64,000 bases of DNA from Eutreptiella sp. 'Long Island Sound 2002'. Its lineage: Eukaryota > Euglenozoa > Euglenophyceae > Eutreptiales > Eutreptiaceae. Every line of letters starts with the position of its first letter. Within the stretch, counting starts at the first letter, position 1. This document shows, in pieces, positions 1-64,000 of this stretch. The position numbers and the translations under genes were made by a program. The stretch spans positions 1 to 64,000 of the forward strand of contig OZ038394.1 of the NCBI GenBank assembly GCA_964036045.1, in the 5' to 3' direction. Below the pieces are notes generated by a model. The model did not search any database and was not told where the DNA came from. It was given only the letters and a program-made list of their open reading frames with translations.

Positions 1-276
1 TCTCTCTCTCTCCCTCTCTCTCCATCTGTTTCGAACAAGGAGTTGCTCCCAGACGGATGGCAACAGGAGAGCCGCAATATTGGAGTTTCATTTGCCCTGG
101 GCAATGTGACAAAGTTGTGATGTTGTTTTGTCTGGGGCTGGGGTGATCTTGTAGTGGGTAACCTTGGGGCTGCAGCACGGAGATGTAATCCAGCTCATGC
201 TCTACACAAAAATCTGCGTCCCTTGTGCAGGCACCTTTGCTTTGTTCTGGTATTCTTGACGGAGAAAATTTTCAGT
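1..276. other. Unique flank left of the telomere array
   Basis: Positions 1-23 are a short CT-rich microsatellite and the remainder is unique sequence of mixed composition. I see no credible ORF; the only open frame crossing it owes its length to the repeat array that follows. It shows no visible similarity to the sequence right of the fusion (18205 onward), so the two arrays are not flanked by an inverted duplication. The last bases before the array are CAGTGG, running straight into TTAGGG. Confidence 0.6.
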
Positions 277-3200
277 GGTTAGGGTTAGGGTTAGGGTTAG
301 GGTTAGGGTTAGGGTTAGGGTTAGGGTTAGGGTTAGGGTTAGGGTTAGGGTTAGGGTTAGGGTTAGGGTTAGGGTTAGGGTTAGGGTTAGGGTTAGGGTT
401 AGGGTTAGGGTTAGGGTTAGGGTTAGGGTTAGGGTTAGGGTTAGGGTTAGGGTTAGGGTTAGGGTTAGGGTTAGGGTTAGGGTTAGGGTTAGGGTTAGGG
501 TTAGGGTTAGGGTTAGGGTTAGGGTTAGGGTTAGGGTTAGGGTTAGGGTTAGGGTTAGGGTTAGGGTTAGGGTTAGGGTTAGGGTTAGGGTTAGGGTTAG
601 GGTTAGGGTTAGGGTTAGGGTTAGGGTTAGGGTTAGGGTTAGGGTTAGGGTTAGGGTTAGGGTTAGGGTTAGGGTTAGGGTTAGGGTTAGGGTTAGGGTT
701 AGGGTTAGGGTTAGGGTTAGGGTTAGGGTTAGGGTTAGGGTTAGGGTTAGGGTTAGGGTTAGGGTTAGGGTTAGGGTTAGGGTTAGGGTTAGGGTTAGGG
801 TTAGGGTTAGGGTTAGGGTTAGGGTTAGGGTTAGGGTTAGGGTTAGGGTTAGGGTTAGGGTTAGGGTTAGGGTTAGGGTTAGGGTTAGGGTTAGGGTTAG
901 GGTTAGGGTTAGGGTTAGGGTTAGGGTTAGGGTTAGGGTTAGGGTTAGGGTTAGGGTTAGGGTTAGGGTTAGGGTTAGGGTTAGGGTTAGGGTTAGGGTT
1001 AGGGTTAGGGTTAGGGTTAGGGTTAGGGTTAGGGTTAGGGTTAGGGTTAGGGTTAGGGTTAGGGTTAGGGTTAGGGTTAGGGTTAGGGTTAGGGTTAGGG
1101 TTAGGGTTAGGGTTAGGGTTAGGGTTAGGGTTAGGGTTAGGGTTAGGGTTAGGGTTAGGGTTAGGGTTAGGGTTAGGGTTAGGGTTAGGGTTAGGGTTAG
1201 GGTTAGGGTTAGGGTTAGGGTTAGGGTTAGGGTTAGGGTTAGGGTTAGGGTTAGGGTTAGGGTTAGGGTTAGGGTTAGGGTTAGGGTTAGGGTTAGGGTT
1301 AGGGTTAGGGTTAGGGTTAGGGTTAGGGTTAGGGTTAGGGTTAGGGTTAGGGTTAGGGTTAGGGTTAGGGTTAGGGTTAGGGTTAGGGTTAGGGTTAGGG
1401 TTAGGGTTAGGGTTAGGGTTAGGGTTAGGGTTAGGGTTAGGGTTAGGGTTAGGGTTAGGGTTAGGGTTAGGGTTAGGGTTAGGGTTAGGGTTAGGGTTAG
1501 GGTTAGGGTTAGGGTTAGGGTTAGGGTTAGGGTTAGGGTTAGGGTTAGGGTTAGGGTTAGGGTTAGGGTTAGGGTTAGGGTTAGGGTTAGGGTTAGGGTT
1601 AGGGTTAGGGTTAGGGTTAGGGTTAGGGTTAGGGTTAGGGTTAGGGTTAGGGTTAGGGTTAGGGTTAGGGTTAGGGTTAGGGTTAGGGTTAGGGTTAGGG
1701 TTAGGGTTAGGGTTAGGGTTAGGGTTAGGGTTAGGGTTAGGGTTAGGGTTAGGGTTAGGGTTAGGGTTAGGGTTAGGGTTAGGGTTAGGGTTAGGGTTAG
1801 GGTTAGGGTTAGGGTTAGGGTTAGGGTTAGGGTTAGGGTTAGGGTTAGGGTTAGGGTTAGGGTTAGGGTTAGGGTTAGGGTTAGGGTTAGGGTTAGGGTT
1901 AGGGTTAGGGTTAGGGTTAGGGTTAGGGTTAGGGTTAGGGTTAGGGTTAGGGTTAGGGTTAGGGTTAGGGTTAGGGTTAGGGTTAGGGTTAGGGTTAGGG
2001 TTAGGGTTAGGGTTAGGGTTAGGGTTAGGGTTAGGGTTAGGGTTAGGGTTAGGGTTAGGGTTAGGGTTAGGGTTAGGGTTAGGGTTAGGGTTAGGGTTAG
2101 GGTTAGGGTTAGGGTTAGGGTTAGGGTTAGGGTTAGGGTTAGGGTTAGGGTTAGGGTTAGGGTTAGGGTTAGGGTTAGGGTTAGGGTTAGGGTTAGGGTT
2201 AGGGTTAGGGTTAGGGTTAGGGTTAGGGTTAGGGTTAGGGTTAGGGTTAGGGTTAGGGTTAGGGTTAGGGTTAGGGTTAGGGTTAGGGTTAGGGTTAGGG
2301 TTAGGGTTAGGGTTAGGGTTAGGGTTAGGGTTAGGGTTAGGGTTAGGGTTAGGGTTAGGGTTAGGGTTAGGGTTAGGGTTAGGGTTAGGGTTAGGGTTAG
2401 GGTTAGGGTTAGGGTTAGGGTTAGGGTTAGGGTTAGGGTTAGGGTTAGGGTTAGGGTTAGGGTTAGGGTTAGGGTTAGGGTTAGGGTTAGGGTTAGGGTT
2501 AGGGTTAGGGTTAGGGTTAGGGTTAGGGTTAGGGTTAGGGTTAGGGTTAGGGTTAGGGTTAGGGTTAGGGTTAGGGTTAGGGTTAGGGTTAGGGTTAGGG
2601 TTAGGGTTAGGGTTAGGGTTAGGGTTAGGGTTAGGGTTAGGGTTAGGGTTAGGGTTAGGGTTAGGGTTAGGGTTAGGGTTAGGGTTAGGGTTAGGGTTAG
2701 GGTTAGGGTTAGGGTTAGGGTTAGGGTTAGGGTTAGGGTTAGGGTTAGGGTTAGGGTTAGGGTTAGGGTTAGGGTTAGGGTTAGGGTTAGGGTTAGGGTT
2801 AGGGTTAGGGTTAGGGTTAGGGTTAGGGTTAGGGTTAGGGTTAGGGTTAGGGTTAGGGTTAGGGTTAGGGTTAGGGTTAGGGTTAGGGTTAGGGTTAGGG
2901 TTAGGGTTAGGGTTAGGGTTAGGGTTAGGGTTAGGGTTAGGGTTAGGGTTAGGGTTAGGGTTAGGGTTAGGGTTAGGGTTAGGGTTAGGGTTAGGGTTAG
3001 GGTTAGGGTTAGGGTTAGGGTTAGGGTTAGGGTTAGGGTTAGGGTTAGGGTTAGGGTTAGGGTTAGGGTTAGGGTTAGGGTTAGGGTTAGGGTTAGGGTT
3101 AGGGTTAGGGTTAGGGTTAGGGTTAGGGTTAGGGTTAGGGTTAGGGTTAGGGTTAGGGTTAGGGTTAGGGTTAGGGTTAGGGTTAGGGTTAGGGTTAGGG

Positions 3201-6200
3201 TTAGGGTTAGGGTTAGGGTTAGGGTTAGGGTTAGGGTTAGGGTTAGGGTTAGGGTTAGGGTTAGGGTTAGGGTTAGGGTTAGGGTTAGGGTTAGGGTTAG
3301 GGTTAGGGTTAGGGTTAGGGTTAGGGTTAGGGTTAGGGTTAGGGTTAGGGTTAGGGTTAGGGTTAGGGTTAGGGTTAGGGTTAGGGTTAGGGTTAGGGTT
3401 AGGGTTAGGGTTAGGGTTAGGGTTAGGGTTAGGGTTAGGGTTAGGGTTAGGGTTAGGGTTAGGGTTAGGGTTAGGGTTAGGGTTAGGGTTAGGGTTAGGG
3501 TTAGGGTTAGGGTTAGGGTTAGGGTTAGGGTTAGGGTTAGGGTTAGGGTTAGGGTTAGGGTTAGGGTTAGGGTTAGGGTTAGGGTTAGGGTTAGGGTTAG
3601 GGTTAGGGTTAGGGTTAGGGTTAGGGTTAGGGTTAGGGTTAGGGTTAGGGTTAGGGTTAGGGTTAGGGTTAGGGTTAGGGTTAGGGTTAGGGTTAGGGTT
3701 AGGGTTAGGGTTAGGGTTAGGGTTAGGGTTAGGGTTAGGGTTAGGGTTAGGGTTAGGGTTAGGGTTAGGGTTAGGGTTAGGGTTAGGGTTAGGGTTAGGG
3801 TTAGGGTTAGGGTTAGGGTTAGGGTTAGGGTTAGGGTTAGGGTTAGGGTTAGGGTTAGGGTTAGGGTTAGGGTTAGGGTTAGGGTTAGGGTTAGGGTTAG
3901 GGTTAGGGTTAGGGTTAGGGTTAGGGTTAGGGTTAGGGTTAGGGTTAGGGTTAGGGTTAGGGTTAGGGTTAGGGTTAGGGTTAGGGTTAGGGTTAGGGTT
4001 AGGGTTAGGGTTAGGGTTAGGGTTAGGGTTAGGGTTAGGGTTAGGGTTAGGGTTAGGGTTAGGGTTAGGGTTAGGGTTAGGGTTAGGGTTAGGGTTAGGG
4101 TTAGGGTTAGGGTTAGGGTTAGGGTTAGGGTTAGGGTTAGGGTTAGGGTTAGGGTTAGGGTTAGGGTTAGGGTTAGGGTTAGGGTTAGGGTTAGGGTTAG
4201 GGTTAGGGTTAGGGTTAGGGTTAGGGTTAGGGTTAGGGTTAGGGTTAGGGTTAGGGTTAGGGTTAGGGTTAGGGTTAGGGTTAGGGTTAGGGTTAGGGTT
4301 AGGGTTAGGGTTAGGGTTAGGGTTAGGGTTAGGGTTAGGGTTAGGGTTAGGGTTAGGGTTAGGGTTAGGGTTAGGGTTAGGGTTAGGGTTAGGGTTAGGG
4401 TTAGGGTTAGGGTTAGGGTTAGGGTTAGGGTTAGGGTTAGGGTTAGGGTTAGGGTTAGGGTTAGGGTTAGGGTTAGGGTTAGGGTTAGGGTTAGGGTTAG
4501 GGTTAGGGTTAGGGTTAGGGTTAGGGTTAGGGTTAGGGTTAGGGTTAGGGTTAGGGTTAGGGTTAGGGTTAGGGTTAGGGTTAGGGTTAGGGTTAGGGTT
4601 AGGGTTAGGGTTAGGGTTAGGGTTAGGGTTAGGGTTAGGGTTAGGGTTAGGGTTAGGGTTAGGGTTAGGGTTAGGGTTAGGGTTAGGGTTAGGGTTAGGG
4701 TTAGGGTTAGGGTTAGGGTTAGGGTTAGGGTTAGGGTTAGGGTTAGGGTTAGGGTTAGGGTTAGGGTTAGGGTTAGGGTTAGGGTTAGGGTTAGGGTTAG
4801 GGTTAGGGTTAGGGTTAGGGTTAGGGTTAGGGTTAGGGTTCGGGTTAGGGTTAGGGTTAGGGTTAGGGTTAGGGTTAGGGTTAGGGTTAGGGTTAGGGTT
4901 AGGGTTAGGGTTAGGGTTAGGGTTAGGGTTAGGGTTAGGGTTAGGGTTAGGGTTAGGGTTAGGGTTAGGGTTAGGGTTAGGGTTAGGGTTAGGGTTAGGG
5001 TTAGGGTTAGGGTTAGGGTTAGGGTTAGGGTTAGGGTTAGGGTTAGGGTTAGGGTTAGGGTTAGGGTTAGGGTTAGGGTTAGGGTTAGGGTTAGGGTTAG
5101 GGTTAGGGTTAGGGTTAGGGTTAGGGTTAGGGTTAGGGTTAGGGTTAGGGTTAGGGTTAGGGTTAGGGTTAGGGTTAGGGTTAGGGTTAGGGTTAGGGTT
5201 AGGGTTAGGGTTAGGGTTAGGGTTAGGGTTAGGGTTAGGGTTAGGGTTAGGGTTAGGGTTAGGGTTAGGGTTAGGGTTAGGGTTAGGGTTAGGGTTAGGG
5301 TTAGGGTTAGGGTTAGGGTTAGGGTTAGGGTTAGGGTTAGGGTTAGGGTTAGGGTTAGGGTTAGGGTTAGGGTTAGGGTTAGGGTTAGGGTTAGGGTTAG
5401 GGTTAGGGTTAGGGTTAGGGTTAGGGTTAGGGTTAGGGTTAGGGTTAGGGTTAGGGTTAGGGTTAGGGTTAGGGTTAGGGTTAGGGTTAGGGTTAGGGTT
5501 AGGGTTAGGGTTAGGGTTAGGGTTAGGGTTAGGGTTAGGGTTAGGGTTAGGGTTAGGGTTAGGGTTAGGGTTAGGGTTAGGGTTAGGGTTAGGGTTAGGG
5601 TTAGGGTTAGGGTTAGGGTTAGGGTTAGGGTTAGGGTTAGGGTTAGGGTTAGGGTTAGGGTTAGGGTTAGGGTTAGGGTTAGGGTTAGGGTTAGGGTTAG
5701 GGTTAGGGTTAGGGTTAGGGTTAGGGTTAGGGTTAGGGTTAGGGTTAGGGTTAGGGTTAGGGTTAGGGTTAGGGTTAGGGTTAGGGTTAGGGTTAGGGTT
5801 AGGGTTAGGGTTAGGGTTAGGGTTAGGGTTAGGGTTAGGGTTAGGGTTAGGGTTAGGGTTAGGGTTAGGGTTAGGGTTAGGGTTAGGGTTAGGGTTAGGG
5901 TTAGGGTTAGGGTTAGGGTTAGGGTTAGGGTTAGGGTTAGGGTTAGGGTTAGGGTTAGGGTTAGGGTTAGGGTTAGGGTTAGGGTTAGGGTTAGGGTTAG
6001 GGTTAGGGTTAGGGTTAGGGTTAGGGTTAGGGTTAGGGTTAGGGTTAGGGTTAGGGTTAGGGTTAGGGTTAGGGTTAGGGTTAGGGTTAGGGTTAGGGTT
6101 AGGGTTAGGGTTAGGGTTAGGGTTAGGGTTAGGGTTAGGGTTAGGGTTAGGGTTAGGGTTAGGGTTAGGGTTAGGGTTAGGGTTAGGGTTAGGGTTAGGG

Positions 6201-7939
6201 TTAGGGTTAGGGTTAGGGTTAGGGTTAGGGTTAGGGTTAGGGTTAGGGTTAGGGTTAGGGTTAGGGTTAGGGTTAGGGTTAGGGTTAGGGTTAGGGTTAG
6301 GGTTAGGGTTAGGGTTAGGGTTAGGGTTAGGGTTAGGGTTAGGGTTAGGGTTAGGGTTAGGGTTAGGGTTAGGGTTAGGGTTAGGGTTAGGGTTAGGGTT
6401 AGGGTTAGGGTTAGGGTTAGGGTTAGGGTTAGGGTTAGGGTTAGGGTTAGGGTTAGGGTTAGGGTTAGGGTTAGGGTTAGGGTTAGGGTTAGGGTTAGGG
6501 TTAGGGTTAGGGTTAGGGTTAGGGTTAGGGTTAGGGTTAGGGTTAGGGTTAGGGTTAGGGTTAGGGTTAGGGTTAGGGTTAGGGTTAGGGTTAGGGTTAG
6601 GGTTAGGGTTAGGGTTAGGGTTAGGGTTAGGGTTAGGGTTAGGGTTAGGGTTAGGGTTAGGGTTAGGGTTAGGGTTAGGGTTAGGGTTAGGGTTAGGGTT
6701 AGGGTTAGGGTTAGGGTTAGGGTTAGGGTTAGGGTTAGGGTTAGGGTTAGGGTTAGGGTTAGGGTTAGGGTTAGGGTTAGGGTTAGGGTTAGGGTTAGGG
6801 TTAGGGTTAGGGTTAGGGTTAGGGTTAGGGTTAGGGTTAGGGTTAGGGTTAGGGTTAGGGTTAGGGTTAGGGTTAGGGTTAGGGTTAGGGTTAGGGTTAG
6901 GGTTAGGGTTAGGGTTAGGGTTAGGGTTAGGGTTAGGGTTAGGGTTAGGGTTAGGGTTAGGGTTAGGGTTAGGGTTAGGGTTAGGGTTAGGGTTAGGGTT
7001 AGGGTTAGGGTTAGGGTTAGGGTTAGGGTTAGGGTTAGGGTTAGGGTTAGGGTTAGGGTTAGGGTTAGGGTTAGGGTTAGGGTTAGGGTTAGGGTTAGGG
7101 TTAGGGTTAGGGTTAGGGTTAGGGTTAGGGTTAGGGTTAGGGTTAGGGTTAGGGTTAGGGTTAGGGTTAGGGTTAGGGTTAGGGTTAGGGTTAGGGTTAG
7201 GGTTAGGGTTAGGGTTAGGGTTAGGGTTAGGGTTAGGGTTAGGGTTAGGGTTAGGGTTAGGGTTAGGGTTAGGGTTAGGGTTAGGGTTAGGGTTAGGGTT
7301 AGGGTTAGGGTTAGGGTTAGGGTTAGGGTTAGGGTTAGGGTTAGGGTTAGGGTTAGGGTTAGGGTTAGGGTTAGGGTTAGGGTTAGGGTTAGGGTTAGGG
7401 TTAGGGTTAGGGTTAGGGTTAGGGTTAGGGTTAGGGTTAGGGTTAGGGTTAGGGTTAGGGTTAGGGTTAGGGTTAGGGTTAGGGTTAGGGTTAGGGTTAG
7501 GGTTAGGGTTAGGGTTAGGGTTAGGGTTAGGGTTAGGGTTAGGGTTAGGGTTAGGGTTAGGGTTAGGGTTAGGGTTAGGGTTAGGGTTAGGGTTAGGGTT
7601 AGGGTTAGGGTTAGGGTTAGGGTTAGGGTTAGGGTTAGGGTTAGGGTTAGGGTTAGGGTTAGGGTTAGGGTTAGGGTTAGGGTTAGGGTTAGGGTTAGGG
7701 TTAGGGTTAGGGTTAGGGTTAGGGTTAGGGTTAGGGTTGTTAGGGTTAGGGTTAGGGTTAGGGTTAGGGTTAGGGTTAGGGTTAGGGTTAGGGTTAGGGT
7801 TAGGGTTAGGGTTAGGGTTAGGGTTAGGGTTAGGGTTAGGGTTAGGGTTAGGGTTAGGGTTAGGGTTAGGGTTAGGGTTAGGGTTAGGGTTAGGGTTAGG
7901 GTTAGGGTTAGGGTTAGGTTAGGGTTAGGGTTAGGGTTA
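277..7939 (+). repeat. (TTAGGG)n telomeric array, G-rich strand left to right
   Basis: About 7.66 kb of almost perfect TTAGGG hexamers. Rare variants are visible: TTCGGG near 4850, a GTTGTTAGGG slip near 7738, and TTAGG near 7918. The G-rich strand reads left to right, which is the orientation of a right-hand chromosome end. The array is purest next to the unique flank and degenerates toward the junction at 7940. Apparent long ORFs here (Gly-Leu or Val-Arg dipeptides) are repeat translations, not genes. Confidence 0.98.
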
Positions 7940-8064
7940 GGGTTGGGTTAGGTTGGGTTAGGGTGGGTAGGTTAGGGTTAGGGTTGGGTAGGGGGTGGGG
8001 TTAGGGTTAGGGTTGGGGGTGGGGTGGGGTGGGGTGGGTGGGGTGGGTGGGTGGGGGTGGTACC
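7940..8064. repeat. Degenerate G-rich junction between opposed telomere arrays
   Basis: About 125 bp of GGGTTGGG, GGGTGG and GGTGGGG variants link the G-strand array on the left to the C-strand array on the right. The switch of strand occurs at a GGTACC hexanucleotide at about 8059-8064, after which CCCTAA units begin. Seen directly: repeat orientation reverses here. Inference: this is either the point where two chromosome termini were joined or the place where two contig ends were merged; the bases alone cannot decide. Confidence 0.85.
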
Positions 8065-11000
8065 TAACCCTAACCCTAACCCGAACCCTAACCCTAACCC
8101 TAACCCTAACCCTAACCTAACCCTAACCCTAACCCTAACCCTAACCCTAACCCTAACCCTAACCCTAACCCTAACCCTAACCCTAACCCTAACCCTAACC
8201 CTAACCCTAACCCTAACCCTAACCCTAACCCTAACCCTAACCCTAACCCTAACCCTAACCCTAACCCTAACCCTAACCCTAACCCTAACCCTAACCCTAA
8301 CCCTAACCCTAACCCTAACCCTAACCCTAACCCTAACCCTAACCCTAACCCTAACCCTAACCCTAACCCTAACCCTAACCCTAACCCTAACCCTAACCCT
8401 AACCCTAACCCTAACCCTAACCCTAACCCTAACCCTAACCCTAACCCTAACCCTAACCCTAACCCTAACCCTAACCCTAACCCTAACCCTAACCCTAACC
8501 CTAACCCTAACCCTAACCCTAACCCTAACCCTAACCCTAACCCTAACCCTAACCCTAACCCTAACCCTAACCCTAACCCTAACCCTAACCCTAACCCTAA
8601 CCCTAACCCTAACCCTAACCCTAACCCTAACCCTAACCCTAACCCTAACCCTAACCCTAACCCTAACCCTAACCCTAACCCTAACCCTAACCCTAACCCT
8701 AACCCTAACCCTAACCCTAACCCTAACCCTAACCCTAACCCTAACCCTAACCCTAACCCTAACCCTAACCCTAACCCTAACCCTAACCCTAACCCTAACC
8801 CTAACCCTAACCCTAACCCTAACCCTAACCCTAACCATAACCCTAACCCTAACCCTAACCCTAACCCTAACCCTAACCCTAACCCTAACCCTAACCCTAA
8901 CCCTAACCCTAACCCTAACCCTAACCCTAACCCTAACCCTAACCCTAACCCTAACCCTAACCCTAACCCTAACCCTAACCCTAACCCTAACCCTAACCCT
9001 AACCCTAACCCTAACCCTAACCCTAACCCTAACCCTAACCCTAACCCTAACCCTAACCCTAACCCTAACCCTAACCCTAACCCTAACCCTAACCCTAACC
9101 CTAACCCTAACCCTAACCCTAACCCTAACCCTAACCCTAACCCTAACCCTAACCCTAACCCTAACCCTAACCCTAACCCTAACCCTAACCCTAACCCTAA
9201 CCCTAACCCTAACCCTAACCCTAACCCTAACCCTAACCCTAACCCTAACCCTAACCCTAACCCTAACCCTAACCCTAACCCTAACCCTAACCCTAACCCT
9301 AACCCTAACCCTAACCCTAACCCTAACCCTAACCCTAACCCTAACCCTAACCCTAACCCTAACCCTAACCCTAACCCTAACCCTAACCCTAACCCTAACC
9401 CTAACCCTAACCCTAACCCTAACCCTAACCCTAACCCTAACCCTAACCCTAACCCTAACCCTAACCCTAACCCTAACCCTAACCCTAACCCTAACCCTAA
9501 CCCTAACCCTAACCCTAACCCTAACCCTAACCCTAACCCTAACCCTAACCCTAACCCTAACCCTAACCCTAACCCTAACCCTAACCCTAACCCTAACCCT
9601 AACCCTAACCCTAACCCTAACCCTAACCCTAACCCTAACCCTAACCCTAACCCTAACCCTAACCCTAACCCTAACCCTAACCCTAACCCTAACCCTAACC
9701 CTAACCCTAACCCTAACCCTAACCCTAACCCTAACCCTAACCCTAACCCTAACCCTAACCCTAACCCTAACCCTAACCCTAACCCTAACCCTAACCCTAA
9801 CCCTAACCCTAACCCTAACCCTAACCCTAACCCTAACCCTAACCCTAACCCTAACCCTAACCCTAACCCTAACCCTAACCCTAACCCTAACCCTAACCCT
9901 AACCCTAACCCTAACCCTAACCCTAACCCTAACCCTAACCCTAACCCTAACCCTAACCCTAACCCTAACCCTAACCCTAACCCTAACCCTAACCCTAACC
10001 CTAACCCTAACCCTAACCCTAACCCTAACCCTAACCCTAACCCTAACCCTAACCCTAACCCTAACCCTAACCCTAACCCTAACCCTAACCCTAACCCTAA
10101 CCCTAACCCTAACCCTAACCCTAACCCTAACCCTAACCCTAACCCTAACCCTAACCCTAACCCTAACCCTAACCCTAACCCTAACCCTAACCCTAACCCT
10201 AACCCTAACCCTAACCCTAACCCTAACCCTAACCCTAACCCTAACCCTAACCCTAACCCTAACCCTAACCCTAACCCTAACCCTAACCCTAACCCTAACC
10301 CTAACCCTAACCCTAACCCTAACCCTAACCCTAACCCTAACCCTAACCCTAACCCTAACCCTAACCCTAACCCTAACCCTAACCCTAACCCTAACCCTAA
10401 CCTCCTAACCCTAACCCTAACCCTAACCCTAACCCTAACCCTAACCCTAACCCTAACCCTAACCCTAACCCTAACCCTAACCCTAACCCTAACCCTAACC
10501 CTAACCCTAACCCTAACCCTAACCCTAACCCTAACCCTAACCCTAACCCTAACCCTAACCCTAACCCTAACCCTAACCCTAACCCTAACCCTAACCCTAA
10601 CCCTAACCCTAACCCTAACCCTAACCCTAACCCTAACCCTAACCCTAACCCTAACCCTAACCCTAACCCTAACCCTAACCCTAACCCTAACCCTAACCCT
10701 AACCCTAACCCTAACCCTAACCCTAACCCTAACCCTAACCCTAACCCTAACCCTAACCCTAACCCTAACCCTAACCCTAACCCTAACCCTAACCCTAACC
10801 CTAACCCTAACCCTAACCCTAACCCTAACCCTAACCCTAACCCTAACCCTAACCCTAACCCTAACCCTAACCCTAACCCTAACCCTAACCCTAACCCTAA
10901 CCCTAACCCTAACCCTAACCCTAACCCTAACCCTAACCCTAACCCTAACCCTAACCCTAACCCTAACCCTAACCCTAACCCTAACCCTAACCCTAACCCT

Positions 11001-14000
11001 AACCCTAACCCTAACCCTAACCCTAACCCTAACCCTAACCCTAACCCTAACCCTAACCCTAACCCTAACCCTAACCCTAACCCTAACCCTAACCCTAACC
11101 CTAACCCTAACCCTAACCCTAACCCTAACCCTAACCCTAACCCTAACCCTAACCCTAACCCTAACCCTAACCCTAACCCTAACCCTAACCCTAACCCTAA
11201 CCCTAACCCTAACCCTAACCCTAACCCTAACCCTAACCCTAACCCTAACCCTAACCCTAACCCTAACCCTAACCCTAACCCTAACCCTAACCCTAACCCT
11301 AACCCTAACCCTAACCCTAACCCTAACCCTAACCCTAACCCTAACCCTAACCCTAACCCTAACCCTAACCCTAACCCTAACCCTAACCCTAACCCTAACC
11401 CTAACCCTAACCCTAACCCTAACCCTAACCCTAACCCTAACCCTAACCCTAACCCTAACCCTAACCCTAACCCTAACCCTAACCCTAACCCTAACCCTAA
11501 CCCTAACCCTAACCCTAACCCTAACCCTAACCCTAACCCTAACCCTAACCCTAACCCTAACCCTAACCCTAACCCTAACCCTAACCCTAACCCTAACCCT
11601 AACCCTAACCCTAACCCTAACCCTAACCCTAACCCTAACCCTAACCCTAACCCTAACCCTAACCCTAACCCTAACCCTAACCCTAACCCTAACCCTAACC
11701 CTAACCCTAACCCTAACCCTAACCCTAACCCTAACCCTAACCCTAACCCTAACCCTAACCCTAACCCTAACCCTAACCCTAACCCTAACCCTAACCCTAA
11801 CCCTAACCCTAACCCTAACCCTAACCCTAACCCTAACCCTAACCCTAACCCTAACCCTAACCCTAACCCTAACCCTAACCCTAACCCTAACCCTAACCCT
11901 AACCCTAACCCTAACCCTAACCCTAACCCTAACCCTAACCCTAACCCTAACCCTAACCCTAACCCTAACCCTAACCCTAACCCTAACCCTAACCCTAACC
12001 CTAACCCTAACCCTAACCCTAACCCTAACCCTAACCCTAACCCTAACCCTAACCCTAACCCTAACCCTAACCCTAACCCTAACCCTAACCCTAACCCTAA
12101 CCCTAACCCTAACCCTAACCCTAACCCTAACCCTAACCCTAACCCTAACCCTAACCCTAACCCTAACCCTAACCCTAACCCTAACCCTAACCCTAACCCT
12201 AACCCTAACCCTAACCCTAACCCTAACCCTAACCCTAACCCTAACCCTAACCCTAACCCTAACCCTAACCCTAACCCTAACCCTAACCCTAACCCTAACC
12301 CTAACCCTAACCCTAACCCTAACCCTAACCCTAACCCTAACCCTAACCCTAACCCTAACCCTAACCCTAACCCTAACCCTAACCCTAACCCTAACCCTAA
12401 CCCTAACCCTAACCCTAACCCTAACCCTAACCCTAACCCTAACCCTAACCCTAACCCTAACCCTAACCCTAACCCTAACCCTAACCCTAACCCTAACCCT
12501 AACCCTAACCCTAACCCTAACCCTAACCCTAACCCTAACCCTAACCCTAACCCTAACCCTAACCCTAACCCTAACCCTAACCCTAACCCTAACCCTAACC
12601 CTAACCCTAACCCTAACCCTAACCCTAACCCTAACCCTAACCCTAACCCTAACCCTAACCCTAACCCTAACCCTAACCCTAACCCTAACCCTAACCCTAA
12701 CCCTAACCCTAACCCTAACCCTAACCCTAACCCTAACCCTAACCCTAACCCTAACCCTAACCCTAACCCTAACCCTAACCCTAACCCTAACCCTAACCCT
12801 AACCCTAACCCTAACCCTAACCCTAACCCTAACCCTAACCCTAACCCTAACCCTAACCCTAACCCTAACCCTAACCCTAACCCTAACCCTAACCCTAACC
12901 CTAACCCTAACCCTAACCCTAACCCTAACCCTAACCCTAACCCTAACCCTAACCCTAACCCTAACCCTAACCCTAACCCTAACCCTAACCCTAACCCTAA
13001 CCCTAACCCTAACCCTAACCCTAACCCTAACCCTAACCCTAACCCTAACCCTAACCCTAACCCTAACCCTAACCCTAACCCTAACCCTAACCCTAACCCT
13101 AACCCTAACCCTAACCCTAACCCTAACCCTAACCCTAACCCTAACCCTAACCCTAACCCTAACCCTAACCCTAACCCTAACCCTAACCCTAACCCTAACC
13201 CTAACCCTAACCCTAACCCTAACCCTAACCCTAACCCTAACCCTAACCCTAACCCTAACCCTAACCCTAACCCTAACCCTAACCCTAACCCTAACCCTAA
13301 CCCTAACCCTAACCCTAACCCTAACCCTAACCCTAACCCTAACCCTAACCCTAACCCTAACCCTAACCCTAACCCTAACCCTAACCCTAACCCTAACCCT
13401 AACCCTAACCCTAACCCTAACCCTAACCCTAACCCTAACCCTAACCCTAACCCTAACCCTAACCCTAACCCTAACCCTAACCCTAACCCTAACCCTAACC
13501 CTAACCCTAACCCTAACCCTAACCCTAACCCTAACCCTAACCCTAACCCTAACCCTAACCCTAACCCTAACCCTAACCCTAACCCTAACCCTAACCCTAA
13601 CCCTAACCCTAACCCTAACCCTAACCCTAACCCTAACCCTAACCCTAACCCTAACCCTAACCCTAACCCTAACCCTAACCCTAACCCTAACCCTAACCCT
13701 AACCCTAACCCTAACCCTAACCCTAACCCTAACCCTAACCCTAACCCTAACCCTAACCCTAACCCTAACCCTAACCCTAACCCTAACCCTAACCCTAACC
13801 CTAACCCTAACCCTAACCCTAACCCTAACCCTAACCCTAACCCTAACCCTAACCCTAACCCTAACCCTAACCCTAACCCTAACCCTAACCCTAACCCTAA
13901 CCCTAACCCTAACCCTAACCCTAACCCTAACCCTAACCCTAACCCTAACCCTAACCCTAACCCTAACCCTAACCCTAACCCTAACCCTAACCCTAACCCT

Positions 14001-17000
14001 AACCCTAACCCTAACCCTAACCCTAACCCTAACCCTAACCCTAACCCTAACCCTAACCCTAACCCTAACCCTAACCCTAACCCTAACCCTAACCCTAACC
14101 CTAACCCTAACCCTAACCCTAACCCTAACCCTAACCCTAACCCTAACCCTAACCCTAACCCTAACCCTAACCCTAACCCTAACCCTAACCCTAACCCTAA
14201 CCCTAACCCTAACCCTAACCCTAACCCTAACCCTAACCCTAACCCTAACCCTAACCCTAACCCTAACCCTAACCCTAACCCTAACCCTAACCCTAACCCT
14301 AACCCTAACCCTAACCCTAACCCTAACCCTAACCCTAACCCTAACCCTAACCCTAACCCTAACCCTAACCCTAACCCTAACCCTAACCCTAACCCTAACC
14401 CTAACCCTAACCCTAACCCTAACCCTAACCCTAACCCTAACCCTAACCCTAACCCTAACCCTAACCCTAACCCTAACCCTAACCCTAACCCTAACCCTAA
14501 CCCTAACCCTAACCCTAACCCTAACCCTAACCCTAACCCTAACCCTAACCCTAACCCTAACCCTAACCCTAACCCTAACCCTAACCCTAACCCTAACCCT
14601 AACCCTAACCCTAACCCTAACCCTAACCCTAACCCTAACCCTAACCCTAACCCTAACCCTAACCCTAACCCTAACCCTAACCCTAACCCTAACCCTAACC
14701 CTAACCCTAACCCTAACCCTAACCCTAACCCTAACCCTAACCCTAACCCTAACCCTAACCCTAACCCTAACCCTAACCCTAACCCTAACCCTAACCCTAA
14801 CCCTAACCCTAACCCTAACCCTAACCCTAACCCTAACCCTAACCCTAACCCTAACCCTAACCCTAACCCTAACCCTAACCCTAACCCTAACCCTAACCCT
14901 AACCCTAACCCTAACCCTAACCCTAACCCTAACCCTAACCCTAACCCTAACCCTAACCCTAACCCTAACCCTAACCCTAACCCTAACCCTAACCCTAACC
15001 CTAACCCTAACCCTAACCCTAACCCTAACCCTAACCCTAACCCTAACCCTAACCCTAACCCTAACCCTAACCCTAACCCTAACCCTAACCCTAACCCTAA
15101 CCCTAACCCTAACCCTAACCCTAACCCTAACCCTAACCCTAACCCTAACCCTAACCCTAACCCTAACCCTAACCCTAACCCTAACCCTAACCCTAACCCT
15201 AACCCTAACCCTAACCCTAACCCTAACCCTAACCCTAACCCTAACCCTAACCCTAACCCTAACCCTAACCCTAACCCTAACCCTAACCCTAACCCTAACC
15301 CTAACCCTAACCCTAACCCTAACCCTAACCCTAACCCTAACCCTAACCCTAACCCTAACCCTAACCCTAACCCTAACCCTAACCCTAACCCTAACCCTAA
15401 CCCTAACCCTAACCCTAACCCTAACCCTAACCCTAACCCTAACCCTAACCCTAACCCTAACCCTAACCCTAACCCTAACCCTAACCCTAACCCTAACCCT
15501 AACCCTAACCCTAACCCTAACCCTAACCCTAACCCTAACCCTAACCCTAACCCTAACCCTAACCCTAACCCTAACCCTAACCCTAACCCTAACCCTAACC
15601 CTAACCCTAACCCTAACCCTAACCCTAACCCTAACCCTAACCCTAACCCTAACCCTAACCCTAACCCTAACCCTAACCCTAACCCTAACCCTAACCCTAA
15701 CCCTAACCCTAACCCTAACCCTAACCCTAACCCTAACCCTAACCCTAACCCTAACCCTAACCCTAACCCTAACCCTAACCCTAACCCTAACCCTAACCCT
15801 AACCCTAACCCTAACCCTAACCCTAACCCTAACCCTAACCCTAACCCTAACCCTAACCCTAACCCTAACCCTAACCCTAACCCTAACCCTAACCCTAACC
15901 CTAACCCTAACCCTAACCCTAACCCTAACCCTAACCCTAACCCTAACCCTAACCCTAACCCTAACCCTAACCCTAACCCTAACCCTAACCCTAACCCTAA
16001 CCCTAACCCTAACCCTAACCCTAACCCTAACCCTAACCCTAACCCTAACCCTAACCCTAACCCTAACCCTAACCCTAACCCTAACCCTAACCCTAACCCT
16101 AACCCTAACCCTAACCCTAACCCTAACCCTAACCCTAACCCTAACCCTAACCCTAACCCTAACCCTAACCCTAACCCTAACCCTAACCCTAACCCTAACC
16201 CTAACCCTAACCCTAACCCTAACCCTAACCCTAACCCTAACCCTAACCCTAACCCTAACCCTAACCCTAACCCTAACCCTAACCCTAACCCTAACCCTAA
16301 CCCTAACCCTAACCCTAACCCTAACCCTAACCCTAACCCTAACCCTAACCCTAACCCTAACCCTAACCCTAACCCTAACCCTAACCCTAACCCTAACCCT
16401 AACCCTAACCCTAACCCTAACCCTAACCCTAACCCTAACCCTAACCCTAACCCTAACCCTAACCCTAACCCTAACCCTAACCCTAACCCTAACCCTAACC
16501 CCGAACCCTAACCCTAACCCTAACCCTAACCCTAACCTAACCCTAACCCTAACCCTAACCCTAACCCTAACCCCTAACCCTAACCCTAACCCTAACCCTA
16601 ACCCGAACCCTAACCCTAACCCTAACCCTAACCCTAACCCTAACCCTAACCCTAACCCTAACCCTAACCCTAACCCTAACCCTAACCCTAACCCTAACCC
16701 TAACCCTAACCCTAACCTAACCCTAACCCGAACCCTAACCCTAACCCTAACCCTAACCCTAACCCTAACCCTAACCCTAACCCTAACCCTAACCCTAACC
16801 CTAACCCTAACCCTAACCCTAACCCTAACCCTAACCCTAACCCTAACCCTAACCCTAACCCTAACCCTAACCCTAACCCTAACCCTAACCCTAACCCTAA
16901 CCCTAACCCTAACCCTAACCCTAACCCTAACCCTAACCCTAACCCTAACCCTAACCCTAACCCTAACCCTAACCCTAACCCTAACCCTAACCCTAACCCT

Positions 17001-17813
17001 AACCCTAACCCTAACCCTAACCCTAACCCTAACCCTAACCCTAACCCTAACCCTAACCCTAACCCTAACCCTAACCCTAACCCTAACCCTAACCCTAACC
17101 CTAACCCTAACCCTAACCCTAACCCTAACCCTAACCCTAACCCTAACCCTAACCCTAACCCTAACCCTAACCCTAACCCTAACCCTAACCCTAACCCTAA
17201 CCCTAACCCTAACCCTAACCCTAACCCTAACCCTAACCCTAACCCAAACAACCCCCCTACCCACCCACCCCAACTAACCCAAACCCTAACCACTAACCCT
17301 AACCAACCCTAACCCTAACCCAAACCCCAACCCTAACCCTAACCCACCTAACCCCTAACCCTAACCCTAACCCTCACCAACAAAACCCAAATAACCCTAC
17401 CCTAACCCAAACCCTAACCCTAACCCTAACCCTAACCCTAACCCTAACCCTAACCCTAACCCTAACCCTAACCCAAACCCTAACCCTAACCCTAACCCTA
17501 ACCCTAACCCTAACCCTAACCCTAACCCTAACCCTAACCCTAACCCTAACCCTAACCCTAACCCTAACCCTAACCTAACCCCTAACCCTAACCCTAACCC
17601 TAACCCTAACCCTAACCCTAACCCTAACCCTAACCCTAACCCTAACCCTAACCCTAACCCTAACCCTAACCCTAACCCTAACCTAACCCTAACCAACACT
17701 AACCCTAACCCCTAACCCTAACCCTAACCCTAACCCTAACCCTAACCCTAACCCTAACCCTAACCCTAACCCTAACCCTAACCCTAACCCTAACCCTAAC
17801 CCTAACCCTAACC

Positions 17814-17854
<41 letters not shown>

Positions 17855-18204
17855 CCCTAACCCCTAACCTAACCCTAACCCTAACCCTAACCCTAACCCT
17901 AACCCTAACCCTAACCCTAACCCTAACCCTAACCCTAACCCTAACCCTAACCCTAACCCTAACCCTAACCCTAACCCTAACCCTAACCCTAACCCTAACC
18001 CTAACCCTAACCCTAACCCTAACCCTAACCCTAACCCTAACCCTAACCCTAACCCTAACCCTAACCCTAACCCTAACCCTAACCCTAACCCTAACCCTAA
18101 CCCTAACCCTAACCCTAACCCTAACCCTAACCCTAACCCTAACCCTAACCCTAACCCTAACCCTAACCCTAACCCTAACCCTAACCCTAACCCTAACCCT
18201 AACC
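8065..18204 (-). repeat. (CCCTAA)n telomeric array, C-rich strand left to right
   Basis: About 10.1 kb of CCCTAA hexamers, the orientation expected at a left-hand chromosome end with the chromosome body to the right. Long perfect stretches (about 8110-8830 and 10405-16498) are broken by variants: CCATAA near 8835, a CCTCCTAA slip near 10402, CCCGAA units near 16500, 16605 and 16730, and several 5- or 7-base units between 17570 and 17880. The array ends in AACC fused to a retrotransposon at 18205. Confidence 0.98.
17245..17410. repeat. Degenerate island within the C-strand array
   Basis: Within the proximal part of the right array the hexamer breaks down into C/A-rich variants such as CCCAAAC, CCCACC, CCAACC and CAAAACCC, then returns to perfect CCCTAA for about 750 bp before the junction with element A1. 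Mutated proximal repeats are usual at the inner edge of telomeres, because only the distal part is renewed by telomerase. A pure tract on the centromere side of the degenerate tract is less usual. Confidence 0.8.
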
Positions 18205-18339
18205 TGGGAACCTATGTCAGCCTTCATACAACCAGATGGGAGTATCAACCCCATCTTCCGCACTTACATCGTTGAGAACAACGAGGGTCAGCTCCTAACC
18301 CGTGCTGAGACTATGTCCCAGCGTAAGAAGCGAAACTAA
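18205..18339 (+). pseudogene. Pol C-terminus (chromodomain tail) of A1
   Basis: The reading frame begins abruptly with WEPMSAF and ends in QRKKRN followed by TAA at 18337-18339. The same 44 residues, with one visible I/L difference, close the integrase ORF of copy A2 (23400 on the minus strand). There they follow a YYVV...WDGYG stretch, which is the chromodomain, a module that in chromoviruses helps direct integration to particular chromatin. Everything upstream is replaced by CCCTAA repeats, so this is a dead terminal fragment. Confidence 0.9.
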
Positions 18340-20744
18340 TTTCCCTGTGTCAGTCTACTGACAGGTGCAGTGAGCACTCTTCTGCAGACGTGCCTGAGTA
18401 TGGGTGTAAGAGCAGTTGTCACAGTTGCCCCGCATTGCATCGCAGGACAGGACCGTTAGCCCCCCGTGACAACCACTCCCTGGCCGAAGGCCATTGGTTT
18501 TTTCACAGACTACTGCTTACTGAGAACTGCACTGACCCTGTCTGTGCCCTGCAGACCCATGCCTATGGTTTCCAGCGTGAGCCAGGTGGCCGCTTATCAG
18601 GATTGCAGCCACCCAGCGAGTGTTTGCCTTGTTGACCATGTGTTGCATGGGTACTGCCCTAATGTAATGACCTTGAAGAGCCAACGAAGAACGGTGGCTT
18701 ACTACACCAGGTGGGAATGACAAGCAAGGTGTTATGAGGCAAGGTGTGTCTTCCCTCCTTGGGGACAAGCGAGCCCACAGTTAGGACCCCTGACTGGTCC
18801 AGACCCATGGGGTTCTACCCTTCCTTACAGGGTTTACCATACCCCTATGTGTGCTACGTATGTCTGTGTGTGTCTCACTCCTCTCCCCAGCGTGGCTCCC
18901 TGAGAGCGGGCTTCGCTGACGTCGGACCGAAGGTCCTAATCAGGGACTATTACCACTCCTATGGCGCCCAATTTCTGTGCTGGCGCCTATCCTTGGGGTA
19001 AGTCGGCAAAAGCCCTACCTACTAGAGGGGAGGGGTGGCCAAGTGTGCTAAGGGCATACAAAACGCCCATTTTTGCTACAGGCCAAAAGCTAACGCACTC
19101 CCCTGCCCACGAGGAAAAGCACGCGGGACAGGAGACACCACTACACTACACTCACTAACGCCAGCACCGGCCTTCGAAGGCAGGGTGAGCACTCATCACT
19201 TGCACTCAACTCCTGCCAGGCCTGCTGACCCTAACCCCTACACACGCAACTGGGTGCTGCTGTCGAAGAGCACTCAGGCCCTAATCGCCCTCCTGTGAAG
19301 AAGACAAGAGAACACAGCGCTCCTAAGCAGCTGTGGCCTAACAGGGGACGCCACAACGCGTTTCCCCTGCTAGGGCTTGGAGGGAAGGGGTGCTCGCGTT
19401 GCGTGCACAGCGCAGATGTCGTTGAAGTCGAACTGCCTTCGCCTGTCCTGGCTGAGGCACAGTCATTTGATTTGTGATCAGCGCCCCTGGTTTGCTGGGG
19501 CAGAAAAATGGATAGCCGCCGAAGGCAGCTGCTGCGTGCACAATCACCCTTAACCTCTCCCACCTGTACAACAGAGGCAAATGAAGGGGTGTTTGCGGCG
19601 GAGGAACCAAGCCACACTCCACGTATTATACGCTTCTCAGTGTGACCTATAATACACTGTCCGCAAACACGCTGACGGATCAGCTCCCCTGTCAAGCAAG
19701 CAAGCTTTAAGAGACTCCTCAGGTTCTCTTAAAGAACGTACCGAGGAGCCCCTGGGTAACCTAAACAAGGTTTACCGTGCGCAATTCGCGTGGCCTACCC
19801 TTTAATGCATCATGTGCACGCAGGGAAGGGAGGCTGAACCTTAACCACAATGACTCTACCAGGAGGTGAGCTCCTCCTGGGCTAACCTACCTTACTCACC
19901 ATGCGTCGTGTGAATGACGAATGAAGCGAACACAAAACAAGCCTAAGCGTTTTAAGCAACCCTACTTTAACGCCACGGCCACACACGAACAAACGCTTTC
20001 CTTACTTACCTGTGAAGAAGAAAACCAGGGTGAATTTGGGGTACAGGTAAAGCGTCACAGCGTGTGAATGCCTCGATTAGGCACATGCATCGCGAGCACA
20101 GCGCATGTTCTAACCCTACGTGCGCGCTGCGCGCTCCATTCGCTTCGCATACCTTTCATTCATGTTTTGACCTATGCAGAGCACGCGGTGGAACACCCGA
20201 CCCCCAAACGAACACAGTGCTGACAACCCTAACGTTTTGACGAGACAACCAACACGAACGCAATGCATGCGTGTGAGATGACACTGACATACCCGAGAGG
20301 TGGGTTGTTAACCTGCTCTGTCGTGTGGGTTGAATTTGAAGACTTTCCTCTAAAGTTTATAAAAATTTTGATGCAACTGTGCAAAAATTTCCTTTAGAAC
20401 TTTAAAAATTACGGCTCATACCTTCTTTTTCAAAAGCCGTTTACGCTTGCGCAACCCTTTTCTTGGAGTCCGCTTCCTTTGCGCCTGTCTGCGACTTTGA
20501 GTTATGTGTAAAAATGACGATTTCCCGCGTGGTTTCGTCGATTTTTAACGATTTCACTTGCTAAATCGCAGCCCCTCCCGCTAAACCGTAGGAATCACAC
20601 CCTGCTGGTTACACTTTCTATTTTTTCCAGCTCCTGGAGGTTTGTGTCCTCCATTGGGAGTATTGCTCCGCCCTGGCCCTTGGTCAGGACGTATACTAAA
20701 ACGCTGTTTATACAGCAAAAGTCGTCCGCTTTAGAGCGTTCGAC

Positions 20745-20819
20745 TGTACCCTAGTGGTCAAGCATATGTGCTCTAGGGAGGGAGTCCTGGGTTCAAACCC
20801 CACTAACCCCAAACTTTTT
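20745..20819 (+). ncRNA. tRNA-like Pol III segment (possible tRNA-derived relic)
   Basis: A D-arm/A-box-like TAGTGGTCAAGC (20752-20763) is followed at normal tRNA spacing by a T-arm/B-box GGTTCAAACCC (20790-20800) and then TTTTT at 20815-20819, the usual Pol III stop. Four of five T-stem pairs form. I could not pair a 5' acceptor strand with the 3' strand TAACCCC, nor form a normal anticodon stem, so this is not called as a working tRNA. A tRNA-derived SINE-like promoter captured in the 3' UTR fits better. Confidence 0.35.
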
Positions 20820-21038
20820 CCAAACGTTTTCGTCGCACGCCGGCGACTTTTGAGGAATGCCCCACCGAAGGGACATCATTCACGGTACATTACACTGTTT
20901 TTCAAGGGTACCTACAGTGTGATAGGCTTCTATGAACTGATGAGGCTGTTTTTGGTAAGTTTAATGCATTTTCTGAGGTAACTTTGGGAATATTTGAGCC
21001 TTTTTCCTTGGTCCTACTAGCTTAGCTAACTAGTACTC

Positions 21039-21046
21039 CAGGGGGG
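21039..21046 (+). other. Putative polypurine tract before the A1 3' LTR
   Basis: The run CAGGGGGG lies directly before the start of the LTR-homologous block at 21047. In LTR retrotransposons a purine-rich tract immediately upstream of the 3' LTR resists RNase H and primes plus-strand DNA synthesis. The sequences just before the same LTR start in A2 and A3 are different, non-purine flanks, as expected for 5' LTRs sitting against target DNA. Confidence 0.6.
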
Positions 21047-21754
21047 AGTAAGAAAAAGTCACTGCCATGTCTTTCTTGGAGGGCTTGATCCAGGCTAAGC
21101 CCCCCTTCAAACCCTTTTGTTGATGCTAAGACAAACCTAAGTGTTTTTATCTCTTTTTGGATGCCGAAAGTACACTTTCTCAAAGTAACTAGGGTTGTGA
21201 CCTTAGCCCCCCGTGAAGTTCACCCCTACCACTCAACTGAGCGGAGGTACCTTCCTTCATGGAGGATATACCGAAAAGAAACAGGCATTTCATGCTTTAG
21301 GCCTTGGAGGTTAAGCCTAGTGGTCTCCCACCCCAAGACCCCTATACTCAATTGTTTCTACCACTTATTGTGGTCCCACTTTGTAACTGTTTCTGAATGC
21401 AGTTGCTTGGCCAAGTCATTTTCTGTGTGGTCCTGACATCTATGCCCCACATTCCTAACCAGCACCATTACACCCAAAAGAGTGCACATGAAGTGCCTAA
21501 TGCAACCTCTGAGGCAAGAGTCAGACCAATTTTCATATAAAATCTTTTGTATTATCCATTGGTGATTGAATCTATGTGTATAAACCTGCTTTATCTATCT
21601 GCAGCCCTTCTGTGTTACACTGGATTCCAAAACCAATCATTGATTCGATCCACATCCTGTTCTTGCTCTACTTGCTGCTTTGGCTTGGGTTTTCAACTAC
21701 AAAACCTGCAGGAATACATCAAAATATCTAGGGCACAATTCAAGGACATCTTTC
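21047..21754 (+). repeat. 3' LTR of A1 (708 bp)
   Basis: The boundaries come from comparing three copies: 21047-21754, 57627-58337 and the complement of 54331-55040. All start AGTAAGAAA and end GACATCTTTC, and their flanks diverge at both ends. A CCAAT motif shortly followed by TATAAAA (21536-21542) is shared by all copies and probably marks the U3 promoter. The ends are not the usual TG...CA. Confidence 0.8.
21536..21542 (+). promoter_or_regulatory. LTR TATA box (A1)
   Basis: TATAAAA, preceded about 10 bp upstream by CCAAT, occurs at the equivalent place in all three LTRs, roughly 490 bp from the LTR start. Its position and conservation suggest the core promoter at the U3/R border. Confidence 0.5.
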
Positions 21755-21949
21755 TTATGGCACTGAGCCGTACATTGATGATGTGTGTCATGGAACCGCG
21801 GATAAAGATAATCCGGATCCGGTGGACTTGGATGCCCCATTAAGTGATAGGTGTCTGGGGGAGCATTTTTCTCAATTGCGGGAATTTTTTCTGCTCATGA
21901 GAAGGTATCGTCTCACCATTAAACCGGGTAACTTTGTTTTGTTCGCTAC
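21755..21949 (+). pseudogene. RT fragment of Ty3/gypsy element B
   Basis: Reading from TAT at 21756, an uninterrupted frame encodes YGTEPYIDDV and then LREFFLLMRRYRLTIKP. This is the catalytic YIDD box of a gypsy RT followed by the helix and the L-K-P segment that normally follow it. It ends where the inverted 3' UTR of A2 begins. The remainder of a gypsy pol in the same orientation resumes at 55041, so I read this as the upstream half of B, cut on the left by A1 and on the right by A2. About 70 codons of RT are missing between the two parts. Confidence 0.75.
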
Positions 21950-23399
21950 CCGAATTGCGCACGGTAAATCTTGTTTAGGTTACCCAGAGGCTCCTCGGTA
22001 CGTTCTTTAAGAGAACCTGAGGAGTCTCTTAAAGCTTGCTTGCTTGACAGGGGAGCTGATCCGTCAGCGTGTTTGCGAACAGTGTATTATAGGTGGCACT
22101 GAGAAGGGTATAATACCTGGAGTGTGGCTTGGTTCCTCCGTCGCAAACACCCCTTCATTTGCCTCTGTTGTACAGGTGGGAGAGGTTAAGGGTGATTGGT
22201 GCACGCAGCAGCTGCCTTCGGCGGCTACCATTTTTCTGTCCCAGCAAAACAGGGGCGCTGATCACAAATCAAATCACTGTGCCTCAGCCAGTACGGGCGA
22301 GGGCAGTTCGTCCTCAACGACATCTGCGCTGTGCACGCAACGAGAGCACCCCTTCCCTCCAAGCCCTAGCAGGGGAAACGCGTTGTGGCGTCCCCTGTTA
22401 GGCCACAGCTGCTTAGGAGCGCTGTGTTCTCTTGTCTTCTTCACAGGAGGGCCATTAGGGCCTGAGTGAACTTCGACAGCAGCACCCAGTAGCGTGTGTA
22501 GGGGTTAGGGTCAGCAGGCCTGGCAGGAGGTGAGTGCAAGTGATGAGTGCTCACCCTGCCTTCGAAGGCCGGTGCTGGCGTTGGTGAGTGTAGTGTAGTG
22601 GTGTCTCCTGTCCCGCGTGCTTTTCCTCCTGGGCAGGGGAGTGCGTTAGCTTTTGGCCTGTAGCAAAAATGGGCGTTTTGTATGCCCTTGGCACACTTGG
22701 CCACCCCTCCCCTCCTAGTAGGTAGGGCTTTTGCCGTCTTACCCCAAGGATAGGCGCCAGCACAGAAATTGGGCGCCATAGGAGTGGTAATAGTACCTGA
22801 TTAGGACCTTCGGTCCGACGTCAGCGAAGCCCGGTCTCCGGGAGCCACGCTGGGGAGAGAAGTGAGACACATACAGACATACGTAGCACACTTAGGGGTA
22901 TGGTAAACCCTGTAAGGAAGGGTAGAACCCCATGGGTCTGGACCAGTCAGGGGTCCTAACTGTGGGCTCGTCTGTCCCCAAGGAGGGAAGACACACCTTG
23001 CCTCATAACACCTTGCTTGTCATTCCCCCCTGGTGTAGTAAGCCACCGTTCTTCGTTGGCTCTCCAAGGTCATTACATTAGGGCAGTACCCATGCAACAC
23101 ATGGTCAACAAGGCACACACTCGCTGGGTGGCTGCAATCATGATAAGCGGCCACCTGGTCCACGCTGGAAACCATAGGCATGGGTCTGCAGGGCACAGAC
23201 AGGGTCAGTGCAGTGCTCAGTAAGCAGTAGTCTGTGAGAAACCAATGGCCTTCGGCCAGGGAGTGGTTGTCACGGGGGGCTAACGGTCCTGTCCTGCGAT
23301 GCAATGCGGGGCAACTGTGACAACTGCTCTTACACCCATACACAGGCACGTCTGCAGAAGAGTGCTCACTGCACTTGTCAGTAGACTGACACAGGGCAA
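21950..23399 (-). other. Truncated 3' UTR of A2
   Basis: This is the inverted counterpart of 18340-19790 and follows the integrase stop at 23400. It contains no gene I can support. The sequence stops at the equivalent of A1 position about 19790; the remaining 1.25 kb of UTR and the LTR found in A1 are missing. Together with the A1 copy it forms an imperfect inverted repeat around the A1 LTR and the B fragment. Confidence 0.7.
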
Positions 23400-24830
23400 T
23401 TAGTTTCGCTTCTTACGCTGGGACATAGTCTCAGCACGGGTTAGGAGCTGCCCCTCGTTGTTCTCAACGAGGTAAGTGCGGAAGATGGGGTTGATACTCC
23501 CATCTGGTTGTATGAAGGCTGACATAGGTTCCCAGGTCGCCTCAGACAACCCATAGCCATCCCACAGGGTAAGGAATTTCCAGCCCTGTTTATACTCGTG
23601 GCGAGCAATACCTGCAACCACGTAGTAACCATTGACTGCCATCTCATCGGCAGTCATCTCTTCGAGTTCGTCTGCCTCCTCTGGACTGGCAGCGTTCTCT
23701 AGGTCTATACGTTCAATCTCACTGTCGCTGAGGCGCCACTCATCCCAAGACAAGTCGTCAGGGGAGTGATAGTGCCTCAACTGCTTAGGTGCACATAGCA
23801 GTTCACCACCTAGACGTGGACTGCACCTGACATGGATCCTGGATCCATCTATCCTGATGATACGATAGGGTCCAAAGTAAGGGTCCTGTAGGCAGTTACG
23901 TGGCCAGGAGGGTAGGCGTGAATGGTGTACCAAAACAAGGTCACCAACCTTGAAGCTGGCAGGTCGCAGTAGGCGGTTCTGTCGGCTCTGTTCACGGTCA
24001 CGAATGTGCCTCAGGTTAGTACCAGCCTGGTTAGCCAGAGACTGCTTGTGTTCCAGCCAATCTCCCACAGGGCTCTTGAAGTCCTCAGGAAAGGGGGCTT
24101 TGAAGAACCAAGCAGGTCGTCCTCCATGGAACAGTTCGTGGGGGGTGAAACCCGTAGAAGAGCTCCGCTGTGAGTTCATGGACAGCACAGCCCAGGGCAC
24201 TAGGCGTACCCAGTCCTTGGTGCGCTCCTGTTTCATCAGGATTCTTAAGTTTTGCTCCACAACACGGTTCTGTCTCTCACAGAGAGGGTTAGACGTGTGG
24301 GTATAGGGCACACCTGTGTTTACCTCCACGTTGAGGGCATTTAGCACTCGTTTGTACCACCCAGTGTCACTGCGGATGCGTACATCCTCATCAGAGTGCA
24401 CCTGCTTAGGTGCTCCGTAGGGTTCGAACCATTGTTCGACCAACATTTTCACAGTCTGCTCACCTGTGATTTTCTTATTGCAAGGGAACACACGGGTGAA
24501 GCGAGATAGACCACAGGTGACCACGAGGCAACTATCATAGCCGCCAAAGCGTGGTAGGCCGTGGATGTAATCCACGTAGAGAAGAGAGTTAGCACAATAG
24601 GGTATGGGTAAGCTGGAGATCAGGCCCCTATCCCTACTGTCGCTCTGCTTGCTGGCATGACAGCCACAAGCATCCACAATGGTCTGCATACGCGACCTCA
24701 GTTCAGTCAGGGTTAGACTAGAGTAGAAAGACTCACGGAAGAAGTCCACTGAGCGATTAGCGCCAGTGTGACCAGAACTGAGATGGGACCACTGTAGACA
24801 CCCATCCAGTCGTGCCTCAGGCACCGAAAT
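23400..24830 (-). pseudogene. pol: Family A integrase with chromodomain (A2)
   Basis: The C-terminal part of pol, about 475 residues. In order: an H-H-C-C zinc-binding region (HLSSGHTG ... CGCHASK), a DDE catalytic core with Asp in YVDYIHGLP, Asp in HSDEDV and Glu in CERQNRVVEQ, a basic C-terminal domain, then a chromodomain (YYVVAGIARHEY ... WDGYGLSEATWEP) ending QRKKRN. It would insert the reverse-transcribed cDNA, with the chromodomain guiding site choice. It continues the frame of the upstream RT/RNase H block but is separated from it by TGA (24831-24833), where copy A3 has CGA (Arg). That stop is therefore a private C-to-T nonsense mutation. Confidence 0.9.
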
Positions 24831-27005
24831 TCAGTCCTCGTAGAAGAGGTACTGATTGTTTTTATACCACTGGTGCCCGTCAATGACATGGGGTTCAAGA
24901 CCAGTGCTGAGGGTTTGGAGAATTTCTTTATACTCTGACTGATAGTCGGTTAGACTCCAACCCTCCAGGATTCCAGCAGTGCGCATGGACAGGTCAAGCT
25001 GGACATCCATACGCTGGAAAGCCTCTTTGGCGAGCGCCTCAGAGCTCTCACCAATAAGCGCATCGAAGTTGTTGCGCGATATATAGTCAGACAGTTCATT
25101 CTTAATCCCGGGGATATGATGCACTGTCAGCCTGAACTGGCTCAGGTAAGTCCACCACCGTTTTAGCTTCGCTTTTTCTGGTGGTGGGCCCTTCTGAAAA
25201 GACTTCACAGGCTCCTGGTCACACAGCCAGACAATAGGGTTAGATCCCAGGAGTCGGGATTGTGACGATAGCACCAACATACCGGCCAGGAGTTCCTGGT
25301 CATAGGTGCTGTAGTTGGAACGCGCTTGGTTCCATTTCCGATTCCAGTGTCCCAGTGGCACCAGTCGCCACTCACTGGTAGGATAGTCATGTTTCAACGA
25401 ACCATCACGGTTCAGTCCAGTAGTACGATAATGGCAGTGGGTTAGTTCAGCGGGGTTAAGCTCCTGCCATTGATAGATCGTACCTCCCCCCCCTACATCA
25501 CTGGCATCAGTGATCAGGACTATCTCGCCCCCAGGGCGGGGCACTCCCAGGCGGTTGGAGGAGGCAATCTTCTTCTTCAACTCCTGGAAACACTCTTCCT
25601 CTCTGGAGGTCCACCTCCAGGGAGTAGGCTTCTTGATCAGGTCAGTGAGGGGTGCAGAGGAGTAAGTAAAATTGTGGATGTGACGCCGATAGAAATTACA
25701 GGCGCCAACAAAACTCCTCACATCGTGTAGACCCTTCTTAGGGTCATCGCGAATCTGCATGTCCTGTAGGGGCTGCATCTTAGACGAGGCGGGTTTCCAC
25801 CAGCCATACCCCACGTCGAAACCCCAATACTCGATCTCCTCTTTCATAAACTCACATTTTTCGAGTTTAATTCGGAGATGGTTTTCTTGGCAGACAATGA
25901 AAAATTCACGGAGGAGAAGGACGTGGTCCTCTTTGGTATTAGTACCCAAACTCACGTCGTCGATGTGAGCCTCCATTTCTGCACCCCGAGAAATCAACTC
26001 TTGTACTAGAGGCCTGCGCCTCAGTATGTACAAAATTTTGTTCATAAGCTCCTGGAAGAGCGCTGGGGCATTAGCCACCCCGAAAGGCATAACCTTCCAC
26101 TTGAAAACACGACCCTTAGGGGTTATAAAGGCCAACAGCTCCTGAGCTGCGGCGGTTAGGTCCACCTGCCAGAAACCAGAGCGTTTGTCCATTTTGGTCT
26201 TATACCTGCATTTGGCAATACGCTCCAGGGTGTTTTGCATGTTAGGAATACTCCCTGAGTGGTTCTGGGTTTTCTTGTTGACCTCACCATAGTCTACAAC
26301 AAGACGTAGGGCAGGCGACCCTGGTTTAGCAACAAGGAAACAGGGACTGCAGTGATGGGGATAGTCCCCGTGTTTATACTCTTCAACGAGGCCAGCATCA
26401 ATGCATTCTTGGATCTGGCGCTCGATTTCTTCGACCTGTTCCTGTGGAGCGGGATAGGGACGACGCCTCACTCGCGTCTTTTCAAATTCTGGTTTCAATT
26501 TCAGGTCCATCTGGACCAGTTTTTTACAAGAAAGGGGAGGCGGCAAGGCGCCGAACACCTCCTCATAGGTCATCAGCAGTTTCTTCAGGCGGGGGTCAAG
26601 GTTAAGACTCTCGAGTTTCTGAAGGAAATCCTCATCAGCATGGAGGTTGCGTTTTCCATGTTCTTTCTTTTTATGCCGATCAGCAGTTTCGGCAGGTACA
26701 GTACCATCGTCCCACTCAGGGGGACATTGCTGCCCATAGTGTAGAGAATACACTAGAGGTATCTCAGGATCAGACAGCGTATAGGACTCATCGTCCTCCT
26801 CAGACCAGATGGAGTATTTCCAGGTCTGTCTGAGGTATTGCAGCCGCTCTTGGCGCTCAATACCTTCGGCCTTCAGGTACAACAGCCGTCGGAGTTCTTG
26901 AGTGTCATGCTCAGACAATGGCATGTTATTAGCAGCAGGCCGTGCCAGAGCATCAGCACTCCGGGCCACGGGTTCACCTGTGTGCACAGGCTGCATATGT
27001 AGCAC
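24831..27005 (-). pseudogene. pol: Family A reverse transcriptase-RNase H (A2)
   Basis: An open frame of about 724 residues. RT motifs are clear: VRRRPYPAP at the entry, FLVAKPG, LRLVVDYGEVN, KMDKRSGFWQVDL, FKWKVMPFGVANAPALFQ, then the catalytic box, which reads HIDD (25956-25967) instead of the usual YxDD. RNase H follows, with Asp in LITDASD, Glu in YDQELLAG and Asp in CDQEP. It copies the element RNA into DNA and removes the template. The 5' end is cut at the LINE target site at 27010 and the 3' end by the private TGA at 24831-24833, so this copy cannot make full-length Pol. Confidence 0.93.
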
Positions 27006-27010
27006 TGGTT
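26994..27010 (+). repeat. Target-site duplication, left copy
   Basis: CATATGTAGCACTGGTT recurs exactly at 50862-50878. The uninterrupted site in A3 (about 61788-61815, opposite strand) reads the same except for one base and contains the motif once. The final TT also fits the first TTAGGG unit, so the duplication is 15 to 17 bp. This shows that everything between the two copies was inserted into A2 as one unit. Confidence 0.93.
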
Positions 27011-27044
27011 AGGGTTAGGGTTAGGGTTAGGGTTAGGGTTAGGG
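27009..27044 (+). repeat. Six TTAGGG units at the LINE 5' junction
   Basis: Six perfect telomeric hexamers lie between the target-site duplication (ending CACTGGTT) and the first LINE-specific bases TTACGATTG. The G-rich strand extends rightward, away from the 3' end of the cut top strand, which is the polarity telomerase would give. No such repeats are found at the 3' junction. Confidence 0.95.
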
Positions 27045-29040
27045 TTACGATTGTCGCGCGATCGCTGCAGAAGAAAAATAAAATTACGAGAAAAAGACGC
27101 ACCGCCAGCAGAAATAAAGCGAAAAATCGTCTTTTCCGACCTCAGAAACCCCCCCAACAATTTTACGCCGCTGTTTGGCGAGGTCGCAAAATATAGGACA
27201 CTCACCGAAAAAGACGAACAATAGAGTCGCGACGGCGAAGAAACTGAGCGTTGCTTGCCCCAAACCACCTAGCAAAGTGCGTGCCCTAGGCGCTAGGGAC
27301 TTGTGCGCGCCCCAAAACAACCCACACATAGACAACAACAACGCCACCGGACGCCGACAAGCAAGTATGTTATGTGCCGCGCACCGCGAAAAACCAACGA
27401 AACAAGCACAACGCGGAAAGAGGTAGACAAGGAGAATAAATAGGTAACGAACCGCACCACGGTGGAGATATACCACAAGTACACGACCAAGCAATGCAAG
27501 CCCGCTCATGTAGGACATACGCGCGAAGGGGATCTCAACAAAAAGAGCAAGAGGCCGCACATGTACCCAAGTATGTTGAATGTCGTGCATGAAAAATACA
27601 CACAAGCAACAACAACGCCAAGGGCCGCCGGAAAGCAAGTATGTTATGTGCCATATGTTGTGTGCATAACGCCGTAACAAACGCAAAACAAGTAACGTGA
27701 TAAGCAACGCCAAAGTGCGCCGCCACGAAAAGCGCAACGAAAACCGCACCGGCAAGGAAAACCAACAAGAGGTGGCACCGAAAGAACGCCTATGCTCACC
27801 CCCGCTCGCATAGGGAAAGAAAGGTATGCCCGCACGCGCATGCCCGGAACGCCGCAAGGCCAACACCGCCACGGACGAGCAACATGGTATGAAGGGACAA
27901 ACAGGGAGGAACAAAAAGACCACCGAGGTAAAGCACAACACAACAAAAAAAAAAAAAAAAAAAAAAAAAACCAAGCATACACACGTGACTCGTGGGGTCC
28001 AAGTATGTTGCCACGCTACGCTACGTAACCGAGACGTGCCCACCGCCCACCCGCACGCCCGCTTATGTAGGAGGCGAAAGGGAGCGAAAGGGAACAAAAG
28101 GTATGCCGCCGCATGCAAACGAATAGTAGACAAGCCACACACCGCCACCAAGAACGCAAGTATGTTACCATGTCGTGCCACGTCGCCAACCGCGGAGTTG
28201 CGTGGGATAGAACACACCAATAGCCAGGGAGGGGGACAAGAAGAGCAAACACACAAATAGCATAGCGCCGGCGAGTGCCGGGTCCCAACAAACACACGTG
28301 CACGCACCCATGTTCTATCCTCACAGGTCCCGAAGAGAAGCGTATGCTCGTGTCTGCGTCGTCCGGGCGTTAAAGTAGGGTTGTCTTAGACGCTTAGGCA
28401 AGTATTGCGTCGTGCCGTCGTCACACATAAGCGAACGCCCGACAAGGCGGGAGGACTAGGACACGTTAAGGTAGTGGGGAAAGAGGCAGGTATGTTGCAT
28501 GTCACGCCGCGCGCGCGGAACGGGCGACGAGAAAAGGTAGCGACCAAAGGGGGGTGGAAACAAGCCGGGAGCAAGTGGGGCGATAAACCTACACGCAAGC
28601 CGGTGGCACACGAATGTCGCATGACGTACCAACCAGCTCGAGGTGCCGTGTCACGACAAAACCGCCGCCGCCGCACGCTTGTATACGCACCCTTCTCTCC
28701 CTACGCAGGTTCAAAAGAGGAAGCCCGGGCCGACAAGGAAAAAGACAGAGACACGCAACAAAGCGGAGGCAGGGAAAAAGTGCATGCCAGGGAGAGGGGT
28801 AGAGGAAAGGGTAAAGAGCAACGAAGCCGCGAAAGGAACAAGGGGTAGCCAGCGAACGAGCAAGGGGCGCACACAGAGGAGGGGACACGGCGGGCACACG
28901 GCGAGCACAACACCGCACCGAGACACCGGAGAGGGGAGCACCGGAGGACCAAGGAAAGAGCAGCACCACGCACCACGACACGCACGGCACAGGCACCACA
29001 CACACCGCACACACCCAACGAACCCCGGCAACCCACCCGG
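27045..29040 (+). other. LINE 5' leader, part 1 (non-coding)
   Basis: About 2 kb, less GC-rich than the ORFs. It holds recurring degenerate boxes of the form CAAGTATGTT followed by an ATGTCGTGC-like stretch: 27362, 27568, 27636, 28000 and 28157, with variants at 28399 and about 28487. Other sub-blocks also recur, such as an AAAGGTATGCC core near 27820 and 28098. A run of 26 A lies at 27945-27970. Long minus-strand ORFs here are low-complexity and are not called. It probably acts as promoter or leader RNA. Confidence 0.5.
27945..27970 (+). repeat. A26 homopolymer
   Basis: An uninterrupted run of 26 A in otherwise mixed sequence. It could be the tail of an older retroposed insert inside the LINE leader or a simple expansion. 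I found no target duplication around it by eye. Confidence 0.9.
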
Positions 29041-32000
29041 CAGTGGGCGGGCAGACGGGAGAGGGACAGCGCCTGACCCCAAGCGCCCCTCACCATGGTG
29101 GAAGGCACCCCCCCCGGGGACGCCCTTCCGCCACCCCCACAGCGAGCAACGCCGGCCCGCAAGGGCGCACGCTGTGGGGCCGGTGCCGGGCCCCCACGCC
29201 CACACCGACCGCACCCGGGACACGCGGGTCGCGGAACCCTGGCTGCACGCTCCGCAGGACGGGCAGCCGGGGGAGGGACAGCGCCTGGCACCAGGCGCCC
29301 CTCACAACGGTGGAAGACAGCCCCCCCCGGGGACGCTCTTCCGCCACCCCCACAGCGAGCAACGCCGGCCCACAAGGGCGCACGCTGTGGGGCCGGTGCT
29401 GGGTCCACACGCCCGCATCGACCGCACCCGGGACACACGGGTCGCGGAACCCTGGCTGCACGCTCCGGAGGACGAGCGGCCGGGGGAGGGACAGCGCCTG
29501 GCACCAAGCGCCCCTCACAACGGTGGAAGGCAGCCCCCCCCGGGGACGCCCTTCCGCCACCCCCACAGCGAGCAACGCCGGCCCGCAAGGGCGCACGCTG
29601 TGGGGCCGGTGCTGGGTCCACACGCCCGCATCCACCGCACCCGGGACACACGGGTCGCGGAACCCTGGCTGCACGCTCCGGAGGACGAGCGGCCGGGGGA
29701 GAGGCAGCGCCTGACACCAGGCGCCCCTCACAACGGTGGAAGGCACCCCCCCTGGGGACGCCCTTCCGCCACCCCAACAGCGAGCAACACCGGCCCGCAA
29801 GGGCGCACGCTGTGGGGCCGGTGCTGGGTCCACACGCCCGCATCGACCGCACCCAGGACACACGGGTCGCGGAACCCTGGCTGCGCGCTCCGGAGGACGA
29901 GCAGCCGGGGGAGGGACAGCGCCTGACACCAGGCGCCCCTCACAACGGTGGAAGGCACCCCCCCCGGGGACGCCCTTCTGCCGCCCCCACAGCGAGCAAC
30001 GCCGACCCGCAAGGGCGCACGCTGTGGGGCCGGTGCTGGGTCCACACGCCCGCATCGACCGCACCCGGGACACACGGGTCGCGGAACCCTGGCTGCACGC
30101 TCCGGAGGACGGGCAGCCGGGGGAGGGACAGCGCCTGACACCAGGCGCCCCTCACAACGGTGGAAGGCACCCCCCCCGGGGACGCCCTTCCGCCACCCCC
30201 ATAGCGAGCAACGCCAGCCCGCAAGGGCGCACGCTGTGGGGCCGGTGCTGGGTCCACACGCCCGCATCGACCGCACCCGGGACACGCGGGTCGCGGAACC
30301 CTAGCTGCACGCTCCGGAGGACGAGCGGCCGGGGGAGGGACAGCGCCCGACACCAGGCGCCCCTCACAACGGCGGAAGGCAGCCCCCCCGGGGACGCCCT
30401 TCCGCCACCCCCACAGCGAGCAACGCCGGCCCGCAAGGGCGCACGCTGTGGGGCTGGTGCTGGGTCCACACGCCCACATCAACCGCGCCCGGGACACGCG
30501 GGTCGCGGAGCCCTGGCTGCACGCTCCAGAGGACGAGCGGCCGGAGGAGGGACAGCGCCTGACACCAGGCGCCCCTCACAACGGTGGAAGGCACCCCCCC
30601 CCGGGGACGCCCTTCCGCCACCCCCACAGCGAGCAACGCCAGCCCACAAGGGCGCACGCTGTGGGGCCGATGCTGGGTCCACACGCCCGCATCGACCGCA
30701 CCCGGGACACACGGGTCGCGGAACCCTGGCTGCACGCTCCGGAGGACGGGCGGCCGGGGGAGGGACAGCGCCTGACACCAGGCGCCCCTCACAACGGTGG
30801 AAGGCACCCCCCCCCGGGGACGTCCTTCCACCACCCCCACAGCGAGCAACACCGGCCCGCAAGGGCGCACGCTGTGGGGCCGGTGCTGGGTCCACACGCC
30901 CGCACCGACCGCACCCGGGACACACGGGTCGCGGAACCCTGGCTGCACGCTCCGGAGGACGAGCGGCCGGGGAAGGGACAGCGCCTGACACCAGGCGCCC
31001 CTCACAACGGTGGAAGGCACCCCCCCCGGGGACGCCCTTCCGCCACCCCCACAGCGAGCAACGCCGGCCCGCAGGGGCGCACGCTGCGGGTCCGGTGCTG
31101 GGTCCACACGCCCGCATCGACCGCACCCGGGACACACGGGTCGCAGAACCCCGGCTGCGCGCTCCAAAGGACGAGCGGCCGGGGGAGGGACAGCGCCTGA
31201 CGCCAGGCGCCCCTCACAACGGTGGCAGGCACCCCCCCCGGGGGCGCCCCTCCGCCACCCCCACAGCGAGCAACGCCGGCCCGCAAGGGCGCACGCTGTG
31301 GGGCCGGTGCTGGGTCCACACGCCCGCACCGACCGCGCCCGGGACACGCGGGTCGCGGAACCCTGGCTGCACGCTCCGGAGGACGAGCGGCCGGGGGAGG
31401 GACAGCGCCTAACACCAGGCGCCCCTCACAACGGTGGAAGGCACCCCCCCCGGGGACGCCCTTCCGCCACCCCCACAGCGAGCAACGCCGGCCCGCAAGG
31501 GCGCACGCTGTGAGGCCGGTGCTGGGTCCACACGCCCGCATCGACCGCACCCGGGACACGCGGGTCACGGAACCCCGGCTGCACGCTCCGGAGGACGAGC
31601 GGCCGGGGGAGGGACAGCGCCTGACACCAGGCGCCCCTCACAACGGTGGAAGGCACCCCCCCCGGGGACGCCCTTCCGCCACCCCCACAGCGAGCAACAC
31701 CGGCCCGCAAGGGCGCACGCTGTGGGGCCGGTGCTGGGTCCACACGCCCGCATCGACCGCACCTGGGACACGCGGGTCGCGGAACCCTGGCTGCACGCTC
31801 CGGAAGACGAGTGGCCGGGGGAGGGACAGCGCCTGACACCAGGCGCCCCTCACGACGGTGGAAGGCACCCCCCCCAGGGAACCCCCTCCGCCACCCCCAC
31901 AGCGAGCAGCGTCGGCCCGCAAGGGCGCACGCTGTGGGGCCGGTGCTGGGTCCACTGCCCGCATCGACCGCGCCCGGGACACGCGGGTCGCGGAACCTGG

Positions 32001-32940
32001 CCGCACGCTCCGGAGGACGAGCGGCCGAGGGAGGGACAGTGCCTGACACCAGACGCCCCTCACAACGGTGGAAGGCAGCCCCCCCCGGGGACGCCCTTCC
32101 GCCACCCCCACGGCGAACAACGCCGGCCCGCAAGGGCGCACGCTGTGGGGCCGGTACTGGGTCCACACGCCCACATCGACCGCGCCCGGGACACACGGGT
32201 CGCGGAACCCTGGCTGCGCGCTCCGGAGGACGAGCGGCCGGGGAAGGGACAGCGCCTGACACCAGGCGCCCCTCACAACGGTGGAAAGCGCCCCCCCCGG
32301 GGACGCCATTCCGCCAGCCCCACAGCGAGCAGCGTCGGCCCGCAAGGGCGCACGCTGTGGGACCGGTGCTGGGTCCACACGCCCGCATCGACCGCGCCCG
32401 GGACACACGGGTCGCGGAACCCTGGCTGCACGCTACGGAGGGCGAGCGCGGCCGGGGGAGGGACAGCGCCTGACACCAGGCGCCCCTCACAACGGTGGAA
32501 GGCACCCCCCCCCGGGGACGCCCTCCAGCCACCCCCACAGCGAGCAACGCCGGCCCGCAAGGGCGCACGCTGTGGGGCCGGTGCTGGGTCCACATGCCCG
32601 CATTGACCGCACCCTGGACACGCGGGTCGCGGAACCCTGGCTGCACGCTCCGGAGGACGAGCGGCCGGGGAAGGAACGGCGCCTGACACCAGGCGCCCCT
32701 CACAACGGTGGAAGGCACCCCCCCCCGGGGACGCCCTCCAGCCACCCCCACAGCGAGCAACGCCGGCCCGCAAGGGCACACGCTGTGGGGCCGGTGCAGG
32801 GTCCACTGCCCGCACCGACCGCGCCCGGGACACGCGGGTCGCGGAACCCTGGCTGCACGCTCCGGAGGACGAGCAGCCGGGGGAGGGACAGCGCCTAACA
32901 CCGGACGCCCCTCGCAACACTGGAAGGCGCCCCCCCGGGG
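29041..32940 (+). repeat. Tandem 212/213-bp GC-rich monomers, about 18 copies
   Basis: The GGTGGAAGGCACCCCCC core recurs near 29095, 29308, 29520, 29733, 29945, 30158, 30370, 30582, 30794, 31007, 31219, 31431, 31643, 31855, 32065, 32278, 32492 and 32705, with a diverged partial unit at about 32905. Units differ by scattered point changes, and one or two indels make the length alternate between 212 and 213. Because 213 is a multiple of three, long ORFs appear in several frames on both strands, but they follow the unit length and are not genes. Lying directly upstream of ORF1, these resemble the 5' promoter monomers known from mouse L1. Confidence 0.9.
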
Positions 32941-33045
32941 ATGCCCATCCACCGCCCCCACACCGAGCAACGCACCAACGCACCAACGCACCGGCCACGG
33001 GACATCCGCACCCCGCCCCCTGCTCTTAGACACAGCGACATAGCA

Positions 33046-36000
33046 ATGGCGGAACCCGCGGCACCACGCAAGACACGCCCCCGATCTCCGACGCTGGACG
33101 AAGCACACGAGGTCATCAGGGCGCTGGGACTCAGAGACGGCGAAGGAGACCCCCCACAAGGGGACGCGGGCACAGACTCCGACCTGGAGGCATTGCCGGA
33201 GCCCCCCACGGGGGGCGCGCCATCGGAACCTGCGCCGCCGGCGGGCAGCGTGTCCGCGATCTGCCCCGCGTGGAAACGAGGCCATTGCACCGGCGAAGGC
33301 TGGTGCCCCAGACAACACCCCCAGCCCGATGCCGACGACGGAGCGTTGCCCGAGGTGAAACCCGCGGCCGCACGCGCCGCCCTACGCTACGGGGTGACGC
33401 AGGGCTGGATCCTGGATGAGACCGCGCGCGGCAGCGTGAACATCCAGGAGGCCGTCGACCGCGTCACCCACGCGGGACAGGCGGCGGTGGCCCTGCACAC
33501 CCGGGGCCGCCACGGTGGACCCGCAGAGGGGATCATAGTGGATCCCTCGGGAATGGTGCTGGTCCTGGCGGCGGACATGGTCCGAGGGGTGCTCCACGTG
33601 TCCCGCGTGCGGCGGGCGTGCCCACAGTGGACCATCCAGGTGTACACCCCCCCGCGAGCGTGGCCCTTTTCCACATGGGCGGTGCTCGCCGTCATGTGGC
33701 ACCTGGCACCAGAGGACGCCCCCACAGGGACCGCGGAGGACATCGCCCGGGACCTCCACACTTGGCCGGCCGACCAGGAATACCCCTGGCGCAGGCCCCG
33801 GGGCGGCCTCCCGGTGGCACCAGCGGCGGAGGGGCTCAGCCTCGCGGCAACCCTCCAACGGCACCCCGACAAGTATGCACGCCACTTCCTGCAGACGGGC
33901 ACGGTCCCGGCCGCCCCGCCAGACTCCGAGTGGCGATGGGACGCAGGGGTGGCACAACCACTGCCGGGCCCCTGGACCCTCCCGTTGTGGTACTTACCAA
34001 TGGGCACCTTGGCCCACGCCACCCAGGCCGTCAAGGGGGCTTTCCCGCAGCCGCCCCTCCCCGGCGTGGCCCTGCTTCGCAGCCTGCAGGCGGGGGCCGC
34101 CTGGGTACGGTGGAGGGAAGGGAAGGGGCGCTCGAGCCCCTACTTCCCCATGGTCCAAGGCCAGGCGCTGATTCATGCCGAGGGCATGGGGACCGTGGAA
34201 TGGGGGGCGATCGTGCCCGGCACGGCGTGCAGGTGGATCACGGCGGCCGCCCCACAGCCCATGCGGTCGCCGCCGGCGTGCCACCGCCTCCTACGGATGG
34301 TCCCCTCGTTGGCCCCCAGCAACGCCTTTACAAGGGACGTGTGGAAAGCCGTACTGAGCCACACCAGGGAGTGGCTGACGAACCCGGGTACGCGGTACCC
34401 GCCGGGACCGGTGCTCGAACAGCTCACGGCCCCCACACCCGGGGTCCTCCACGCCCTACACAGGGCGTCGGCCCTCACGAAGCAGCTCAACGACGAAGTG
34501 CTGGACCTGGCGCTGGAGCCGCTGCGGGTGCTCTACCCGCAGGCACACATCCCACCCGCGGGCACGTCCAACCGCCTAGGCCGCCTGGGGTTGCAGCGCC
34601 GCGTCGAGGCCGCGCACCCAGGAGGCGTGGTGGAACAGTGGCTAACGCTCCGCAATCCGTCCGCCACGGAGGGCCACTGGTACCTGCACCAGCTCCTCTT
34701 CCAGCCACGGGCAGCCCCGGAACACCGCCGGCAGGACCCGTACCACACGCACCCGGAGCGCCGGGGCGCGCAAAACTACCCGCAGCCAATCCCGCCCGCC
34801 CTCCCGCCGGGGCAGGGCCCGGAGGCGCTACAGCGGGGCCCCCCGCTCGACACCGCCACCACAGTACAGCAGTGGGGAGGCGACGATGCGAGCGGTGCCG
34901 AACCGGACTGCACGAACTGCGGAGCGGTGGCCTGGATGGCAGCCTGCAGGCACCTCACCCGAGATACCACGGGACTCCGGCAGTACAGACCCACGGACCG
35001 CACGGCGCTGGCGTCCGCGGTCGCGGCCGTCACCATGGGTCCAGTGGCGGCGTGGCCGGCGCAGCTGCTGCCCCACGTCCCCTGCCGCGACACGCGACCC
35101 CGACGGCCGGCCGCGACGCACGAGCCGACGGCGCCCCTCACGGCGGAGCAACTATACGTCGTCGCGGCGGCTTTGCTAGCAGACGGCGGGGAGAGCTTCG
35201 TCCACCACCACGGCCCGGCGCAAATTGCGGGATGCATACAAGGGCCCCAGCGCGATGCACCAGACCCGTGGCATGCCACACTCCGCGGGCGCACCCGCGT
35301 CTGGGGTGCGGGCGATGGCGCACCCCCGCCCGGGCCTAAGCAGGGGGAGGCGCTGGTACTGCAGACGGCAGGCTACCAAGCCATCGTACACGGCCACGCC
35401 GGAGGGTACCGGTCGCACATCCTGGCCGGAGGCCGATGGGCGGTCTGGCACAGCACCGCCAGGCAAGGGGCATTCCCGCCCCTGTCCCACGTCGACTGGC
35501 GACAGGGGCCCACCCAGGCCTACTACATGTCGGCGGACCCCTGGCCGCTGGCGGTCCTGCTGCAGACTGTCAGCGCCCCCAACAAGAGGCAGGAACCGGG
35601 GTGGGTCAACCCCCCCGCACTGGTGTGGAGCCCCGACCAGGAGGAGCATCTACGGGCCGCGTGGCAGGGAGACGCCATCAGGGCCACGGACGTCCCGGAC
35701 CTCCACGCGGGGCCCATCACGCACGCCCGCCCAGCGGCTACCCTGGCGGTGGCCCAACGGGGGCAGCAGAACCCACAGTGGGTGGTCTGCATGTTCAGCC
35801 CGGCGGACGCGCACGTCGTCGTCTGCGACCCTGAACGCCTGCCGGGGCCCGAAGCCGTGATCCGCGTGGCAGACTGCACACGCATGATCATCAAGGCGCT
35901 GCGGGAGGGCGAACACCACGCCCTCCTGCTCCAGGTCAGGCTGAAGGACAACGCCCGGGCGGCGAGGCCGGGAGTGTGGCCGGCAGCGGCGCACCCCGCC

Positions 36001-36741
36001 GACCTGGAGCTCCAGCTGGCGGTCCCGACCACGGTGTACCACTGGCTACAGGCCTTCCACGACCTGCGGTGGAGGAGCAAACCCGACCGCCAAATCGGCT
36101 CCACGCACTGGCAAACGTGGCTGCAAGCAGACGCGCAGCGCGACGCCGCCCGAGGCCTCGGGCCCGCGCCCGCGACGCGAGCCCTCGATGCGGCGGCCCC
36201 GGGCCGCACGCTGGCACCACACACGGTGCCGCTGGCCAACCTGCCCTTCGAACCAGCGGCGGAGGGCGCCATTCGGAAGTCGGTGCAGCTCCCCCCGGCG
36301 CGAGGGGCCACGGAGCCGACAAAATGCCCCCTGTGTGCGGACAAGTACTACACCAGCGGGGCGATGCTGGAACACCTGGCGTGGCACGCGGTGCACGCTG
36401 CGGCCCCGGCGGACGACAAGGAGGCGGCCGCCAACATCCTGCAGGGGAGAGCACGGAGGTCCCCGTGGCACGCCCCGTACAACCGGCGCCCCCCGCCCCA
36501 GGCAGCCGACCACGCAGATGGAGGTGAGGAGGCACCCGGAGCGGCCCCGGGGGCCGGCGGTGCGGCCCCACCAGGGTCCATGTCCATCCCCGCGGGGCTG
36601 GCCCCCCTGGCCCCCCTGACTCCCCCGGTCCCCCGGGCCCCTTTGTGGGCCCCGCTGGGAACGGGCTCAGCGGATGCGGCGCACCCAGATGCCCTGGCGG
36701 CACCAGCGAACCCGGCGGCGATGCCGGCGCGGGATAGCTGA
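33046..36741 (+). CDS. LINE ORF1: nucleic-acid-binding protein with CCCH and C2H2 fingers and a possible USP-like fold
   Basis: 1231 residues from ATG at 33046 (G at -3 and G at +4); earlier in-frame codons lie in monomer sequence. Near residues 73-92 is a CCCH finger (C-x7-C-x5-C-x3-H, from CPAWKRGHC to PRQH). Around residue 621 NCGAVAWMAACRHL resembles the Cys box of ubiquitin-specific proteases with Ala in place of the catalytic Cys. Around 785-805 YQAIVHGHAGGYRSHI resembles their His box, suggesting an inactive C19-type fold; this is inference only. Near residue 1094 CPLC...HLAWH is a C2H2 finger, followed by a Pro/Ala-rich tail. ORF1 proteins of LINEs bind the element RNA. It ends at TGA (36739-36741) in the same frame as ORF2. 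Confidence 0.8.
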   Translation: MAEPAAPRKTRPRSPTLDEAHEVIRALGLRDGEGDPPQGDAGTDSDLEALPEPPTGGAPSEPAPPAGSVSAICPAWKRGHCTGEGWCPRQHPQPDADDGALPEVKPAAARAALRYGVTQGWILDETARGSVNIQEAVDRVTHAGQAAVALHTRGRHGGPAEGIIVDPSGMVLVLAADMVRGVLHVSRVRRACPQWTIQVYTPPRAWPFSTWAVLAVMWHLAPEDAPTGTAEDIARDLHTWPADQEYPWRRPRGGLPVAPAAEGLSLAATLQRHPDKYARHFLQTGTVPAAPPDSEWRWDAGVAQPLPGPWTLPLWYLPMGTLAHATQAVKGAFPQPPLPGVALLRSLQAGAAWVRWREGKGRSSPYFPMVQGQALIHAEGMGTVEWGAIVPGTACRWITAAAPQPMRSPPACHRLLRMVPSLAPSNAFTRDVWKAVLSHTREWLTNPGTRYPPGPVLEQLTAPTPGVLHALHRASALTKQLNDEVLDLALEPLRVLYPQAHIPPAGTSNRLGRLGLQRRVEAAHPGGVVEQWLTLRNPSATEGHWYLHQLLFQPRAAPEHRRQDPYHTHPERRGAQNYPQPIPPALPPGQGPEALQRGPPLDTATTVQQWGGDDASGAEPDCTNCGAVAWMAACRHLTRDTTGLRQYRPTDRTALASAVAAVTMGPVAAWPAQLLPHVPCRDTRPRRPAATHEPTAPLTAEQLYVVAAALLADGGESFVHHHGPAQIAGCIQGPQRDAPDPWHATLRGRTRVWGAGDGAPPPGPKQGEALVLQTAGYQAIVHGHAGGYRSHILAGGRWAVWHSTARQGAFPPLSHVDWRQGPTQAYYMSADPWPLAVLLQTVSAPNKRQEPGWVNPPALVWSPDQEEHLRAAWQGDAIRATDVPDLHAGPITHARPAATLAVAQRGQQNPQWVVCMFSPADAHVVVCDPERLPGPEAVIRVADCTRMIIKALREGEHHALLLQVRLKDNARAARPGVWPAAAHPADLELQLAVPTTVYHWLQAFHDLRWRSKPDRQIGSTHWQTWLQADAQRDAARGLGPAPATRALDAAAPGRTLAPHTVPLANLPFEPAAEGAIRKSVQLPPARGATEPTKCPLCADKYYTSGAMLEHLAWHAVHAAAPADDKEAAANILQGRARRSPWHAPYNRRPPPQAADHADGGEEAPGAAPGAGGAAPPGSMSIPAGLAPLAPLTPPVPRAPLWAPLGTGSADAAHPDALAAPANPAAMPARDS
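36739..36741 (+). promoter_or_regulatory. In-frame TGA between ORF1 and ORF2 (readthrough candidate)
   Basis: TGA followed by CTC separates ORF1 from an immediately open, same-frame region that begins the endonuclease domain within 11 codons. The first ATG downstream in this frame (36892) would delete the first catalytic motif. UGA followed by CU is known as a leaky termination context. A disabling point mutation in a once continuous ORF is the alternative. Confidence 0.45.
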
Positions 36742-39700
36742 CTCCAGGAGGACACGACGGGCGACGCCCTGTGGCTCCTCTCGTGGAACCTGCGCAACGG
36801 CCTCGTGCCGCCAGACCGGTCCCTCCGGGACACACTCCGGCGGCGCAGGGGGCCGGCGGCCTGCACCGACAAGGAGCACCTCATCACCGGCATGCTGCCC
36901 CAGGAGGGGGGCTTTGCCATCATGCTCCAGGAAACGGGGATCGCCACCAGGGCGCAGGAGATGCACGTGGCCGCGGCGCTCCGGGACAAGGGGTACACCG
37001 CCTACTTCAGCAGCCGGCTGGCGGAGACGGGGGCCACCTCCACCTCGAGAGGGGGGGGCCTCCTCACCGCGGTCAGCAGCAAGTACGTGGCGGAGCACGA
37101 GGTGCTCAGCTTCACGGAAATTGTCCCCGGGAAAGCCGCGGCCCTGGAGATCCGCACGGACGGGGGAGGCCTCACCCTCATCAACGTCCACGGGCCGCAA
37201 GCAGGTTGCTCCCCGTGGGCGGGACGGGCGGCGTTCTGGGCCGACATACAAATGTATGCCACGGCACGCAGCCTCGGCGGGAGGCACCCGGTGGTCATCG
37301 CCGGTGACACCAACATCTACATGGATGTCCCCGCCAACCCGGCCACGGAGCATTTCCGAGCGGGCTGGGAAGCCTGCGGCTTCCGAAGAGCCGCGGCGGG
37401 CGGAGAGGAGGACATGACCCCCACGCTCCACCCGTCCCAGCACAGGGTGGACACTTTCCTGGTCAACGAGCCCCTCCTGCCGTGGTCCCTGCGGGAGAGC
37501 GTCTGGGCTCGCGGCATGGCACACCCCCAGGTGGTCGGCTCGGACCACCTCCCGGTCCGCCTGGCCCTGCCGGGCCTCCTCAGCGCAGCGGGGCGCGCGG
37601 CGATGCCCACCCCCTACAGCCACACGGAAGGCCGCCTCCTCCCGTACGACGCCGAGGCCGCGCCCGTCCAACACTGCCTGTGGGCGGCGGTCACCGCCGC
37701 GCAGGATGAACCCTCCCTTGCGCCCTGGCTGGGTCCCGCAGAGCAGCACGACTACGGGTCCATGCCCGCGGCTGCGGTGGGCAAGGTGTTCGAACACCTC
37801 CACGCGACGCATGACGCCCTGCCGCGCGTGGTGGGACGCCGGCAGCCGTCTCCGGCGGGAACGGACCCGGCGGAGGGGGACCCCCCGGAGAGCGGAAAGC
37901 AGCTCCAGGCAGCGGTCCTCCGCTATGACACCCTGGCAGCGCGCGCCCCGGCAGCGTACCAGGCGGACGCGGCCAGGCATGGCATCCGGTCCGAGGCGGC
38001 GCTCCGGCTCACGGAGGAACTGCAGAGTGTGTCGCCCGGGTTCCGCCCGACCACGCAGGGCCAGCTGCAGGAGGAGCTGGAGAGGCAAGCAGCCGCCCTC
38101 GAGGAGGACATTCGCCAGCTCCGCGCCCTCCTGGCGGCAGACCGCAAGCGCGCCGTCAAGGAATTCTGGCGCCGCCACGCCCCCGACATCGCCCAGCGAT
38201 GGAAAGCCGTGCGGGGAGCCATAGAGGTAGAGGCCCCAGGCCCGTCAGGCCTCTGGAACGTGCGGGTTCCCAACACCCAAACGCTCCTCACGGAGGCCCA
38301 CGACGTGATGTTCGCAGTTCGCGCCTTCTGGCGAGAACTGTATGACAAACGCCCGGTGGACCTCCCGGGTTTCCAGGCGGTCCTCGGCCGCCACGTCCCC
38401 CGGGTCCCTGAGGGAGCCTGGACACAGGTCCAGCAGTACTCCATGCAGGACCTGAAGTCCGCCCTGGACAAGGCCGATGGCAAGGCCCCGGGTCCTAACC
38501 ACGTGGAGGCCCGCTTCATCAAGGCCCTCCCGGCACCCGTCCAGTGGCTCCTGGTCCACTCCTACCGGGCCATCCTCCGCGGCGCCCCGCCACCGATGCA
38601 CTGGAGGGACGCGCACATCTGGCTCAGCCCCAAGGTACCGGGCTCTGCCAGACTGGACGACTACAGGCCCATAGCCCTGGGCCAGCTGGACATGAAGCTG
38701 CTCACGGGCCCCCTCACCCAGCGCATCACGGAGGTGCTCACACGGCACGGGGTGGTCAGCGACTGGCAGCAGGGGGCCCTCCCTGGCTCCAACACAGGCC
38801 CCCCACTGTTCATGGCGCAGCGGCAGCTCCAGCGGGGAAGGCCCAACTACGTCTTCTCCTTCGACGCCCGCAAGGCCTTCGACACCGCCCCGCACGGCGC
38901 CCTCCACCTCATCCTGCGCCACCTCTCCGTGCCGCCGGACGTCATTGACCTCCTGCTCTTCCTCCACACGTGCGCCAGGCTGCGCATCGTCACAGCACAC
39001 GGGCTAACGCAGCCCGTCTACATGCTACGCGGCGTCCGGCAGGGCAACCCCGAGAGCCCCCTGCTGTACGCGCTCCTCCTGGAGCCTCTGCTCAGGGCAC
39101 AGGGGCACCGCCTGCGCCCGCCGGGAGGAGCCGAGCGCGGCCTCATCCAGGCCTATATCGACGACCTGCTGGTGGTGGCCCACACGCTGCAGCACTTCGT
39201 CGAGGGCGTGGAGGCGGTGGCCGCGTACCTGGGGATGATGGGCATGGAGCTCAACCCCCGCAAGTGCGCAATGGCCACCACGGAGGGGGTCCCGGGCCTG
39301 CAGCTACGCCTCTGCCCCCACCTGGAAAACCCGTGGTACTGGGTACCAGCGGCGGACTCCGTCCCCTACCTGGGACTCCAGCTGCAGCCGGACGGGGAGT
39401 TCTCCCTGCAGCGCAAGCACCGGCTACGCCTGGCGGCAGTGCACCACTGGTGCCTTAACACCCTCGCGCCACCGAAAGTGGTGCAGGACGTCATCCTGGC
39501 GATCCTCGGAGGGGGTAACGCAGTACGTCGCCCCTTTCATCGCCGACGACTCCGACACTGCACGCCACCTGGACCACATCACGGTCCAGGTCGCGAAGGA
39601 CAGGGCACGATACGCCTTCGACGCCTCGCGGGACAGCCTGCAGGATGACCGGACCCTGGGGCTCACGCGGGTGCCCACGCGGTGCCAGCAGGCAGCGGTG

Positions 39701-42700
39701 GCCCTCGTGGGTACACTCGTCCACCACCGCGCAACCTCCGTGCGCGCGGAGGTCACCAAGATGTTCTGGGAGATAGCCGGCGCGCACGGAATATGCCCTG
39801 AGGTGCACTACCCCGTCCCGGAGTTCGCAACTCTGGCGGGAGGCGACTGGGTCCAGCGCATACCCCGGGCCCTGGCCGCCCTGGGAGTGGGGATGTACAA
39901 CCCCATCGCGTGCCCCAGGGCGGCTCATGTCCAACTACAGTCCCCGCCGGGCAAAATCGTCACGCTGCGCACCGCCAAGCTGCGACACCGCGACACGTGC
40001 CGCCTGACGGTGCCACACGCAACGCCGTGGCATGGGCACCACGGGCCACGCCACCCCTTCCCCGACAACGACGATCCGTGGCCGACGGCGGTGAGGGAGT
40101 GCCTCGACCAATGCGCCGATGAACACCTCCATTATTGCCGCCATGAGCAAGGGCCCACTAACCACCCCGGGTGGCGCGATGCCCTGGCCCACCTCTTCCA
40201 CGCCACCGGCACGCGGGACTCCCGCCTGAGACTCGTCCACCCCACGAGGGCTAAGCAGGACGCCCACACCGGCCCACGGGTGACCCCAGACGGCCTGCAC
40301 CTCCACGTCGGGGGCTACCGCCGCCGGAGCGGCCTGTCCCCCCCCACGCGGGGGGCGGCGTACCACCCGCCAGTGGCCCTCATGTACATCCTCCGCGACG
40401 TACTCGCGGAAAGCGAGCACCAAGAGCCCAACGCGGACGTGGCGTGGCCAGAGCCCTTACGCCCTCGGCCCCACGCGCCGATGCCGTTGTGGCTGGTGAC
40501 CACAGACGACCAATGCACCCAAGCGGCGGGACAAGCGCAGCTCCGGGCCGAGTGGGTGATAGTGCAAGTGGGGGCAGGCCAGCCCGAACCCCGTGGACTC
40601 CCCCGCGGCACCGCCCTACTGGTGGCTACGGGGGTGCCGCACGACCCACACATGGCGGTGCACGCGCTGGAGGACTGTCCGGAGGACACAGGACACTTGG
40701 TGGTACACCAGCGCGGGGGCCCGGCGTGGCTCAAGGAACATGTGACGGCGCTCCGGTCCTGGGCAAGCACGGTCGCCGGAGCGGAGATCCGGCTGCACGA
40801 CCACCCGGCGATCAGCCCAGGCGACACCAGGGCGCTGAGCATGGACCAACTGACCCACAGCCACCCCGACGTCCGGTGGCACTCCACCGACCTCAACGCG
40901 GGGTGGCTCAGCCCCACCGGATACTACTGGATCCCGGAGGCCTGGGGACACACCTCCTCTGACGCGTCCGGGGGCGGACCCTGCAAACACGCCACCAGCG
41001 TCGCTCTCGCCGCCGACCTCACCCGCACGTGGGCGGTGGCCATCTCGGGCACGGTGCCTGACGGAGAGGGGGTGGCCGCCTCCCTCCCCCTACATTACGG
41101 TGCACACAGACCATGGGTCCACACGGTGGACGCCGAAGTCATCCTCCACCTCCTGCGGCACGCGGATCGCGAGCGAACCACGGGGGTCCCCGCGGGCGCA
41201 GCGAAGGTGGTCAACCAGATGCCCCTGAGGTGGCTCCGGGACGGCCTGTGCGCGCGGGGGCAACACGCCGGGCACCCGTTCTGGTACGTCCGAGCCACCT
41301 CGCACCACAGTGACGCCCTACTGCACAAGGCGGACTGGGCGGCGTCCCAGGACACCGTCTTGCAGAACACGCCCCCGGACCCTGGCCACGCCCAACTCAT
41401 CGTCGCCGGCCGTGACGGCCACCTCGATCTACGGCCCCCCACGATGCGGGTGCTCGGCGAGGTCGCACAACGGGCGCAGACGGACCATGCGCTGACGCAC
41501 CGGGGACACACACCTCTGGGCGCGGCCCACGCCACGGCCTACGTCCACGCCCGGGACCTCACCGCGGCGGCCACCAACCGCCGGGCGCTGCGGGCCCGAG
41601 ACGGCCACACGCCGGTGCAGCGCAGGCTCCGCGTCCGGAAGGAGCGGCTCTCCGGCGTCGCCATCGTCCCGCAGCCGTGCCTTTTCTGCGGCGGCCCGGA
41701 AGAGACCCCGGTGCACATGCACGTGGGCTGCACCCACTCGCGGCTCCTCTGGCCCCACTACCGCCAGGCGGTGCACGAGGCGGCCCGCCACCTCCCACCT
41801 GGGGACAAGGCCCTGTGGGTGGCCTCGTGGCGCTCCGCAGGCGCCACGTGGATGGAGGTGTTCTGCTCCGGACTGGTGCCCGAGGACGCGGAGGCGCAGC
41901 TCCGCGCCATAACCCGATACGACCCGCCGGGAGGGACCTCGGTGGACGAACTCCTCCACCACATGCTCCGGCTAGGGGACTTCGCGTGGGAGCTTCGCAA
42001 CCACCGGCTGGAGCAACTCCTCCACGACCCCCTAAGCGCGGCGGCCCGGGCGCACCGGTGGCTCACTGCGGCGGAGGGCGACCACCCTCCCCCTCCCCCG
42101 CGCCCTGACAAGGACTTCGTAGCCTCCCTCCGTGTTGTGAATGGCGCTCTGGAGTGCCCATTCCAAGAGGGCCCCCACCCGTATCAGGACCTGCCGGGGG
42201 GGTTCTCGAGGCACCTGCAAGACGCCCTTTTCCCACCGTGGATCATCGGGCGCGGCTCCATGACTGCATGGGAGGCGCGCATCGTGGGGGAGGATCGGGC
42301 GCGGGAGTGGGGCCGGTGGTGCGCCGCCACGCGCGCCCCGGAGACCCCTGCGCAACGATACGCCGCCATCCCGCTCCGGGGGTGGGGGCCGGACACCCGG
42401 CCGAGACCCACCATGGTCCGCGGGGCGGGACCTGACCACCCGTGGGACGCGGCGACGGGGGAATGGCTGCAGGCGGCCCCGGGGCCGCAAACGGGATGGA
42501 CTGGGGACGTATCCTCACTCGTCAGGACGCCCGTCCCGCCCCGCATCGTCCTCCACACCGCCAACGTGCTCCGGGCCACGGAGATACGCACGTGGGGACA
42601 CGCTGCGGCCACCGTCCGGTGGCAACCCCCAGAGGACGGGGCCACCCAACTCACCGTGGCGCACTTCAAAGCGGGGGGGCCGGTATACGACGACGCCCTA

Positions 42701-43438
42701 TCCCGGCTGGGCGACACCCAGGGGCCCTTACTCCTCATGCTCCCCACCGGTATCGCAGCCGCGCTGCGCCAGGAGCTGGACGGCTGCGAAGGGCCGCGAG
42801 TGGGGTGGGAGGCGGTCGCGGACGGCACCCTACTGGCCCTCCTCCACAGGGACACCGCGAACGGGTGCCAATGGGACGCGCTGACGCCCCACCTCACCGG
42901 GCGCCACGTGTACATGGCGAGCCCCCCCCAGGGGCACCCCCGCCCGGCGTGGGACGACCTCATCGCCGCCTTCCACGACCACGGGATCCTCCCCGGCGAC
43001 ACGTGGCAGGAGGTCCAGCGGAAGACGCTTGGCAAGGACTACCGGCGCCGCGTCCGCGCCCGCTTGCTGGAGATCCGGGACCCCCTCCGACAGAAGTGGG
43101 ACGACCTCTGGCTCCGCCATCTCGACCCTTGGTCGCCGCCCTCCCACCTCCCGCACACCTGCCGACTCTGCGGAGAGTGTGACACGGTGTCCTCCGCAGC
43201 AGCGACAGGCGCCAACAGGTGCGAGCGGTGCACCCAGGTAGCCGCGTGCCCCTGGCCCGAACCTCCCGCAGGTCCGCGCAGGCGCACAGAGGAGGAGGCC
43301 TTGCGCCGGCGCATCGAGGGGGCACACACCCCCTCACACGAACAGGCGGGCCCCGCGGGCGCTGCCCTTCTGTGGATCCACTTGCACCTGCGGGACCCCA
43401 CATCCATTGCGCACCTGTCGCACGTGTTCGCCCCCTAA
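36742..43438 (+). CDS. LINE ORF2: AP-type endonuclease, reverse transcriptase, RNase H, zinc fingers (one frameshift)
   Basis: Counting from the codon after the ORF1 stop, residues about 11-280 are an exonuclease-endonuclease-phosphatase domain: WNLRN, MLQETG, RGGGLLTAV, INVHGP, IAGDTN, HRVDTF and GSDHLPV. RT spans about 600-860 with DDYRPIALG, FSFDARKAFDT, RQGNPESPLL and YIDD at residue 805 (39154-39165). The frame shifts by one base at the G5 run 39511-39515; the second frame then continues with Y-V-A-P-F to TAA at 43436. RNase H follows, with Asp at 40961, Glu near 41135 and Asp at 41333; the usual third Asp seems to be Asn. Next come a C-x2-C...H...C finger of zf-RVT type (41678-41731) and a C-terminal Cys4 motif (43160-43232). 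No ATG precedes the endonuclease core; the first is at 36892. Translation thus needs TGA readthrough or another mechanism. Confidence 0.88.
39511..39515 (+). other. ORF2 frame change at a G5 run
   Basis: Upstream the coding frame is codon position 1 of the window, and downstream it is frame 2. Both sides match LINE polymerase sequence, and the old frame turns to nonsense within a few codons. One extra G in this run explains the change. Sequencing error, decay, or a programmed +1 shift are all possible. Confidence 0.75.
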
Positions 43439-43477
43439 CCCCCACCCGCCGCCGCCCTTTGCAGAGCCCGCAGCACC

Positions 43478-45010
43478 ATGCCACGCCGACGGGGGGATGG
43501 GCCGGGGCACACCAGGGCCCGCCGCAGAGCGCAGGAGGCGGCCGTCCGGGGCCTGGTGGCGGACGCGGTGGCGGAGGCAAAAGGAGCGCACGCTGCCGCA
43601 CGGTGCGACCTGGAGGGCAGTGCGAGGGCCTTCCTCAACGAGACCGCCCTCCCGGCCGTCCGCGCCCTGAACGGAGCGGGGGCCCCTACGTTGCTCCCGG
43701 CAATGCACTGGATCGTGAACGCCGTCCGGCCGGGGCTCATCAGCCCGGAAGCGGCCCTCTACGGGCACTGGATGGAGTGGCGCGAGTCCAATCGGTCGGG
43801 CCGGCCCCTGTCCATGGGGGACACCCTGCGGCTGACGGGAGCAGGGTCTGCCATGTCCCTCCGCAGTAGCGCCCCAGCCCTGCTGCACGCCCTCAGGACG
43901 CGCTACCCCGGGGACGCGGCCCCGTACCTGAACCAGGCGCGGGCCACGTACCCGGGGGGAATGTCCGAGCTGGATGCGGCGCTCCACCTTCTACACCCGC
44001 CGGACGAGGACCTGGAGGTGGGCGAGGTCACGGTGTTCGTGGAAGGCGCGGACGAGGCGTCCGCCCGCCCCCGGCCGACCAACCCGGTGTATGACGGCAC
44101 CGGGCCTACCCCCCCGTACGCCGTCGTCTACGAGGCGTTCCCCAGGGAGCCCACTTGGTGCCCCGCCCTCCCACCGGCGACGCACGCGCCCCGCGGCTGG
44201 GCTAACCCAGACCTGCCCCCCCCCCTCTCCAGGACCAGGGGTGCCCACCACAGGGGGCAGGTCCTCTGGCAAGAGTGCCCTGGCACCCCCCTGCTCCTCC
44301 TCGTCGTCGCGACCCGCGGGGACCCGGGGCGGATCCTGGGGATCACCCCCACCCACCTCTATGGGGCCACACCCGTACCCCGCCCCCCCCTCCCGGCGCC
44401 CGCGGCGCGGGACGGAGTACACACCTTCCTGCGCACACAGGAGGTCACCGCCGTTACGGGGGTCCATCTGGTGCGGCTGCCCCCGGCACCGCTCGACGAC
44501 CCCCGGGGGCCCAGGGCCCTGAGCCCCGCCCCAGACTGGGAGCTGTGGCGCGACGCGTGGGCCGCGTGGCTCCCCCGCCTCCCCTCCCAATGCCGGTGGA
44601 TGGCCGCGGACCCCCGGCCGTGCGGGGCTGACGCCACAGCCGGCCCCCCACCCCCTCCCCCCCCCCCCCCCCCACACAGCACCACACGGCACTGCCCACG
44701 GCACGGCACTGATGCACCAGGAGGTAGTGGGAAGGGCGCGCCTGCCACCACGCATGCCTACCAGAGTAACAGTAATGGCAGACTCCGATGGGTCCCTCGG
44801 GCGGGACGACCGCCACCACCGCCGGTCCCGCTCCCGCTCCCCCGTCTCCTCCCAAGAGTGGACGGGGGAGACCCTCGCGGAGCGCGAGGAGCGGAGGCTG
44901 GCGGAGGTGGCGGTCGTCGGACCGCCGCCGCCGGCCCGGGAACCTGGGCCAGCCGAGACGGCCGCCCCTGCCGCCCAAGCGGCCAGCCCCGCCGCCCCGC
45001 CCCGCCCTGA
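43478..45010 (+). CDS. LINE ORF3: unknown protein
   Basis: 510 residues from ATG at 43478 (A at -3), 39 nt after the ORF2 stop. The N-terminal part is basic (MPRRRGDG...RARRRAQ) and is followed by about 370 residues of globular-looking, Ala-, Leu- and Pro-rich sequence with no motif I recognise. It then enters a polyproline stretch encoded by a C17 run at 44657-44673 and a low-complexity tail. The last 300 nt overlap ORF4 in another frame and look like out-of-frame translation, so the true product probably ends, or changes frame, near the C run. GC-ending codon use matches ORF1 and ORF2. It has no known LINE counterpart that I can name. Confidence 0.6.
   Translation: MPRRRGDGPGHTRARRRAQEAAVRGLVADAVAEAKGAHAAARCDLEGSARAFLNETALPAVRALNGAGAPTLLPAMHWIVNAVRPGLISPEAALYGHWMEWRESNRSGRPLSMGDTLRLTGAGSAMSLRSSAPALLHALRTRYPGDAAPYLNQARATYPGGMSELDAALHLLHPPDEDLEVGEVTVFVEGADEASARPRPTNPVYDGTGPTPPYAVVYEAFPREPTWCPALPPATHAPRGWANPDLPPPLSRTRGAHHRGQVLWQECPGTPLLLLVVATRGDPGRILGITPTHLYGATPVPRPPLPAPAARDGVHTFLRTQEVTAVTGVHLVRLPPAPLDDPRGPRALSPAPDWELWRDAWAAWLPRLPSQCRWMAADPRPCGADATAGPPPPPPPPPPHSTTRHCPRHGTDAPGGSGKGAPATTHAYQSNSNGRLRWVPRAGRPPPPPVPLPLPRLLPRVDGGDPRGARGAEAGGGGGRRTAAAGPGTWASRDGRPCRPSGQPRRPAPP
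44657..44673 (+). repeat. C17 homopolymer at the ORF3/ORF4 boundary
   Basis: A run of 17 C encodes polyproline in ORF3. ORF4's frame is also open across it and back to at least 44643, so a one- or two-base slip here would fuse ORF3 to ORF4. Long C runs are also prone to sequencing error. Confidence 0.85.
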
Positions 45011-46796
45011 CGCGCAGGAGGCGGAGACCGCGGCGAGCCACGCCGCGGCCCCGGCCGCGGCCCCCGGCACGCCGCCGGCAAGGGGGGCAGCCCCGGCGCA
45101 GGAGCCGGACGCGTCGCCGAGGGCTGCCGCGGCCGCGCAGGAGAGCAAGCAGGGCGCAAGAGGGGTTGCGACGGACCCCGCACGGGCCGTGGGCGCCTCG
45201 CAGGCGGCCGCCGCGGCAGCAGGGAAGACCGAGGAGGATGTGCGAGAGTCTGCGGCCGCGGCCACGGGCGCCTCGTCGGCGGCCGCCACGGCAGCGAAGG
45301 AGAGTGCGGAGGGCGCGAGAGGGGCTGCGGCCCCCGGCACGCCGCGCAAGCGGGGGAAGAACCCCGCACGGGCCGCGGACGCCTCGCCGGCGGCCGCCGC
45401 AGCAGCAGCAGTGGGCAGGGAGAGCGCGAGGTACCGCGCCCACGCCAACCCCGCCCACACCCACACCAGCCCCCCCAAGCCGTACCCCCCGAAGCCCTTC
45501 CCCCCGGGGCGGGAGCGGCACGTCCGCCCCCCGACGCGCGAGCGCTCGCCGCCGGGCGTCACGCTGCCGCAACTGCAAAGGCAGCGGGACGCCCGGCGAG
45601 TGGTCCAGGAAGGGCGCAGCGGCGAGGGGGAGGGGAGCGGCGGACGGCGTGACAGGCAGGGGGCAGGGGAGGGGTCGGGGCACGGGAAGGGCGCGCGGGA
45701 GCGCGGGCAGGAGGCCCAGGTGCAGGGGACGGAGCGAGGGGTGGTGGGAGAGCGAGCGGGCCAGGGCGTGGTGGACGAGAGGCGGGACCCGCGACACGGG
45801 CAGGGGGTCGAGGAGGGGCCAGGGCACGGGAAGGGTGTCCAGGGGCGCGGGAAGGGTACCCAGGCGCAGGGGGCTGGACAAGGGGGGATGGGAGAGCGAG
45901 CGGGCCGGGGTGTGGGGGACGAGAGGCGGGACCCGCGACACGGGCACGGGACCAGAAAGGGGCCCAAGGGCAAGGGCAAGGGCAAGGGCAAGGGCCCCAA
46001 GGGACAGGGGGGACGGGGCACGGGAGCCCAGGGGGGAGGGCGGGGCGAGGGGAGGGGGGCAGAGGGCGGAGCACCCCCGCAGCCGGAAGTGCAGCCGGTG
46101 AGGTGCATCCCCCCCGGCATCCAACAGATGCCGGCACACCACACCTACCACCACCACCACCACCACCACCACCACCTCTACAACATCGACCCTGACGCCG
46201 GCGAGCTCATCCCCCCCCAACCCCCACGACACCAGCACCAGCAAGCCCCCCCCGCGCCGAGGGCGGAGCCGGCGCGGATGGCCTCGGCGGAGGGGGGACG
46301 GGGCGTGGCATCGGCGCCGCAGGTGCAGGAGCAGCGAGGGGGGCAGGCACAGGGGGCGGAGGAGAGCCGGCCGTGGAACGTGGACTGGGGCGCAGTCCCG
46401 GACCCGCTGGGGGGGGAGACCCTCCCCCTGGTGGGGGAAGTGTACGGGTGGTTGTGCTGGGCCAACCAGGGGACCTCCAGGAGGTCGCGGAACCGGCCCT
46501 TCGATGCCGTGCTCCTCCGGAGGGACGGAGGAAACCGAGAGGCACCCCCGGGGGGGTGGGCGGCACCAGAGGACCACGAGAGGGTCCTCAGGTCAGTGAT
46601 CCGGGCGGCGTGGCCCGACAGGGAGCCGACGTGGCCGGCCTTCCTGGAGGGGGGAGCGGTGCTCCGCATCACGGATGCGGACGCCAACAACTGGCTCCCC
46701 CGGGCTTTGCGTAGCGCCCTCGCCCACTGGCGCTACCGCCGGCACAACCCGCCGCCGCCGCAGCCCCAGCCCCCACACAAGCGGCGGCGCAAGTGA
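44775..46796 (+). CDS. LINE ORF4: low-complexity basic protein with SR-like, Ala-rich, Gly/Lys-rich and His-rich tracts
   Basis: About 673 residues if started at ATG 44775 (G at +4); upstream in-frame ATGs at 44712 and 44754 have weaker contexts. The N-terminus is SR-like (DDRHHRRSRSRSPVSS). There follow Ala-rich imperfect repeats (ASPRAAAAAQES-like units about 40 residues apart), Gly/Lys/Arg/Gln-rich repeats, and a run of ten His near 46150-46180. A compact C-terminal domain follows (VDWGAVPDPLGGETLPLVGEV... to ALAHWRYRRHN), ending KRRRK, a likely nuclear signal. The composition suggests an RNA-binding or condensate-forming protein, but that is inference. It shares the LINE's GC-rich codon use and ends at TGA. 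Confidence 0.6.
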   Translation: MADSDGSLGRDDRHHRRSRSRSPVSSQEWTGETLAEREERRLAEVAVVGPPPPAREPGPAETAAPAAQAASPAAPPRPDAQEAETAASHAAAPAAAPGTPPARGAAPAQEPDASPRAAAAAQESKQGARGVATDPARAVGASQAAAAAAGKTEEDVRESAAAATGASSAAATAAKESAEGARGAAAPGTPRKRGKNPARAADASPAAAAAAAVGRESARYRAHANPAHTHTSPPKPYPPKPFPPGRERHVRPPTRERSPPGVTLPQLQRQRDARRVVQEGRSGEGEGSGGRRDRQGAGEGSGHGKGARERGQEAQVQGTERGVVGERAGQGVVDERRDPRHGQGVEEGPGHGKGVQGRGKGTQAQGAGQGGMGERAGRGVGDERRDPRHGHGTRKGPKGKGKGKGKGPKGQGGRGTGAQGGGRGEGRGAEGGAPPQPEVQPVRCIPPGIQQMPAHHTYHHHHHHHHHLYNIDPDAGELIPPQPPRHQHQQAPPAPRAEPARMASAEGGRGVASAPQVQEQRGGQAQGAEESRPWNVDWGAVPDPLGGETLPLVGEVYGWLCWANQGTSRRSRNRPFDAVLLRRDGGNREAPPGGWAAPEDHERVLRSVIRAAWPDREPTWPAFLEGGAVLRITDADANNWLPRALRSALAHWRYRRHNPPPPQPQPPHKRRRK

Positions 46797-46934
46797 AGGC
46801 CCAGACGGCGGGCACGGGAGGGGGGGATTGGCCCCCTGACCCACGCCCCCCCCACGGTATGGCACGACGTGCGGGGACGCGCCGCCACCCGCGGGAGGGA
46901 GTGCGGAGGCGCCAAGCGCGGGGAGGAACCGGCT

Positions 46935-47977
46935 GCCCCGCAACCTGCTAACCACTGACCGCTAACCATCAACCACCCCCGGCCGGCCGGCGCCGCGCGG
47001 CAACGACCGGGGAGGTGAGGGCCCCGGCGAGGGCCTGCGCGGGCATCCAGCTCTCGATAGGGGGGGCGGGTGACGGGCGCGACCCCCTGGCCGATGGCTG
47101 GCCCCCGGGACCAGGGCCGCCATGCCGCCCCCGCCCCCCCCCCCCACGGCCGACGAGAGGCATCACCAGGGGGCCAAAGGGCCCCCCCCAACCCGCCCCC
47201 CCCCCCCCCGCACAGACCCGGGGGCGGGCGAGGGGGCGGCCCCCCCACCCCCCCCCCCCCCCCGCACCCACCGCAGCAGGGGCGCCACAGGCGCGGCCCT
47301 CCGCCCCCCCAGGGCCGGGGGGGCGCCCCCCCCTCAGGGGGAACGGCGGCTGGACCTGCTCCCGCGAACCCACACCGGCGTGCCGGGGCAACGCGCACGA
47401 CGGAGCAGGAAGGAGGCCGCGCCCCACATGACCCTCCCGTAACCACAGCCCGCTCCGAGGTGACGAAGGGAGGGTGTCAAGTCAGATGGGGCCCCCAGGG
47501 GGGCGGTCCACGGGCCGCCCCTCACCCCCCCCACCACGGGGCGGCACTTCAGCCCCGACCGCAAGCGCGCGCCGGAAGGGAGCGCACCGGCGACGCGGAG
47601 AGAGCCAGGAAGGAGTACCACAGGCCGCCGCCTGGAACGAGAGCAGAGAGGCCGCGGCGCGACACCCCCCCCCCCCCCCCCGCCCCCCCACCGGCCCGCC
47701 GGCCGCAGGGGCCCCGGCCCCCACCCCCCGAGGCTGAAGGGACGGACCCCCCCGCCCGAGAGGGGAGTCGGAGAGTGACCCGCCCCGACGCCCCAGCCGC
47801 CGGCTCCAATGGGGGCCGCGAAGAGCATGTGGGCCCACGCCTGCGCACCGGGACGCCGCGCAGATCGTGCCCAGAGAAGCCGGGTGGGCGCGAACCGGAA
47901 TGGTATGGGTGGCCACGCCCCCCATGGACAGCACGACGCCAAGGGACGCCCGCTTGGTTGCCTACCCGGGGAAAGCG
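46935..47977 (+). repeat. LINE 3' UTR direct repeat, copy 1
   Basis: About 1043 bp beginning GCCCCGCAAC and aligned along its length with 47978-48972. Shared landmarks include GCTAACCACTGACCGCT near the start, the C-rich block with GGGCCAAAGG-like text, ACCCACACCGGCGTGCC, and the GTGGCC...CCATGGACAGC block near the end. Confidence 0.85.
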
Positions 47978-48972
47978 GCCCCGCAACCCGCTAACCACTG
48001 ACCGCTGACCCTCACGACCACCCCCGGCCGGCCAGCGCCGCGCGGCAACGGCCGGGAAATGAGGGGCCCCAGGGAGGGACTGCGAGAGGATCTGGCACTC
48101 GGTAGAGGGGGGCGGGGGAAGGGCGCGACCCCCCTGGCCGATGGCTGGCCCCCGGGGCTGGGACCGCCAAGCCGCCCTCCCCCCCCCCCTTTTTTGGCCG
48201 ACAGGGGGCATCGCCAGGGAACCGAAGGACCCCCCCCACTCCCCCCCCCCCCCCCCTCCCACACAGGCCCGAGAGCGAGCGGGGTGGCGCCCCCCCCTCC
48301 CCCCCCCCCCCGCACCCACCCCAGCTGGGGAGCCACAGGCGCGGCCCTCCGCCCCCCCAGGGCCGGGGGGGGCGCCCCCACCCACAGGAGGAACGGCGAC
48401 ACGGTAAGGGCAGCGGCGGCTGGACCTGCCCCCACGAACCCACACCGGCGTGCCGGAGCAACGCGCACAACGGAACACGAAGGAGGCCGCGCCCCACATG
48501 ACCCTCCCGTGACCACAGCCCACTCCGAGGGGACAGAGGGGGGGTTTGCAGGTCAGCCGGGGCCCCCAGGGGAGCGGTCCACGGGCCGCCCCTCACCCCC
48601 CCCCGCCCCGGGGCGGCACTTCAGCCCCGACCGCACGCGCGCGCCGGAGGGGAGGGCCAGAAAGGGGTACCGCAGGCCGCCGCCCGGAACGAGAGCGGGG
48701 AGGCCGCAGCGCGACACCCCCCCCGAGGCAAGGGGAATGGACCCCCCCCACCCGAGAGGGGGGCCGGAGTGTGACCCGCCCCCCCGCTCCGGCCGACGGC
48801 CCACACGGGGGCCGCGAAGAACAAGCGGGCCCACGCCTGCGCACCGGGACGCCGCACGGATCGTACCCGCAGAGGCTGGGTGAACACGAACCGGAGTGGT
48901 ATGGGGGGCCACGCCCCCCATGGACAGCGCAACGCCAGTGACCCCCGCTTTGTTGCCTGCCCAGGGAAGGCA
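47978..48972 (+). repeat. LINE 3' UTR direct repeat, copy 2
   Basis: The second unit, about 995 bp, diverged from copy 1 by substitutions and small indels, mostly in homopolymer runs. No third copy follows. Confidence 0.85.
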
Positions 48973-49229
48973 GAGGGACGGAAAGAGGCAGAGCGACCCC
49001 CCGCCCTACAGTCAGTCGGCGACCCGGTGGTGCTACTGCCCGCCTCTTACCCCTGTGCACGTCAGTCGGCGATCCAACGCACCCCACCCAGCCCCCTCCC
49101 CTGTCCCGACCCCGTGCGCATGGACTGAGGCCTCCCGGCACGCGCAACACGCTTCACGGCGCACAGCCCCACCCACAGGACAGGATTCATAGCCGACGAC
49201 ACCCCTCAGTGGCGTAAGAGACTCCCGCG

Positions 49230-49290
49230 GCCCAGTAGTGAGAGCGTCGGTCTTCAATCGTCCAGTGCGGGGGTTCGATCCCGGGCGTTG
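49230..49290 (+). promoter_or_regulatory. tRNA-like A/B-box motif in the LINE 3' UTR
   Basis: CCAGTAGTGAGAGCG (49232-49246) resembles a D-arm/A box and GGTTCGATCCC (49272-49282) matches the B-box consensus at tRNA-like spacing. The T-stem forms only partly and no acceptor or anticodon stem is convincing, so this is not a tRNA gene. It may be a decayed Pol III promoter or chance. Confidence 0.2.
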
Positions 49291-49519
49291 GTGTTCCTGG
49301 GATCCCTGCACGTAGAGCTCTCTAGTTGGCGACGCGGGAACCACCCCCCCCTCCAGCAACTCGCGCCACCACCGATACCGGTGGATCGGGTGGAGGTCTC
49401 GTTCGTTTTACCCCCCACCCAAGAAAAACAAAAGACATGGGAACCACCCACCCCTGCAGCAGTGCGCACCGTCACCTGTACTCAAACAGGTCGATGGGAG
49501 GCCTCGCCCGGTATTCGAA

Positions 49520-49545
49520 GGGATCGGTGGGAGACCATCGATCCC
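49520..49545 (+). ncRNA. 11-bp RNA hairpin with GAGA (GNRA) tetraloop
   Basis: GGGATCGGTGG (49520-49530), GAGA (49531-49534) and CCATCGATCCC (49535-49545) form an 11-bp stem with one G-U wobble capped by a GNRA tetraloop. It lies about 1.3 kb from the LINE 3' end. Structured 3' UTR elements are recognised by the RT of several LINEs during target-primed reverse transcription, so it may be a recognition or stability element. Confidence 0.55.
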
Positions 49546-50840
49546 GGGGTTCGAACCAGCTCCTGCGCGGCGCGCGCCTGGCGCGCTGCCTCCGGGGCGG
49601 CTGCCTCCAGAGATACACCGGCACCCGGGTCACAGAACAAACGCGCCCGCAACCCCCTCCCCCTGTACTAAGAGTAAGCCCGCGGTAGGGCTGCCCAGCT
49701 GGGCCATGAACCGGGACATTGGAGCACCACTCCAGCCACGGTCACCCCAACCCCCCCACGCATCCCGCAGGGCGAAGCTCCGTGCGCATCAGGCTCGTCA
49801 AGAGAATCCGGCGGGCCGGCGCGTGGACACCAAGACGACACCTCTCTCCCCCCCCGCGGGAACAGAGCGGGGCCCCCACAACCGCACGCCCGCAACGCAG
49901 ACCCCGACAGCCCACATAGTGGACGGGCAGAAGAGGGAAGAGGAACGCCCCACGCCCCACGCGATGAACGAAGGCACCCCCCCGGGGACGCCCAGCCGCC
50001 GCCCCCGCAACCCCAAGCCAAGTAGGGGGGAACCGGGACCGGACCGCCCCCCCCCAAGCACGCCAGACGGAGCACGGGACCGGGGCAGGACACGCTGAGG
50101 GGCACGGACCACATGGAACGGCCCTACCAGCGCCCAGTGCCGGGAACACGCGAGATGCGCGCGCCACACCACCCAGCGGGGAGCGGACACCGCGAGAGCG
50201 CGAGCGCACACACACGAAAAGGACACGCGGGGACCACCAGAAGGGCAACCGGACCGAGCGCGCGGAACGCACAGACCACATGGAATGGCGTACCAGCGAG
50301 CGAGGATAAGGGACACCCGGACGGGACGGCCCGCCACACGCAACGCGGGATACGCGGGGCGGGAAGGGGGAAGAAGGGGAAACACAACACCAGGTACCGG
50401 CCCGGACCCCCCCGAACCGGCCGCGAGCGCCGCGCACACACAGACGGGACACTGCACCCGCCAAGGCAGTAGTGGCGCACAGCGCCACGCCCCAACCCCT
50501 AGGCTAGGCAGCCACCGCGCCAGCCCAAGGGGGTCCCACTGGCGACAAGCCAGTAGCACGGGCCCGGCGGCGCCGGTGCCCCGGGCGACCACGCATTAGG
50601 GGAGCGACGCAGTGGGTAAGCGCCCGCGGCCACGGCTGCGAATTGATGCACTGACCGGGGAGTGGCGAAACGGGGACGCCGGGGAAGGACGGGGCTCCGA
50701 GCTCTGTGAACCCGGGGGACTCCGCCACCAGGCAGGAGGTGCGTCTTGGAGGGCCCCCCACTAGGACCCGGTGGGGAGGATATCACCTGGCCCGACCAGG
50801 TGGCCCCCCGGGGCCGAAAAGCGTCTAGTACCCGCAAAAT

Positions 50841-50861
50841 CAAACCTCAAACCTCAAACCT
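50841..50861 (+). repeat. LINE 3' tail, (CAAACCT)3
   Basis: Three exact CAAACCT heptamers directly precede the right target-site duplication. Short tandem repeats instead of poly(A) end several LINE clades (for example CR1 and I) and arise during the start of reverse transcription. This fixes the 3' end and the plus orientation of the insertion. Confidence 0.85.
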
Positions 50862-50878
50862 CATATGTAGCACTGGTT
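50862..50878 (+). repeat. Target-site duplication, right copy
   Basis: An exact match to 26994-27010. After it, the gypsy A2 sequence continues (TCCCAACAGAGG...), in agreement with the uninterrupted copy A3. Confidence 0.93.
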
Positions 50879-52070
50879 TCCCAACAGAGGAAGCTGGTTC
50901 AGAGGTTGACTCTAGATCTACCTCCTCTAGCAACAGCTGGGCCAGGAAAGCACTATGTTTTAGGTCAACACAGCTGGGATCAACAGAGGGAATAGTGCTG
51001 GCGATCTCAGACAGTTGGTCGTCAGCATCCTCTTTTACAGCTGCAGGTTCCAGATAGTCATCAGGAGAGTCACACCCTGTAAGTGTGGCAGATAGGTGCT
51101 CAGGAGATCGATTTTTGAGATCATAAAGGGTCAGGCCACGATTTTCGGCCATGACCTCTTTTAGTAGCACCTGGTCCAGGTCACACAGGGGTACAGGATT
51201 GAGAGATCCATCGATGATGGACAGGAAACTGGCCCACTCAGGGGCCTGCATAGCTGTGTCTGAGTCCTCAGGCACATAGATGGGGCCGTCGGGGAGTTGC
51301 ACTCTTCCCACGGTCATTCGGTCAAGCATACGGCGCCAGTAAGCATGTGCACCAGAGCAACCCCAGTCAGGGGTGCACATAACAACCCTTCCTCCCTCAT
51401 AAGCGATCTTGGTTAGAACCTTCGCGAGCAGGGAGAAGGGAGGGTTAGCATACGCTAGGCCCATTGCTTTCCAGAAGAAACGGAAAGCATTCTTCATTTG
51501 TTTCGAGCAGTACAACTGCATGATGTGCTGTTGTTGGCTCGCAAACAATTCCACCTGGATCTCATCCAGGTTTACCTGAAGGGCCGCCAGTCCATTTTCA
51601 AGAACGTGACGGGCCAGTTGGTAGTTTTCAGTACGATAGCTCGTCTTGGCTGCGTAGCGCAGCCCAGACTCTTTTCGTCCTGACAGCTCCAAAGGAACGG
51701 AGAATAGCCCACTGCCAAAGTCGCAGTGCAAAGAGTAAGGACGCCGTAGGGACAGCATTTTTACCTGGGGGTTTCTTCGTAGAAAGTCGGTGCCAATGAC
51801 GATGTCAAAGGCGTCAGTGTCCAACACTCTGCAGTGTTGGGTCATGGTTTTGTCGCCCAGACATATGGTCACATCGACCCCCCCCAAGGAATGGATGGTA
51901 CGCCCATCCCCTACTCTTATGGCCACGGTCTTAGTTTTCCTGTACGTTTTAAGCAGGCGCCGGGCCACTATGGAAAGTGTTGCACCGGTATCAAGCACCG
52001 CTCGAAAAACCTGATCCCCGATTTTCACGAGGATCCAGAAAACCAAGTCCTCCTCTTCGGAGCCGCCCCC
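50862..52070 (-). pseudogene. pol: Pol N-terminal part: aspartic protease plus N6-adenine-methyltransferase-like domain (A2)
   Basis: Directly after the UAG at 52071, the same frame gives an aspartic protease with the LDTGAT active site and the DFLRRNP flap-side segment; it would cut Gag-Pol. About 130 residues further comes ELFASQQQHIMQLY, then YANPPFSLLAKVLTKIAYEGGR (given here as a 22-residue region at about 51405-51455, key residues NPPF) and MCTPDWG. NPPF is the catalytic motif IV of N6-adenine methyltransferases, and a similar block occurs in DIRS-type retroelements. Its place between protease and RT is unusual for gypsy. An acidic linker follows up to the LINE insertion, which cuts pol in two. 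Confidence 0.82.
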
Positions 52071-52073
52071 CTA
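52071..52073 (-). promoter_or_regulatory. Conserved UAG between gag and pol (readthrough candidate, A2)
   Basis: The codons run GAA TAG GGG GGC GGC, with gag and pol in the same frame on either side. The same stop and context occur in A3 (60597-60599), although the two copies differ elsewhere. Murine-leukaemia-type retroviruses express Pol by UAG readthrough in a comparable UAG-GGN setting. Confidence 0.6.
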
Positions 52074-54248
52074 TTCCTCATCAGGGAATGTCACATCCAC
52101 CCCTGCAGCCATGAGGGACTTGGCCATCCAGGCCAAGCGCCTCTTCTTGGAATTATTCCCCTCAGGGGTAGCGTTATCCCCTCGGGGGCGTTTCTTGGGG
52201 TCACCTGTGGGAGAGGGTGTAGCAGCAGGAGTGGGTGTTGCAACGGGCGCTGATGAGCGCCTCTGGGGGTTAGGGGGTCCAGTTTTGCCACCCCCTTTGC
52301 CACCTCCTTTACCAACTTTATCCCTGTTCGGGGGATTTCTGGCGGGCGTCTGTGTCTTCTGGCGCTCCGCCTCCTGGCGCTTGAGTTTGTCACTCTCGCG
52401 TTTCTTGATGTGGCATTCGTCCTCGTAATGACGGCGTTTGCCACAGTAACCACAGGTGATGGTACACCTGAAATGGTCCTGATGGGTCACCTGTTTCCCA
52501 TCTTTGGTGTGCTGCTGACGTTTCATCTGCAGCATACAGCCACTGCGGAGATCGCAGTCAGAGGCATGACAAGGTCCCCCCTTGTCATTCACAGGTCTGC
52601 AGTAGAACAGGGGGGGTGTGCCTGCATCAGGTTGAACCTCGTTCATGGCACGTAGGTTGCCCCTCCCTTTACCACCTCCCTAGTTGGTGTTAGTGGAATT
52701 TTTATGCCCCTTCCCTTCGCCACGTCGGGGGGTAGGGGTACCACCTCGTCCCAAATGCTTCTTGAGGAATTTCTCCATGTCGGAGTCATTCTCTCTCTCA
52801 AGAGCTAGCTCAATCAAGAGATCCACCAGTGCATCGTACGAGTGGGTCCTGCTCTTCCTCTCAGAGGTGGAGCGGCAATCATCCCACGTACGCTGGGGGA
52901 TCTTACTCATGAGCCACAGGTGGGGCTCAGTGGCTCCGTAGGAGCCCACGTTCATCCTCGAAAATAAGTACTCCAAGTCGCACACATACTCAGAAATTCG
53001 CGCAGCGGATGGAAACTCCGGGAGCATAGGTAGCTCCTCGATCTGTGTGCGTACGCGGAGGTCAGTCTCATAGACTGGGAATGTTTTCTCTAACCTCAGG
53101 AGTTCCTCTGCCCAGGTAGAACAGGTTTTCACAATCTGTTTGACCTGATTTTGCAAAAATTTCTTTTTGCATGAGCGTTTTAGCAGTGAACATTTGGTGG
53201 CCACATCCACATGGGATTGGCCAGTCAACAAAAGGAATTCGGCAAATTCTTCTGCCCATTCAGGCAGATTTTTGGGGTCGAACTCCGGCAGTTCCAGCTG
53301 GATGTTCGCCTGGGCAATTGGTCTGCCCGTCTTCCCACCCCCCGGAGTTAGGCCTGAAGGCGACACGCCGGCAAGAGGGGCCAGGGCTGACAGCCCTCTT
53401 CTCTCACTCTCTGTGACAGGCACGTCCTGTAGATCAGCCATAGGCACAGTCCTGGCAAGGGGGTGAAAGGGGCTGGGGCAGGTGACCTTAGGCAACAGCC
53501 TTGAGACCCTTGATCTCTTGAGATCCTCGGCCAGGGTACTCAGTCCTGGAGAGAGAGAGGGCAACTCTGGCTTGGGTAAGGGTTCTGCAATACCCAGTTT
53601 AGCCTTAATGGCCTCCGATAAGGCCGTCACATCTGGATCTTCTGATCCAGACAGGAGTTTGGCCAACAGCTCGGCCGTATGATCCAGGGCACCATAGGTT
53701 GGCCTTGGATGATGTTGTTCTTCGACTCGAGTAGGGCCCACTTCGGGAGCCCTTGGGGTTGGATACTCAGGTCTTAGTCGTCTTGGCAGGGATGCAGTGG
53801 GAGGAGGACCAGAGTGTGCGTAGGACCCTAGATCTGTACGTGGTCTGGATCCATGTACAGCCAATGGCTCCTCTCCATCTTCCCCACGGATGGATTTATA
53901 GTACTCCTCATGCATGATGTACTCATCCATCTTCTTCTTCAGCTCCTCATAATCCACAGGTCCTTCAATGGCAGTTGAGGATGAAGCTAGACAATTGGAT
54001 CTTGATACTGAAGCAGCCACACGTCTGTGGAGGTGACTGAAGCTGTCTCCACCGTGTGCTGCTAAGGCCTCGGTGGTAAGGCCTTTATTCTCTTCCGCCC
54101 TTCTACGTTCTGGATCTCCTTGGGACCCAGATGCGCCACTGAGATGATGTGGAGCTCGGTAAGGTGGTTCACTCATTGGGTGGGCCATGCTGCCCATTTG
54201 CACTTGGACAGTTCGGATGGGCCAGGTCCTGACGCTTGGCGTGGACAT
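52074..54248 (-). pseudogene. gag: Family A Gag with CCHC nucleocapsid (A2)
   Basis: From ATG at 54248, about 520 residues cover a variable N-terminal half and a capsid-like part (LELPEFDPKNLPEWAEEF, then KCSLLKRSCKKKF and EYVCDLEYLFSRM). A TAG at 52680-52682 interrupts the frame. The same frame then continues with a Cys-rich stretch and a CCHC zinc knuckle (CGYCGKRRHYEDEC), a Gly/Lys-rich segment and the end FPDEE. Copy A3 has CAG at the place of the 52680 stop, so Gag-NC was a single protein and this stop is private. Gag packages the element RNA into particles. Confidence 0.85.
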
Positions 54249-54330
54249 TGTGAACTTGTTGTTGAGCTTTTGTGCTGCACTTCTTCTCAGGGTCGGTTCA
54301 AAAGGTCACAAGGGACTGTCTCTGCTACCG

Positions 54331-55040
54331 GAAAGATGTCCTTGCTTTATGCCCTAGATATTTTGATGATGTCCTGCAGGTTTTGTAGTTGAAAACCCAA
54401 ACCAAAGCAGCAAGTAGAGCAATAAGAGGATGTGGATCGAATCAATGATTGGTTTCGGAATCCAGTGTAACACAGAGGGGTTGCAGATAGACAAAGCAGG
54501 TTTATGCACATAGATTCAATCACAAATGGATAATACAAAAGGTTTTATATGAAAATTGGTCTGACTCTTGCCTCAGAGGTTGCAATAGGCACTTCATGTG
54601 CACTCTTTTGGGTGAAATGGTGCTGGTTAGGACTGAGGAGCATGGATGTCAGGACCACACAGAAAATGACTTGGCCAAGCAACTGAATTCAGAAACAGTT
54701 ACAATGTAGGACCAAAATAAGAGGTAGAAACAATTGAGTATAGGGGTCTTGGGGTGGGAGACCACTAGGCTTAACCTCCAAGGCCAACAAGCATGAAATG
54801 CCTGATTTCTTTTGGTATGTCCTCCATGAAGGAAGGTACCTCCGCTCAGTTAAGTGGTAGGGGTGAACTTCATGGGGGGGGCTAGGGTCACAACCCTAGT
54901 TACTTTGAGAAAGTGTACTTTAGGCAACAAAAGAGAGATAAAAACACTTAAGTTTGTCTTAGCATCAACAAAGGGTTTTAAGGGGGGCTTAGCCTGGATC
55001 AAGCCCTCCAGGAAAGATATGGCAGTGACGCTTTCTTACT
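54331..55040 (-). repeat. 5' LTR of A2 (710 bp)
   Basis: The reverse complement of this segment aligns end to end with 21047-21754 and 57627-58337. It begins AGTAAG (complement at 55035-55040) and ends CTTTC (complement at 54331-54335). The next internal bases, CGGTAGCAGAGACAG, should contain the primer site, though they do not start with TGG. The TATA box is at 54543-54549. Confidence 0.82.
54543..54549 (-). promoter_or_regulatory. LTR TATA box (A2)
   Basis: TATAAAA on the minus strand, with CCAAT about 10 bp upstream, at the same LTR position as in A1 and A3. Confidence 0.5.
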
Positions 55041-57545
55041 CTAAGTTAGCGGCGCCACTGATGGAGTCATTGAAGGGCCTTGATGTGACAAAGAAGCAAC
55101 GAAAGGAGAGTAAGGCTTCGCAAAAAAAACCAGTCCACATCAGGCCCAAATGTGACCCCCTAGGAAGCTGCCAAATCCCGTAATGAGATTTTTTGGACTG
55201 AGGAAATGAAGCGATGTTTTGAGGAGCTGAAAATCCGTTTTCGGGATGGGGCAGTTTTACATCAGCCTGACATGAATGCACCCTTTTACTTGCAGTGTGA
55301 CTCGTCGACCTACGCGGTGGGTGGTGTGATCGAGCAAATGGGGTCTGCAGGTAGTCTGCGGCCTGTGGCTTTCTTTTCTAGGAAGCTGCAGGGAAAAGAG
55401 GGGTATGGTCAGCGGGGCTGGTCCATACGGGAAAAGGAGACGTACGCCATTGTGGCTACGTTATACAAGTTTCGCAGTTGGCTGCGTAATTTCCCCATCA
55501 AGTTTCAAGTGCTCACTGATTACGAGTCGCTCCAGCAGTGGCACACTGGACAGTTAGATACAATGGCTGGCTCCATTGGTAGGCGTGGCCGTTGGCATCA
55601 GTTTTTATCCACCTTTGACATAGAAGTCATTTATGTCAAAGGTGAGGATCAGCAGGTGCCTGGTTTTTTGATACGTTGGAGTTACCCTGCGCATCAGGCA
55701 GCACCTGATGTCAGCATACATGGGTGTGAGACTGATGTTTTGGGTTGGGAGCAGAATGAACAGGAGGTGAAGGCCTGGGCTGATTCTGAGTTGCAGTTCT
55801 TTCGGGGGGTTCGACGTTGGGTGCGGTCACTGGGCGGAACGCCCTCCTGTAGGTCCAGGCCTGTTAGACGCCGCCTCCGGGCCTTACAGACTGGTCTGAA
55901 AAATCAGTGCTGGAGTCCCAGCTCGTTAGCTTCTCCTACTGTGCATTCTCCTGATGCCTTGCTGCTTGCTGATTTTCCTGTTTCTTCTTTCAGGAGTGGT
56001 AGAGTGCGTCCTAAGGCTGTCCCGAAGTTGGCAGCTGATGTACAGGTGCTGTTCGATGACTGGACAGACTCCTATTTGGCAGATCCAGATTTGGCAGGTA
56101 AATGCGCTGCACTCAGTTCAGGCATTTCATTCTGGCGGGATTACCTGCCGCAGCATGTGATTTCTGGCGACAAGCTGCGCTGTGCAGGAAAATGTTTAGT
56201 ACCTGCTGCACTCGTGCCACGGGTGATTGCTGCTGTACATAGTTACGTGCATGGGGGCCTAGAAAAGACATATCAGTTGGTGCGACGGCGTTTTTCTGTG
56301 CCCAGTTTGAAGCTTGATGATCTGTATGCCGCCGTTAAGACTCACTGTGATGCCTGTCATGTCTGTCAGCAGTCCAAGCCACGTGTAGGGGTTCACCCGG
56401 ACTCCTTGCACTATTATCCGATCCCGGATGAGCCTTTCAGTAGCTTGGCGCTTGATTTTCTGGATTTGAAGTCTGTTGATGTCAACAGTGTACAGTATGA
56501 CTGTTGTATGGTTGTTGTTGGTCGCCTCACAGGCTATGTGTTGGCGATCCCCCGTGCCAAGGCTGGCCTTGATAGTAGGCAGGCTGCTGAACTTTTCCTT
56601 CGCCATTGCGTGTTTTTTATGGGTTTGCCTCAGGAATTTCTGTGTGATAATGCTTCTATCCTTAATTCTGATTTCCTCACCACGTTGGCGGAGTTGTCGG
56701 GGATAGAAAAATATCACAGTGTTATATACAGGCATAACAGCAATGGTAGGGCGGAGTCAGCGGTACAGGGGGTCATGATGGCGCTTCGTAAGTATTTGTG
56801 TCAGCGTGTGGGCGATTGGTATCATGCATTGCCTTTTGCGGTGTGGGGCCTCAACGATCTGCCGGGGATCGTGGCCCCGTATTCCCCACACCGCCTGGTG
56901 TTTGGGAGGGACCCCCCTGGCTTTGGGGACTGTCCTCCGTATGTGTCGGAGGGGGGCAGCGAGGATGCCCTGGATTTTTTTTCGCGTCTGGCAGATGAGC
57001 GTCAGCACGTGAAAAGCAAGCTGGAGTCCCTGCATGCGGCTGTGGCCAAGCGATTCTCGTCCTCCATTTCTCCGCTGAGCTTTGAAGAGGGTGATAGAGT
57101 TTGGTTGAGGGATCTGCCTAAGGCAGAGCAAAAAAATTTTGATAAGCTGAAGCGGGTTTGCCAGGGTCCCTTTGAGATCCTGAAATGGGAGGGGGGTAAT
57201 CGCTACCTGGTGGACACGCCGCAGGGTCCCCGTGTGTATAGTATTGATCGTTTGAAACCATATCGTCCCGCACTGAGTGGCGCGAAAGTGCCCTTGTATT
57301 ATCACGCTGACATAGTGGCGCCGCCCGATGATGATGGTTGGGTTGTTCAGGAAATCTTAGGCCATGAGCGGCGTCCTGACCCCAAGCGCCGTGGTAAGAA
57401 GCGGCTGTTCTGGCGCGTGCACTGGAAAGGTGCCGACCAGCCATCTTGGGAGCCCGCTTCTCAGTTTGTCCATCATGTGACTGACAAGTGGTTACAGTAC
57501 AATCGTCGTCACAATATTCATGTGGATTGGCCTGATGTATCGTGA
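55041..57545 (+). pseudogene. pol: Element B pol: RT end, RNase H, integrase, chromodomain
   Basis: The frame enters as KLAAPLMESLKG, the RT-RNase H connection motif, then shifts near 55150-55185 into the main frame (EIFWTEEMKRCFEELK onward). RNase H has Asp in LQCDSSTYAVG, Glu in REKETYAI and Asp in LTDYESLQ. Integrase has the H-H-C-C finger (HSYVHGGLEKTY ... CDACHVC), then Asp in LALDFLDL, Asp in FLCDNAS and Glu in GRAESAVQG. A chromodomain (EILGHERRPD ... WRVHWKGADQPSWEP) closes it at TGA. The 5' part is lost and one frameshift is present, so it is inactive, but over 770 codons remain open, suggesting it is not ancient. Confidence 0.9.
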
Positions 57546-57626
57546 TTTCTGTGCTTGTTTTCAGTCCACAGTCCCTTCTCTATTTGTCTGTTTCTTTGTT
57601 TGCGTATTGTTCTTCTCTCTGCCTGC
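55041..57626 (+). mobile_element. Ty3/gypsy element B, 3' portion
   Basis: This is a second, clearly different gypsy element lying between the divergent 5' LTRs of A2 and A3. It carries the end of RT, RNase H, integrase and a chromodomain, then about 80 bp of flank. Its protein is not closely similar to family A. The upstream RT piece is most likely 21755-21949. Confidence 0.75.
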
Positions 57627-58337
57627 AGTAAGAAAAAGTCACTGCCATGTCTTTCCTGGAGGGCTTGATCCAGGCTAAGCCCCCCTTAAAACCCTTTGTT
57701 GATGCTAAGACAAACTTAAGTGTTTTTATCTCTCTTTTGTTGCCTAAAGTACACTTTCTCAAAGTAACTAGGGTTGTGACCCTAGCCCCCCCATGAAGTT
57801 CACCCCTACCACTCAACTGAGCGGAGGTACCTTCCTTCATGGAGGACATACCAAACTAAATCAGGCATTTCATGCTTGTTGGCCTTGGAGGTCAAGCCTA
57901 AGTGGTCTCCCACCCCAAGACCCCTATACTCAATTGTTTCTACCACTTATTGTGGTCCTACTTTGTAACTGTTTCTGAATTCAGTTGCTTGGCCAAGTCA
58001 TTTTCTGTGTGGTCCTGACATCTATGCCCCTCAGTCCTAACCAGCACCATTTCACCCAAAAGAGTGCACATGAAGTGCCTAATGCAACTTCTGAGGCTAG
58101 AGTCTGACCAATTTTCATATAAAACCTTTTGTATTATCCATTTGTGATTGAATCTATGTGCATAAACCTGCTTTGTCTATCTGCAGCCCTTCTGTGTTAC
58201 ACTGGATTCCAAAACCAATCATTGATTCGATCCACATTCAGTCCTTGCTCTGCTTGCTGCTTCGGTTTGGGGTTTTCAACTACAAAACCTGCAGGAATAC
58301 ATCAAAAGACCTAGGGCATAATTCAAGGACATCTTTC
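57627..58337 (+). repeat. 5' LTR of A3 (711 bp)
   Basis: It begins AGTAAGAAA directly after a CCTGC flank and ends GACATCTTTC before CAGTAGCAGAGACAG. It aligns throughout with the A1 and A2 LTRs with scattered substitutions. Confidence 0.85.
58118..58124 (+). promoter_or_regulatory. LTR TATA box (A3)
   Basis: TATAAAA, with CCAAT at about 58108-58112. It is conserved in sequence and position in all three family A LTRs and is the likely start of U3-driven transcription of the whole element. Confidence 0.5.
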
Positions 58338-58419
58338 CAGTAGCAGAGACAGTCCCTTGTGACCTTTTGAACCGACCCTGAGAAGAAGTGCAGAACAAAA
58401 GCTAAACAACAAGTTCATT

Positions 58420-60599
58420 ATGTCCACGCCAAGCGTCAGGACCTGGCCTATCCGAACTGTCCAAGTACAAATGGGCAGCATGGCCCACCCAATGAGTGAG
58501 CCACCTCACCGAGCTCCACATCATCTCAGTGGCGCATCTGGGTCCCAAGGAGATCCAGAACGCAGAAGGGCGGAAGAGAATAAAGGCCTTACCACCGAGG
58601 CCTTAGCAGCACACGGTGGAGACAGCTTCAGTCACCTCCACAGACGTGTGGCTGCTTCAGTATCAAGATCCAATTGTCCAGCTTCATCCTCAACTGCCAT
58701 TGAAGGACCTGAGGAGTATGAGAAGCTGAAGATGAAGATGGATGAGTACATCATGCATGAGGAGTACTATAAATCCATCCGTGGGGAAGATGGAGAGGAG
58801 CCATTGGCTGTACATGGATCCAGACCACGTACAGATCTAGGGTCCTACGCACACTCTGGTCCTCCGTCCACTGCATCCCTGCCAAGACGACTAAGACCTG
58901 AGTATCCAACCCCAAGGGCTCCCGAAGTGGGCCCAACACGAGTCGAAGAACAACAACATCCAAGGCCAACCTACGGTGCCCTGGATCAAACGGCCGAGCT
59001 GCTGGCCAAATTCCTGTCTGGATCAGAAGATCCAGATGTGACGGCCTTATCTGAGGACATTAAGGCTAAACTGGGTATTGCAGAACCCTTACCCAAGCCT
59101 GAGTTGCTCTCTCTCTCTCCAGGGCTGAGTACCGTGGCCGAAGATCTCAAACGATCGAGGGTCTCAACGCTGTTGCCTAAGGTAACCTGCCCCAGCCCCT
59201 TTCACCCCCGTGCCAGGACTGTGCCTATGGCGGATCTACAGGACGTGCCTGTCACAGAGAGTGAGAGAAGAGGGCTGTCAGCCCTGGCCCCTCTTGCCGG
59301 CGTGTCGCCTTTAGGCCTAACTCCGGGGGGTGGGAAGACGGGCAGACCAATCGCCCAGGCGAACATCCAGCTGGAACTGCCGGAGTTCGACCCCAAAAAT
59401 CTGCCTGAATGGGCAGAAGAATTTGCAGAGTTCCTTTTGTTGACTGGCCAATCCCATGTGGATGTGGCCACCAAATGTTCACTGCTCAAACGCTCATGCA
59501 AAAAGAAATTTTTGCAAAAACAGGTCAAACAGATTGTTAAAACCTGTTCTACTTGGGCGGAGGTACTCCTGAGGTTAGAGAAAACATTCCCAGTCTATGA
59601 GACTGACCTCAGGGTACGCACACAGATCGAGGAGCTACCTATGCTCCCGGAGTTTCCATCCGCTGCGCGAATTTCTGAGTATGTGTGCGACTTGGAGTAC
59701 TTATTTTCGAGGATGAACGTGGGCTCCTACGGAGCCACTGAGCCCCACCTGTGGCTCATGAGTAAGATCCCCCAGCGTACGTGGGATGATTGCCGCTCCA
59801 CCTCTGAGAGGAAGAGCAGGACCCACTCGTACGATACACTGGTGGATCTCTTGATTGAGCTGGCTCTTGAGAGAGAGGATGACTCCCACATGGAGAAATT
59901 CCTCAAGAAGCATTTGGGACGAGGTGGTACCCCTACCCCCGAACGTGGCGAAGGGAAGGGGCATAAAAATCCCACTAACACCAACCAGGAAGGTGGTAAA
60001 GGGAGGGGCAACCTACGTGCCATGAACGAGGTTCCAACTGATGCAGGCACCCCCCCCCCTTGTTTTACTGCCGACCTGTCAATGACAAGGGGGGACCTTG
60101 TCATGCCTCTGACTGCAATCTCCGCAGTGGCTGTATGCTGCAGATGAAACGTCAGCAGCATACTAAAGATGGGAAAACTGTGACCCATCAGGACCACTTG
60201 AGGTGTACCATCACCTGTGGTTACTGTGGCAAACGTCGTCACTATGAGGACGGATGCCACATCAAGAAACGGGAGAGTGACAAACTCAAGCGTCAGGAGG
60301 CGGAGCGCCAGAAGACCCAGATGCCCGCCAGAAATCCCCCTAATGGGGATAAAGGTAAAGGAGGTGGCAAGGGGGGTGGCAAAACTGGACCCCCTAACCC
60401 CCAGAGGCGCTCATCAGCGCCTGTTGCTACACCCACTCCTGCTGCAACACCCGCTCCCGCCGCAGGTGTCCCCCAGAAGCGCCCCCAAGGGGATAATGCT
60501 ACCCCTGAGGGGAAAAATTCTAAGAAGAGGCGCTTGGCCTGGATGGCCAAGTCCCTCATGGCTGCAGGGGTGGATGTGAAATTCCCTGATGAGGAATAG
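58420..60599 (+). pseudogene. gag: Family A Gag with CCHC nucleocapsid (A3)
   Basis: ATG at 58420 opens a frame with the same N-terminal, capsid-like and Gly/Lys-rich parts as A2, and reads CAG (Gln) at the site of the A2 private stop. At a C10 run (60050-60059) A3 has a net two-base gain relative to A2, which moves the CCHC knuckle (CGYCGKRRHYEDGC, about 60216-60257) and the FPDEE end into another frame. The ORF therefore terminates early at 60147 unless the run is a sequencing error. The nucleocapsid frame ends in the conserved TAG at 60597-60599. Confidence 0.85.
60597..60599 (+). promoter_or_regulatory. Conserved UAG between gag and pol (readthrough candidate, A3)
   Basis: GAA TAG GGG GGC GGC, identical in frame and context to the A2 site at 52071-52073; protease coding starts immediately after it in the same frame. 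Confidence 0.6.
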
Positions 60600-63500
60600 G
60601 GGGGCGGCTCCGAAGAGGAGGACTTGGTTTTCTGGATCCTCGTGAAAATCGGGGATCAGGTTTTTCGAGCGGTGCTTGATACCGGTGCAACACTTTCCAT
60701 AGTGGCCCGGCGCCTGCTTAAAACTTACAGGAAAACTAAGACCGTGGCCATAAGAGTAGGGGATGGGCGTACCATCCACTCCTGGGGGGGGTCGATGTGA
60801 CCATATGTCTGGGCGACGAAACCGTGACCCAACACTGCAGAGTGTTGGACACTGACGCCTTTGACATCGTCATCGGCACTGACTTTCTAAGAAGAAACCC
60901 CCAGGTGAAAATGCTTTCCCTACAGCGTCCTTACTCTTTGCACTGCGACTTTGGCAGTGGGCTATTCTCCGTTCCTTTGGAGCTGTCAGGACGAAAAGAG
61001 TCTGGGCTGCGCTACGCAGCAAAGACGAACTATCGTACTGAAAATTACCAACTGGCCCGTCACGTTCTCGAAAATGGACTGGCGGCCCTTCAGGTAAACC
61101 TGAATGAGATCCAGGTGGAATTGTTTGCGAGCCAACAACAGCACATCATGCAGTTGTACTGCTCGAAACAAATGAACAATGCTTTCCGTTTCTTCTGGAA
61201 AGCAATGGGCCTAGTGTATGCTAACCCTCCCTTCTCCCTGCTCGCGAAGGTTCTAACCAAGATCGCTTATGAGGGAGGAAGGTTTGTTATGTGCACCCCT
61301 GACTGGGGTTGCTCTGGTGAACATGCTTACTGGCGCTGTATGCTTGACCGAATGACCGTGGGAAGAGTGCAACTCCCCGACGGCCCCATCTATGTGCCTG
61401 AGGACTCAGACACAGCTATGCAGGCCCCTGAGTGGGCCAGTTTCCTGTCCATCATCGATGGATCTCTCAATCCTGTACCCCTGTGTGACCTGGACCAGGT
61501 GCTACTTAAAGAGGTCATGGCCGAAAATCGTGGCCTGACCCTTTATGATCTCAAAAATCGATCTCCTGAGCACCCATCTGCCACACTTACAGGGTGTGAC
61601 TCTCCTGATGACTATCTGGAACCTGCAGCTGTAAAAGAGGATGCTGACGACCAACTGTCTGAGATCGCCAGCAGGCTTCCCTCTGTTGATCCCAGCTGTG
61701 TTGACCTAAAACATAGTGCTTTCCTGGCCCAGCTGTTGCTAGAGGAGGTAGATCTAGAGTCAACCTCTGAACCCGCTTCCTCTGTTGGGAAACCAGTGCT
61801 ACACATGCAGCCTGTGCACACGGGTGAACCCGTGGCCCGGAGTGCTGATGCTCTGGCACGACCTGCTGCTAATAACATGCCATTGTCTGAGCATAACACT
61901 CAAGAACTCCGACGGCTGTTGTACCTGAAGGCCGAAGGTATTGAGCGCCAAGAGCGGCTGCAATACCTCAGACAGACCTGGAAATACTCCATCTGGTCTG
62001 AGGAGGACGATGAGTCCTATACGCTGCCTGATCCTGAGATACCTCTAGTGTATTCTCTACACTATGGGCAGCAATGTCTCCCTGAGTGGGACGATGGTAC
62101 TGTACCTGCCGAAACTGCTCATCGGCATAAAAAGAAAGAACATGGAAAAAGCAACCTCCATGCTGAGGAGGATTTCCTTCAGAAACTCGAGAGTCTTAAC
62201 CTTGACCCCCGCCTGAAGAAACTGCTTATAACCTATGAGGAGGTGTTCGGCGCCTTGCCGCCTCCCCTTTCTTGTAAAAAACTGGTCCAGATGGACCTGA
62301 AATTGAAACCAGAATTTGAAAAGACGCGAGTGAGGCGTCGTCCCTATCCCGCTCCACAGGAACAGGTTGAAGATATCGAGCGCCAGATCCAAGAATGCAT
62401 TGATGCTGGCCTCGTTGAAGAGTATAAACACGGGGACTATCCCCATCACTGCAGTCCCTGTTTCCTTGTTGCTAAACCAGGGTCGACTGCCCTACGTCTT
62501 GTTGTAGACTATGGTGAGGTCAACAAGAAAACCCAGAACCACTCAGGGAGTATTCCTAACATGGAAAACACCCTGGAGCGTATTGCCAAATGCAGGTATA
62601 AGACCAAAATGGACAAACGCTCTGGTTTCTGGCAGGTTGACCTAACCGCCGCAGCTCAGGAGCTGCTTGCCTTTATAACCCCTAAGGGTCGTGTCTTCAA
62701 GTGGAAGGTTATGCCTTTCGGGGTGGCTAATGCCCCAGCGCTCTTCCAGGAGCTTATGAACAAAATTTTGTACATACTGAGGCGCACGCCTCTAGTACAA
62801 GAGTTGATTTCTCGGGGTGCAGAAATGGAGGCTCACATCGACGACGTGAGTATGGGTACTAATACCAAAGAGGACCATGTCCTTCTCCTCCGTGAATTTT
62901 TCACTGTCTGTCAAGAAAACCATCTCCGAATCAAACTCGAAAATGTGAGTTTATGAAAGAGGAGATGGAGTATTTGGGTTTCGACGTGGGGTATGGCTGG
63001 TGGAAACCCGCCTCGTCTAAGATGCAGCCCCTACAGGACATGCAGATTCGCGATGACCCTAAGAAGGGTCTACACGATGTGAGGAGTTTTGTGGGCGCCT
63101 GTAATTTCTATCGGCGTCACATCCACAATTTTACTTACTCCTCTGCACCCCTCACTGACCTGATCAAGAAAACAACTCCCTGGAGGTGGACCTCCAGAGA
63201 GGAAGAGTGTTTCCAGGAGTTGAAGAAGAAGATTGCCTCCTCCAACTGCCTGGGAGTACCCCGCCCTGAGGGCGAGATAGTCCTGATCACTGATGCCAGT
63301 GATGTAGGGGGGGGAGGTACGATCTACCAATGGCAGGAGCTTAACCCCGCTGAACTAACCCAATGCCATTATCGTACTACTGGACTAAACCGTGATGGTT
63401 CGTTGAAACATGACTATCCTACCAGTGAGTGGCGACTGGTGCCACTGGGACACTGGAATTGGAAATGGAACCAAGCGCGTTCCAACTACAGCACCTATGA

Positions 63501-64000
63501 CCAGGAACTCCTGGCCGGTATGTTGGTGCTATCGTCACAATCCCGACTCCTCGGGTCTAACCCTATTGTCTGGCTGTGTGACCAGGAGCCTGTGAAGTAT
63601 TTTCAGAAGGGCCCACCACCAGAAAAAGCGAAGTTAAAACGGTGGTGGACTTACCTGAGCCAGTTCAGGCTGACAGTGCATCATATCCCCGGTATTAAGA
63701 ATGAACTGTCTGACTATATATCGCGCAACAACTTCGATGCGCTTATTGGTGAGAGCTCTGAGGCGCTCGCCAAAGAGGCTTTCCAACGTATGGATGTCCA
63801 GCTTGACCTGTCCATGCGCACTGCTGGAATCCTGGAGGGTTGGAGTCTAACCGACTATCAGTCAGAGTATGAAGCAATTCTCCAAACCCTCAGCACTGGT
63901 CTCGAACCCCGTGTCATTGACGGGCACCAGTGGTATAAAAACAATCAGTACCTCTTCTACGAGGACCGAATTGTGGTGCCTGAGGCACGACTGGATGGGT
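60600..64000 (+). pseudogene. pol: Family A pol: protease, methyltransferase-like domain, RT, RNase H, start of integrase (A3)
   Basis: In order: protease with LDTGAT (about 60680), the methyltransferase-like block with ELFAS (about 61125) and NPPF (about 61222), RT with the HIDD box at 62834-62845, RNase H (LITDASD near 63285, YDQELLAG near 63498), and the linker into integrase at the window edge (EDRIVVPEARLDG). Two one-base losses relative to A2 break it: a T before the G8 run at about 60783 and an A in the run at 62940-62943. The integrase core lies outside the window. Otherwise it is strongly conserved with A2, and the protease, methyltransferase-like and RT motifs are all present. Confidence 0.9.

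Follow-up and report, generated by a model that had tools for sequence, protein, structure and literature searches.

A LINE of about 23.8 kb in Eutreptiella that very probably moves as one unit, and the telomeric repeats at the 5′ junction of one copy

LINEs are usually 4–8 kb in length. In the 64-kb stretch of Eutreptiella DNA analyzed here (the window), 23,851 bp of inserted DNA (27011-50861) with LINE-type coding regions lie between exact 17-bp duplications. The question raised by this locus is whether the whole block was copied as one retrotransposon or was built up at the site from several elements. Coordinates of the features are collected in Table 1.

In the self-comparison of the window, CATATGTAGCACTGGTT was found exactly twice (starts 26994 and 50862), in agreement with the duplication reported in the initial annotation. 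The host is a gypsy pol gene on the minus strand, which the insertion interrupts. The left flank (24800-27010) matches 64000-61791 at 97.6% and the right flank (50862-55040) matches 61807-57627 at 96.0%, both in an inverted sister copy of the gypsy element. Because both flanks align to this sister copy, it holds the unfilled site at 61791-61807, which bears out the earlier view that the block had disrupted pol. A telomere array lies about 9 kb away from the window copy.

Table 1. Features of the element and its insertion site (window coordinates).
Feature	Position	Strand	Remarks
Left target-site duplication, CATATGTAGCACTGGTT	26994..27010	.	exact copy at 50862-50878
Copy-specific filler, 42 nt	27011..27052	+	AGGG(TTAGGG)n, then TTACGATT
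LINE element, 23,809 bp	27053..50861	+	fixed ends; one copy collinear throughout
5′ leader	27053..29055	+	GC 55%
212-bp monomer array	29056..32973	+	~18.5 units; GC 76%
ORF1, 1,231 aa	33046..36741	+	stop TGA
CCCH-like zinc motif, ORF1	33262-33318	+	read by eye
Possible cysteine-protease motifs, ORF1	34906-34956 and 35401-35451	+	read by eye
C2H2-like zinc motif, ORF1	36325-36387	+	read by eye
ORF2, ~2,230 aa	36742..43438	+	same frame as ORF1, behind ORF1 TGA
APE-type endonuclease domain, ORF2	36775..37557	+	PF03372, E=1.2e-7, above cut-off
Reverse transcriptase domain, ORF2	38653..39384	+	PF00078, E=3.4e-23; YIDD at 39154
RNase H-like motifs, then CCHC zinc motif, ORF2	40955..41731	+	by eye
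ORF3, 510 aa, weakly supported	43478..45010	+	ATG start; ORF2 frame, behind TAA
ORF4, 694 aa, weakly supported	44712..46796	+	low complexity
Internal tandem duplication, ~1 kb	46932..48968	+	82-84%; self-comparison
3′ tail, T(CAAACCT)3	50840..50861	+	
Right target-site duplication	50862..50878	.	exact copy of 26994..27010
Unfilled target site, sister gypsy copy	61791..61807	-	self-comparison

Candidate places elsewhere in the genome were taken from the best-scoring 40 of 1,429 and the best-scoring 40 of 2,096 matches. Among the matches listed, which are spread over many contigs, 12 copies (the window copy included) combine this 5′ leader with this 3′ end, always in one orientation. Eleven of these are 22.6–24.2 kb in length and one is 34.4 kb; their flanks differ, and so do their target duplications, which are 13–20 bp in 11 copies and about 5 bp in the remaining one (TGGTG in C3, with a filler of ~15 nt when aligned to its host site). 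Chance origin of the 17-bp duplication in the window is negligible because 11 of the 12 paired copies carry 13–20 bp duplications of their own. Such recurrence, with a leader start, a CAAACCT end, and separate duplications, is what had been proposed for a single element. The opposite outcome, in which the ORF2 segment is a mobile unit of its own, was seen nowhere among the same two sets of best-scoring places. C3 and L026 are nested inside other copies of the family, and two listed pairs (L027/L028 and L049/L050) share flanks.

C16, the one other copy read over its full length, is collinear with the window copy from 27053 to 50860. Three (C3, C8, and C11) were read over 7.8 kb and are collinear over approximately 39.2–46.9 kb at 98.6–99.2% identity, and seven were read by their ends alone. 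For eight known 5′ ends, a 3′ end was predicted ~23 kb away; it was present in six cases, and at the other two places, the sequence is internal to the element and oriented as expected. Inside C16, the monomer array is present and about one unit shorter, and the ~1-kb tandem duplication is found as well. Both ends are sharply defined. The first base (GTCGCGCGATCG) is common to 36 of the 39 other 5′ junctions, which moves the start to 27053, 42 nt further in than previously placed. All 29 other 3′ loci fetched have an identical 3′ end with the CAAACCT tail, the final unit of which lacks a few bases in some loci, in a sample biased toward the tail by a query that itself contained it. Given paired copies with fixed ends and one collinear copy, we therefore conclude that the block is almost certainly a single mobile unit, an APE-endonuclease LINE of ~23.8 kb that is copied whole. 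The one-unit interpretation of the initial annotation thus stands, and its count of four ORFs is partly right: ORF2 is split by a frame change in the window copy, and ORF3 and ORF4 are weakly supported.

The coding regions were compared between copies. For ORF1, pN/pS in one pair of copies is 0.29, whereas the other two frames have 1.19 and 2.36. In ORF2, the value is 0.30 for the middle part and 0.79 for the first part (36742-39500), where another frame has 0.51 (33 changes). Judged from these comparisons, ORF1 and most of ORF2 are under selection. No Pfam match was found in ORF1 (E up to 10), a PDB sequence search with it returned nothing useful, and a structure prediction for residues 61-1190 was unusable (mean pLDDT 28.7). 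A ubiquitin-protease-like domain (DCTNCGAV..., GGYRSHILAGGRWAVWH) is possible from motifs read by eye.

ORF2 contains the motifs SWNLRNG, QETG, GDTN, RVD, and SDH, which we take to be the catalytic motifs of the endonuclease. Its reverse transcriptase (RT) belongs to group RVT_1, with PDB matches to the R2 retrotransposon protein and the LINE-1 ORF2 protein. A zf-RVT match is weak (Pfam, E=0.025, under its cut-off), no RNase H match was obtained in Pfam with E up to 10, and a PDB sequence search with the 39671-43438 part returned nothing useful. The reading frame is disrupted between 39500 and 39670 in the window copy, and a frame change is likewise present in ORF2 of C16. There is no start codon after the ORF1 TGA, and the first in-frame ATG is at 36892. 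Both family copies read have ORF1, TGA, and ORF2 in one frame with no ATG to start ORF2, and the same layout was found in a distant sister family (RT ~50% identical), of which one copy was read. ORF2 is probably translated by readthrough of the TGA or by restart after it.

For the two downstream frames, the evidence is mixed. In all five copies, ORF3 stays open as far as a poly-C tract near 44657, the length of which varies among copies. Before the tract, its pN/pS is 0.57 (0.64 and 1.20 in the other frames); beyond it, the value for the ORF3 frame is 1.37. ORF4 has a pN/pS of 0.68 (1.03 and 0.72 in the other frames), contains a stop in C16, and has a MORN match at E 9.5 (Pfam, E up to 10). 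As genes, both appear weakly supported. The window gave no matches in Rfam or tRNA scans.

At the 5′ junction, each of the 12 paired copies has a filler, 11–42 nt in length in the full set and 11–30 nt in the 11 copies other than that of the window; a filler in every copy is unusual for LINEs. The origin of these fillers from the element itself was examined and rejected: the longest matches of 13 fillers, or parts of fillers, did not exceed those in most shuffles. The telomere-like repeats, formerly regarded as part of the element, are filler of the window copy only. TTAGGG-type repeats are absent from all 39 other 5′ junctions read, and an exact search found the telomeric filler pattern at one place genome-wide, the window copy. 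The orientation of the repeats is that expected from telomerase, and the top-strand end (...CACTGGTT) is in 4-nt register with TTAGGG. The junction was most likely closed only after about seven repeats had been added, either by telomerase or by copying from telomeric RNA; for the telomerase step, the basis is a single event and a match of 4 nt.

From these observations, we propose that a full-length RNA would start at GTCGCGCG and that the ORF2 protein would reverse-transcribe it from a nick in the target, covering all 23.8 kb up to the 5′ end. The top-strand end left free would then be joined with 11–42 nt of filler, and in the window copy, this end would have been extended with ~seven TTAGGG repeats before closure. 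The complete proposal, which combines a giant autonomous LINE lineage that includes a sister family built in a similar way, TGA readthrough or restart, an RT that finishes 24-kb cDNAs, and a telomerase-extended top strand at this site, is offered tentatively, as it is somewhat doubtful that every part holds.

Nesting could have brought together an ordinary LINE, a satellite array, and further repeats at the site, and the tandem arrays, the internal 1-kb duplication, the several ORFs, and the nested insertions known in this family would suit such a history. However, a composite is ruled out by the 12 paired copies with common ends, 11 of them at 22.6–24.2 kb and each with its own short duplication, as well as by the end-to-end collinearity of C16, and we consider it extremely improbable. 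Hardly more credible is a spread of the copies as DNA, by segmental duplication or as a cut-and-paste transposon without retrotransposition. The two pairs with shared flanks indicate that some duplication occurs, but the paired copies differ in flanks and duplications, the self-comparison of the window revealed no terminal repeats of at least 100 bp, and the element encodes an endonuclease and an RT and ends in a short-repeat tail.

The telomeric repeats at the start of the window copy and its proximity to a telomere array could also be taken to indicate a LINE that targets or is borne by telomeres, with TTAGGG repeats as its 5′ end. Telomere targeting is excluded by the 39 other junctions, all non-telomeric, and by the single genomic place of the filler; the distribution of the listed places over many contigs likewise leaves this explanation next to no probability. 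By comparison, template switching onto telomeric RNA or fragment capture, rather than telomerase, is a serious contender for the origin of the filler, only somewhat short of an even prospect. Non-LTR RTs can jump between templates and extend without a template, according to one report (PMC8857657), and fragment capture is named as an alternative in another (PMC2246262). Yet the strand and the 4-nt register suit telomerase, and in the telomerase cases of the latter, the breaks expose 1–8 nt in register.

If the telomerase proposal is true, this locus is a LINE insertion caught being repaired by the chromosome-end enzyme; in any case, it exemplifies the entry of TTAGGG repeats into a chromosome at the seam of a retrotransposon. 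Full-length copies of 22.6–24.2 kb that retain long open frames and a complete 5′ end would raise the limit of target-primed reverse transcription, and the family offers a natural RT for testing extreme processivity. The single same-frame TGA, shared with the family that is ~50% identical in RT, may represent a testable translation switch. Among the papers listed in searches of the openly available literature for giant or longest LINEs and for Euglena non-LTR elements, we found no description of an element of this kind.

The features found are those of APE-type LINEs: an RVT_1 RT, an APE-type endonuclease, variable dispersed duplications, a fixed 3′ end with a short-repeat tail, and no LTR of at least 100 bp. 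The I, R1, Ingi, and related groups are APE-type LINEs that include an RNase H-like part, and the element resembles them in its order of endonuclease, RT, putative RNase H-like, and CCHC parts, variable duplications, lack of LTRs, and short-repeat tail. It differs from them in being approximately three times longer, in an ORF2 of ~2,230 aa that lacks an ATG ahead of its first endonuclease motif, in an ORF1 without a known Pfam domain, in a possible ORF3, and in a 6-kb 5′ leader that includes the 212-bp monomers. Mouse L1 likewise has tandem monomers of ~200 bp in its 5′ region, whereas those of the present element lie 2 kb inside the fixed 5′ end. Terminons, the giant Penelope-like elements of bdelloid rotifers, are also unusually large, encode an RT, and have telomeric repeats nearby. 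In contrast, the present element has an APE endonuclease, RT matches of LINE type, target duplications, and dispersed sites, and the telomeric repeats lie outside it. TRAS and SART, the telomeric LINEs of insects, share the APE type and TTAGG-type repeats at a boundary, but telomere targeting is not seen here. A short, exact array of TTAGGG in register with the broken end is likewise seen in the interstitial telomeric sequences that telomerase adds at breaks (PMC2246262); in our case, the end that was broken would belong to the top strand at a LINE integration site.

The exact 17-bp duplication that the initial annotation had described around the block was confirmed: CATATGTAGCACTGGTT occurs only twice in the window, at 26994 and 50862, within pol of a minus-strand gypsy element, and the inserted DNA in between (27011-50861) measures 23,851 bp. 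Gypsy RT and RNase H matches lie at 23400-27005, together with an integrase match that scores under its cut-off, and protease matches lie at 50847-52046. The outer sides had been said to join into an intact gypsy pol, and this also holds: an oppositely oriented sister gypsy copy is continuous across the insertion place. In the window self-comparison, 24800-27010 is 97.6% identical to 64000-61791 of this sister, and 50862-55040 is 96.0% identical to 61807-57627. Because the sister aligns to both sides without a break, 61791-61807 represents the unfilled site. The gypsy family is very young; when 26800-27010 was used as the query (1,078 preliminary genome candidates, best 40 scored), 36 of the 39 other matches listed were 100% identical over the 211 query bases.

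Within a 2.28-Gb assembly, the window covers the first 64 kb of contig C17. A search with the 3' end of the LINE (50300-50861) produced 1,429 preliminary candidates; the best 40 were scored, and the sequences of 30, the window's among them, were examined. In all 29 other loci, the match continues upstream at approximately 93-99% identity to within approximately 50 bases of the edge of the examined sequence (window approximately 48.0-48.8 kb). All 29 also carry the three-unit CAAACCT tail, as had been predicted; in some, the final unit lacks a few bases. Near 49.1-50.0 kb, eight of these loci lack 0.74-0.84 kb and three lack 22-28 bp, which is a subfamily difference; two loci (L027 and L028) have one flank in common. 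With the 5' leader (27048-27600) as the query, the best 40 of 2,096 candidates were scored, and five of the 39 other scored 3' places have a scored 5' partner with which they share contig and strand. For eight of the 15 remaining 5' ends, we examined the sequence approximately 23 kb downstream, and the predicted 3' end with its tail was present in six. The other two (L085 and L089) have internal element sequence in the expected orientation at this distance, so these copies are longer or internally different.

These results bring the paired copies, namely, those with one 5' leader and one 3' end in the same orientation, to 12 including the window's (five from the scored places and six from the prediction). 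The C16 copy, compared over its whole length, is collinear with window 27053-50860, with approximately one monomer fewer and 28 bp absent near 49.9 kb. The C3, C8, and C11 copies are 98.6-99.2% identical to the window over approximately 39.2-46.9 kb, and the remaining seven paired copies were characterised from their ends alone. The C3 copy is nested within another copy of the LINE, and the C8 copy sits in another gypsy copy. Searching the genome was the test that could have overturned the proposal of a single mobile unit; with 12 paired copies and a C16 copy collinear from end to end, the proposal stands. Each copy has its own duplication as anticipated, but the range is 13-20 bp rather than 15-17 bp, and the C3 copy has only about 5 bp.

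Features of the element, its paired copies, and the related family (copy lengths are accurate to a few bases; a few duplication bases can also belong to the tail)
Feature	Location	Strand	Length (bp)	Duplication (bp)	Match
5' leader	27053-29055	+			
212-bp monomer array	29056-32973	+			
ORF1	33046-36741				
ORF2	36742-43438				
APE endonuclease of ORF2					PF03372, E=1.2e-7
RT of ORF2					PF00078, E=3.4e-23
ORF3	43478-45010				
ORF4	44712-46796				
Paired copy 1	window		23,809	17	
Paired copy 2	C3		23,595	about 5	
Paired copy 3			23,512	15	
Paired copy 4			24,013	17	
Paired copy 5			24,206	13	
Paired copy 6			34,359	13	
Paired copy 7			22,563	13	
Paired copy 8			23,765	15	
Paired copy 9			23,664	14	
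Paired copy 10			22,724	15	
Paired copy 11			23,097	20	
Paired copy 12			24,118	14	
Second LINE family	L092-L099; G000:C3:185168367				RT approximately 50% identical

The copies had been expected to begin at the leader or the monomers. The leader start GTCGCGCGATCG (window position 27053) is present in 36 of the 39 other 5' junctions, although three (L071, L072, and L081) start a few bases further into the element. A filler separates the duplication from the start in all 12 paired copies (42 nt in the window and 11-30 nt in the eleven others), and the fillers match the element no better than shuffled sequence does. Fillers can be inherited, since L039 and L044 share 17-18 nt beside the start on different flanks, as do L079 and L080 with one mismatch. 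At L041 (the C11 copy), the duplication and filler read TTTTTTTCG, which resembles what we take to be the end of the Euglena spliced leader; this likeness is probably due to chance.

The window filler consists of AGGG(TTAGGG)n followed by TTACGATT, and TTAGGG is the telomere repeat of this genome. Telomeric repeats are absent from all 39 other 5' junctions, and an exact genome-wide search found GGGTTAGGGTTAGGG within 30 nt of an element start only at the window's place. The last four bases of the left duplication, GGTT, are in register with the repeats, and the G-rich strand of the filler is oriented as expected if telomerase had extended a top-strand end. TTAGGG arrays at old break sites, with ends exposing one to eight bases in register, are reported in PMC2246262. 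As this is a single event, we go only as far as to infer that telomerase extended the top-strand end at the window copy. Short TTAGGG runs are not rare in the genome, given that interstitial runs occur near another element copy (L033) and in L006. The start of contig C17 (277-18204) consists of two long head-to-head telomere arrays, (GGTTAG)1292 then (CCTAAC)1691, linked by a degenerate G-rich stretch at approximately 8016-8060; two ends were probably joined during assembly, or possibly fused. At 18200-18230, the array directly adjoins gypsy-related sequence, a junction resembling a broken end that was capped with new telomere repeats, and 18202-19794 within this gypsy-related sequence is an inverted copy of 21945-23537.

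For the reading frames, 33 ATGs precede the ORF1 start, and ORF1 has no Pfam match. ORF2 lies in frame with ORF1 behind the TGA of the latter, and its first in-frame ATG (36892) is downstream of the first endonuclease motif (36775). The ORF2 motifs SWNLRNG, QETG, GDTN, RVD, SDH, and YIDD were all placed, and RNase H-like and CCHC motifs 3' of the RT were recognised by eye. The window copy has a single ORF2 frame change, between 39500 and 39670, across which database proteins P0006-P0009 are continuous. ORF2 is unbroken over the compared part of the C3, C8, and C11 copies, and the C16 copy has its own frame change further downstream. ORF3 comes next in the frame of ORF2, after a TAA, and starts with an ATG.

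Pooled over pairs of copies, which are not independent, pN/pS was 0.29 for ORF1 (other frames 1.19 and 2.36; one pair of copies), 0.30 for ORF2 at 39515-42190 (1.09 and 1.53), and 0.61 at 42200-43435 (1.66 and 1.20); the value of 0.79 at 36742-39500 (1.31 and 0.51) is uninformative, with 33 changes in all. Compared with the other frames, these values show purifying selection on ORF1 and on the greater part of ORF2. A coding function of ORF3 is weakly supported before the poly-C tract (0.57; other frames 0.64 and 1.20), as far as which the frame is open in five of five copies, and is not supported beyond the tract (1.37; 0.59 in the frame of ORF4 and 0.90 in the third). That ORF4 is coding is doubtful (0.68; other frames 1.03 and 0.72).

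COX1 copies are spread over more than 50 contigs. The best PDB match of the copy at L101 is chain 8iuf_C1 (688 bits; next 425), which we take to belong to a Euglena gracilis structure. Together with the TTAGGG telomeres and the abundance of LTR elements, this match makes it likely that the source is a euglenid akin to E. gracilis but distinct from that species. The COX1 at L100 (G000:C42) uses TGA as Trp and lies beside COX2, in contrast to the many COX1 copies in the standard code; L100 is from a contaminant or a second organism. Spliced-leader trans-splicing occurs in euglenids, and if the organism is a euglenid, this process could give translatable mRNAs despite the upstream ATGs. Given the observed unit, ends, duplications, tail, fillers, and selection, a full-length RNA of the element would be produced, ORF2 would perform target-primed reverse transcription with near-complete cDNA synthesis, and the filler would arise as the top strand is joined. 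In the window copy only, telomerase or a telomeric template may have supplied the TTAGGG filler. ORF2 may be made by readthrough or restart at the ORF1 TGA.

The ORF1 protein search, with 7,991 candidates scored, yielded 79 clusters with 1,110 member sequences (largest 439), all drawn from the protein database and not from this genome. At an E-value of 1e-4 or lower, the RT-region search found 271 proteins; among the best 120 of these 271, most from P0221 onward are approximately 46-52% identical and represent a second family. Preliminary candidates for the second family number 19,238 in this genome; 41 were scored, and 26 of these have a 2,234-aa open frame, including one with a stop inside the match. 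Two copies, compared over two separate stretches, agree from approximately 1.0 kb upstream of the endonuclease and again 6.7-9.0 kb after its start, and the second seems to be 5'-truncated. The second-family copy on C3 extends approximately 16 kb from the ORF1 start to where the shared 3' part ends. Its 2,373-aa ORF is followed by a TGA and then by an endonuclease in the same frame without an ATG, which is the arrangement of the 24-kb LINE. In E. gracilis, LTR elements are abundant and LINEs account for only 1.5%, according to PMC11252322. The element described here is of a known kind and unusual size, and its TGA arrangement and telomeric seam are worth following.
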